Shown piece by piece: positions 1 to 64,000 of a stretch of 64,000 nt of DNA. The stretch covers positions 1,178,001-1,242,000 of the forward strand of contig CP136064.1 of NCBI GenBank assembly GCA_032622095.1. The letters are read 5' to 3'. The first letter of the stretch is position 1, and each line of letters begins with the position of its first letter. The DNA is from Siphonodentalium dalli (taxonomy: Eukaryota > Mollusca > Scaphopoda > Gadilida > Siphonodentaliidae). The notes beneath the pieces are model-generated. The model made no database searches. It was given only the letters and a program-made list of their open reading frames with translations, and had not been told where the DNA came from. The translations under genes were made by a program, and so were the position numbers.

Positions 1-2594
1 TGTAACTCAACTTAAAAGGAGATAAGTAACACAGTCACCAACTTAAAGGGGTGTCTGATTTAGACTGGTTCCATGGTGGAGTACGGTTGGATATTTTCAA
101 TTTGGCGCATGTTTCTCCATACCGCGCCATGTCAAATCTGGCCATATCCGAATCGGGTTGTCATTTACAATGACTGCAGAAAATAAATATCTTCATGTTG
201 GAATGCAAATGTATGTTTAAAGGAACAGATGTATCTCAACTTAAAGGAACATAGGTAACACAGTCACCAACTTAAAGAGGTGTCTGATTTAGACTGGTTC
301 CATGGTGGAGTACGGTTGGATATTTTCTATTTGGCGCATGTTTCTCCATACCGCGCCATGTCAAATCTGGCCATATCCGAATCGGGTTGTCATTTACAAT
401 GACTACAGAAAATAAATATCTTCATGTTGGAATGCAAATGTATGTTTAAAGGAACAGATGTATCTCAACTTAAAGGGACATAAGTAACACAGTCACCAAC
501 TTTAAGGGGTATCTGCTATAGACTGGTTCCATGGTGGAGTACGGTTGGATATTTACTATTTGGCGCATGTTTCTCCATACCGCGCCATGTCAAATCTGGC
601 CATATCCGAATTGGGTTGTCATTTACAATGACTACAGAAAATAAATATCTTCATGTTGGAATGCAAATGTATGTTTAAAGAAACAGATGTATCTCAACTT
701 AAAGGGACATAATAAGTAGCACAGTCACCAACTTTAAGGGGTATCTGCTATAGACTGGTTCCATGGTGGAGTACTGTTGGATATTTTCAATTTGGCGCAT
801 GTTTCTCCCTACCGCGCCATGTCAAATCTGGCCATATCCGAATCGGGTTGTCATTTACAATGACTACAGAAAATAGATATCTTCATGTTGGAATGCAAAT
901 GTATGTTTAAAGGAACAGATGTATCTCAACTTAAAGGGACATAAGTAACACAGTCACCAACTTAAAGGGGTATCTGCTATAGACTGGTTCCATGGTGGAG
1001 TACGGTTGGATATTTTCAATTTGGCGCATGTTTCTCCATACCGCGCCATGTCAAATCTGGCCATATCCGAATCGGGTTGTCATTTACAATGACTGCAGAA
1101 AATATATATCTTCATGGTGGAATGCAAATGTATGTTTAAAGGAACAGATGTATCTCAACTTAAAGGGACATAAGTAACACAGTCACCAACTTAAAGAGGT
1201 GTCTGATTTAGACTGGTTCCATGGTGGAGTACGGTTGGATATTTTCTATTTAGCGCATGTTTCTCCATACCGCGCCATGTCAAATCTGGCCATATCCGAA
1301 TCGGGTTGTCATTTACAATGATTACAGAAAATAAATATCTTCATGTTGGAATGCAAATGTATGTTTAGAGGAACAGATGTATCTCAACTTAAAGGGACAT
1401 AAGTAACACAGTCACCAACTTTAAGGGGTATCTGCTATAGACTGGTTCCATGGTGGAGTACGGTTGGATATTTACTATTTGGCGCATGTTTCTCCATACC
1501 GCGCCATGTCAAATCTGGCCATATCCGAATCGGGTTGTCATTTACAATGACTACAGAAAATAAATATCTTCATGTTGGAATGCAAATGTATGTTTAAAGG
1601 AACAGATGTATCTCAACTTAAAGGGACATAAGTAACACAGTCACCAACTTAAAGGGGTATCTGCTATAGACTGGTTCCATGGTGGAGTACGGTTGGATAT
1701 TTTCAATTTGGCGCATGTTTCTCCATACCGCGCCATGCCAAATCTGGCCCTATCCGAATCGGGTTGTCATTTACAATGACTGCAGAAAATATATATCTTC
1801 ATGGTGGAATGCAAATGTATGTTTAAAGGAACAGATGTATCTCAACTTAAAGGGACATAAGTAACACAGTCACCAACTTTAAGGGGTATCTGCTATAGAC
1901 TGGTTCCATGGTGGAGTACGGTTGGATATTTTCAATTTGGCGCATGTTTCTCCATACCGCGCCATGTCAAATCTGGCCCTATCCGAATCGGGTTGTCATT
2001 TACAATGACTGCAGAAAATATATATCTTCATGTTGGAATGCAAATGTATGTTTAAAGAAACAGATGTATCTCAACTTAAAGCGACATAAGTAGCACAGTC
2101 ACCAACTTTAAGGGGTATCTGCTATAGACTGGTTCCATGGTGGAGTACTGTTGGATATTTTCAATTTGGCGCATGTTTCTCCCTACCGCGCCATGTCAAA
2201 TCTGGCCATATCCGAATCGGGTTGTCATTTACAATGACTACAGAAAATAAATATCTTCATGTTGGAATGCAAATGTATGTTTAAAGGAACAGGTGTATCT
2301 CAACTTAAAGGGAGATAAGTAACACAGTCACCAACTTTAAGGGGTATCTGCTATAGACTGGTTCCATGGTGGAGTACGGTTGGATATTTTCAATTTGGCG
2401 CATGTTTTTCCATACCGCGCCATGTCAAATCTGGCCATATCCGAATCGGGTTGTCATTTACAATGACTACAGAAAATAAATATCTTCATGTTGGAAAGCA
2501 AATGTATGTTTAAAGGAACAGATGTATCTCAACTTAAAGGGACATAAGTAACACAGTCACCAACTTTAAGGGGTATCTGCTATAGACTGGTTCC
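1..2594 (+). repeat. Irregular lead-in monomers without a clean HOR period
   Basis: This stretch holds the left partial copy and eleven complete monomers starting at 73, 302, 531, 763, 992, 1221, 1450, 1679, 1908, 2137 and 2366. I see no repeating class order. Monomers 1221 and 1450 match the last two monomers of the 13-mer to the right: 1221 carries TTTAGCGC, GATTACAG and GTTTAGAGG, and 1450 carries TTACTATTT. The four monomers 1679-2594 are then interposed before the 13-mer begins at 2595. Monomer 531 is 3 bp too long. The higher private variation (for example CATGCCAAAT in 1679, AAAGCGACAT in 1908) fits material that is less recently homogenised. Confidence 0.85.
531..762 (+). repeat. 232-bp monomer with a 3-bp insertion
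   Basis: The distance from the ATG at 531 to the next at 763 is 232 bp instead of 229. The extra three bases lie near 710-714, where GGACATAAGTAG of other monomers reads GGACATAATAAGTAG, consistent with a local duplication of TAA or AAT. It is the only expanded monomer in the window. Confidence 0.9.
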
Positions 2595-5500
2595 ATGGTG
2601 GAGTACGGTTGGAAATTTTCAATTTGGCGCATGTTACTCCATACCGCGCCATGTCAAATCTGGCCATATCCGAATCGGGTTGTCATTTACAATAACTGCA
2701 GAAAATATATATCTTCATGGTGGAATGCAAATGTATGTTTAAAGGAACAGATGTATCTCAACTTAAAGGGACATAAGTAACACAGTCACCAACTTAAAGG
2801 GGTATCTGCTATAGACTGGTTCCATGGTGGAGTACGGTTGGATATTTTCAATTTGGTGCATGTTTCTCCATACCGCGCCATGTCAAATCTGGCCATATCC
2901 GAATCGGGTTGTCATTTACAATGACTACAGAAAATAAATATCTTCATGTTGGAATGCAAATGTATGTTTAAAGAAACAGATGTATCTCAACTTAAAGGGA
3001 CATAAGTAACACAGTCACCAACTTTAAGGGGTATCTGCTATAGACTGGTTCCATGGTGGAGTACTGTTGGATATTTTTAATTTAGCGCATGTTTCTCCCT
3101 ACCGCGCCATGTCAAATCTGGCCATATCCGAATCGGGTTGTCATTTACAATGACTGCAGAAAATATATATCTTCATGGTGGAATGCAAATGTATGTTTAA
3201 AGGAACAGATGTATCTCAACTTAAAGGGACATAAGTAACACAGTCACCAACTTTAAGGGGTATCTGCTATAGACTGGTTCCATGGTGGAGTACGGTTGGA
3301 TATTTTCAATTTGGCGCATGTTTCTCCATACCGCGCCATGTCAAATCTGGCCATATCCGAATCGGGTTGTCATTTACAATGACTGCAGAAAATATATATC
3401 TTCATGTTGGAATGCAAATGAATGTTTAAAGGAACAGATGTATCTCAACTTAAAGGGACATAAGTAACACCGTCACCAACTTTAAGGGGTATCTGCTATA
3501 GACTGGTTACATGGTGGAGTACGGTTGGATATTTTCAATTTTGCGCATGTTTCTCCATACCGCGCCATGTCAAATCTGGCCATATCCGAATCGGGTTGTC
3601 ATTTACAATGACTGCAGAAAATAAATATCTTCATGTTGGAATGCAAATGTATGTTTAAAGGAACAGATGTATCTCAACTTAAAGGGACATAAGTAACACA
3701 GTCACCAACTTTAAGGGGTATCTGCTATAGACTGGTTCCATGGTGGAGTACGGTTGGATATTTACTATTTGGCGCATGTTTCTCCATACCGCGCCATGTC
3801 AAATCTGGCCATATCCGAATCGGGTTGTCATTTACAATGACTACAGAAAATAAATATCTTCATGTTGGAATGCAAATGTATGTTTAAAGGAAGAGATGTA
3901 TCTCAACTTAAAGGGACATAAGTAACACCGTCACCAACTTTAAGGAGTATCTGCTATAGACTGGTTCCATGGTGGAGTACTGTTGCATATTTTCAATTTG
4001 GCGCATGTTTTTTCATACCGCGCCATGTCAAATCTGGCCATATCCGAATCGGGTTGTCATTTTCAATGACTACAGAAAATAAATATCTTCATGTTGGAAT
4101 GCAAATGTATGTTTAAAGGAACAGATGTATCTCAACTTAAAGGGACATAAGTAACACAGTCACCAACTTAAAGGGGTATCTGCTATAGACTGGTTCCATG
4201 GTGGAGTACGGTTGGATATTTTCAATTTGGCGCATGTTTCTCCATACCGCGCCATGTCAAATCTGGCCATATCCGAATCGGGTTGTCATTTACAATGACT
4301 GCAGAAAATATATATCTTCATGGTGGAATGCAAATGTATGTTTAAAGGAACAGATGTATCTCAACTTAAAGGGACATAAGTAACACAGTCACCAACTTAA
4401 AGGGGTATCTGCTATAGACTGGTTCCATGGTGGAGTACGGTTGAATATTTTCAATTTGGCGCATGTTTCTCCATACCGCGCCATGTCAAATCTGGCCCTA
4501 TCCGAATCGGGTTGTCATTTACCATGACTGCAGAAAATATATATCTTCATGGTGGAATGCAAATGTATGTTTAAAGGAACAGATGTCTCTCAACTTAAAG
4601 GGACATAAGTAACACAGTCACCAACTTTAAGGGGTATCTGCTATAGACTGGTTCCATGGTGGAGTACGGTTGGATATTTTCAATTTGGAGCATGTTTCTC
4701 CATACCGCGCCATGTCAAATCTGGCCATATCCGAATCGGGTTGTCATTTACAATGACTGCAGAAAATAAATATCTTCATGTTGGAATGCAAATGAATGTT
4801 TGAAGGAACAGATGTATCTCAACTTAAAGGGACATAAGTAACACCGTCACCAACTTTAAGGGGTATCTGCTATAGACTGGTTACATGGTGGAGTACGGTT
4901 GGATATTTTCAATTTTGCGCATGTTTCTCCATACCGCGCCATGTAAAATCTGGCCATATCCGAATCGGGTTGTCATTTACAATGACTGCAGAAAATAAAT
5001 ATCTTCATGTTGGAATGCAAATGTATGTTTAAAGGAACAGATGTATCTCAACTTAAAGGGACATAAGTAACACAGTCACCAACTTAAAGAGGTGTCTGAT
5101 TTAGACTGGTTCCATGGTGGAGTACGGTTGGATATTTTCTATTTAGCGCATGTTTCTCCATACCGCGTCATGTCAAATCTGGCCATATCCGAATCGGGTT
5201 GTCATTTACAATGATTACAGAAAATAAATATCTTCATGTTGGAATGCAAATGTATGTTTAGAGGAACAGATGTATCTCAACTTAAAGGGACATAAGTAAC
5301 ACAGTCACCAACTTTAAGGGGTATCTGCTATAGACTGGTTCCATGGTGGAGTACGGTTGGATATTTACTATTTGGCGCATGTTTCTCCATACCGCGCCAT
5401 GTCAAATCTGGCCATATCCGAATCGGGTTGTCATTTACAATGACTACAGAAAATAAATATCTTCATGTTGGAATGCAAATGTATGTTTAAAGGAACAGAT

Positions 5501-8500
5501 GTATCTCAACTTAAAGGGACATAAGTAACACAGTCACCAACTTAAAGGGGTATCTGCTATAGACTGGTTCCATGGTGGAGTACGGTTGGAAATTTTCAAT
5601 TTGGCGCATGTTACTCCATACCGCGCCATGTCAAATCTGGCCATATCCGAATCGGGTTGTCATTTACAATAACTGCAGAAAATATATATCTTCATGGTGG
5701 AATGCAAATGTATGTTTAAAGGAACAGATGTATCTCAACTTAAAGGGACATAAGTAACACAGTCACCAACTTAAAGGGGTATCTGCTATAGACTGGTTCC
5801 ATGGTGGAGTACGGTTGGATATTTTCAATTTGGTGCATGTTTCTCCATACCGCGCCATGTCAAATCTGGCCATATCCGAATCGGGTTGTCATTTACAATG
5901 ACTACAGAAAATAAATATCTTCATGTTGGAATGCAAATGTATGTTTAAAGAAACAGATGTATCTCAACTTAAAGGGACATAAGTAACACAGTCACCAACT
6001 TTAAGGGGTATCTGCTATAGACTGGTTCCATGGTGGAGTACTGTTGGATATTTTTAATTTAGCGCATGTTTCTCCCTACCGCGCCATGTCAAATCTGGCC
6101 ATATCCGAATCGGGTTGTCATTTACAATGACTGCAGAAAATATATATCTTCATGGTGGAATGCAAATGTATGTTTAAAGGAACAGATGTATCTCAACTTA
6201 AAGGGACATAAGTAACACAGTCACCAACTTTAAGGGGTATCTGCTATAGACTGGTTCCATGGTGGAGTACGGTTGGATATTTTCAATTTGGCGCATGTTT
6301 CTCCATACCGCGCCATGTCAAATCTGGCCATATCCGAATCGGGTTGTCATTTACAATGACTGCAGAAAATATATATCTTCATGTTGGAATGCAAATGAAT
6401 GTTTAAAGGAACAGATGTATCTCAACTTAAAGGGACATAAGTAACACCGTCACCAACTTTAAGGGGTATCTGCTATAGACTGGTTACATGGTGGAGTACG
6501 GTTGGATATTTTCAATTTTGCGCATGTTTCTCCATACCGCGCCATGTCAAATCTGGCCATATCCGAATCGGGTTGTCATTTACAATGACTGCAGAAAATA
6601 AATATCTTCATGTTGGAATGCAAATGTATGTTTAAAGGAACAGATGTATCTCAACTTAAAGGGACATAAGTAACACAGTCACCAACTTTAAGGGGTATCT
6701 GCTATAGACTGGTTCCATGGTGGAGTACGGTTGGATATTTACTATTTGGCGCATGTTTCTCCATACCGCGCCATGTCAAATCTGGCCATATCCGAATCGG
6801 GTTGTCATTTACAATGACTACAGAAAATAAATATCTTCATGTTGGAATGCAAATGTATGTTTAAAGGAAGAGATGTATCTCAACTTAAAGGGACATAAGT
6901 AACACCGTCACCAACTTTAAGGAGTATCTGCTATAGACTGGTTCCATGGTGGAGTACTGTTGCATATTTTCAATTTGGCGCATGTTTTTCCATACCGCGC
7001 CATGTCAAATCTGGCCATATCCGAATCGGGTTGTCATTTTCAATGACTACAGAAAATAAATATCTTCATGTTGGAATGCAAATGTATGTTTAAAGGAACA
7101 GATGTATCTCAACTTAAAGGGACATAAGTAACACAGTCACCAACTTAAAGGGGTATCTGCTATAGACTGGTTCCATGGTGGAGTACGGTTGGATATTTTC
7201 AATTTGGCGCATGTTTCTCCATACCGCGCCATGTCAAATCTGGCCATATCCGAATCGGGTTGTCATTTCCAATGACTGCAGAAAATATATATCTTCATGG
7301 TGGAATGCAAATGTATGTTTAAAGGAACAGATGTATCTCAACTTAAAGGGACATAAGTAACACAGTCACCAACTTAAAGGGGTATCTGCTATAGACTGGT
7401 TCCATGGTGGAGTACGGTTGAATATTTTCAATTTGGCGCATGTTTCTCCATACCGCGCCATGTCAAATCTGGCCCTATCCGAATCGGGTTGTCATTTACC
7501 ATGACTGCAGAAAATATATATCTTCATGGTGGAATGCAAATGTATGTTTAAAGGAACAGATGTCTCTCAACTTAAAGGGACATAAGTAACACAGTCACCA
7601 AATTTAAGGGGTATCTGCTATAGACTGGTTCCATGGTGGAGTACGGTTGGATATTTTCAATTTGGAGCATGTTTCTCCATACCGCGCCATGTCAAATCTG
7701 GCCATATCCGAATCGGGTTGTCATTTACAATGACTGCAGAAAATAAATATCTTCATGTTGGAATGCAAATGAATGTTTGAAGGAACAGATGTATCTCAAC
7801 TTAAAGGGACATAAGTAACACCGTCACCAACTTTAAGGGGTATCTGCTATAGACTGGTTACATGGTGGAGTACGGTTGGATATTTTCAATTTTGCGCATG
7901 TTTCTCCATACCGCGCCATGTAAAATCTGGCCATATCCGAATCGGGTTGTCATTTACAATGACTGCAGAAAATAAATATCTTCATGTTGGAATGCAAATG
8001 TATGTTTAAAGGAACAGATGTATCTCAACTTAAAGGGACATAAGTAACACAGTCACCAACTTAAAGAGGTGTCTGATTTAGACTGGTTCCATGGTGGAGT
8101 ACGGTTGGATATTTTCTATTTAGCGCATGTTTCTCCATACCGCGCCATGTCATATCTGGCCATATCCGAATCGGGTTGTCATTTACAATGATTACAGAAA
8201 ATAAATATCTTCATGTTGGAATGCAAATGTATGTTTAGAGGAACAGATGTATCTCAACTTAAAGGGACATAAGTAACACAGTCACCAACTTTAAGGGGTA
8301 TCTGCTATAGACTGGTTCCATGGTGGAGTACGGTTGGATATTTACTATTTGGCGCATGTTTCTCCATACCGCGCCATGTCAAATCTGGCCATATCCGAAT
8401 CGGGTTGTCATTTACAATGACTACAGAAAATAAATATCTTCATGTTGGAATGCAAATGTATGTTTAAAGGAACAGATGTATCTCAACTTAAAGGGACATA

Positions 8501-8548
8501 AGTAACACAGTCACCAACTTAAAGGGGTATCTGCTATAGACTGGTTCC
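2595..8548 (+). repeat. HOR block A: 13-mer (2977 bp), two tandem copies
   Basis: Copy 1 is 2595-5571 and copy 2 is 5572-8548. Thirteen monomers recur in the same order. They are recognised by these marks: GGAAATTTTC (2595, 5572); GGTGCATG (2824, 5801); TTTTTAATTTAGCGC (3053, 6030); AATGAATGTTTAAAG (3282, 6259); TTACATGG (3511, 6488); TTACTATTT with AGGAAGAG (3740, 6717); GTTGCATATT (3969, 6946); consensus (4198, 7175); GTTGAATATT with ACCATGAC (4427, 7404); GGAGCATG with GTTTGAAGG (4656, 7633); GTAAAATC (4885, 7862); TTTAGCGC with GATTACAG (5114, 8091); TTACTATTT (5343, 8320). The copies differ at only a few bases, for example GCGTCATG near 5167 and GTCATATC near 8151. The order breaks at 8549, where an M1 monomer replaces the expected GGAAATTTTC type. 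Confidence 0.93.
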
Positions 8549-9723
8549 ATGGTGGAGTACGGTTGGATATTTTCAATTTGGCGCATGTTTCTCCATACCG
8601 CGCCATGTCAAATCTGGCCATATCCGAATCGGGTTGTCATTTACAATGACTGCAGAAAATATATATCTTCATGTTGGAATGCAAATGTATGTTTAAAGGA
8701 ACAGATGTATCTCAACTTAAAGGGACATAAGTAACACAGTCACCAACTTTAAGGGGTATCTGCTATAGACTGGTTACATGGTGGAGTACGGTTGGATATT
8801 TTCAATTATGCGCATGTTTCTCCATACCGCGCCATGTCAAATCTGGCCATATCCGAATCGGGTTGTCATTTACAATGACTGCAGAAAATAAATATCTTCA
8901 TGTTGGAATGCAAATGTATGTTTAAAGGAACAGATGTATCTCAACTTAAAGGAACATAAGTAACACAGTCACCAACTTAAAGAGGTGTCTGATTTAGACT
9001 GGTTCCATAGTGGAGTACGGTTGGATATTTTCTATTTGGCGCATGTTTCTCCATACCGCGCCATGTCAAATCTGGCCATATCCGAATCGGGTTGTCATTT
9101 ACAATGACTACAGAAAATAAATATCTTCATGTTGGAATGCAAATGTATGTTTAAAGGAACAGATGTATCTCAACTTAAAGGGACATAAGTAACACAGTCA
9201 CCAACTTTAAGGGGTATCTGCTATAGACTGGTTCCATGGTGGAGTACGGTTGGATATTTTCTATTTGGCGCATGTTTCTCCATACTGCGCCATGTCAAAT
9301 CTGGCCATATCCGAATCGGGTTGTCATTTACAATGACTACAGAAAATAAATATCTTCATGTTGGAATGCAAATGTATGTTTAAAGAAACAGATGTATCTC
9401 AACTTAAAGGAACATAAGTAACACAGACACCAACTTTAAGGGGTATCTGCTATAGACTGGTTCCATGGTGGAGTACTGTTGGATATTTTCAATTTGGCGC
9501 ATGTTTCTCCCTACCGCGCCATGTCAAATCTGGCCATATCCGAATCGGGTTGTCATTTACAATGACTACAGAAAATAAATATCTTCATGTTGGAATGCAA
9601 ATGTATGTTTAAACGAACAGATGTATCTCAACTTAAAGGGACATAAGTAACACAGTCACCAACTTAAAGGGGTATCTGCTATAGACTGGTTCCATGGTGG
9701 AGTACGGTTGGATATTTTCAATT

Positions 9724-9750
9724 TGGCGCATGTTTCTCCATACCGCGCCA
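9724..9750. repeat. Inverted repeat TGGCGC...GCGCCA in the monomer
   Basis: Monomer positions 31-36 and 52-57 are perfect reverse complements separated by 15 bases. They are shown here in the reference monomer. M2, M3-related and N classes alter the left arm, and M8 and N3 alter the right arm, without matching changes on the other side. Pairing is therefore not visibly maintained. Confidence 0.7.
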
Positions 9751-9768
9751 TGTCAAATCTGGCCATAT

Positions 9769-9777
9769 CCGAATCGG
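9769..9777. repeat. Odd palindrome CCGA-W-TCGG
   Basis: Positions 76-84 form a 9-bp inverted repeat with a single central base. The centre is A in most monomers and T in class N5, which leaves both arms intact. It was kept in nearly all monomers I read; 20228 (CCAAATCGG) is a clear break, and 21373 changes both arms in a complementary way. Confidence 0.75.
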
Positions 9778-9780
9778 GTT

Positions 9781-9795
9781 GTCATTTACAATGAC
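9781..9795. repeat. Hairpin-forming inverted repeat GTCATT-TAC-AATGAC
   Basis: Positions 88-102 contain 6-bp perfect arms around a 3-base centre, and an overlapping TTGT/ACAA pair is also possible. Most monomers keep both arms; TTC replaces TAC in the GTTGCATATT and fusion classes. The ACCATGAC, CATTGAC and GATTACAG classes break one pair each. Confidence 0.7.
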
Positions 9796-9837
9796 TGCAG
9801 AAAATATATATCTTCATGGTGGAATGCAAATGTATGT

Positions 9838-9899
9838 TTAAAGGAACAGATGTATCTCAACTTAAAGGGACATAAGTAACACAGTCACCAACTTAAAGG
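9838..9899 (+). repeat. Three spaced TTAAAGG motifs per monomer
   Basis: TTAAAGG occurs at monomer positions 145-151, 169-175 and 200-206, that is 24 and 31 bp apart. The last two lie within a 12-bp direct repeat CAACTTAAAGGG (165-176 and 196-207). In many classes the third copy is degraded to CTTTAAGG. This suggests the monomer's right third grew by an internal duplication. Confidence 0.75.
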
Positions 9900-12800
9900 G
9901 GTATCTGCTATAGACTGGTTCCATGGTGGAGTACTGTTGGATATTTTCAATTTGGCGCATGTTTCTCCCTACCGCGCCATGTCAAATCTGGCCATATCCG
10001 AATCGGGTTGTCATTTACAATGACTACAGAAAATAAATATCTTCATGTTGGAATGCAAATGTATGTTTAAAGGAACAGATGTATCTCAACTTAAAGGGAC
10101 ATAAGTAACACAGTCACCAACTTAAAGGGGTATCTGCTATAGACTGGTTCCATGGTGGAGTACGGTTGGATATTTTCAATTTGGCGCATGTTTCTCCATA
10201 CCGCGCAATGTCAAATCTGGCCATATCCGAATCGGGTTGTCATTTACAATGACTGCAGAAAATATATATCTTCATGGTGGAATGCAAATGTATGTTTAAA
10301 GGAACAGATGTATCTCAACTTAAACGGACATAAGTAACACAGTCACCAACTTAAAGGGGTATCTGCTATAGACTGGTTCCATGGTGGAGTACGGTTGGAT
10401 ATTTTCAATTTGGCGCATGTTTCTCCATACCGCGCCATGTCAAATCTGGCCCTATCCGAATCGGGTTGTCATTTACAATGACTGCAGAAAATATATATCT
10501 TCATGGTGGAATGCAAATGTATGTTTAAAGGAACAGATGTATCTCAACTTAAAGGGACATAAGTAACACAGTCACCAACTTAAAGGGGTATCTGCTATAG
10601 ACTGGTTCCATGGTGGAGTACGGTTGGATATTTTCAATTTGGCGCATGTTTCTCCATACCGCGCCATGTCAAATCTGGCCATATCCGAATCGGGTTGTCA
10701 TTTACAATGACTGCAGAAAATATATATCTTCATGTTGGAATGCAAATGTATGTTTAAAGGAACAGATGTATCTCAACTTAAAGGGACATAAGTAACACAG
10801 TCACCAACTTTAAGGGGTATCTGCTATAGACTGGTTACATGGTGGAGTACGGTTGGATATTTTCAATTATGCGCATGTTTCTCCATACCGCGCCATGTCA
10901 AATCTGGCCATATCCGAATCGGGTTGTCATTTACAATGACTGCAGAAAATAAATATCTTCATGTTGGAATGCAAATGTATGTTTAAAGGAACAGATGTAT
11001 CTCAACTTAAAGGAACATAAGTAACACAGTCACCAACTTAAAGAGGTGTCTGATTTAGACTGGTTCCATGGTGGAGTACGGTTGGATATTTTCTATTTGG
11101 CGCATGTTTCTCCATACCGCGCCATGTCAAATCTGGCCATATCCGAATCGGGTTGTCATTTACAATGACTACAGAAAATAAATATCTTCATGTTGGAATG
11201 CAAATGTATGTTTAAAGGAACAGATGTATCTCAACTTAAAGGGACATAAGTAACACAGTCACCAACTTTAAGGGGTATCTGCTATAGACTGGTTCCATGG
11301 TGGAGTACGGTTGGATATTTTCTATTTGGCGCATGTTTCTCCATACTGCGCCATGTCAAATCTGGCCATATCCGAATCGGGTTGTCATTTACAATGACTA
11401 CAGAAAATAAATATCTTCATGTTGGAATGCAAATGTATGTTTAAAGAAACAGATGTATCTCAACTTAAAGGAACATAAGTAACACAGTCACCAACTTTAA
11501 GGGGTATCTGCTATAGACTGGTTCCATGGTGGAGTACTGTTGGATATTTTCAATTTGGCGCATGTTTCTCCCTACCGCGCCATGTCAAATCTGGCCATAT
11601 CCGAATCGGGTTGTCATTTACAATGACTACAGAAAATAAATATCTTCATGTTGGAATGCAAATGTATGTTTAAACGAACAGATGTATCTCAACTTAAAGG
11701 GACATAAGTAACACAGTCACCAACTTAAAGGGGTATCTGCTATAGACTGGTTCCATGGTGGAGTACGGTTGGATATTTTCAATTTGGCGCATGTTTCTCC
11801 ATACCGCGCCATGTCAAATCTGGCCCTATCCGAATCGGGTTGTCATTTACAATGACTGCAGAAAATATATATCTTCATGGTGGAATGCAAATGTATGTTT
11901 AAAGGAACAGATGTATCTCAACTTAAAGGGACATAAGTAACACAGTCACCAACTTAAAGGGGTATCTGCTATAGACTGGTTCCATGGTGGAGTACGGTTG
12001 GATATTTTCAATTTGGCGCATGTTTCTCCATACCGCGCCATGTCAAATCTGGCCATATCCGAATCGGGTTGTCATTTACAATGACTGCAGAAAATATATA
12101 TCTTCATGTTGGAATGCAAATGTATGTTTAAAGGAACAGATGTATCTCAACTTAAAGGGACATAAGTAACACAGTCACCAACTTTAAGGGGTATCTGCTA
12201 TAGACTGGTTACATGGTGGAGTACGGTTGGATATTTTCAATTATGCGCATGTTTCTCCATACCGCGCCATGTCAAATCTGGCCATATCCGAATCGGGTTG
12301 TCATTTACAATGACTGCAGAAAATAAATATCTTCATGTTGGAATGCAAATGTATGTTTAAAGGAACAGATGTATCTCAACTTAAAGGAACATAAGTAACA
12401 CAGTCACCAACTTAAAGAGGTGTCTGATTTAGACTGGTTCCATGGTGGAGTACGGTTGGATATTTTCTATTTGGCGCATGTTTCTCCATACCGCGCCATG
12501 TCAAATCTGGCCATATCCGAATCGGGTTGTCATTTACAATGACTACAGAAAATAAATATCTTCATGTTGGAATGCAAATGTATGTTTAAAGGAACAGATG
12601 TATCTCAACTTAATGGGACATAAGTAACACAGTCACCAACTTTAAGGGGTATCTGCTATAGACTGGTTCCATGGTGGAGTACGGTTGGATATTTTCTATT
12701 TGGCGCATGTTTCTCCATACTGCGCCATGTCAAATCTGGCCATATCCGAATCGGGTTGTCATTTACAATGACTACAGAAAATAAATATCTTCATGTTGGA

Positions 12801-14273
12801 ATGCAAATGTATGTTTAAAGAAACAGATGTATCTCAACTTAAAGGAACATAAGTAACACAGTCACCAACTTTAAGGGATATCTGCTATAGACTGGTTCCA
12901 TGGTGGAGTACTGTTGGATATTTTCAATTTGGCGCATGTTTCTCCCTACCGCGCCATGTCAAATCTGGCCATATCCGAATCGGGTTGTCATTTACAATGA
13001 CTACAGAAAATAAATATCTTCATGTTGGAATGCAAATGTATGTTTAAACGAACAGATGTATCTCAACTTAAAGGGACATAAGTAACACAGTCACCAACTT
13101 AAAGGGGTATCTGCTATAGACTGGTTCCATGGTGGAGTACGGTTGGATATTTTCAATTTGGCGCATGTTTCTCCATACCGCGCCATGTCAAATCTGGCCA
13201 TATCCGAATCGGGTTGTCATTTACAATGACTGCAGAAAATATATATCTTCATGGTGGAATGCAAATGTATGTTTAAAGGAACAGATGTATCTCAACTTAA
13301 AGGGACATAAGTAACACAGTCACCAACTTAAAGGGGTATCTGCTATAGACTGGTTCCATGGTGGAGTACTGTTGGATATTTTCAATTTGGCGCATGTTTC
13401 TCCCTACCGCGCCATGTCAAATCTGGCCATATCCGAATCGGGTTGTCATTTACAATGACTACAGAAAATAAATATCTTCATGTTGGAATGCAAATGTATG
13501 TTTAAAGGAACAGATGTATCTCAACTTAAAGGGACATAAGTAACACAGTCACCAACTTAAAGGGGTATCTGCTATAGACTGGTTCCATGGTGGAGTACGG
13601 TTGGATATTTTCAATTTGGCGCATGTTTCTCCATACCGCGCAATGTCAAATCTGGCCATATCCGAATCGGGTTGTCATTTACAATGACTGCAGAAAATAT
13701 ATATCTTCATGGTGGAATGCAAATGTATGTTTAAAGGAACAGATGTATCTCAACTTAAACGGACATAAGTAACACAGTCACCAACTTAAAGGGGTATCTG
13801 CTATAGACTGGTTCCATGGTGGAGTACGGTTGGATATTTTCAATTTGGCGCATGTTTCTCCATACCGCGCCATGTCAAATCTGGCCCTATCCGAATCGGG
13901 TTGTCATTTACAATGACTGCAGAAAATATATATCTTCATGGTGGAATGCAAATGTATGTTTAAAGGAACAGATGTATCTCAACTTAAAGGGACATAAGTA
14001 ACACAGTCACCAACTTTAAGGGGTATCTGCTATAGACTGGTTCCATGGTGGAGTACGGTTGGATATTTTCAATTTGGCGCATGTTTCTCCATACCGCGCC
14101 ATGTCAAATCTGGCCATATCCGAATCGGGTTGTCATTTACAATGACTGCAGAAAATATATATCTTCATGTTGGAATGCAAATGTATGTTTAAAGGAACAG
14201 ATGTATCTCAACTTAAAGGGACATAAGTAACACAGTCACCAATATTAAGGGGTATCTGCTATAGACTGGTTCC

Positions 14274-14502
14274 ATGGTGGAGTACGGTTGGATATTTTCA
14301 ATTATGCGCATGTTTCTCCATACCGCGCCATGTCAAATCTGGCCATATCCGAATCGGGTTGTCATTTACAATGACTGCAGAAAATATATATCTTCATGTT
14401 GGAATGCAAATGTATGTTTAAAGGAACAGATGTATCTCAACTTAAAGGAACATAAGTAACACAGTCACCAACTTAAAGAGGTGTCTGATTTAGACTGGTT
14501 CC
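14274..14502 (+). repeat. Mosaic monomer (M1-like flanks with an M2 patch)
   Basis: This monomer and its duplicate at 17480-17708 are mosaics. The left side is M1-like (CAATATTAAG upstream and CCATGG intact), the middle carries the M2 mark CAATTATGCGC, position 114 returns to the M1 state (T), and the end has the M2 mark A176 (AAAGGAACAT). At 19312-19998 the two presumed parents stand side by side as separate monomers (19541 and 19770). At least three class switches within 229 bp fit gene conversion better than a single crossover. Confidence 0.75.
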
Positions 14503-17479
14503 ATGGTGGAGTACGGTTGGATATTTTCTATTTGGCGCATGTTTCTCCATACCGCGCCATGTCAAATCTGGCCATATCCGAATCGGGTTGTCATTTACAA
14601 TGACTACAGAAAATAAATATCTTCATGTTGGAATGCAAATGTATGTTTAAAGGAACAGATGTATCTCAACTTAAAGGGACATAAGTAACACAGTCACCAA
14701 CTTTAAGGGGTATCTGCTATAGACTGGTTCCATGGTGGAGTACGGTTGGATATTTTCTATTTGGCGCATGTTTCTCCATACTGCGCCATGTCAAATCTGG
14801 CCATATCCGAATCGGGTTGTCATTTACAATGACTACAGAAAATAAATATCTTCATGTTGGAATGCAAATGTATGTTTAAAGAAACAGATGTATCTCAACT
14901 TAAAGGAACATAAGTAACACAGTCACCAACTTTAAGGGGTATCTGCTATAGACTGGTTCCATGGTAGAGTACTGTTGGATATTTTCAATTTGGCGCATGT
15001 TTCTCCCTACCGCGCCATGTCAAATCTGGCCATATCCGAATCGGGTTGTCATTTACAATGACTACAGAAAATAAATATCTTCATGTTGGAATGCAAATGT
15101 ATGTTTAAACGAACAGATGTATCTCAACTTAAAGGGACATAAGTAACACAGTCACCAACTTAAAGGGGTATCTGCTATAGACTGGTTCCATGGTGGAGTA
15201 CGGTTGGATATTTTCAATTTGGCGCATGTTTCTCCATACCGCGCCATGTCAAATCTGGCCATATCCGAATCGGGTTGTCATTTACAATGACTGCAGAAAA
15301 TATATATCTTCATGTTGGAATGCAAATGTATGTTTAAAGGAACAGATGTATCTCAACTTAAAGGGACATAAGTAACACAGTCACCAACTTTAAGGGGTAT
15401 CTGCTATAGACTGGTTACATGGTGGAGTACGGTTGGATATTTTCAATTATGCGCATGTTTCTCCATACCGCGCCATGTCAAATCTGGCCATATCCGAATC
15501 GGGTTGTCATTTACAATGACTGCAGAAAATAAATATCTTCATGTTGGAATGCAAATGTATGTTTAAAGGAACAGATGTATCTCAACTTAAAGGAACATAA
15601 GTAACACAGTCACCAACTTAAAGAGGTGTCTGATTTAGACTGGTTCCATGGTGGAGTACGGTTGGATATTTTCTATTTGGCGCATGTTTCTCCATACCGC
15701 GCCATGTCAAATCTGGCCATATCCGAATCGGGTTGTCATTTACAATGACTACAGAAAATAAATATCTTCATGTTGGAATGCAAATGTATGTTTAAAGGAA
15801 CAGATGTATCTCAACTTAATGGGACATAAGTAACACAGTCACCAACTTTAAGGGGTATCTGCTATAGACTGGTTCCATGGTGGAGTACGGTTGGATATTT
15901 TCTATTTGGCGCATGTTTCTCCATACTGCGCCATGTCAAATCTGGCCATATCCGAATCGGGTTGTCATTTACAATGACTACAGAAAATAAATATCTTCAT
16001 GTTGGAATGCAAATGTATGTTTAAAGAAACAGATGTATCTCAACTTAAAGGAACATAAGTAACACAGTCACCAACTTTAAGGGATATCTGCTATAGACTG
16101 GTTCCATGGTGGAGTACTGTTGGATATTTTCAATTTGGCGCATGTTTCTCCCTACCGCGCCATGTCAAATCTGGCCATATCCGAATCGGGTTGTCATTTA
16201 CAATGACTACAGAAAATAAATATCTTCATGTTGGAATGCAAATGTATGTTTAAACGAACAGATGTATCTCAACTTAAAGGGACATAAGTAACACAGTCAC
16301 CAACTTAAAGGGGTATCTGCTATAGACTGGTTCCATGGTGGAGTACGGTTGGATATTTTCAATTTGGCGCATGTTTCTCCATACCGCGCCATGTCAAATC
16401 TGGCCATATCCGAATCGGGTTGTCATTTACAATGACTGCAGAAAATATATATCTTCATGGTGGAATGCAAATGTATGTTTAAAGGAACAGATGTATCTCA
16501 ACTTAAAGGGACATAAGTAACACAGTCACCAACTTAAAGGGGTATCTGCTATAGACTGGTTCCATGGTGGAGTACTGTTGGATATTTTCAATTTGGCGCA
16601 TGTTTCTCCCTACCGCGCCATGTCAAATCTGGCCATATCCGAATCGGGTTGTCATTTACAATGACTACAGAAAATAAATATCTTCATGTTGGAATGCAAA
16701 TGTATGTTTAAAGGAACAGATGTATCTCAACTTAAAGGGACATAAGTAACACAGTCACCAACTTAAAGGGGTATCTGCTATAGACTGGTTCCATGGTGGA
16801 GTACGGTTGGATATTTTCAATTTGGCGCATGTTTCTCCATACCGCGCAATGTCAAATCTGGCCATATCCGAATCGGGTTGTCATTTACAATGACTGCAGA
16901 AAATATATATCTTCATGGTGGAATGCAAATGTATGTTTAAAGGAACAGATGTATCTCAACTTAAACGGACATAAGTAACACAGTCACCAACTTAAAGGGG
17001 TATCTGCTATAGACTGGTTCCATGGTGGAGTACGGTTGGATATTTTCAATTTGGCGCATGTTTCTCCATACCGCGCCATGTCAAATCTGGCCCTATCCGA
17101 ATCGGGTTGTCATTTACAATGACTGCAGAAAATATATATCTTCATGGTGGAATGCAAATGTATGTTTAAAGGAACAGATGTATCTCAACTTAAAGGGACA
17201 TAAGTAACACAGTCACCAACTTTAAGGGGTATCTGCTATAGACTGGTTCCATGGTGGAGTACGGTTGGATATTTTCAATTTGGCGCATGTTTCTCCATAC
17301 CGCGCCATGTCAAATCTGGCCATATCCGAATCGGGTTGTCATTTACAATGACTGCAGAAAATATATATCTTCATGTTGGAATGCAAATGTATGTTTAAAG
17401 GAACAGATGTATCTCAACTTAAAGGGACATAAGTAACACAGTCACCAATATTAAGGGGTATCTGCTATAGACTGGTTCC

Positions 17480-17708
17480 ATGGTGGAGTACGGTTGGATA
17501 TTTTCAATTATGCGCATGTTTCTCCATACCGCGCCATGTCAAATCTGGCCATATCCGAATCGGGTTGTCATTTACAATGACTGCAGAAAATATATATCTT
17601 CATGTTGGAATGCAAATGTATGTTTAAAGGAACAGATGTATCTCAACTTAAAGGAACATAAGTAACACAGTCACCAACTTAAAGAGGTGTCTGATTTAGA
17701 CTGGTTCC
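17480..17708 (+). repeat. Duplicate of the mosaic monomer at 14274
   Basis: It carries the same switch pattern as 14274-14502, exactly 3206 bp downstream, so it was copied as part of the 14-mer duplication. The conversion event therefore predates that duplication. Confidence 0.75.
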
Positions 17709-20700
17709 ATGGTGGAGTACGGTTGGATATTTTCTATTTGGCGCATGTTTCTCCATACCGCGCCATGTCAAATCTGGCCATATCCGAATCGGGTTGTCAT
17801 TTACAATGACTACAGAAAATAAATATCTTCATGTTGGAATGCAAATGTATGTTTAAAGGAACAGATGTATCTCAACTTAAAGGGACATAAGTAACACAGT
17901 CACCAACTTTAAGGGGTATCTGCTATAGACTGGTTCCATGGTGGAGTACGGTTGGATATTTTCTATTTGGCGCATGTTTCTCCATACTGCGCCATGTCAA
18001 ATCTGGCCATATCCGAATCGGGTTGTCATTTACAATGACTACAGAAAATAAATATCTTCATGTTGGAATGCAAATGTATGTTTAAAGAAACAGATGTATC
18101 TCAACTTAAAGGAACATAAGTAACACAGTCACCAACTTTAAGGGGTATCTGCTATAGACTGGTTCCATGGTAGAGTACTGTTGGATATTTTCAATTTGGC
18201 GCATGTTTCTCCCTACCGCGCCATGTCAAATCTGGCCATATCCGAATCGGGTTGTCATTTACAATGACTACAGAAAATAAATATCTTCATGTTGGAATGC
18301 AAATGTATGTTTAAACGAACAGATGTATCTCAACTTAAAGGGACATAAGTAACACAGTCACCAACTTAAAGGGGTATCTGCTATAGACTGGTTCCATGGT
18401 GGAGTACGGTTGGATATTTTCAATTTGGCGCATGTTTCTCCATACCGCGCCATGTCAAATCTGGCCATATCCGAATCGGGTTGTCATTTACAATGACTGC
18501 AGAAAATATATATCTTCATGGTGGAATGCAAATGTATGTTTAAAGGAACAGATGTATCTCAACTTAAAGGGACATAAGTAACACAGTCACCAACTTAAAG
18601 GGGTATCTGCTATAGACTGGTTCCATGGTGGAGTACTGTTGGATATTTTCAATTTGGCGCATGTTTCTCCCTACCGCGCCATGTCAAATCTGGCCATATC
18701 CGAATCGGGTTGTCATTTACAATGACTACAGAAAATAAATATCTTCATGTTGGAATGCAAATGTATGTTTAAAGGAACAGATGTATCTCAACTTAAAGGG
18801 ACATAAGTAACACAGTCACCAACTTAAAGGGGTATCTGCTATAGACTGGTTCCATGGTGGAGTACGGTTGGATATTTTCAATTTGGCGCATGTTTCTCCA
18901 TACCGCGCAATGTCAAATCTGGCCATATCCGAATCGGGTTGTCATTTACAATGACTGCAGAAAATATATATCTTCATGGTGGAATGCAAATGTATGTTTA
19001 AAGGAACAGATGTATCTCAACTTAAACGGACATAAGTAACACAGTCACCAACTTAAAGGGGTATCTGCTATAGACTGGTTCCATGGTGGAGTACGGTTGG
19101 ATATTTTCAATTTGGCGCATGTTTCTCCATACCGCGCCATGTCAAATCTGGCCCTATCCGAATCGGGTTGTCATTTACAATGACTGCAGAAAATATATAT
19201 CTTCATGGTGGAATGCAAATGTATGTTTAAAGGAACAGATGTATCTCAACTTAAAGGGACATAAGTAACACAGTCACCAACTTTAAGGGGTATCTGCTAT
19301 AGACTGGTTCCATGGTGGAGTACGGTTGGATATTTTCAATTTGGCGCATGTTTCTCCATACCGCGCCATGTCAAATCTGGCCATATCCGAATCGGGTTGT
19401 CATTTACAATGACTGCAGAAAATATATATCTTCATGTTGGAATGCAAATGTATGTTTAAAGGAACAGATGTATCTCAACTTAAAGGGACATAAGTAACAC
19501 AGTCACCAATATTAAGGGGTATCTGCTATAGACTGGTTCCATGGTGGAGTACGGTTGGATATTTTCAATTTGGCGCATGTTTCTCCATACCGCGCCATGT
19601 CAAATCTGGCCATATCCGAATCGGGTTGTCATTTACAATGACTGCAGAAAATATATATCTTCATGTTGGAATGCAAATGTATGTTTAAAGGAACAGATGT
19701 ATCTCAACTTAAAGGGACATAAGTAACACAGTCACCAACTTTAAGGGGTATCTGCTATAGACTGGTTACATGGTGGAGTACGGTTGGATATTTTCAATTA
19801 TGCGCATGTTTCTCCATACCGCGCCATGTCAAATCTGGCCATATCCGAATCGGGTTGTCATTTACAATGACTGCAGAAAATAAATATCTTCATGTTGGAA
19901 TGCAAATGTATGTTTAAAGGAACAGATGTATCTCAACTTAAAGGAACATAAGTAACACAGTCACCAACTTAAAGAGGTGTCTGATTTAGACTGGTTCCAT
20001 GGTGGAGTACGGTTGGATATTTTCTATTTGGCGCATGTTTCTCCATACCGCGCCATGTCAAATCTGGCCATATCCGAATCGGGTTGTCATTTACAATGAC
20101 TACAGAAAATAAATATCTTCATGTTGGAATGCAAATGTATGTTTAAAGGAACAGATGTATCTCAACTTAAAGGGACATAATTAACACAGTCACCAACTTT
20201 AAGGGGTATCTGCTATAGACTGGTTCCATGGTGGAGTACGGTTGGATATTTTCTATTTGGCGCATGTTTCTCCATACTGCGCCATGTCAAATCTGGCCAT
20301 ATCCAAATCGGGTTGTCATTTACAATGACTACAGAAAATAAATATCTTCATGTTGGAATGCAAATGTATGTTTAAAGAAACAGATGTATCTCAACTTAAA
20401 GGAACATAAGTAACACAGTCACCAACTTTAAGGGGTATCTGCTATAGACTGGTTCCATGGTGGAGTACTGTTGGATATTTTCAATTTGGCGCATGTTTCT
20501 CCCTACCGCGCCATGTCAAATCTGGCCATATCCGAATCGGGTTGTCATTTACAATGACTACAGAAAATAAATATCTTCATGTTGGAATGCAAATGTATGT
20601 TTAAAGGAACAGATGTATCTCAACTTAAAGGGACATAAGTAACACAGTCACCAACTTAAAGGGGTATCTGCTATAGACTGGTTCCATGGTGGAGTACGGT

Positions 20701-21372
20701 TGGATATTTTCAATTTGGCGCATGTTTCTCCATACCGCGCCATGTCAAATCTGGCCATATCCGAATCGGGTTGTCATTTACAATGACTGCAGAAAATATA
20801 TATCTTCATGGTGGAATGCAAATGTATGTTTAAAGGAACAGATGTATCTCAACTTAAAGGGACATAAGTAACACAGTCACCAACTTAAAGGGGTATCTGC
20901 TATAGACTGGTTCCATGGTGGAGTACTGTTGGATATTTTCAATTTGGCGCATGTTTCTCCCTACCGCGCCATGTCAAATCTGGCCATATCCGAATCGGGT
21001 TGTCATTTACAATGACTACAGAAAATATATATCTTCATGTTGGAATGCAAATGTATGTTTAAAGGAACAGATGTATCTCAACTTAAAGGGACATAAGTAA
21101 CACAGTCACCAACTTAAAGGGGTATCTGCTATAGACTGGTTCCATGGTGGAGTACGGTTGGATATTTTCAATTTGGCGCATGTTTCTCCATACCGCGCAA
21201 TGTCAAATCTGGCCATATCCGAATCGGGTTGTCATTTACAATGACTGCAGAAAATATATATCTTCATGGTGGAATGCAAATGTATGTTTAAAGGAACAGA
21301 TGTATCTCAACTTAAACGGACATAAGTAACACAGTCACCAACTTAAAGGGGTATCTGCTATAGACTGGTTCC

Positions 21373-21601
21373 ATGGTGGAGTACGGTTGGATATTTTCAA
21401 TTTGGCGCATGTTTCTCCATACCGCGCCATGTCAAACCTGGCCCTATTCGAATCGAGTTGTCATTTACAATGACTGCTGAAAATATATATCTTCATGGTG
21501 GAATGCAAATGTATGTTTAAAGGAACAGATGTATCTCAACTTAAAGGGACATAAGTAACACAGTCACCAACTTTAAGGGGTATCTGCTATAGACTGGTTC
21601 C
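21373..21601 (+). repeat. M9 monomer with clustered private changes
   Basis: Unlike most monomers, this one has four private substitutions. They are CAAACCTGG (position 65), CTATTCG (position 76, at 21448), ATCGAG (position 84, at 21456) and CTGCTG (position 106). The changes at 76 and 84 sit on opposite arms of the CCGA-A-TCGG inverted repeat and are complementary (C-G becomes T-A), so the arm pairing is kept. The change at 106 destroys the PstI site. Confidence 0.85.
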
Positions 21602-22059
21602 ATGGTGGAGTACGGTTGGATATTTTCAATTTGGCGCATGTTTCTCCATACCGCGCCATGTCAAATCTGGCCATATCCGAATCGGGTTGTCATTTACAAT
21701 GACTGCAGAAAATATATATCTTCATGTTGGAATGCAAATGTATGTTTAAAGGAACAGATGTATCTCAACTTAAAGGGACATAAGTAACACAGTCACCAAT
21801 AATAAGGGGTATCTGCTATAGACTGGTTCCATGGTGGAGTACGGTTGGATATTTTCAATTTGGCGCATGTTTCTCCATATCGCGCCATGTCAAATCTGGC
21901 CATATCCGAATCGGGTTGTCATTTACAATGACTGCAGAAAATATATATCTTCATGTTGGAATGCAAATGTATGTTTAAAGGAACAGATGTATCTCAACTT
22001 AAAGGGACATAAGTAACACCGTCACCAACTTTAAGGGGTATCTGCTATAGACTGGTTAC

Positions 22060-25000
22060 ATGGTGGAGTACGGTTGGATATTTGCAATTTTGCGCATGTT
22101 TCTCCATACCGCGACATGTCAAATCTGGCCATATCCGAATCGGGTTGTCATTTACAATGACTGCAGAAAATATATATCTTCATGTTGGAATGCAAATGTA
22201 TGTTTAAAGGAACAGATGTATCTCAACTTAAAGGGACATAAGTAACACAGTCACCAACTTTAAGGGGTATCTGCTATAGACTGGTTACATGGTGGAGTAC
22301 GGTTGGATATTTTCAATTTTGCGCATGTTTCTCCATACCGCGCCATGTCAAATCTGCCCATATCCGAATCGGGTTGTCATTTACAATGACTGCAGAAAAT
22401 AAATATCTTCATGTTGGAATGCAAATGTATGTTTAAAGGAACAGATGTATCTCAACTTAAAGGAACATAGGTAACACAGTCACCAACTTAAAGAGGTGTC
22501 TGATTTAGACTGGTTCCATGGTGGAGTACGGTTGGATATTTTCTATTTGGCGCATGTTTCTCCATACCGCGCCATGTCAAATCTGGCCCTATCCGATTCG
22601 GGTTGTCATTTACAATGACTGCAGAAAATATATATCTTCATGGTGGAATGCAAATGTATGTTTAAAGAAACAGATGTATCTCAACTTAAAGGGACATAAG
22701 TAGCACAGTCACCAACTTTAAGGGGTATCTGCTATAGACTGGTTCCATGGTGGAGTACTGTTGGATATTTTCAATTTGGCGCATGTTTCTCCCTACCGCG
22801 CCATGTCAAATCTGGCCATATCCGAATCGGGTTGTCATTTACAATGACTGCAGAAAATATATATCTTCATGGTGGAATGCAAATGTATGTTTAAAGGAAC
22901 AGATGTATCTCAACTTAAAGGGACATAAGTAACACAGTCACCAACTTTAAGGGGTATCTGCTATAGACTGGTTCCATGGTGGAGTACGGTTGGATATTTT
23001 CAATTTGGCGCATGTTTCTCCATACCGCGCCATGTCAAATCTGGCCATATCCGAATCGGGTTGTCATTTACAATGACTGCAGAAAATATATATCTTCATG
23101 TTGGAATGCAAATGTATGTTTAAAGGAACAGATGTATCTCAACTTAAAGGGACATAAGTAACACAGTCACCAATATTAAGGGGTATCTGCTATAGACTGG
23201 TTCCATGGTGGAGTACGGTTGGATATTTTCAATTTGGCGCATGTTTCTCCATACCGCGCCATGTCAAATCTGGCCATATCCGAATCGGGTTGTCATTTAC
23301 AATGACTGCAGAAAATATATATCTTCATGTTGGAATGCAAATGTATGTTTAAAGGAACAGATGTATCTCAACTTAAAGGGACATAAGTAACACAGTCACC
23401 AACTTTAAGGGATATCTGCTATAGACTGGTTACATGGTGGAGTACGGTTGGATATTTTCAATTATGCGCATGTTTCTCCATACCGCGCCATGTCAAATCT
23501 GGCCATATCCGAATCGGGTTGTCATTTACAATGACTGCAGAAAATAAATATCTTCATGTTGGAATGCAAATGTATGTTTAAAGGAACAGATGTATCTCAA
23601 CTTAAAGGAACATAAGTAACACAGTCACCAACTTAAAGAGGTGTCTGATTTAGACTGGTTCCATGGTGGAGTACGGTTGGATATTTTCTATTTGGCGCAT
23701 GTTTCTCCATACCGCGCCATGTCAAATCTGGCCATATCCGAATCGGGTTGTCATTTACAATGACTACAGAAAATAAATATCTTCATGTTGGAATGCAAAT
23801 GTATGTTTAAAGGAACAGATGTATCTCAACTTAAAGGGACATAAGTAACACAGTCACCAACTTTAAGGGGTATCTGCTATAGACTGGTTCCATGGTGGAG
23901 TACGGTTGGATATTTTCTATTTGGCGCATGTTTCTCCATACTGCGCCATGTCAAATCTGGCCATATCCGAATCGGGTTGTCATTTACAATGACTACAGAA
24001 AATAAATATCTTCATGTTGGAATGCAAATGTATGTTTAAAGAAACAGATGTATCTCAACTTAAAGGAACATAAGTAACACAGTCACCAACTTTAAGGGGT
24101 ATCTGCTATAGACTGGTTCCATGGTGGAGTACTGTTGGATATTTTCAATTTGGCGCATGTTTCTCCCTACCGCGCCATGTCAAATCTGGCCATATCCGAA
24201 TCGGGTTGTCATTTACAATGACTACAGAAAATAAATATCTTCATGTTGGAATGCAAATGTATGTTTAAAGGAACAGATGTATCTCAACTTAAAGGGACAT
24301 AAGTAACACAGTCACCAACTTAAAGGGGTATCTGCTATAGACTGGTTCCATGGTGGAGTACGGTTGGATATTTTCAATTTGGCGCATGTTTCTCCATACC
24401 GCGCCATGTCAAATCTGGCCATATCCGAATCGGGTTGTCATTTACAATGACTGCAGAAAATATATATCTTCATGGTGGAATGCAAATGTATGTTTAAAGG
24501 AACAGATGTATCTCAACTTAAAGGGACATAAGTAACACAGTCACCAACTTAAAGGGGTATCTGCTATAGACTGGTTCCATGGTGGAGTACTGTTGGATAT
24601 TTTCAATTTGGCGCATGTTTCTCCCTACCGCGCCATGTCAAATCTGGCCATATCCGAATCGGGTTGTCATTTACAATGACTACAGAAAATAAATATCTTC
24701 ATGTTGGAATGCAAATGTATGTTTAAAGGAACAGATGTATCTCAACTTAAAGGGACATAAGTAACACAGTCACCAACTTAAAGGGGTATCTGCTATAGAC
24801 TGGTTCCATGGTGGAGTACGGTTGGATATTTGCAATTTTGCGCATGTTTCTCCATACCGCGACATGTCAAATCTGGCCATATCCGAATCGGGTTGTCATT
24901 TACAATGACTGCAGAAAATATATATCTTCATGTTGGAATGCAAATGTATGTTTAAAGGAACAGATGTATCTCAACTTAAAGGGACATAAGTAACACAGTC

Positions 25001-27554
25001 ACCAACTTTAAGGGGTATCTGCTATAGACTGGTTACATGGTGGAGTACGGTTGGATATTTTCAATTTTGCGCATGTTTCTCCATACCGCGCCATGTCAAA
25101 TCTGCCCATATCCGAATCGGGTTGTCATTTACAATGACTGCAGAAAATAAATATCTTCATGTTGGAATGCAAATGTATGTTTAAAGGAACAGATGTATCT
25201 CAACTTAAAGGAACATAGGTAACACAGTCACCAACTTAAAGAGGTGTCTGATTTAGACTGGTTCCATGGTGGAGTACGGTTGGATATTTTCTATTTGGCG
25301 CATGTTTCTCCATACCGCGCCATGTCAAATCTGGCCCTATCCGATTCGGGTTGTCATTTACAATGACTGCAGAAAATATATATCTTCATGGTGGAATGCA
25401 AATGTATGTTTAAAGAAACAGATGTATCTCAACTTAAAGGGACATAAGTAGCACAGTCACCAACTTTAAGGGGTATCTGCTATAGACTGGTTCCATGGTG
25501 GAGTACTGTTGGATATTTTCAATTTGGCGCATGTTTCTCCCTACCGCGCCATGTCAAATCTGGCCATATCCGAATCGGGTTGTCATTTACAATGACTGCA
25601 GAAAATATATATCTTCATGGTGGAATGCAAATGTATGTTTAAAGGAACAGATGTATCTCAACTTAAAGGGACATAAGTAACACAGTCACCAACTTTAAGG
25701 GGTATCTGCTATAGACTGGTTCCATGGTGGAGTACGGTTGGATATTTTCAATTTGGCGCATTTTCTCCATACCGCGCCATGTCAAATCTGGCCATATCCG
25801 AATCGGGTTGTCATTTACAATGACTGCAGAAAATATATATCTTCATGTTGGAATGCAAATGTATGTTTAAAGGAACAGATGTATCTCAACTTAAAGGGAC
25901 ATAAGTAACACAGTCACCAATATTAAGGGGTATCTGCTATAGACTGGTTCCATGGTGGAGTACGGTTGGATATTTTCAATTTGGCGCATGTTTCTCCATA
26001 CCGCGCCATGTCAAATCTGGCCATATCCGAATCGGGTTGTCATTTACAATGACTGCAGAAAATATATATCTTCATGTTGGAATGCAAATGTATGTTTAAA
26101 GGAACAGATGTATCTCAACTTAAAGGGACATAAGTAACACAGTCACCAACTTTAAGGGGTATCTGCTATAGACTGGTTACATGGTGGAGTACGGTTGGAT
26201 ATTTTCAATTATGCGCATGTTTCTCCATACCGCGCCATGTCAAATCTGGCCATATCCGAATCGGGTTGTCATTTACAATGACTGCAGAAAATAAATATCT
26301 TCATGTTGGAATGCAAATGTATGTTTAAAGGAACAGATGTATCTCAACTTAAAGGAACATAAGTAACACAGTCACCAACTTAAAGAGGTGTCTGATTTAG
26401 ACTGGTTCCATGGTGGAGTACGGTTGGATATTTTCTATTTGGCGCATGTTTCTCCATACCGCGCCATGTCAAATCTGGCCATATCCGAATCGGGTTGTCA
26501 TTTACAATGACTACAGAAAATAAATATCTTCATGTTGGAATGCAAATGTATGTTTAAAGGAACAGATGTATCTCAACTTAAAGGGACATAAGTAACACAG
26601 TCACCAACTTTAAGGGGTATCTGCTATAGACTGGTTCCATGGTGGAGTACGGTTGGATATTTTCTATTTGGCGCATGTTTCTCCATACTGCGCCATGTCA
26701 AATCTGGCCATATCCGAATCGGGTTGTCATTTACAATGACTACAGAAAATAAATATCTTCATGTTGGAATGCAAATGTATGTTTAAAGAAACAGATGTAT
26801 CTCAACTTAAAGGAACATAAGTAACACAGTCACCAACTTTAAGGGGTATCTGCTATAGACTGGTTCCATGGTGGAGTACTGTTGGATATTTTCAATTTGG
26901 CGCATGTTTCTCCCTACCGCGCCATGTCAAATCTGGCCATATCCGAATCGGGTTGTCATTTACAATGACTACAGAAAATAAATATCTTCATGTTGGAATG
27001 CAAATGTATGTTTAAAGGAACAGATGTATCTCAACTTAAAGGGACATAAGTAACACAGTCACCAACTTAAAGGGGTATCTGCTATAGACTGGTTCCATGG
27101 TGGAGTACGGTTGGATATTTTCAATTTGGCGCATGTTTCTCCATACCGCGCCATGTCAAATCTGGCCATATCCGAATCGGGTTGTCATTTACAATGACTG
27201 CAGAAAATATATATCTTCATGGTGGAATGCAAATGTATGTTTAAAGGAACAGATGTATCTCAACTTAAAGGGACATAAGTAACACAGTCACCAACTTAAA
27301 GGGGTATCTGCTATAGACTGGTTCCATGGTGGAGTACTGTTGGATATTTTCAATTTGGCGCATGTTTCTCCCTACCGCGCCATGTCAAATCTGGCCATAT
27401 CCGAATCGGGTTGTCATTTACAATGACTACAGAAAATAAATATCTTCATGTTGGAATGCAAATGTATGTTTAAAGGAACAGATGTATCTCAACTTAAAGG
27501 GACATAAGTAACACAGTCACCAACTTAAAGGGGTATCTGCTATAGACTGGTTCC
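22060..27554 (+). repeat. HOR block C: 12-mer (2748 bp), two tandem copies
   Basis: Copy 1 is 22060-24807 and copy 2 is 24808-27554. The order is N3 (GATATTTGCAATTTTGCGC with GCGACATG), N4 (CTGCCCAT), N5 (CCGATTCGG, TTCTATTT, AAAGAAAC), N6 (GTACTGTTGG with the GGTGG form at 123-128), M1, M1-like preceded by CAATATTAAG, M2, M3, M4, M5, M6, M7. The N classes are new relative to block B and have replaced M8 and M9, so the unit is a hybrid of an incoming N module and the resident M module. Copy 2 is 1 bp shorter because of the deletion in monomer 25724. Confidence 0.93.
25724..25951 (+). repeat. 228-bp monomer with a 1-bp deletion
   Basis: The usual GCGCATGTTTCTCC reads GCGCATTTTCTCC here (near 25757-25769), so one G is missing and the next ATG lies 228 bp away. 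It is private to this copy; the equivalent monomer at 22976 is full length. Confidence 0.92.
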
Positions 27555-28470
27555 ATGGTGGAGTACGGTTGGATATTTTCAATTTGGCGCATGTTTCTCC
27601 ATACCGCGCAATGTCAAATCTGGCCATATCCGAATCGGGTTGTCATTTACAATGACTGCAGAAAATATATATCTTCATGGTGGAATGCAAATGTATGTTT
27701 AAAGGAACAGATGTATCTCAACTTAAACGGACATAAGTAACACAGTCACCAACTTAAAGGGGTATCTGCTATAGACTGGTTCCATGGTGGAGTACGGTTG
27801 GATATTTTCAATTTGGCGCATGTTTCTCCATACCGCGCCATGTCAAATCTGGCCATATCCGAATCGGGTTGTCATTTACAATGACTGCAGAAAATATATA
27901 TCTTCATGTTGGAATGCAAATGTATGTTTAAAGGAACAGATGTATCTCAACTTAAAGGGACATAAGTAACACAGTCACCAACTTTAAGGGGTATCTGCTA
28001 TAGACTGGTTACATGGTGGAGTACGGTCGGATATTTTCAATTATGCGCATGTTTCTCCATACCGCGCCATGTCAAATCTGGCCATATCCGAATCGGGTTG
28101 TCATTTACAATGACTGCAGAAAATAAATATCTTCATGTTGGAATGCAAATGTATGTTTAAAGGAACAGATGTATCTCAACTTAAAGGAACATAAGTAACA
28201 CAGTCACCAACTTAAAGAGGTGTCTGATTTAGACTGGTTCCATGGTGGAGTACGGTTGGATATTTTCTATTTGGCGCATGTTTCTCCATACCGCGCCATG
28301 TCAAATCTGGCCATATCCGAATCGGGTTGTCATTTACAATGACTACAGAAAATAAATATCTTCATGTTGGAATGCAAATGTATGTTTAAAGGAACAGATG
28401 TATCTCAACTTAAAGGGACATAAGTAACACAGTCACCAACTTTAAGGGGTATCTGCTATAGACTGGTTCC
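27555..28470 (+). repeat. Transition segment: M8, M1, M2, M3
   Basis: Four monomers link blocks C and D. M8 (27555, GCGCAATG) is followed directly by M1 (27784), so M9 is missing. M2 (28013) has a private change, ACGGTCGG near 28026, and M3 is at 28242. The class order resembles block B, suggesting a remnant of that HOR left between two younger amplifications. Confidence 0.85.
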
Positions 28471-29615
28471 ATGGTGGAGTACGGTTGGATATTTTCTATT
28501 TGGCGCATGTTTCTCCATACTGCGCCATGTCAAATCTGGCCATATCCGAATCGGGTTGTCATTTACAATGACTACAGAAAATAAATATCTTCATGTTGGA
28601 ATGCAAATGTATGTTTAAAGAAACAGATGTATCTCAACTTAAAGGAACATAAGTAACACAGTCACCAACTTTAAGGGGTATCTGCTATAGACTGGTTCCA
28701 TGGTGGAGTACTGTTGGATATTTTCAATTTGGCGCATGTTTCTCCCTACCGCGCCATGTCAAATCTGGCCATATCCGAATCGGGTTGTCATTTACAATGA
28801 CTACAGAAAATAAATATCTTCATGTTGGAATGCAAATGTATGTTTAAAGGAACAGATGTATCTCAACTTAAAGGGACATAAGTAACACAGTCACCAACTT
28901 AAAGGGGTATCTGCTATAGACTGGTTCCATGGTGGAGTACGGTTGGATATTTTCAATTTGGCGCATGTTTCTCCATACCGCGCCATGTCAAATCTGGCCA
29001 TATCCGAATCGGGTTGTCATTTACAATGACTGCAGAAAATATATATCTTCATGGTGGAATGCAAATGTATGTTTAAAGGAACAGATGTATCTCAACTTAA
29101 AGGGACATAAGTAACACAGTCACCAACTTAAAGGGGTATCTGCTATAGACTGGTTCCATGGTGGAGTACTGTTGGATATTTTCAATTTGGCGCATGTTTC
29201 TCCCTACCGCGCCATGTCAAATCTGGCCATATCCGAATCGGGTTGTCATTTACAATGACTACAGAAAATAAATATCTTCATGTTGGAATGCAAATGTATG
29301 TTTAAAGGAACAGATGTATCTCAACTTAAAGGGACATAAGTAACACAGTCACCAACTTAAAGGGGTATCTGCTATAGACTGGTTCCATGTTGGAGTACGG
29401 TTGGATATTTTCAATTTGGCGCATGTTTCTCCATACCGCGCAATGTCAAATCTGGCCATATCCGAATCGGGTTGTCATTTACAATGACTGCAGAAAATAT
29501 ATATCTTCATGGTGGAATGCAAATGTATGTTTAAAGGAACAGATGTATCTCAACTTAAACGGACATAAGTAACACAGTCACCAACTTAAAGGGGTATCTG
29601 CTATAGACTGGTTCC

Positions 29616-29842
29616 ATGGTGGAGTACGGTTGGATATTTTCAATTTGGCGCATGTTTCTCCATACCGCGCCATGTCAAATCTGGCCCTATCCGAATCGGG
29701 TTGTCATTTACAATGACTGCAGAAAATATATATCTTCATGGTGGAATGCAAATGTATGTTTAAAGGAACAGATGTATCTCAACTTAAAGGGACATAAGTA
29801 ACAGTCACCAACTTTAAGGGGTATCTGCTATAGACTGGTTCC
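29616..29842 (+). repeat. 227-bp M9 monomer, 2-bp deletion (copy 1 of block D)
   Basis: AAGTAACACAGTCACC reads AAGTAACAGTCACC near 29797-29810, which is loss of one AC (or CA) dinucleotide. The same deletion at the same monomer is found at 32360-32586 and 35106-35332, so it predates the block D amplification. Confidence 0.92.
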
Positions 29843-31445
29843 ATGGTGGAGTACGGTTGGATATTTTCAATTTGGCGCATGTTTCTCCATACCGCGCCAT
29901 GTCAAATCTGGCCATATCCGAATCGGGTTGTCATTTACAATGACTGCAGAAAATATATATCTTCATGTTGGAATGCAAATGTATGTTTAAAGGAACAGAT
30001 GTATCTCAACTTAAAGGGACATAAGTAACACAGTCACCAATATTAAGGGGTATCTGCTATAGACTGGTTCCATGGTGGAGTACGGTTGGATATTTTCAAT
30101 TTGGCGCATGTTTCTCCATATCGCGCCATGTCAAATCTGGCCATATCCGAATCGGGTTGTCATTTACAATGACTGCAGAAAATATATATCTTCATGTTGG
30201 AATGCAAATGTATGTTTAAAGGAACAGATGTATCTCAACTTAAAGGGACATAAGTAACACCGTCACCAACTTTAAGGGGTATCTGCTATAGACTGGTTAC
30301 ATGGTGGAGTACGGTTGGATATTTTCAATTTTGCGCATGTTTCTCCATACCGCGCCATGTCAAATCTGCCCATATCCGAATCGGGTTGTCATTTACAATG
30401 ACTGCAGAAAATAAATATCTTCATGTTGGAATGCAAATGTATGTTTAAAGGAACAGATGTATCTCAACTTAAAGGAACATAGGTAACACAGTCACCAACT
30501 TAAAGAGGTGTCTGATTTAGACTGGTTCCATGGTGGAGTACGATTGGATATTTTCTATTTGGCGCATGTTTCTCCATACCGCGCCATGTCAAATCTGGCC
30601 CTATCCGATTCGGGTTGTCATTTACAATGACTGCAGAAAATATATATCTTCATGGTGGAATGCAAATGTATGTTTAAAGAAACAGATGTATCTCAACTTA
30701 AAGGGACATAAGTAGCACAGTCACCAACTTTAAGGGGTATCTGCTATAGACTGGTTCCATGGTGGAGTACTGTTGGATATTTTCAATTTGGTGCATGTTT
30801 TTCCATACCGCGCCATGTCAAATCTGGCCATATCCGAATCGGGTTGTCATTTACAATGACTACAGAAAATAAATATCTTCATGTTGGAAAGCAAATGTAT
30901 GTTTAAAGGAACAGATGTATCTCAACTTAAAGGGACATAAGTAACACAGTCACCAACTTAAAGAGGTGTCTGCTATAGACTGGTTCCATGGTGGAGTACG
31001 GTTGGATATTTTCAATTTGGCGCATGTTTCTCCATACCGCGCCATGTCAAATCTGGCCATATCCGAATCGGGTTGTCATTTACAATGACTGCAGAAAATA
31101 TATATCTTCATGTTGGAATGCAAATGTATGTTTAAAGGAACAGATGTATCTCAACTTAAAGGGACATAAGTAACACAGTCACCAATATTAAGGGGTATCT
31201 GCTATAGACTGGTTCCATGGTGGAGTACGGTTGGATATTTTCTATTTGGCGCATGTTTCTCCATACTGCGCCATGTCAAATCTGGCCATATCCGAATCGG
31301 GTTGTCATTTACAATGACTACAGAAAATAAATATCTTCATGTTGGAATGCAAATGTATGTTTAAAGAAACAGATGTATCTCAACTTAAAGGAACATAAGT
31401 AACACAGTCACCAACTTTAAGGGGTATCTGCTATAGACTGGTTCC

Positions 31446-31672
31446 ATGGTGGAGTACTGTTGGATATTTTCAATTTGGCGCATGTTTCTCCCTACCGCGC
31501 CATGTCAAATCTGGCCATATCCGAATCGGGTTGTCATTTACAATGACTACAGAAAATAAATATCTTCATGTTGGAATGCAAATGTATGTTTAAAGGAACA
31601 GATGTATCTCAACTTAAAGGGACATAAGTAACAGTCACCAACTTAAAGGGGTATCTGCTATAGACTGGTTCC
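31446..31672 (+). repeat. 227-bp M5 monomer, independent 2-bp deletion
   Basis: The same AC loss (TAACAGTCACC near 31627) has occurred in a different class, M5, and only in copy 2 of block D. Its counterparts at 28700 and 34190 are 229 bp. It is either a second slippage event in the ACAC tract or a conversion from the M9 version. Confidence 0.9.
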
Positions 31673-32359
31673 ATGGTGGAGTACGGTTGGATATTTTCAA
31701 TTTGGCGCATGTTTCTCCATACCGCGCCATGTCAAATCTGGCCATATCCGAATCGGGTTGTCATTTACAATGACTGCAGAAAATATATATCTTCATGGTG
31801 GAATGCAAATGTATGTTTAAAGGAACAGATGTATCTCAACTTAAAGGGACATAAGTAACACAGTCACCAACTTAAAGGGGTATCTGCTATAGACTGGTTC
31901 CATGGTGGAGTACTGTTGGATATTTTCAATTTGGCGCATGTTTCTCCCTACCGCGCCATGTCAAATCTGGCCATATCCGAATCGGGTTGTCATTTACAAT
32001 GACTACAGAAAATAAATATCTTCATGTTGGAATGCAAATGTATGTTTAAAGGAACAGATGTATCTCAACTTAAAGGGACATAAGTAACACAGTCACCAAC
32101 TTAAAGGGGTATCTGCTATAGACTGGTTCCATGTTGGAGTACGGTTGGATATTTTCAATTTGGCGCATGTTTCTCCATACCGCGCAATGTCAAATCTGGC
32201 CATATCCGAATCGGGTTGTCATTTACAATGACTGCAGAAAATATATATCTTCATGGTGGAATGCAAATGTATGTTTAAAGGAACAGATGTATCTCAACTT
32301 AAACGGACATAAGTAACACAGTCACCAACTTAAAGGGGTATCTGCTATAGACTGGTTCC

Positions 32360-32586
32360 ATGGTGGAGTACGGTTGGATATTTTCAATTTGGCGCATGTT
32401 TCTCCATACCGCGCCATGTCAAATCTGGCCCTATCCGAATCGGGTTGTCATTTACAATGACTGCAGAAAATATATATCTTCATGGTGGAATGCAAATGTA
32501 TGTTTAAAGGAACAGATGTATCTCAACTTAAAGGGACATAAGTAACAGTCACCAACTTTAAGGGGTATCTGCTATAGACTGGTTCC
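32360..32586 (+). repeat. 227-bp M9 monomer (copy 2 of block D)
   Basis: It shares the AC deletion with 29616 and 35106, here near 32541-32554. The spacing to the next ATG (32587) is 227 bp. Confidence 0.92.
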
Positions 32587-35105
32587 ATGGTGGAGTACGG
32601 TTGGATATTTTCAATTTGGCGCATGTTTCTCCATACCGCGCCATGTCAAATCTGGCCATATCCGAATCGGGTTGTCATTTACAATGACTGCAGAAAATAT
32701 ATATCTTCATGTTGGAATGCAAATGTATGTTTAAAGGAACAGATGTATCTCAACTTAAAGGGACATAAGTAACACAGTCACCAATATTAAGGGGTATCTG
32801 CTATAGACTGGTTCCATGGTGGAGTACGGTTGGATATTTTCAATTTGGCGCATGTTTCTCCATATCGCGCCATGTCAAATCTGGCCATATCCGAATCGGG
32901 TTGTCATTTACAATGACTGCAGAAAATATATATCTTCATGTTGGAATGCAAATGTATGTTTAAAGGAACAGATGTATCTCAACTTAAAGGGACATAAGTA
33001 ACACCGTCACCAACTTTAAGGGGTATCTGCTATAGACTGGTTACATGGTGGAGTACGGTTGGATATTTTCAATTTTGCGCATGTTTCTCCATACCGCGCC
33101 ATGTCAAATCTGCCCATATCCGAATCGGGTTGTCATTTACAATGACTGCAGAAAATAAATATCTTCATGTTGGAATGCAAATGTATGTTTAAAGGAACAG
33201 ATGTATCTCAACTTAAAGGAACATAGGTAACACAGTCACCAACTTAAAGAGGTGTCTGATTTAGACTGGTTCCATGGTGGAGTACGATTGGATATTTTCT
33301 ATTTGGCGCATGTTTCTCCATACCGCGCCATGTCAAATCTGGCCCTATCCGATTCGGGTTGTCATTTACAATGACTGCAGAAAATATATATCTTCATGGT
33401 GGAATGCAAATGTATGTTTAAAGAAACAGATGTATCTCAACTTAAAGGGACATAAGTAGCACAGTCACCAACTTTAAGGGGTATCTGCTATAGACTGGTT
33501 CCATGGTGGAGTACTGTTGGATATTTTCAATTTGGTGCATGTTTTTCCATACCGCGCCATGTCAAATCTGGCCATATCCGAATCGGGTTGTCATTTACAA
33601 TGACTACAGAAAATAAATATCTTCATGTTGGAAAGCAAATGTATGTTTAAAGGAACAGATGTATCTCAACTTAAAGGGACATAAGTAACACAGTCACCAA
33701 CTTAAAGAGGTGTCTGCTATAGACTGGTTCCATGGTGGAGTACGGTTGGATATTTTCAATTTGGCGCATGTTTCTCCATACCGCGCCATGTCAAATCTGG
33801 CCATATCCGAATCGGGTTGTCATTTACAATGACTGCAGAAAATATATATCTTCATGTTGGAATGCAAATGTATGTTTAAAGGAACAGATGTATCTCAACT
33901 TAAAGGGACATAAGTAACACAGTCACCAATATTAAGGGGTATCTGCTATAGACTGGTTCCATGGTGGAGTACGGTTGGATATTTTCTATTTGGCGCATGT
34001 TTCTCCATACTGCGCCATGTCAAATCTGGCCATATCCGAATCGGGTTGTCATTTACAATGACTACAGAAAATAAATATCTTCATGTTGGAATGCAAATGT
34101 ATGTTTAAAGAAACAGATGTATCTCAACTTAAAGGAACATAAGTAACACAGTCACCAACTTTAAGGGGTATCTGCTATAGACTGGTTCCATGGTGGAGTA
34201 CTGTTGGATATTTTCAATTTGGCGCATGTTTCTCCCTACCGCGCCATGTCAAATCTGGCCATATCCGAATCGGGTTGTCATTTACAATGACTACAGAAAA
34301 TAAATATCTTCATGTTGGAATGCAAATGTATGTTTAAAGGAACAGATGTATCTCAACTTAAAGGGACATAAGTAACACAGTCACCAACTTAAAGGGGTAT
34401 CTGCTATAGACTGGTTCCATGGTGGAGTACGGTTGGATATTTTCAATTTGGCGCATGTTTCTCCATACCGCGCCATGTCAAATCTGGCCATATCCGAATC
34501 GGGTTGTCATTTACAATGACTGCAGAAAATATATATCTTCATGGTGGAATGCAAATGTATGTTTAAAGGAACAGATGTATCTCAACTTAAAGGGACATAA
34601 GTAACACAGTCACCAACTTAAAGGGGTATCTGCTATAGACTGGTTCCATGGTGGAGTACTGTTGGATATTTTCAATTTGGCGCATGTTTCTCCCTACCGC
34701 GCCATGTCAAATCTGGCCATATCCGAATCGGGTTGTCATTTACAATGACTACAGAAAATAAATATCTTCATGTTGGAATGCAAATGTATGTTTAAAGGAA
34801 CAGATGTATCTCAACTTAAAGGGACATAAGTAACACAGTCACCAACTTAAAGGGGTATCTGCTATAGACTGGTTCCATGTTGGAGTACGGTTGGATATTT
34901 TCAATTTGGCGCATGTTTCTCCATACCGCGCAATGTCAAATCTGGCCATATCCGAATCGGGTTGTCATTTACAATGACTGCAGAAAATATATATCTTCAT
35001 GGTGGAATGCAAATGTATGTTTAAAGGAACAGATGTATCTCAACTTAAACGGACATAAGTAACACAGTCACCAACTTAAAGGGGTATCTGCTATAGACTG
35101 GTTCC

Positions 35106-35332
35106 ATGGTGGAGTACGGTTGGATATTTTCAATTTGGCGCATGTTTCTCCATACCGCGCCATGTCAAATCTGGCCCTATCCGAATCGGGTTGTCATTTA
35201 CAATGACTGCAGAAAATATATATCTTCATGGTGGAATGCAAATGTATGTTTAAAGGAACAGATGTATCTCAACTTAAAGGGACATAAGTAACAGTCACCA
35301 ACTTTAAGGGGTATCTGCTATAGACTGGTTCC
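35106..35332 (+). repeat. 227-bp M9 monomer (copy 3 of block D)
   Basis: It shares the AC deletion with 29616 and 32360, here near 35287-35300. After this monomer every remaining spacing to 63958 is a net multiple of 229. Confidence 0.92.
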
Positions 35333-36477
35333 ATGGTGGAGTACGGTTGGATATTTTCAATTTGGCGCATGTTTCTCCATACCGCGCCATGTCAAATCTG
35401 GCCATATCCGAATCGGGTTGTCATTTACAATGACTGCAGAAAATATATATCTTCATGTTGGAATGCAAATGTATGTTTAAAGGAACAGATGTATCTCAAC
35501 TTAAAGGGACATAAGTAACACAGTCACCAATATTAAGGGGTATCTGCTATAGACTGGTTCCATGGTGGAGTACGGTTGGATATTTTCAATTTGGCGCATG
35601 TTTCTCCATATCGCGCCATGTCAAATCTGGCCATATCCGAATCGGGTTGTCATTTACAATGACTGCAGAAAATATATATCTTCATGTTGGAATGCAAATG
35701 TATGTTTAAAGGAACAGATGTATCTCAACTTAAAGGGACATAAGTAACACCGTCACCAACTTTAAGGGGTATCTGCTATAGACTGGTTACATGGTGGAGT
35801 ACGGTTGGATATTTTCAATTTTGCGCATGTTTCTCCATACCGCGCCATGTCAAATCTGCCCATATCCGAATCGGGTTGTCATTTACAATGACTGCAGAAA
35901 ATAAATATCTTCATGTTGGAATGCAAATGTATGTTTAAAGGAACAGATGTATCTCAACTTAAAGGAACATAGGTAACACAGTCACCAACTTAAAGAGGTG
36001 TCTGATTTAGACTGGTTCCATGGTGGAGTACGATTGGATATTTTCTATTTGGCGCATGTTTCTCCATACCGCGCCATGTCAAATCTGGCCCTATCCGATT
36101 CGGGTTGTCATTTACAATGACTGCAGAAAATATATATCTTCATGGTGGAATGCAAATGTATGTTTAAAGAAACAGATGTATCTCAACTTAAAGGGACATA
36201 AGTAGCACAGTCACCAACTTTAAGGGGTATCTGCTATAGACTGGTTCCATGGTGGAGTACTGTTGGATATTTTCAATTTGGTGCATGTTTTTCCATACCG
36301 CGCCATGTCAAATCTGGCCATATCCGAATCGGGTTGTCATTTACAATGACTACAGAAAATAAATATCTTCATGTTGGAAAGCAAATGTATGTTTAAAGGA
36401 ACAGATGTATCTCAACTTAAAGGGACATAAGTAACACAGTCACCAACTTAAAGGGGTATCTGCTATAGACTGGTTCC

Positions 36478-39400
36478 ATGGTGGAGTACGGTTGGATATT
36501 TTCTATTTGGCGCATGTTTCTCCATACCGCGCCATGTCAAATCTGGCCCTATCCGATTCGGGTTGTCATTTACAATGACTGCAGAAAATATATATCTTCA
36601 TGGTGGAATGCAAATGTATGTTTAAAGAAACAGATGTATCTCAACTTAAAGGGACATAAGTAGCACAGTCACCAACTTTAAGGGGTATCTGCTATAGACT
36701 GGTTCCATGGTGGAGTACTGTTGGATATTTTCAATTTGGCGCATGTTTCTCCCTACCGCGCCATGTCAAATCTGGCCATATCCGAATCGGGTTGTCATTT
36801 ACAATGACTACAGAAAATAAATATCTTCATGTTGGAATGCAAATGTATGTTTAAAGGAACAGATGTATCTCAACTTAAAGGGACATAAGTAACACAGTCA
36901 CCAACTTTAAGGGGTATCTGCTATAGACTGGTTCCATGGTGGAGTACGGTTGGATATTTTCAATTTGGTGCATGTTTTTCCATACCGCGCCATGTCAAAT
37001 CTGGCCATATCCGAATCGGGTTGTCATTTACAATGACTACAGAAAATAAATATCTTCATGTTGGAAAGCAAATGTATGTTTAAAGGAACAGATGTATCTC
37101 AACTTAAAGGGACATAAGTAACACAGTCACCAACTTAAAGGGGTATCTGCTATAGACTGGTTCCATGGTGGAGTACGGTTGGATATTTTCAATTTGGCGC
37201 ATGTTTCTCCATACCGCGCCATGTCAAATCTGGCCATATCCGAATCGGGTTGTCATTTACAATGACTGCAGAAAATATATATCTTCATGGTGGAATGCAA
37301 ATGTATGTTTAAAGGAACAGATGTATCTCAACTTAAAGGGACATAAGTAACACAGTCACCAACTTAAAGGGGTATCTGCTATAGACTGGTTCCATGGTGG
37401 AGTACGGTTGGATATTTTCAATTTGGTGCATGTTTCTCCATACCGCGCCATGTCAAATCTGGCCATATCCGAATCGGGTTGTCATTTACAATGACTACAG
37501 AAAATAAATATCTTCATGTTGGAATGCAAATGTATGTTTAAAGAAACAGATGTATCTCAACTTAAAGGGACATAAGTAACACAGTCACCAACTTTAAGGG
37601 GTATCTGCTATAGACTGGTTCCATGGTGGAGTACGGTTGGATATTTTCAATTTGGCGCATGTTTCTCCATACCGCGCCATGTCAAATCTGGCCCTATCCG
37701 AATCGGGTTGTCATTTACCATGACTGCAGAAAATATATATCTTCATGGTGGAATGCAAATGTATGTTTAAAGGAACAGATGTATCTCAACTTAAAGGGAC
37801 ATAAGTAACACCGTCACCAACTTTAAGGGGTATCTGCTATAGACTGGTTACATGGTGGAGTACGGTTGGATATTTTCAATTTTGCGCATGTTTCTCCATA
37901 CCGCGCCATGTAAAATCTGGCCATATCCGAATCGGGTTGTCATTTTCAATGACTACAGAAAATAAATATCTTCATGTTGGAATGCAAATGTATGTTTAAA
38001 GGAACAGATGTATCTCAACTTAAAGGGACATAAGTAACACAGTCACCAACTTAAAGGGGTATCTGCTATAGACTGGTTCCATGGTGGAGTACGGTTGGAT
38101 ATTTTCAATTTGGCGCATGTTTCTCCATACCGCGCCATGTCAAATCTGGCCATATCCGAATCGGGTTGTCATTTACAATGACTGCAGAAAATATATATCT
38201 TCATGGTGGAATGCAAATGTATGTTTAAAGGAACAGATGTATCTCAACTTAAAGGGACATAAGTAACACAGTCACCAACTTAAAGGGGTGTCTGCTATAG
38301 ACTGGTTCCATGGTGGAGTACGGTTGGATATTTTCAATTTGGCGCATGTTTCTCCATACCGCGCCATGTCAAATCTGGCCATATCCGAATCGGGTTGTCA
38401 TTTACAATGACTGCAGAAAATATATATCTTCATGGTGGAATGCAAATGTATGTTTAAAGGAACAGATGTATCTCAACTTAAAGGGACATAAGTAACACAG
38501 TCACCAACTTTAAGGGGTATCTGCTATAGACTGGTTCCATGGTGGAGTACGGTTGGATATTTTCAATTTGGCGCATGTTTCTCCATACCGCGCCATGTCA
38601 AATCTGGCCATATCCGAATCGGGTTGTCATTTACAATGACTGCAGAAAATATATATCTTCATGTTGGAATGCAAATGTATGTTTAAAGGAACAGATGTAT
38701 CTCAACTTAAAGGGACATAAGTAACACAGTCACCAATATTAAGGGGTATCTGCTATAGACTGGTTCCATGGTGGAGTACGGTTGGATATTTTCAATTTGG
38801 CGCATGTTTCTCCATATCGCGCCATGTCAAATCTGGCCATATCCGAATCGGGTTGTCATTTACAATGACTGCAGAAAATATATATCTTCATGTTGGAATG
38901 CAAATGTATGTTTAAAGGAACAGATGTATCTCAACTTAAAGGGACATAAGTAACACCGTCACCAACTTTAAGGGGTATCTGCTATAGACTGGTTACATGG
39001 TGGAGTACGGTTGGATATTTGCAATTTTGCGCATGTTTCTCCATACCGCGACATGTCAAATCTGGCCATATCCGAATCGGGTTGTCATTTACAATGACTG
39101 CAGAAAATATATATCTTCATGTTGGAATGCAAATGTATGTTTAAAGGAACAGATGTATCTCAACTTAAAGGGACATAAGTAACACAGTCACCAACTTTAA
39201 GGGGTATCTGCTATAGACTGGTTACATGGTGGAGTACGGTTGGATATTTTCAATTTTGCGCATGTTTCTCCATACCGCGCCATGTCAAATCTGGCCATAT
39301 CCGAATCGGGTTGTCATTTACAATGACTGCAGAAAATAAATATCTTCATGTTGGAATGCAAATGTATGTTTAAAGGAACAGATGTATCTCAACTTAAAGG

Positions 39401-42400
39401 AACATAGGTAACACAGTCACCAACTTAAAGAGGTGTCTGATTTAGACTGGTTCGATGGTGGAGTACGGTTGGATATTTTCTATTTGGCGCATGTTTCTCC
39501 ATACCGCGCCATGTCAAATCTGGCCCTATCCGATTCGGGTTGTCATTTACAATGACTGCAGAAAATATATATCTTCATGGTGGAATGCAAATGTATGTTT
39601 AAAGAAACAGATGTATCTCAACTTAAAGGGACATAAGTAGCACAGTCACCAACTTTAAGGGGTATCTGCTATAGACTGGTTCCATGGTGGAGTACTGTTG
39701 GATATTTTCAATTTGGCGCATGTTTCTCCCTACCGCGCCATGTCAAATCTGGCCATATCCGAATCGGGTTGTCATTTACAATGACTACAGAAAATAAATA
39801 TCTTCATGTTGGAATGCAAATGTATGTTTAAAGGAACAGATGTATCTCAACTTAAAGGGACATAAGTAACACAGTCACCAACTTTAAGGGGTATCTGCTA
39901 TAGACTGGTTCCATGGTGGAGTACGGTTGGATATTTTCAATTTGGTGCATGTTTTTCCATACCGCGCCATGTCAAATCTGGCCATATCCGAATCGGGTTG
40001 TCATTTACAATGACTACAGAAAATAAATATCTTCATGTTGGAAAGCAAATGTATGTTTAAAGGAACAGATGTATCTCAACTTAAAGGGACATAAGTAACA
40101 CAGTCACCAACTTAAAGGGGTATCTGCAATAGACTGGTTCCATGGTGGAGTACGGTTGGATATTTTCAATTTGGCGCATGTTTCTCCATACCGCGCCATG
40201 TCAAATCTGGCCATATCCGAATCGGGTTGTCATTTACAATGACTGCAGAAAATATATATCTTCATGGTGGAATGCAAATGTATGTTTAAAGGAACAGATG
40301 TATCTCAACTTAAAGGGACATAAGTAACACAGTCACCAACTTAAAGGGGTATCTGCTATAGACTGGTTCCATGGTGGAGTACGGTTGGATATTTTCAATT
40401 TGGTGCATGTTTCTCCATACCGCGCCATGTCAAATCTGGCCATATCCGAATCGGGTTGTCATTTACAATGACTACAGAAAATAAATATCTTCATGTTGGA
40501 ATGCAAATGTATGTTTAAAGAAACAGATGTATCTCAACTTAAAGGGACATAAGTAACACAGTCACCAACTTTAAGGGGTATCTGCTATAGACTGGTTCCA
40601 TGGTGGAGTACGGTTGGATATTTTCAATTTGGCGCATGTTTCTCCATACCGCGCTATGTCAAATCTGGCCCTATCCGAATCGGGTTGTCATTTACCATGA
40701 CTGCAGAAAATATATATCTTCATGGTGGAATGCAAATGTATGTTTAAAGGAACAGATGTATCTCAACTTAAAGGGACATAAGTAACACCGTCACCAACTT
40801 TAAGGGGTATCTGCTATAGACTGGTTACATGGTGGAGTACGGTTGGATATTTTCAATTTTGCGCATGTTTCTCCATACCGCGCCATGTAAAATCTGGCCA
40901 TATCCGAATCGGGTTGTCATTTTCAATGACTACAGAAAATAAATATCTTCATGTTGGAATGCAAATGTATGTTTAAAGGAACAGATGTATCTCAACTTAA
41001 AGGGACATAAGTAACACAGTCACCAACTTAAAGGGGTATCTGCTATAGACTGGTTCCATGGTGGAGTACGGTTGGATATTTTCAATTTGGCGCATGTTTC
41101 TCCATACCGCGCCATGTCAAATCTGGCCATATCCGAATCGGGTTGTCATTTACAATGACTGCAGAAAATATATATCTTCATGGTGGAATGCAAATGTATG
41201 TTTAAAGGAACAGATGTATCTCAACTTAAAGGGACATAAGTAACACAGTCACCAACTTAAAGGGGTATCTGCTATAGACTGGTTCCATGGTGGAGTACGG
41301 TTGGATATTTTCAATTTGGCGCATGTTTCTCCATACCGCGCCATGTCAAATCTGGCCATATCCGAATCGGGTTGTCATTTACAATGACTGCAGAAAATAT
41401 ATATCTTCATGGTGGAATGCAAATGTATGTTTAAAGGAACAGATGTATCTCAACTTAAAGGGACATAAGTAACACAGTCACCAACTTTAAGGGGTATCTG
41501 CTATAGACTGGTTCCATGGTGGAGTACGGTTGGATATTTTCAATTTGGCGCATGTTTCTCCATACCGCGCCATGTCAAATCTGGCCATATCCGAATCGGG
41601 TTGTCATTTACAATGACTGCAGAAAATATATATCTTCATGTTGGAATGCAAATGTATGTTTAAAGGAACAGATGTATCTCAACTTAAAGGGACATAAGTA
41701 ACACAGTCACCAATATTAAGGGGTATCTGCTATAGACTGGTTCCATGGTGGAGTACGGTTGGATATTTTCAATTTGGCGCATGTTTCTCCATATCGCGCC
41801 ATGTCAAATCTGGCCATATCCGAATCGGGTTGTCATTTACAATGACTGCAGAAAATATATATCTTCATGTTGGAATGCAAATGTATGTTTAAAGGAACAG
41901 ATGTATCTCAACTTAAAGGGACATAAGTAACACCGTCACCAACTTTAAGGGGTATCTGCTATAGACTGGTTACATGGTGGAGTACGGTTGGATATTTGCA
42001 ATTTTGCGCATGTTTCTCCATACCGCGACATGTCAAATCTGGCCATATCCGAATCGGGTTGTCATTTACAATGACTGCAGAAAATATATATCTTCATGTT
42101 GGAATGCAAATGTATGTTTAAAGGAACAGATGTATCTCAACTTAAAGGGACATAAGTAACACAGTCACCAACTTTAAGGGGTATCTGCTATAGACTGGTT
42201 ACATGGTGGAGTACGGTTGGATATTTTCAATTTTGCGCATGTTTCTCCATACCGCGCCATGTCAAATCTGCCCATATCCGAATCGGGTTGTCATTTACAA
42301 TGACTACAGAAAATAAATATCTTCATGTTGGAATGCAAATGTATGTTTAAAGGAACAGATGTATCTCAACTTAAAGGGACATAAGTAACACAGTCACCAA

Positions 42401-42431
42401 CTTAAAGAGGTGTCTGATTTAGACTGGTTCC
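36478..42431 (+). repeat. HOR block E: 13-mer (2977 bp), two tandem copies
   Basis: Copy 1 is 36478-39454 and copy 2 is 39455-42431. The order is N5; M7-like (CCCTACC); T34 with A132 (GGTGCATG, GGAAAGC); consensus; T34 with AAAGAAAC; C72 with ACCATGAC; the GTAAAATC fusion; consensus; consensus; M1; N2; N3; N4. It has the same period as block A but a different content: it mixes A-family monomers (GGTGCATG, GTAAAATC, ACCATGAC) with the N module. Copy 2 has extra marks, TCTGCAATAG before 40142, GCGCTATG in 40600 and TTCGATGG at the start of 39455 (the last shared with 44951). Confidence 0.92.
37852..38080 (+). repeat. Fusion monomer: GTAAAATC type joined to TTTTCAATG type
   Basis: The left part (TACATGG, CAATTTTGCGC, GTAAAATC) matches block A monomers 4885 and 7862. 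The right part (CATTTTCAATGACTACAG) matches 3969 and 6946, and the next monomer is a consensus type exactly as after 3969. The switch lies between monomer positions 61 and 95 (37912-37946). Descendants sit at 40829, 43119, 46325, 48615, 52966, 58233, 60752 and 63500. Confidence 0.8.
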
Positions 42432-42660
42432 ATGGTGGAGTACGGTTGGATATTTTCTATTTGGCGCATGTTTCTCCATACCGCGCCATGTCAAATCTGG
42501 CCCTATCCGATTCGGGTTGTCATTTACAATGACTGCAGAAAATATATATCTTCATGGTGGAATGCAAATGTATGTTTAAAGAAACAGATGTATCTCAACT
42601 TAAAGGGACATAAGTAGCACAGTCACCAACTTTAAGGGGTATCTGCTATAGACTGGTTCC

Positions 42661-42889
42661 ATGGTGGAGTACTGTTGGATATTTTCAATTTGGCGCATGT
42701 TTCTCCCTACCGCGCCATGTCAAATCTGGCCATATCCGAATCGGGTTGTCATTTACAATGACTACAGAAAATAAATATCTTCATGTTGGAAAGCAAATGT
42801 ATGTTTAAAGGAACAGATGTATCTCAACTTAAAGGGACATAAGTAACACAGTCACCAACTTAAAGGGGTATCTGCAATAGACTGGTTCC
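42661..42889 (+). repeat. Fusion monomer: M7-like left, N7-like right
   Basis: In block E the M7-like monomer (39684: GTACTGTTGG, CCCTACC) and the N7-like monomer (39913: GGTGCATG, GGAAAGC) are neighbours. Here one monomer carries the left marks of the first and the right mark of the second, so one full repeat length has been lost. The switch lies between positions 47 and 132. The same fusion recurs at 48157 and 52508. Confidence 0.85.
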
Positions 42890-43118
42890 ATGGTGGAGTA
42901 CGGTTGGATATTTTCAATTTGGCGCATGTTTCTCCATACCGCGCCATGTCAAATCTGGCCCTATCCGAATCGGGTTGTCATTTACCATGACTGCAGAAAA
43001 TATATATCTTCATGGTGGAATGCAAATGTATGTTTAAAGGAACAGATGTATCTCAACTTAAAGGGACATAAGTAACACCGTCACCAACTTTAAGGGGTAT
43101 CTGCTATAGACTGGTTAC
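42890..43118 (+). repeat. Fusion monomer: consensus left, ACCATGAC type right
   Basis: It is preceded by TCTGCAATAG, a mark that belongs before the consensus monomer 40142. Yet it carries C72 and ACCATGAC of the monomer two places further on (40600). Two repeat lengths were therefore removed between an upstream point and position 72. It directly follows the fusion at 42661, so two deletions are stacked. Copies are at 48386 and 52737. Confidence 0.8.
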
Positions 43119-43576
43119 ATGGTGGAGTACGGTTGGATATTTTCAATTTTGCGCATGTTTCTCCATACCGCGCCATGTAAAATCTGGCCATATCCGAATC
43201 GGGTTGTCATTTTCAATGACTACAGAAAATAAATATCTTCATGTTGGAATGCAAATGTATGTTTAAAGGAACAGATGTATCTCAACTTAAAGGGACATAA
43301 GTAACACAGTCACCAACTTAAAGGGGTATCTGCTATAGACTGGTTCCATGGTGGAGTACGGTTGGATATTTTCAATTTGGCGCATGTTTCTCCATACCGC
43401 GCCATGTCAAATCTGGCCATATCCGAATCGGGTTGTCATTTACAATGACTGCAGAAAATATATATCTTCATGGTGGAATGCAAATGTATGTTTAAAGGAA
43501 CAGATGTATCTCAACTTAAAGGGACATAAGTAACACAGTCACCAACTTAAAGGGGTATCTGCTATAGACTGGTTCC

Positions 43577-43805
43577 ATGGTGGAGTACGGTTGGATATTT
43601 TCAATTTGGCGCATGTTTCTCCATACCGCGCCATGTCAAATCTGGCCATATCCGAATCGGGTTGTCATTTACCATGACTGCAGAAAATATATATCTTCAT
43701 GGTGGAATGCAAATGTATGTTTAAAGGAACAGATGTATCTCAACTTAAGGGGACATAAGTAACACAGTCACCAACTTTAAGGGGTATCTGCTATAGACTG
43801 GTTCC
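43577..43805 (+). repeat. Fusion monomer linking the E module to the A-family module
   Basis: The left part is consensus (A72, GGCCATATCC), as in 41287. The right part has ACCATGAC (C97), as in 7404, and the next monomers follow block A order from GGAGCATG onward. The switch is therefore bracketed to positions 72-97 (43648-43673). A private AAGGGG change (near 43748) marks the copies at 49073 and 53424. Confidence 0.75.
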
Positions 43806-44721
43806 ATGATGGAGTACGGTTGGATATTTTCAATTTGGAGCATGTTTCTCCATACCGCGCCATGTCAAATCTGGCCATATCCGAATCGGGTTGTCATTTA
43901 CAATGACTGCAGAAAATAAATATCTTCATGTTGGAATGCAAATGAATGTTTGAAGGAACAGATGTATCTCAACTTAAAGGGACATAAGTAACACCGTCAC
44001 CAACTTTAAGGGGTATCTGCTATAGACTGGTTACATGGTGGAGTACGGTTGGATATTTTCAATTTTGCGCATGTTTCTCCATACCGCGCCATGTAAAATC
44101 TGGCCATATCCGAATCGGGTTGTCATTTACAATGACTGCAGAAAATAAATATCTTCATGTTGGAATGCAAATGTATGTTTAAAGGAACAGATGTATCTCA
44201 ACTTAAAGGGACATAAGTAACACAGTCACCAACTTAAAGAGGTGTCTGATTTAGACTGGTTCCATGGTGGAGTACGGTTGGATATTTTCTATTTAGCGCA
44301 TGTTTCTCCATACCGCGCCATGTCAAATCTGGCCATATCCGAATCGGGTTGTCATTTACAATGACTACAGAAAATAAATATCTTCATGTTGGAATGCAAA
44401 TGTATGTTTAGAGGAACAGATGTATCTCAACTTAAAGGGACATAAGTAACACAGTCACCAACTTTAAGGGGTATCTGCTATAGACTGGTTCCATGGTGGA
44501 GTACGGTTGGATATTTACTATTTGGCGCATGTTTCTCCATACCGCGCCATGTCAAATCTGGCCATATCCGAATCGGGTTGTCATTTACAATGACTACAGA
44601 AAATAAATATCTTCATGTTGGAATGCAAATGTATGTTTAAAGGAACAGATGTATCTCAACTTAAAGGGACATAAGTAACACAGTCACCAACTTAAAGGGG
44701 TATCTGCTATAGACTGGTTCC
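43806..44721 (+). repeat. Four-monomer A-family module re-inserted in order
   Basis: The series GGAGCATG with GTTTGAAGG, GTAAAATC, TTTAGCGC with GTTTAGAGG, TTACTATTT reproduces 7633-8548 of block A, 36.2 kb to the left, in the same order and orientation. It recurs at 49302-50217 and 53653-54568. Compared with 8091, the third monomer has GACTACAG rather than GATTACAG, and the first has CATGATGG rather than CATGGTGG. Confidence 0.88.
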
Positions 44722-47698
44722 ATGGTGGAGTACGGTTGGATATTTTCAATTTGGCGCATGTTTCTCCATACCGCGCCATGTCAAATCTGGCCATATCCGA
44801 ATCGGGTTGTCATTTACAATGACTGCAGAAAATAAATATCTTCATGTTGGAATGCAAATGTATGTTTAAAGGAACAGATGTATCTCAACTTAAAGGGACA
44901 TAAGTAACACAGTCACCAACTTAAAGAGGTGTCTGATTTAGACTGGTTCGATGGTGGAGTACGGTTGGATATTTTCTATTTGGCGCATGTTTCTCCATAC
45001 CGCGCCATGTCAAATCTGGCCCTATCCGATTCGGGTTGTCATTTACAATGACTGCAGAAAATATATATCTTCATGGTGGAATGCAAATGTATGTTTAAAG
45101 AAACAGATGTATCTCAACTTAAAGGGACATAAGTAGCACAGTCACCAACTTTAAGGGGTATCTGCTATAGACTGGTTCCATGGTGGAGTACTGTTGGATA
45201 TTTTCAATTTGGCGCATGTTTCTCCCTACCGCGCCATGTCAAATCTGGCCATATCCGAATCGGGTTGTCATTTACAATGACTACAGAAAATAAATATCTT
45301 CATGTTGGAATGCAAATGTATGTTTAAAGGAACAGATGTATCTCAACTTAAAGGGACATAAGTAACACAGTCACCAACTTTAAGGGGTATCTGCTATAGA
45401 CTGGTTCCATGGTGGAGTACGGTTGGATATTTTCAATTTGGTGCATGTTTTTCCATACCGCGCCATGTCAAATCTGGCCATATCCGAATCGGGTTGTCAT
45501 TTACAATGACTACAGAAAATAAATATCTTCATGTTGGAAAGCAAATGTATGTTTAAAGGAACAGATGTATCTCAACTTAAAGGGACATAAGTAACACAGT
45601 CACCAACTTAAAGGGGTATCTGCAATAGACTGGTTCCATGGTGGAGTACGGTTGGATATTTTCAATTTGGCGCATGTTTCTCCATACCGCGCCATGTCAA
45701 ATCTGGCCATATCCGAATCGGGTTGTCATTTACAATGACTGCAGAAAATATATATCTTCATGGTGGAATGCAAATGTATGTTTAAAGGAACAGATGTATC
45801 TCAACTTAAAGGGACATAAGTAACACAGTCACCAACTTAAAGGGGTATCTGCTATAGACTGGTTCCATGGTGGAGTACGGTTGGATATTTTCAATTTGGT
45901 GCATGTTTCTCCATACCGCGCCATGTCAAATCTGGCCATATCCGAATCGGGTTGTCATTTACAATGACTACAGAAAATAAATATCTTCATGTTGGAATGC
46001 AAATGTATGTTTAAAGAAACAGATGTATCTCAACTTAAAGGGACATAAGTAACACAGTCACCAACTTTAAGGGGTATCTGCTATAGACTGGTTCCATGGT
46101 GGAGTACGGTTGGATATTTTCAATTTGGCGCATGTTTCTCCATACCGCGCTATGTCAAATCTGGCCCTATCCGAATCGGGTTGTCATTTACCATGACTGC
46201 AGAAAATATATATCTTCATGGTGGAATGCAAATGTATGTTTAAAGGAACAGATGTATCTCAACTTAAAGGGACATAAGTAACACCGTCACCAACTTTAAG
46301 GGGTATCTGCTATAGACTGGTTACATGGTGGAGTACGGTTGGATATTTTCAATTTTGCGCATGTTTCTCCATACCGCGCCATGTAAAATCTGGCCATATC
46401 CGAATCGGGTTGTCATTTTCAATGACTACAGAAAATAAATATCTTCATGTTGGAATGCAAATGTATGTTTAAAGGAACAGATGTATCTCAACTTAAAGGG
46501 ACATAAGTAACACAGTCACCAACTTAAAGGGGTATCTGCTATAGACTGGTTCCATGGTGGAGTACGGTTGGATATTTTCAATTTGGCGCATGTTTCTCCA
46601 TACCGCGCCATGTCAAATCTGGCCATATCCGAATCGGGTTGTCATTTACAATGACTGCAGAAAATATATATCTTCATGGTGGAATGCAAATGTATGTTTA
46701 AAGGAACAGATGTATCTCAACTTAAAGGGACATAAGTAACACAGTCACCAACTTAAAGGGGTATCTGCTATAGACTGGTTCCATGGTGGAGTACGGTTGG
46801 ATATTTTCAATTTGGCGCATGTTTCTCCATACCGCGCCATGTCAAATCTGGCCATATCCGAATCGGGTTGTCATTTACAATGACTGCAGAAAATATATAT
46901 CTTCATGGTGGAATGCAAATGTATGTTTAAAGGAACAGATGTATCTCAACTTAAAGGGACATAAGTAACACAGTCACCAACTTTAAGGGGTATCTGCTAT
47001 AGACTGGTTCCATGGTGGAGTACGGTTGGATATTTTCAATTTGGCGCATGTTTCTCCATACCGCGCCATGTCAAATCTGGCCATATCCGAATCGGGTTGT
47101 CATTTACAATGACTGCAGAAAATATATATCTTCATGTTGGAATGCAAATGTATGTTTAAAGGAACAGATGTATCTCAACTTAAAGGGACATAAGTAACAC
47201 AGTCACCAATATTAAGGGGTATCTGCTATAGACTGGTTCCATGGTGGAGTACGGTTGGATATTTTCAATTTGGCGCATGTTTCTCCATATCGCGCCATGT
47301 CAAATCTGGCCATATCCGAATCGGGTTGTCATTTACAATGACTGCAGAAAATATATATCTTCATGTTGGAATGCAAATGTATGTTTAAAGGAACAGATGT
47401 ATCTCAACTTAAAGGGACATAAGTAACACCGTCACCAACTTTAAGGGGTATCTGCTATAGACTGGTTACATGGTGGAGTACGGTTGGATATTTGCAATTT
47501 TGCGCATGTTTCTCCATACCGCGACATGTCAAATCTGGCCATATCCGAATCGGGTTGTCATTTACAATGACTGCAGAAAATATATATCTTCATGTTGGAA
47601 TGCAAATGTATGTTTAAAGGAACAGATGTATCTCAACTTAAAGGGACATAAGTAACACAGTCACCAACTTTAAGGGGTATCTGCTATAGACTGGTTAC

Positions 47699-50600
47699 AT
47701 GGTGGAGTACGGTTGGATATTTTCAATTTTGCGCATGTTTCTCCATACCGCGCCATGTCAAATCTGCCCATATCCGAATCGGGTTGTCATTTACAATGAC
47801 TACAGAAAATAAATATCTTCATGTTGGAATGCAAATGTATGTTTAAAGGAACAGATGTATCTCAACTTAAAGGGACATAAGTAACACAGTCACCAACTTA
47901 AAGAGGTGTCTGATTTAGACTGGTTCCATGGTGGAGTACGGTTGGATATTTTCTATTTGGCGCATGTTTCTCCATACCGCGCCATGTCAAATCTGGCCCT
48001 ATCCGATTCGGGTTGTCATTTACAATGACTGCAGAAAATATATATCTTCATGGTGGAATGCAAATGTATGTTTAAAGAAACAGATGTATCTCAACTTAAA
48101 GGGACATAAGTAGCACAGTCACCAACTTTAAGGGGTATCTGCTATAGACTGGTTCCATGGTGGAGTACTGTTGGATATTTTCAATTTGGCGCATGTTTCT
48201 CCCTACCGCGCCATGTCAAATCTGGCCATATCCGAATCGGGTTGTCATTTACAATGACTACAGAAAATAAATATCTTCATGTTGGAAAGCAAATGTATGT
48301 TTAAAGGAACAGATGTAACTCAACTTAAAGGGACATAAGTAACACAGTCACCAACTTAAAGGGGTATCTGCAATAGACTGGTTCCATGGTGGAGTACGGT
48401 TGGATATTTTCAATTTGGCGCATGTTTCTCCATACCGCGCCATGTCAAATCTGGCCCTATCCGAATCGGGTTGTCATTTACCATGACTGCAGAAAATATA
48501 TATCTTCATGGTGGAATGCAAATGTATGTTTAAAGGAACAGATGTATCTCAACTTAAAGGGACATAAGTAACACCGTCACCAACTTTAAGGGGTATCTGC
48601 TATAGACTGGTTACATGGTGGAGTACGGTTGGATATTTTCAATTTTGCGCATGTTTCTCCATACCGCGCCATGTAAAATCTGGCCATATCCGAATCGGGT
48701 TGTCATTTTCAATGACTACAGAAAATAAATATCTTCATGTTGGAATGCAAATGTATGTTTAAAGGAACAGATGTATCTCAACTTAAAGGGACATAAGTAA
48801 CACAGTCACCAACTTAAAGGGGTATCTGCTATAGACTGGTTCCATGGTGGAGTACGGTTGGATATTTTCAATTTGGCGCATGTTTCTCCATACCGCGCCA
48901 TGTCAAATCTGGCCATATCCGAATCGGGTTGTCATTTACAATGACTGCAGAAAATATATATCTTCATGGTGGAATGCAAATGTATGTTTAAAGGAACAGA
49001 TGTATCTCAACTTAAAGGGACATAAGTAACACAGTCACCAACTTAAAGGGGTATCTGCTATAGACTGGTTCCATGGTGGAGTACGGTTGGATATTTTCAA
49101 TTTGGCGCATGTTTCTCCATACCGCGCCATGTCAAATCTGGCCATATCCGAATCGGGTTGTCATTTACCATGACTGCAGAAAATATATATCTTCATGGTG
49201 GAATGCAAATGTATGTTTAAAGGAACAGATGTATCTCAACTTAAGGGGACATAAGTAACACAGTCACCAACTTTAAGGGGTATCTGCTATAGACTGGTTC
49301 CATGATGGAGTACGGTTGGATATTTTCAATTTGGAGCATGTTTCTCCATACCGCGCCATGTCAAATCTGGCCATATCCGAATCGGGTTGTCATTTACAAT
49401 GACTGCAGAAAATAAATATCTTCATGTTGGAATGCAAATGAATGTTTGAAGGAACAGATGTATCTCAACTTAAAGGGACATAAGTAACACCGTCACCAAC
49501 TTTAAGGGGTATCTGCTATAGACTGGTTACATGGTGGAGTACGGTTGGATATTTTCAATTTTGCGCATGTTTCTCCATACCGCGCCATGTAAAATCTGGC
49601 CATATCCGAATCGGGTTGTCATTTACAATGACTGCAGAAAATAAATATCTTCATGTTGGAATGCAAATGTATGTTTAAAGGAACAGATGTATCTCAACTT
49701 AAAGGGACATAAGTAACACAGTCACCAACTTAAAGAGGTGTCTGATTTAGACTGGTTCCATGGTGGAGTACGGTTGGATATTTTCTATTTAGCGCATGTT
49801 TCTCCATACCGCGCCATGTCAAATCTGGCCATATCCGAATCGGGTTGTCATTTACAATGACTACAGAAAATAAATATCTTCATGTTGGAATGCAAATGTA
49901 TGTTTAGAGGAACAGATGTATCTCAACTTAAAGGGACATAAGTAACACAGTCACCAACTTTAAGGGGTATCTGCTATAGACTGGTTCCATGGTGGAGTAC
50001 GGTTGGATATTTACTATTTGGCGCATGTTTCTCCATACCGCGCCATGTCAAATCTGGCCATATCCGAATCGGGTTGTCATTTACAATGACTACAGAAAAT
50101 AAATATCTTCATGTTGGAATGCAAATGTATGTTTAAAGGAACAGATGTATCTCAACTTAAAGGGACATAAGTAACACAGTCACCAACTTAAAGGGGTATC
50201 TGCTATAGACTGGTTCCATGGTGGAGTACGGTTGGATATTTTCAATTTGGCGCATGTTTCTCCATACCGCGCCATGTCAAATCTGGCCATATCCGAATCG
50301 GGTTGTCATTTACAATGACTGCAGAAAATAAATATCTTCATGTTGGAATGCAAATGTATGTTTAAAGGAACAGATGTATCTCAACTTAAAGGAACATAAG
50401 TAACACAGTCACCAACTTAAAGAGGTGTCTGATTTAGACTGGTTCCATGGTGGAGTACGGTTGGATATTTTCTATTTGGCGCATGTTTCTCCATACCGCG
50501 CCATGTCAAATCTGGCCATATCCGAATCGGGTTGTCATTTACAATGACTACAGAAAATAAATATCTTCATGTTGGAATGCAAATGTATGTTTAAAGGAAC

Positions 50601-53600
50601 AGATGTATCTCAACTTAAAGGGACATAAGTAACACAGTCACCAACTTTAAGGGGTATCTGCTATAGACTGGTTCCATGGTGGAGTACGGTTGGATATTTT
50701 CTATTTGGCGCATGTTTCTCCATACTGCGCCATGTCAAATCTGGCCATATCCGAATCGGGTTGTCATTTACAATGACTACAGAAAATAAATATCTTCATG
50801 TTGGAATGCAAATGTATGTTTAAAGAAACAGATGTATCTCAACTTAAAGGGACATAAGTAACACAGTCACCAACTTTAAGGGGTATCTGCTATAGACTGG
50901 TTCCATGGTGGAGTACTGTTGGATATTTTCAATTTGGCGCATGTTTCTCCCTACCGCGCCATGTCAAATCTGGCCATATCCGAATCGGGTTGTCATTTAC
51001 AATGACTACAGAAAATAAATATCTTCATGTTGGAATGCAAATGTATGTTTAAAGGAACAGATGTATCTCAACTTAAAGGGACATAAGTAACACAGTCACC
51101 AACTTAAAGGGGTATCTGCTATAGACTGGTTCCATGGTGGAGTACGGTTGGATATTTTCAATTTGGCGCATGTTTCTCCATACCGCGCCATGTCAAATCT
51201 GGCCATATCCGAATCGGGTTGTCATTTACAATGACTGCAGAAAATATATATCTTCATGGTGGAATGCAAATGTATGTTTAAAGGAACAGATGTATCTCAA
51301 CTTAAAGGGACATAAGTAACACAGTCACCAACTTAAAGGGGTATCTGCTATAGACTGGTTCCATGGTGGAGTACTGTTGGATATTTTCAATTTGGCGCAT
51401 GTTTCTCCCTACCGCGCCATGTCAAATCTGGCCATATCCGAATCGGGTTGTCATTTACAATGACTACAGAAAATAAATATCTTCATGTTGGAATGCAAAT
51501 GTATGTTTAAAGGAACAGATGTATCTCAACTTAAAGGGACATAAGTAACACAGTCACCAACTTAAAGGGGTATCTGCTATAGACTGGTTCCATGGTGGAG
51601 TACGGTTGGATATTTTCAATTTGGCTCATGTTTCTCCATACCGCGCCATGTCAAATCTGGCCCTATCCGAATCGGGTTGTCATTTACAATGACTGCAGAA
51701 AATATATATCTTCATGGTGGAATGCAAATGTATGTTTAAAGGAACAGATGTATCTCAACTTAAAGGGACATAAGTAACACAGTCACCAACTTTAAGGGGT
51801 ATCTGCTATAGACTGGTTCCATGGTGGAGTACGGTTGGATATTTTCAATTTGGCGCATGTTTCTCCATACCGCGCCATGTCAAATCTGGCCATATCCGAA
51901 TCGGGTTGTCATTTACAATGACTGCAGAAATTATATATCTTCATGTTGGAATGCAAATGTATGTTTAAAGGAACAGATGTATCTCAACTTAAAGGGACAT
52001 AAGTAACACAGTCACCAACTTTAAGGGGTATCTGCTATAGACTGGTTACATGGTGGAGTACGGTTGGATATTTTCAATTTTGCGCATGTTTCTCCATACC
52101 GCGCCATGTCAAATCTGCCCATATCCGAATCGGGTTGTCATTTACAATGACTACAGAAAATAAATATCTTCATGTTGGAATGCAAATGTATGTTTAAAGG
52201 AACAGATGTATCTCAACTTAAAGGGACATAAGTAACACAGTCACCAACTTAAAGAGGTGTCTGATTTAGACTGGTTCCATGGTGGAGTACGGTTGGATAT
52301 TTTCTATTTGGCGCATGTTTCTCCATACCGCGCCATGTCAAATCTGGCCCTATCCGATTCGGGTTGTCATTTACAATGACTGCAGAAAATATATATCTTC
52401 ATGGTGGAATGCAAATGTATGTTTAAAGAAACAGATGTATCTCAACTTAAAGGGACATAAGTAGCACAGTCACCAACTTTAAGGGGTATCTGCTATAGAC
52501 TGGTTCCATGGTGGAGTACTGTTGGATATTTTCAATTTGGCGCATGTTTCTCCCTACCGCGCCATGTCAAATCTGGCCATATCCGAATCGGGTTGTCATT
52601 TACAATGACTACAGAAAATAAATATCTTCATGTTGGAAAGCAAATGTATGTTTAAAGGAACAGATGTAACTCAACTTAAAGGGACATAAGTAACACAGTC
52701 ACCAACTTAAAGGGGTATCTGCAATAGACTGGTTCCATGGTGGAGTACGGTTGGATATTTTCAATTTGGCGCATGTTTCTCCATACCGCGCCATGTCAAA
52801 TCTGGCCCTATCCGAATCGGGTTGTCATTTACCATGACTGCAGAAAATATATATCTTCATGGTGGAATGCAAATGTATGTTTAAAGGAACAGATGTATCT
52901 CAACTTAAAGGGACATAAGTAACACCGTCACCAACTTTAAGGGGTATCTGCTATAGACTGGTTACATGGTGGAGTACGGTTGGATATTTTCAATTTTGCG
53001 CATGTTTCTCCATACCGCGCCATGTAAAATCTGGCCATATCCGAATCGGGTTGTCATTTTCAATGACTACAGAAAATAAATATCTTCATGTTGGAATGCA
53101 AATGTATGTTTAAAGGAACAGATGTATCTCAACTTAAAGGGACATAAGTAACACAGTCACCAACTTAAAGGGGTATCTGCTATAGACTGGTTCCATGGTG
53201 GAGTACGGTTGGATATTTTCAATTTGGCGCATGTTTCTCCATACCGCGCCATGTCAAATCTGGCCATATCCGAATCGGGTTGTCATTTACAATGACTGCA
53301 GAAAATATATATCTTCATGGTGGAATGCAAATGTATGTTTAAAGGAACAGATGTATCTCAACTTAAAGGGACATAAGTAACACAGTCACCAACTTAAAGG
53401 GGTATCTGCTATAGACTGGTTCCATGGTGGAGTACGGTTGGATATTTTCAATTTGGCGCATGTTTCTCCATACCGCGCCATGTCAAATCTGGCCATATCC
53501 GAATCGGGTTGTCATTTACCATGACTGCAGAAAATATATATCTTCATGGTGGAATGCAAATGTATGTTTAAAGGAACAGATGTATCTCAACTTAAGGGGA

Positions 53601-56400
53601 CATAAGTAACACAGTCACCAACTTTAAGGGGTATCTGCTATAGACTGGTTCCATGATGGAGTACGGTTGGATATTTTCAATTTGGAGCATGTTTCTCCAT
53701 ACCGCGCCATGTCAAATCTGGCCATATCCGAATCGGGTTGTCATTTACAATGACTGCAGAAAATAAATATCTTCATGTTGGAATGCAAATGAATGTTTGA
53801 AGGAACAGATGTATCTCAACTTAAAGGGACATAAGTAACACCGTCACCAACTTTAAGGGGTATCTGCTATAGACTGGTTACATGGTGGAGTACGGTTGGA
53901 TATTTTCAATTTTGCGCATGTTTCTCCATACCGCGCCATGTAAAATCTGGCCATATCCGAATCGGGTTGTCATTTACAATGACTGCAGAAAATAAATATC
54001 TTCATGTTGGAATGCAAATGTATGTTTAAAGGAACAGATGTATCTCAACTTAAAGGGACATAAGTAACACAGTCACCAACTTAAAGAGGTGTCTGATTTA
54101 GACTGGTTCCATGGTGGAGTACGGTTGGATATTTTCTATTTAGCGCATGTTTCTCCATACCGCGCCATGTCAAATCTGGCCATATCCGAATCGGGTTGTC
54201 ATTTACAATGACTACAGAAAATAAATATCTTCATGTTGGAATGCAAATGTATGTTTAGAGGAACAGATGTATCTCAACTTAAAGGGACATAAGTAACACA
54301 GTCACCAACTTTAAGGGGTATCTGCTATAGACTGGTTCCATGGTGGAGTACGGTTGGATATTTACTATTTGGCGCATGTTTCTCCATACCGCGCCATGTC
54401 AAATCTGGCCATATCCGAATCGGGTTGTCATTTACAATGACTACAGAAAATAAATATCTTCATGTTGGAATGCAAATGTATGTTTAAAGGAACAGATGTA
54501 TCTCAACTTAAAGGGACATAAGTAACACAGTCACCAACTTAAAGGGGTATCTGCTATAGACTGGTTCCATGGTGGAGTACGGTTGGATATTTTCAATTTG
54601 GCGCATGTTTCTCCATACCGCGCCATGTCAAATCTGGCCATATCCGAATCGGGTTGTCATTTACAATGACTGCAGAAAATAAATATCTTCATGTTGGAAT
54701 GCAAATGTATGTTTAAAGGAACAGATGTATCTCAACTTAAAGGAACATAAGTAACACAGTCACCAACTTAAAGAGGTGTCTGATTTAGACTGGTTCCATG
54801 GTGGAGTACGGTTGGATATTTTCTATTTGGCGCATGTTTCTCCATACCGCGCCATGTCAAATCTGGCCATATCCGAATCGGGTTGTCATTTACAATGACT
54901 ACAGAAAATAAATATCTTCATGTTGGAATGCAAATGTATGTTTAAAGGAACAGATGTATCTCAACTTAAAGGGACATAAGTAACACAGTCACCAACTTTA
55001 AGGGGTATCTGCTATAGACTGGTTCCATGGTGGAGTACGGTTGGATATTTTCTATTTGGCGCATGTTTCTCCATACTGCGCCATGTCAAATCTGGCCATA
55101 TCCGAATCGGGTTGTCATTTACAATGACTACAGAAAATAAATATCTTCATGTTGGAATGCAAATGTATGTTTAAAGAAACAGATGTATCTCAACTTAAAG
55201 GGACATAAGTAACACAGTCACCAACTTTAAGGGGTATCTGCTATAGACTGGTTCCATGGTGGAGTACTGTTGGATATTTTCAATTTGGCGCATGTTTCTC
55301 CCTACCGCGCCATGTCAAATCTGGCCATATCCGAATCGGGTTGTCATTTACAATGACTACAGAAAATAAATATCTTCATGTTGGAATGCAAATGTATGTT
55401 TAAAGGAACAGATGTATCTCAACTTAAAGGGACATAAGTAACACAGTCACCAACTTAAAGGGGTATCTGCTATAGACTGGTTCCATGGTGGAGTACGGTT
55501 GGATATTTTCAATTTGGCGCATGTTTCTCCATACCGCGCCATGTCAAATCTGGCCATATCCGAATCGGGTTGTCATTTACAATGACTGCAGAAAATATAT
55601 ATCTTCATGGTGGAATGCAAATGTATGTTTAAAGGAACAGATGTATCTCAACTTAAAGGGACATAAGTAACACAGTCACCAACTTAAAGGGGTATCTGCT
55701 ATAGACTGGTTCCATGGTGGAGTACTGTTGGATATTTTCAATTTGGCGCATGTTTCTCCCTACCGCGCCATGTCAAATCTGGCCATATCCGAATCGGGTT
55801 GTCATTTACAATGACTACAGAAAATAAATATCTTCATGTTGGAATGCAAATGTATGTTTAAAGGAACAGATGTATCTCAACTTAAAGGGACATAAGTAAC
55901 ACAGTCACCAACTTAAAGGGGTATCTGCTATAGACTGGTTCCATGGTGGAGTACGGTTGGATATTTTCAATTTGGCTCATGTTTCTCCATACCGCGCCAT
56001 GTCAAATCTGGCCCTATCCGAATCGGGTTGTCATTTACAATGACTGCAGAAAATATATATCTTCATGGTGGAATGCAAATGTATGTTTAAAGGAACAGAT
56101 GTATCTCAACTTAAAGGGACATAAGTAACACAGTCACCAACTTTAAGGGGTATCTGCTATAGACTGGTTCCATGGTGGAGTACGGTTGGATATTTTCAAT
56201 TTGGCGCATGTTTCTCCATACCGCGCCATGTCAAATCTGGCCATATCCGAATCGGGTTGTCATTTACAATGACTGCAGAAATTATATATCTTCATGTTGG
56301 AATGCAAATGTATGTTTAAAGGAACAGATGTATCTCAACTTAAAGGGACATAAGTAACACAGTCACCAATATTAAGGGGTATCTGCTATAGACTGGTTCC
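47699..56400 (+). repeat. HOR block G: 19-mer (4351 bp), two tandem copies
   Basis: Copy 1 is 47699-52049 and copy 2 is 52050-56400. The order is N4, N5, fusion (42661 type), fusion (42890 type), GTAAAATC, consensus, AAGGGG fusion, the four A-family monomers, consensus-like with A114, M3, M4, M5-like, M6, M7, C72 with GGCTCATG, and M1-like with GAAATTATATATC. The private change GATGTAACTC is present near 48314 and 52665, exactly 4351 bp apart, which confirms the duplication. Copy 1 overlaps the end of block F, so the 19-mer is a younger amplification built from the 24-mer edge plus a five-monomer run of block B classes (M3-M7). Confidence 0.92.
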
Positions 56401-59400
56401 ATGGTGGAGTACGGTTGGATATTTTCAATTTGGCGCATGTTTCTCCATATCGCGCCATGTCAAATCTGGCCATATCCGAATCGGGTTGTCATTTACAATG
56501 ACTGCAGAAAATATATATCTTCATGTTGGAATGCAAATGTATGTTTAAAGGAACAGATGTATCTCAACTTAAAGGGACATAAGTAACACCGTCACCAACT
56601 TTAAGGGGTATCTGCTATAGACTGGTTACATGGTGGAGTACGGTTGGATATTTGCAATTTTGCGCATGTTTCTCCATACCGCGACATGTCAAATCTGGCC
56701 ATATCCGAATCGGGTTGTCATTTACATTGACTGCAGAAAATATATATCTTCATGTTGGAATGCAAATGTATGTTTAAAGGAACAGATGTATCTCAATTTA
56801 AAGGGACATAAGTAACATAGTCACCAACTTTAAGGGGTATCTGCTATAGACTGGTTACATGGTGGAGTACGGTTGGATATTTTCAATTTTGCGCATGTTT
56901 CTCCATACCGCGCCATGTCAAATCTGGCCATATCCGAATCGGGTTGTCATTTACAATGACTGCAGAAAATAAATATCTTCATGTTGGAATGCAAATGTAT
57001 GTTTAAAGGAACAGATGTATCTCAACTTAAAGGGACATAAGTAACACAGTCACCAACTTTAAGGGGTATCTGCTATAGACTGGTTCCATGGTGGAGTACG
57101 GTTGGATATTTTCAATTTGGTGCATGTTTTTCCATACCGCGCCATGTCAAATCTGGCCATATCCGAATCGGGTTGTCATTTACAATGACTACAGAAAATA
57201 AATATCTTCATGTTGGAAAGCAAATGTATGTTTAAAGGAACAGATGTATCTCAACTTAAAGGGACATAAGTAACACAGTCACCAACTTAAAGGGGTATCT
57301 GCAATAGACTGGTTCCATGGTGGAGTACGGTTGGATATTTTCAATTTGGCGCATGTTTCTCCATACCGCGCCATGTCAAATCTGGCCATATCCGAATCGG
57401 GTTGTCATTTACAATGACTGCAGAAAATATATATCTTCATGGTGGAATGCAAATGTATGTTTAAAGGAACAGATGTATCTCAACTTAAAGGGACATAAGT
57501 AACACAGTCACCAACTTAAAGGGGTATCTGCTATAGACTGGTTCCATGGTGGAGTACGGTTGGATATTTTCAATTTGGTGCATGTTTCTCCATACCGCGC
57601 CATGTCAAATCTGGCCATATCCGAATCGGGTTGTCATTTACAATGACTACAGAAAATAAATATCTTCATGTTGGAATGCAAATGTATGTTTAAAGAAACA
57701 GATGTATCTCAACTTAAAGGGACATAAGTAACACAGTCACCAACTTTAAGGGGTATCTGCTATAGACTGGTTCCATGGTGGAGTACTGTTGCATATTTTC
57801 AATTTGGCGCATGTTTTTCCATACCGCGCCATGTCAAATCTGGCCATATCCGAATCGGGTTGTCATTTTCAATGACTACAGAAAATAAATATCTTCATGT
57901 TGGAATGCAAATGTATGTTTAAAGGAACAGATGTATCTCAACTTAAAGGGACATAAGTAACACAGTCACCAACTTAAAGGGGTATCTGCTATAGACAGGT
58001 TCCATGGTGGAGTACGGTTGGATATTTTCAATTTGGCGCATGTTTCTCCATACCGCGCCATGTCAAATCTGGCCCTATCCGAATCGGGTTGTCATTTACC
58101 ATGACTGCAGAAAATATATATCTTCATGGTGGAATGCAAATGTATGTTTAAAGGAACAGATGTATCTCAACTTAAAGGGACATAAGTAACACCGTCACCA
58201 ACTTTAAGGGGTATCTGCTATAGACTGGTTACATGGTGGAGTACGGTTGGATATTTTCAATTTTGCGCATGTTTCTCCATACCGCGCCATGTAAAATCTG
58301 GCCATATCCGAATCGGGTTGTCATTTTCAATGACTACAGAAAATAAATATCTTCATGTTGGAATGCAAATGTATGTTTAAAGGAACAGATGTATCTCAAC
58401 TTAAAGGGACATAAGTAACACAGTCACCAACTTAAAGGGGTATCTGCTATAGACTGGTTCCATGGTGGAGTACTGTTGGATATTTTCAATTTGGCGCATG
58501 TTTCTCCCTACCGCGCCATGTCAAATCTGGCCATATCCGAATCGGGTTGTCATTTACAATGACTACAGAAAATAAATATCTTCATGTTGGAATGCAAATG
58601 TATGTTTAAAGGAACAGATGTATCTCAACTTAAAGGGACATAAGTAACACAGTCACCAACTTAAAGGGGTATCTGCTATAGACTGGTTCCATGGTGGAGT
58701 ACGGTTGGATATTTTCAATTTGGCGCATGTTTCTCCATACCGCGCCATGTCAAATCTGGCCCTATCCGAATCGGGTTGTCATTTACAATGACTGCAGAAA
58801 ATATATATCTTCATGGTGGAATGCAAATGTATGTTTAAAGGAACAGATGTATCTCAACTTAAAGGGACATAAGTAACACAGTCACCAACTTTAAGGGGTA
58901 TCTGCTATAGACTGGTTCCATGGTGGAGTACGGTTGGATATTTTCAATTTGGCGCATGTTTCTCCATACCGCGCCATGTCAAATCTGGCCATATCCGAAT
59001 CGGGTTGTCATTTACAATGACTGCAGAAATTATATATCTTCATGTTGGAATGCAAATGTATGTTTAAAGGAACAGATGTATCTCAACTTAAAGGGACATA
59101 AGTAACACAGTCACCAATATTAAGGGGTATCTGCTATAGACTGGTTCCATGGTGGAGTACGGTTGGATATTTTCAATTTGGCGCATGTTTCTCCATATCG
59201 CGCCATGTCAAATCTGGCCATATCCGAATCGGGTTGTCATTTACATTGACTGCAGAAAATATATATCTTCATGTTGGAATGCAAATGTATGTTTAAAGGA
59301 ACAGATGTATCTCAATTTAAAGGGACATAAGTAACACAGTCACCAACTTTAAGGGGTATCTGCTATAGACTGGTTACATGGTGGAGTACGGTTGGATATT

Positions 59401-62400
59401 TTCAATTTTGCGCATGTTTCTCCATACCGCGCCATGTCAAATCTGGCCATATCCGAATCGGGTTGTCATTTACAATGACTGCAGAAAATAAATATCTTCA
59501 TGTTGGAATGCAAATGTATGTTTAAAGGAACAGATGTATCTCAACTTAAAGGGACATAAGTAACACAGTCACCAACTTTAAGGGGTATCTGCTATAGACT
59601 GGTTCCATGGTGGAGTACGGTTGGATATTTTCAATTTGGTGCATGTTTTTCCATACCGCGCCATGTCAAATCTGGCCATATCCGAATCGGGTTGTCATTT
59701 ACAATGACTACAGAAAATAAATATCTTCATGTTGGAAAGCAAATGTATGTTTAAAGGAACAGATGTATCTCAACTTAAAGGGACATAAGTAACACAGTCA
59801 CCAACTTAAAGGGGTATCTGCAATAGACTGGTTCCATGGTGGAGTACGGTTGGATATTTTCAATTTGGCGCATGTTTCTCCATACCGCGCCATGTCAAAT
59901 CTGGCCATATCCGAATCGGGTTGTCATTTACAATGACTGCAGAAAATATATATCTTCATGGTGGAATGCAAATGTATGTTTAAAGGAACAGATGTATCTC
60001 AACTTAAAGGGACATAAGTAACACAGTCACCAACTTAAAGGGGTATCTGCTATAGACTGGTTCCATGGTGGAGTACGGTTGGATATTTTCAATTTGGTGC
60101 ATGTTTCTCCATACCGCGCCATGTCAAATCTGGCCATATCCGAATCGGGTTGTCATTTACAATGACTACAGAAAATAAATATCTTCATGTTGGAATGCAA
60201 ATGTATGTTTAAAGAAACAGATGTATCTCAACTTAAAGGGACATAAGTAACACAGTCACCAACTTTAAGGGGTATCTGCTATAGACTGGTTCCATGGTGG
60301 AGTACTGTTGCATATTTTCAATTTGGCGCATGTTTTTCCATACCGCGCCATGTCAAATCTGGCCATATCCGAATCGGGTTGTCATTTTCAATGACTACAG
60401 AAAATAAATATCTTCATGTTGGAATGCAAATGTATGTTTAAAGGAACAGATGTATCTCAACTTAAAGGGACATAAGTAACACAGTCACCAACTTAAAGGG
60501 GTATCTGCTATAGACAGGTTCCATGGTGGAGTACGGTTGGATATTTTCAATTTGGCGCATGTTTCTCCATACCGCGCCATGTCAAATCTGGCCCTATCCG
60601 AATCGGGTTGTCATTTACCATGACTGCAGAAAATATATATCTTCATGGTGGAATGCAAATGTATGTTTAAAGGAACAGATGTATCTCAACTTAAAGGGAC
60701 ATAAGTAACACCGTCACCAACTTTAAGGGGTATCTGCTATAGACTGGTTACATGGTGGAGTACGGTTGGATATTTTCAATTTTGCGCATGTTTCTCCATA
60801 CCGCGCCATGTAAAATCTGGCCATATCCGAATCGGGTTGTCATTTTCAATGACTACAGAAAATAAATATCTTCATGTTGGAATGCAAATGTATGTTTAAA
60901 GGAACAGATGTATCTCAACTTAAAGGGACATAAGTAACACAGTCACCAACTTAAAGGGGTATCTGCTATAGACTGGTTCCATGGTGGAGTACTGTTGGAT
61001 ATTTTCAATTTGGCGCATGTTTCTCCCTACCGCGCCATGTCAAATCTGGCCATATCCGAATCGGGTTGTCATTTACAATGACTACAGAAAATAAATATCT
61101 TCATGTTGGAATGCAAATGTATGTTTAAAGGAACAGATGTATCTCAACTTAAAGGGACATAAGTAACACAGTCACCAACTTAAAGGGGTATCTGCTATAG
61201 ACTGGTTCCATGGTGGAGTACGGTTGGATATTTTCAATTTGGCGCATGTTTCTCCATACCGCGCCATGTCAAATCTGGCCCTATCCGAATCGGGTTGTCA
61301 TTTACAATGACTGCAGAAAATATATATCTTCATGGTGGAATGCAAATGTATGTTTAAAGGAACAGATGTATCTCAACTTAAAGGGACATAAGTAACACAG
61401 TCACCAACTTTAAGGGGTATCTGCTATAGACTGGTTCCATGGTGGAGTACGGTTGGATATTTTCAATTTGGCGCATGTTTCTCCATACCGCGCCATGTCA
61501 AATCTGGCCATATCCGAATCGGGTTGTCATTTACAATGACTGCAGAAATTATATATCTTCATGTTGGAATGCAAATGTATGTTTAAAGGAACAGATGTAT
61601 CTCAACTTAAAGGGACATAAGTAACACAGTCACCAATATTAAGGGGTATCTGCTATAGACTGGTTCCATGGTGGAGTACGGTTGGATATTTTCAATTTGG
61701 CGCATGTTTCTCCATATCGCGCCATGTCAAATCTGGCCATATCCGAATCGGGTTGTCATTTACAATGACTGCAGAAAATATATATCTTCATGTTGGAATG
61801 CAAATGTATGTTTAAAGGAACAGATGTATCTCAACTTAAAGGGACATAAGTAACACCATCACCAACTTTAAGGGGTATCTGCTATAGACTGGTTACATGG
61901 TGGAGTACGGTTGGATATTTGCAATTTTGCGCATGTTTCTCCATACCGCGACATGTCAAATCTGGCCATATCCGAATCGGGTTGTCATTTACATTGACTG
62001 CAGAAAATATATATCTTCATGTTGGAATGCAAATGTATGTTTAAAGGAACAGATGTATCTCAATTTAAAGGGACATAAGTAACACAGTCACCAACTTTAA
62101 GGGGTATCTGCTATAGACTGGTTACATGGTGGAGTACGGTTGGATATTTTCAATTTTGCGCATGTTTCTCCATACCGCGCCATGTCAAATCTGGCCATAT
62201 CCGAATCGGGTTGTCATTTACAATGACTGCAGAAAATAAATATCTTCATGTTGGAATGCAAATGTATGTTTAAAGGAACAGATGTATCTCAACTTAAAGG
62301 GACATAAGTAACACAGTCACCAACTTTAAGGGGTATCTGCTATAGACTGGTTCCATGGTGGAGTACGGTTGGATATTTTCAATTTGGTGCATGTTTTTCC

Positions 62401-63728
62401 ATACCGCGCCATGTCAAATCTGGCCATATCCGAATCGGGTTGTCATTTACAATGACTACAGAAAATAAATATCTTCATGTTGGAAAGCAAATGTATGTTT
62501 AAAGGAACAGATGTATCTCAACTTAAAGGGACATAAGTAACACAGTCACCAACTTAAAGGGGTATCTGCAATAGACTGGTTCCATGGTGGAGTACGGTTG
62601 GATATTTTCAATTTGGCGCATGTTTCTCCATACCGCGCCATGTCAAATCTGGCCATATCCGAATCGGGTTGTCATTTACAATGACTGCAGAAAATATATA
62701 TCTTCATGGTGGAATGCAAATGTATGTTTAAAGGAACAGATGTATCTCAACTTAAAGGGACATAAGTAACACAGTCACCAACTTAAAGGGGTATCTGCTA
62801 TAGACTGGTTCCATGGTGGAGTACGGTTGGATATTTTCAATTTGGTGCATGTTTCTCCATACCGCGCCATGTCAAATCTGGCCATATCCGAATCGGGTTG
62901 TCATTTACAATGACTACAGAAAATAAATATCTTCATGTTGGAATGCAAATGTATGTTTAAAGAAACAGATGTATCTCAACTTAAAGGGACATAAGTAACA
63001 CAGTCACCAACTTTAAGGGGTATCTGCTATAGACTGGTTCCATGGTGGAGTACTGTTGCATATTTTCAATTTGGCGCATGTTTTTCCATACCGCGCCATG
63101 TCAAATCTGGCCATATCCGAATCGGGTTGTCATTTTCAATGACTACAGAAAATAAATATCTTCATGTTGGAATGCAAATGTATGTTTAAAGGAACAGATG
63201 TATCTCAACTTAAAGGGACATAAGTAACACAGTCACCAACTTAAAGGGGTATCTGCTATAGACAGGTTCCATGGTGGAGTACGGTTGGATATTTTCAATT
63301 TGGCGCATGTTTCTCCATACCGCGCCATGTCAAATCTGGCCCTATCCGAATCGGGTTGTCATTTACCATGACTGCAGAAAATATATATCTTCATGGTGGA
63401 ATGCAAATGTATGTTTAAAGGAACAGATGTATCTCAACTTAAAGGGACATAAGTAACACCGTCACCAACTTTAAGGGGTATCTGCTATAGACTGGTTACA
63501 TGGTGGAGTACGGTTGGATATTTTCAATTTTGCGCATGTTTCTCCATACCGCGCCATGTAAAATCTGGCCATATCCGAATCGGGTTGTCATTTTCAATGA
63601 CTACAGAAAATAAATATCTTCATGTTGGAATGCAAATGTATGTTTAAAGGAACAGATGTATCTCAACTTAAAGGGACATAAGTAACACAGTCACCAACTT
63701 AAAGGGGTATCTGCTATAGACTGGTTCC
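55714..63728 (+). repeat. HOR block H: 12-mer (2748 bp), three copies, middle one an 11-mer
   Basis: Copy 1 is 55714-58461 (12 monomers), copy 2 is 58462-60980 (11 monomers, 2519 bp), and copy 3 is 60981-63728 (12 monomers). The order is M7; C72 type; M1-like with GAAATTATATATC; N2; N3 with CATTGAC; T32 (CAATTTTGCGC); T34 with GGAAAGC; consensus preceded by TCTGCAATAG; T34 with AAAGAAAC; GTTGCATATT with TTTTCAATG; ACCATGAC type preceded by TAGACAGG; GTAAAATC fusion. TAGACAGG (57992, 60511 and 63259, approximate) and CTCAATTTAAAG are private to this block. Copy 2 is shorter because N2 and N3 have fused at 59149. Confidence 0.94.
59149..59377 (+). repeat. N2/N3 fusion monomer that shortened one HOR copy
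   Basis: In copies 1 and 3 of block H the N2 monomer (56401, 61668) and the N3 monomer (56630, 61897) stand in series. Here a single monomer has the N2 left half (TTTGGCGCATG, T50 at 59198, GCGCCATG) and the N3 right half (CATTGAC with T98 at 59246, CTCAATTTAAAG). The crossover is bracketed between about 59204 and 59245. The reading register and monomer length are unchanged. Confidence 0.92.
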
Positions 63729-64000
63729 ATGGTGGAGTACGGTTGGATATTTTCAATTTGGCGCATGTTTCTCCATACCGCGCCATGTCAAATCTGGCCA
63801 TATCCGAATCGGGTTGTCATTTACAATGACTGCAGAAAATATATATCTTCATGGTGGAATGCAAATGTATGTTTAAAGGAACAGATGTATCTCAACTTAA
63901 AGGGACATAAGTAACACAGTCACCAACTTAAAGGGGTATCTGCTATAGACTGGTTCCATGGTGGAGTACGGTTGGATATTTTCAATTTGGCGCATGTTTC
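63729..64000 (+). repeat. Array continues past the right edge
   Basis: One complete consensus monomer (63729-63957) and 43 bp of the next. After the GTAAAATC fusion at 63500 block H would continue with an M7 (CCCTACC) monomer, but a consensus monomer appears. This is the order of block E (40829 to 41058), so another HOR change probably begins here. Confidence 0.8.

Follow-up and report, generated by a model that had tools for sequence, protein, structure and literature searches.

Human alpha-satellite arrays of higher-order (HOR) units share with the array described here that multi-monomer units are copied as blocks, and a layer of mixed HOR types occurs on human chromosome 8, where this 'high entropy' layer is the site of CENP-A mapping according to the part of the account drawn on here (PMC8997354). 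As described in that part, human monomers differ by 30-50%, whereas the monomers of the present 229-bp satellite of Siphonodentalium dalli are ca. 3% apart, and here no unit extends beyond three copies. The unequal-exchange model of Smith 1976 and models of break-induced replication, in the sections of two reviews that concern them (PMC8997354, PMC8122249), have in common with our locus out-of-register block duplication, nested blocks and mosaic periods; these sections centre on homogenised HORs, whereas blocks of changing size in two to three copies are found here. The poplar satellite Palv156, in the available portion of its description (PMC12046899), likewise forms HORs by a loose definition, with similarity declining with distance and chromosome-wise clustering of monomers, but it is a 156-bp plant repeat whose centromere was mapped by CENH3 while the present array is known from sequence alone. 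Orientation switches inside a satellite and recurring junctions are shared with the TmSat1/TmSat2 macro-dyad arrays of Tribolium madens, where they are, in the part of the report considered (PMC13081366), a design that is both conserved and dominant; in the present array, switches were found in the initial 0.62 Mb alone and none in the window. Judging by listings alone, a literature search for a 229-bp satellite returned nothing concerning the present sequence.

The window, i.e. the whole analyzed stretch of 64 kb (C4:1,178,001-1,242,000), consists entirely of a single 229-bp satellite in one orientation from end to end. TRF returned one row (period 229, 279.5 copies, 96% matches), and segmentation by an alignment walk along the window yielded 279 monomers that differ from one another at 7.5 positions on average (ca. 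3.3%); 273 of them measure 229 bp, four 227 bp, one 228 bp and one 232 bp. A long head-to-tail array of near-identical monomers, with 279.5 copies in 64 kb, qualifies as a satellite. The repeat was present in most samples between C4:1 and 2.2005 Mb (C4:2,200,500) and absent from the sample at 2,225,001 and from further samples beyond. The array thus measures about 2.2 Mb and the window is interior, ca. 0.96 Mb from the sampled right edge and ca. 1.18 Mb from the contig start, which forms the left end of the array, its true left edge lying beyond. No telomere repeat was found in the first 3,000 bases of C4, although this contig starts inside the array. A plant-type telomere pattern had 0 matches, and TTAGGG had 7,137 overlapping ones. 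The mollusc haemocyanin family PF14830 was without matches here and likewise in 14 control genomes; PF00264 had 6, of which four lie in neighbouring pairs on C1 and C2, giving no indication of a long haemocyanin gene. Repeat motifs suggest a lophotrochozoan, perhaps a mollusc; a chiton with nine chromosomes is mentioned in PMC12005716, which is no proof for the present genome. Among the matches listed, the satellite occurs on C3 and C4 and, if the listing follows contig order, not on C1 or C2; the C3 relative is located ca. 13 Mb from the end of that contig. Open reading frames were listed for two non-satellite inserts. The mammalian core of the CENP-B box, TTCGNNNNANNCGGG, had 0 matches in the window at up to 2 mismatches. 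The CENP-B box is required only in some mammals.

To describe local periods, a run was defined as a series of five or more successive monomer pairs sharing one lag, in which (almost all) pairs have at most two differences. The window contains 96 such runs, the longest spanning 24 pairs, while 50 shuffles of monomer order averaged 3.1 runs, the longest of which reached 8. Over a contiguous stretch of 94 kb, 216 of 409 monomers are explained by 18 tandem duplications of blocks (20 shuffled orders: 0 or 1 event each). Events of one and two monomers are excluded from this count because near-identical pairs at lags 1-8 are not in excess compared with all pairs; when they are allowed, 33 events reduce 409 monomers to 157. 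As a raw count, the best local lag (2-39) averages at most two differences for 240 of the 279 window monomers. Block copies differ at 0 to about 1.55 positions per monomer compared with 7.5 for all pairs. Further, monomer length in the 94 kb is 229 in 401 of 409 cases (the remainder being 227, 228 or 232), and joins are therefore in register.

The original observation of one monomer with shifting local periods holds, the succession being 13, 15/14/9/10, 12, 8, 12, 13, 24, 19, 11 and 12 monomers (Table 1), and comparison of monomer pairs reveals local periods that vary along the window with no constant period throughout. The list first proposed (13, 9/14, 12, 12, 13, 24, 19, 12) was right in substance and had missed the 15-, 10-, 8- and 11-monomer blocks as well as smaller 6- and 5-monomer blocks which are present besides the main ones. 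Periods do change as was claimed, yet the units do not simply succeed each other but are partly overlapping, nested duplications. Two or three tandem copies per unit had been noted, and all blocks but one have ca. 2 copies, the maximum being 2.92; main block spans of 3.7-11 kb are close to the proposed turnover of units every 5-13 kb. Neither the initial 2.5 kb of the window nor the 10 kb preceding it contained such a tandem block.

Table 1. The satellite array and its tandem blocks, in window positions.
Positions	Strand	Feature	Copies	Mean differences per monomer	Basis and remarks
1..64000	+	229-bp satellite array, 279 monomers			TRF and segmentation
2523..8476	+	13-monomer block	2.00	0.46	Tandem duplication, lag runs
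8477..15346	+	15-monomer block	2.00	0.80	Tandem duplication, lag runs
11912..18552	+	14-monomer block	2.07	0.07	Tandem duplication; copies part of older 15-monomer block (lag 29 run)
15118..19697	+	9-monomer block	2.22	0.91	Tandem duplication, lag runs
17179..21987	+	10-monomer block	2.10	1.55	Tandem duplication, lag runs
22217..27482	+	12-monomer block	1.92	0.18	Tandem duplication, lag runs
26109..29772	+	8-monomer block	2.00	0.50	Tandem duplication, lag runs
28399..36405	+	12-monomer block	2.92	0.26	Tandem block; sole one of 18 reaching 2.8 copies
36635..42817	+	13-monomer block	2.08	0.64	Tandem duplication; predates 24-monomer block
39383..50374	+	24-monomer block	2.00	0.12	Tandem duplication; copied part of 13-monomer block (lag 37 run)
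47627..56328	+	19-monomer block	2.00	0.00	Tandem duplication; copied part of 24-monomer block (lag 43 run)
56787..61824	+	11-monomer block	2.00	0.18	Tandem duplication, lag runs
59306..64000	+	12-monomer block	1.75	0.78	Partial tandem block; extends past window to 64,114

The order of events can be read from the nesting. The differences listed for the 13-monomer block reappear unaltered at lag 37, as do those listed for the 24-monomer block at lag 43, so that 13 was followed by 24 and then by 19. The small differences between copies, together with later blocks holding copies of earlier ones, support the rapid, ongoing segmental turnover originally suggested. After the 18 events are collapsed, little periodicity remains in the array, with a weak similarity excess at lags 15 and 21 (z = -3.1 each; none stronger among 59 lags). 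Block sizes cluster, 14 of 18 falling at 8-15 monomers, a range picked after seeing the data. A stricter junction analysis left 5 of 18 junction intervals usable and revealed no common phase; with these five, each of 5,000 trials of random placement reached the maximum observed.

By a loose definition, in which multi-monomer blocks are more alike than the monomers inside them, the blocks are HORs. A strict HOR array, i.e. one unit in many tandem copies, is not found among the 18 blocks of the 94 kb. 'HOR' is a loose label here, as no period exceeds three copies in this stretch. The contrast with centromeric HOR arrays drawn initially was overdrawn in light of the mixed-HOR layer reported for human chromosome 8 in the section of PMC8997354 cited above.

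In-register tandem blocks of these sizes, ordered in time where nested and recurring along the array, are direct observations, and they are probably the product of ordinary segmental turnover in which block duplication nearly indifferent to 3% mismatch generates a mosaic of short-lived periods. Tandem duplication of blocks, mostly of 6-24 monomers (1.4-5.5 kb), would drive this turnover and deletions would presumably balance it. Each event would join matching positions of two monomers and so preserve the 229-bp register, while the choice of variant monomers would matter little. A new period would then be used about once before a later event of different size breaks it, resulting in a mosaic without a dominant HOR. 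The events may represent unequal exchange between sister chromatids or break-induced replication at collapsed forks, and selection on a larger unit would not be needed. Several observations count against this explanation: one 12-monomer block did re-use its period, the clustering at 8-15 monomers is unexplained by a size-free model, a residual excess persists at lags 15 and 21, and no tandem event was found in the 1.85-Mb C4 sample nor in 30 kb of the C3 array.

Long HOR arrays are commonly attributed to preference-driven unequal exchange. That exchange here is homology-driven and favours near-identical partners is unlikely, even though every join is in register, which indicates that homology guides joins, and the re-used 12-monomer block fits such a process. 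Later overlapping events are mostly of different period, and simulations argue in the same direction. Forty runs were carried out per setting, and a run was counted as matching if its maximum was at most 2.95 copies with at most one block of at least 2.8. Identity-blind simulations matched in 10 of 40 runs (0.25), with a median maximum of 3.8 copies that is above the observed one. For an identity preference k of 0.1, 0.3, 0.6 and 1.0, matches occurred in 5, 1, 0 and 0 of 40 runs, the median maxima for k of 0.3 or higher being too high at 4.2 to 12.6 copies. A slight preference (k = 0.1) is not clearly distinguished from blind exchange (5/40 vs 10/40). In a smaller set with 4 runs per setting, 8 identity-blind runs stayed at or below 3.1 copies, and 20 runs with k of at least 0.05 spanned 2.4-22.4.

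Of eight other 8-kb samples, six likewise show changing local periods, with periods differing between samples, and short local periods occur at 0.44, 0.70, 0.90, 1.05, 1.40, 1.60 and 2.15 Mb of C4. These comparable blocks speak against an assembly artefact, in which mis-joined or duplicated contigs would yield block order and exact copies. Two events without any differences (19 and 14 monomers) and 100-base gaps elsewhere in the assembly (L020) would suit such an artefact, but the window contains no N bases, copies differ in sequence in most events and the nested block order is consistent, making this reading very unlikely. The same samples and the interior position of the window contradict the edge zone considered originally. 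A decayed edge of a centromeric HOR array with its uniform core located elsewhere is highly improbable: although outer layers of human arrays carry mixed periods, as stated in the part of PMC8997354 concerned, and the true left edge lies past the contig start, no uniform multi-copy core was seen at any sampled place, the samples being a small part of the array.

The preferred reading, turnover nearly blind to variant identity, has a more specific and doubtful extension. The array may be a log of replication restart with a length scale of its own (mostly 8-15 monomers, 1.8-3.4 kb), in which 3% mismatch is ignored, register is kept within one orientation and microhomology of 3-5 nt at strand switches seeds inverted segments, copies of which later arise at distances of hundreds of kb. 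If true, the array would be a readable record of how collapsed forks are repaired in a non-model animal, with no need for kinetochore-linked selection.

In conclusion, the array is a useful worked case of known satellite turnover rather than a new system, and it behaves roughly as ordinary turnover predicts. Since its monomers are ca. 97% alike and its blocks can be dated relative to each other, the partner-identity preference of satellite exchange can be addressed directly. Exchange here seems to have little or no preference for identical partners, and the array remains a mosaic where identity preference would produce a uniform HOR. This bears on why long HOR arrays arise in some satellites and not in others.

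The entire 64-kb window is a single satellite with a period of 229 bp (279.5 copies, TRF) and contains no N bases. Segmentation yielded 279 monomers, of which 273 have a length of exactly 229 bp; any two differ at a mean of 7.5 positions. The mammalian CENP-B core pattern had no match in the window at up to two mismatches. Runs were defined as at least five consecutive monomer pairs at one distance with at most two differences, lone pairs with up to six being allowed within a run. The window holds 96 such near-identity runs, the longest spanning 24 monomers, compared with a mean of 3.1 runs and a longest of 8 when monomer order was shuffled (n = 50). The near-tandem runs make up the tandem blocks of the window, and these blocks overlap. 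The original prediction of one satellite with changing local HOR periods (13, 9/14, 12, 12, 13, 24, 19 and 12 monomers) was correct in substance when compared with these runs and blocks; the periods given were found, while blocks of 15, 10, 8 and 11 monomers, along with smaller 6- and 5-monomer blocks, had been overlooked and the overlap of blocks had been missed.

Using a collapse test, the youngest tandem duplication (at least 3 monomers, mean of at most 2 differences) was repeatedly removed from 94 kb comprising the window, 10 kb to its left and 20 kb to its right (409 monomers). This yielded 18 events, 15 of which fall within the window, and removed 216 of the 409 monomers, compared with 0 or 1 event per shuffled order (n = 20). 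One- and two-monomer events were left out of the count because lags 1 to 8 showed no excess of near-identical neighbours. Event sizes were 3, 6, 8, 9, 9, 10, 11, 12 (four times), 13, 13, 14, 14, 15, 19 and 24 monomers; 14 of the 18 events span 8 to 15 monomers, a range picked post hoc (P = 0.0004 against uniform choice from 3 to 24). Among the 18 blocks with at least 1.75 copies, a single one, the 12-monomer block at 28,399-36,405, reaches 2.8. The blocks in the window are duplications and not amplified HORs. Two events without differences between copies may be assembly errors.

The order of several events can be read from the differences that they carry. The 13-monomer duplication (36,635-42,817) comprises 14 monomer pairs with 0, 0, 1, 0, 1, 0, 0, 1, 0, 0, 0, 2, 3 and 1 differences, and this list is found again unchanged at lag 37 (13+24); the 24-monomer duplication therefore followed the 13-monomer one and copied it. 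The difference list of the 24-monomer block is in turn repeated at lag 43 (24+19) over 12 monomers, and that of a 15-monomer block at lag 29 (15+14) with one value altered. Divergences of 0.64, 0.12 and 0.00 for the 13-, 24- and 19-monomer blocks agree with the event order.

Over the 94 kb, 401 of 409 monomers are 229 bp long (others: six of 227, one of 228, one of 232), and the events therefore join matching positions. If near-identical partners were also required, a new duplication would tend to repeat at its own period, and long arrays would build up. We simulated block duplication and deletion in one model family, with block sizes drawn from the observed data, 40 runs per setting and varying preference for identical partners (k). 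The target, a copy maximum of 2.95 or lower together with no more than one block of at least 2.8, was reached by 10 of 40 identity-blind runs, and by 5 (k = 0.1), 1 (k = 0.3), 0 (k = 0.6) and 0 (k = 1.0) of 40 runs with preference. Identity-blind turnover is thus compatible with the observed copy pattern, its median maximum of 3.8 copies being higher than in the data, and a weak preference (k = 0.1) may also apply. The events keep register but seem to match variants little or not at all.

The contig carrying the array (C4) begins within it, and sampled sequence is satellite from position 1 to 2,200,500 except for three non-satellite stretches; satellite was not found at C4:2,225,001 nor in five further samples to 2.5 Mb. 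Runs of at least five monomers with differing periods occur in six of eight 8-kb samples; the 1.85 Mb sample has none, and neither does the 0.30 Mb sample, which is interrupted by a non-satellite insert. The window, at C4:1,178,001-1,242,000, thus lies away from the array edge, and the edge-zone part of the original prediction is not supported. At C4:1.60-1.63 Mb (L047-L049), 13- and 12-monomer duplications were accompanied by a 24-monomer run at a distance of 92 monomers (ca. 21 kb), a longer range than any window duplication, so larger events occur too. The 1.85 and 2.15 Mb samples resemble each other more than other samples, and the array thus has at least two domains. Within the L006 insert lies a 116-codon open frame which, by eye, we take to resemble an SAP-type domain.

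Local periods and non-satellite stretches sampled in the C4 array
Feature	Location	Periods (monomers)
8-kb sample	0.44 Mb	10/13/23
8-kb sample	0.70 Mb	6/11/26
8-kb sample	0.90 Mb	7/8/16
8-kb sample	1.05 Mb	11/22
8-kb sample	1.40 Mb	11
8-kb sample	2.15 Mb	13
Non-satellite stretch	L006 1-1050	
Non-satellite stretch	L060 5147-8492	
Non-satellite stretch	L061 6861-7604	

The genome assembly (9 contigs, 2.2267 Gb) contains TTAGGG-type repeats and no match to the plant-type telomere pattern. An exact 24-mer found in 90% of window monomers occurs 9,505 times (8,402 and 1,103 by strand). Each of the 100 matches listed, of the 9,505, falls on C3, starting at 288.37 Mb; provided that the listing runs in contig order, C1 and C2 carry no match and C5-C9 come after its end. 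By a rough estimate from sampled 24-mer densities, most copies lie on C4 and C3. The C3 array (L044-L046, L054-L056; C3:288.371-288.6 Mb) is ca. 94-95% like the C4 reference monomer, with six consensus differences and 15.6 differences per monomer pair, more than among C4 monomers. The collapse test found no tandem event over 30 kb of it, which holds three runs (of 18, 9 and 6 monomers at distances of 21, 16 and 11, respectively). This array stops between 288,600,500 and 288,700,001, ca. 13 Mb from the contig end. An isolated minus-strand patch of the C4 satellite (L019, C4:296,297,901-296,300,900) lies 2.9 Mb from the far C4 end, and the flanking samples (296.280 and 296.310 Mb) are not satellite; the patch may be a genuine outlier or a contig placed wrongly. 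At C1:276,277.2 kb (L020), 100 N are followed by telomere repeats ca. 0.6 Mb before the contig end, so scaffold ends may be misordered. Tandem-looking repeats were also seen by eye at the starts of C2 (L022, 1-600) and C5 (L024, 1-600) and beyond the C3 array (L073, 288.80 Mb).

Over the initial 0.62 Mb of C4, array orientation flips repeatedly (L058, L059, L060, L090, L097-L099; C4:0.0114-0.62 Mb), with no strand switch within the window. We read nine junctions that are free of N or intervening other sequence. Seven of these are distinct, as two junction sequences found around 11.4-12.0 kb are seen a second time around 619-620 kb; this recurrence ca. 600 kb apart argues that the switches are real, and the surroundings of the recurring junctions align at ca. 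95-97%. Overlaps of 3-5 nt between the joined strands occur in four of the seven, compared with 6% of random joins (P = 0.0004). Minus-strand stretches at 6.5, 234 and 612 kb are alike and, among plus-strand samples, closest to 1.60 Mb.

According to PMC8997354 and PMC8122249, kilobase-size, in-register tandem blocks that are soon overwritten are a prediction of unequal exchange or break-induced replication. Either process would be a candidate source of the in-register blocks in this satellite, with the size mode and the strand-switch overlap weakly favouring replication restart.
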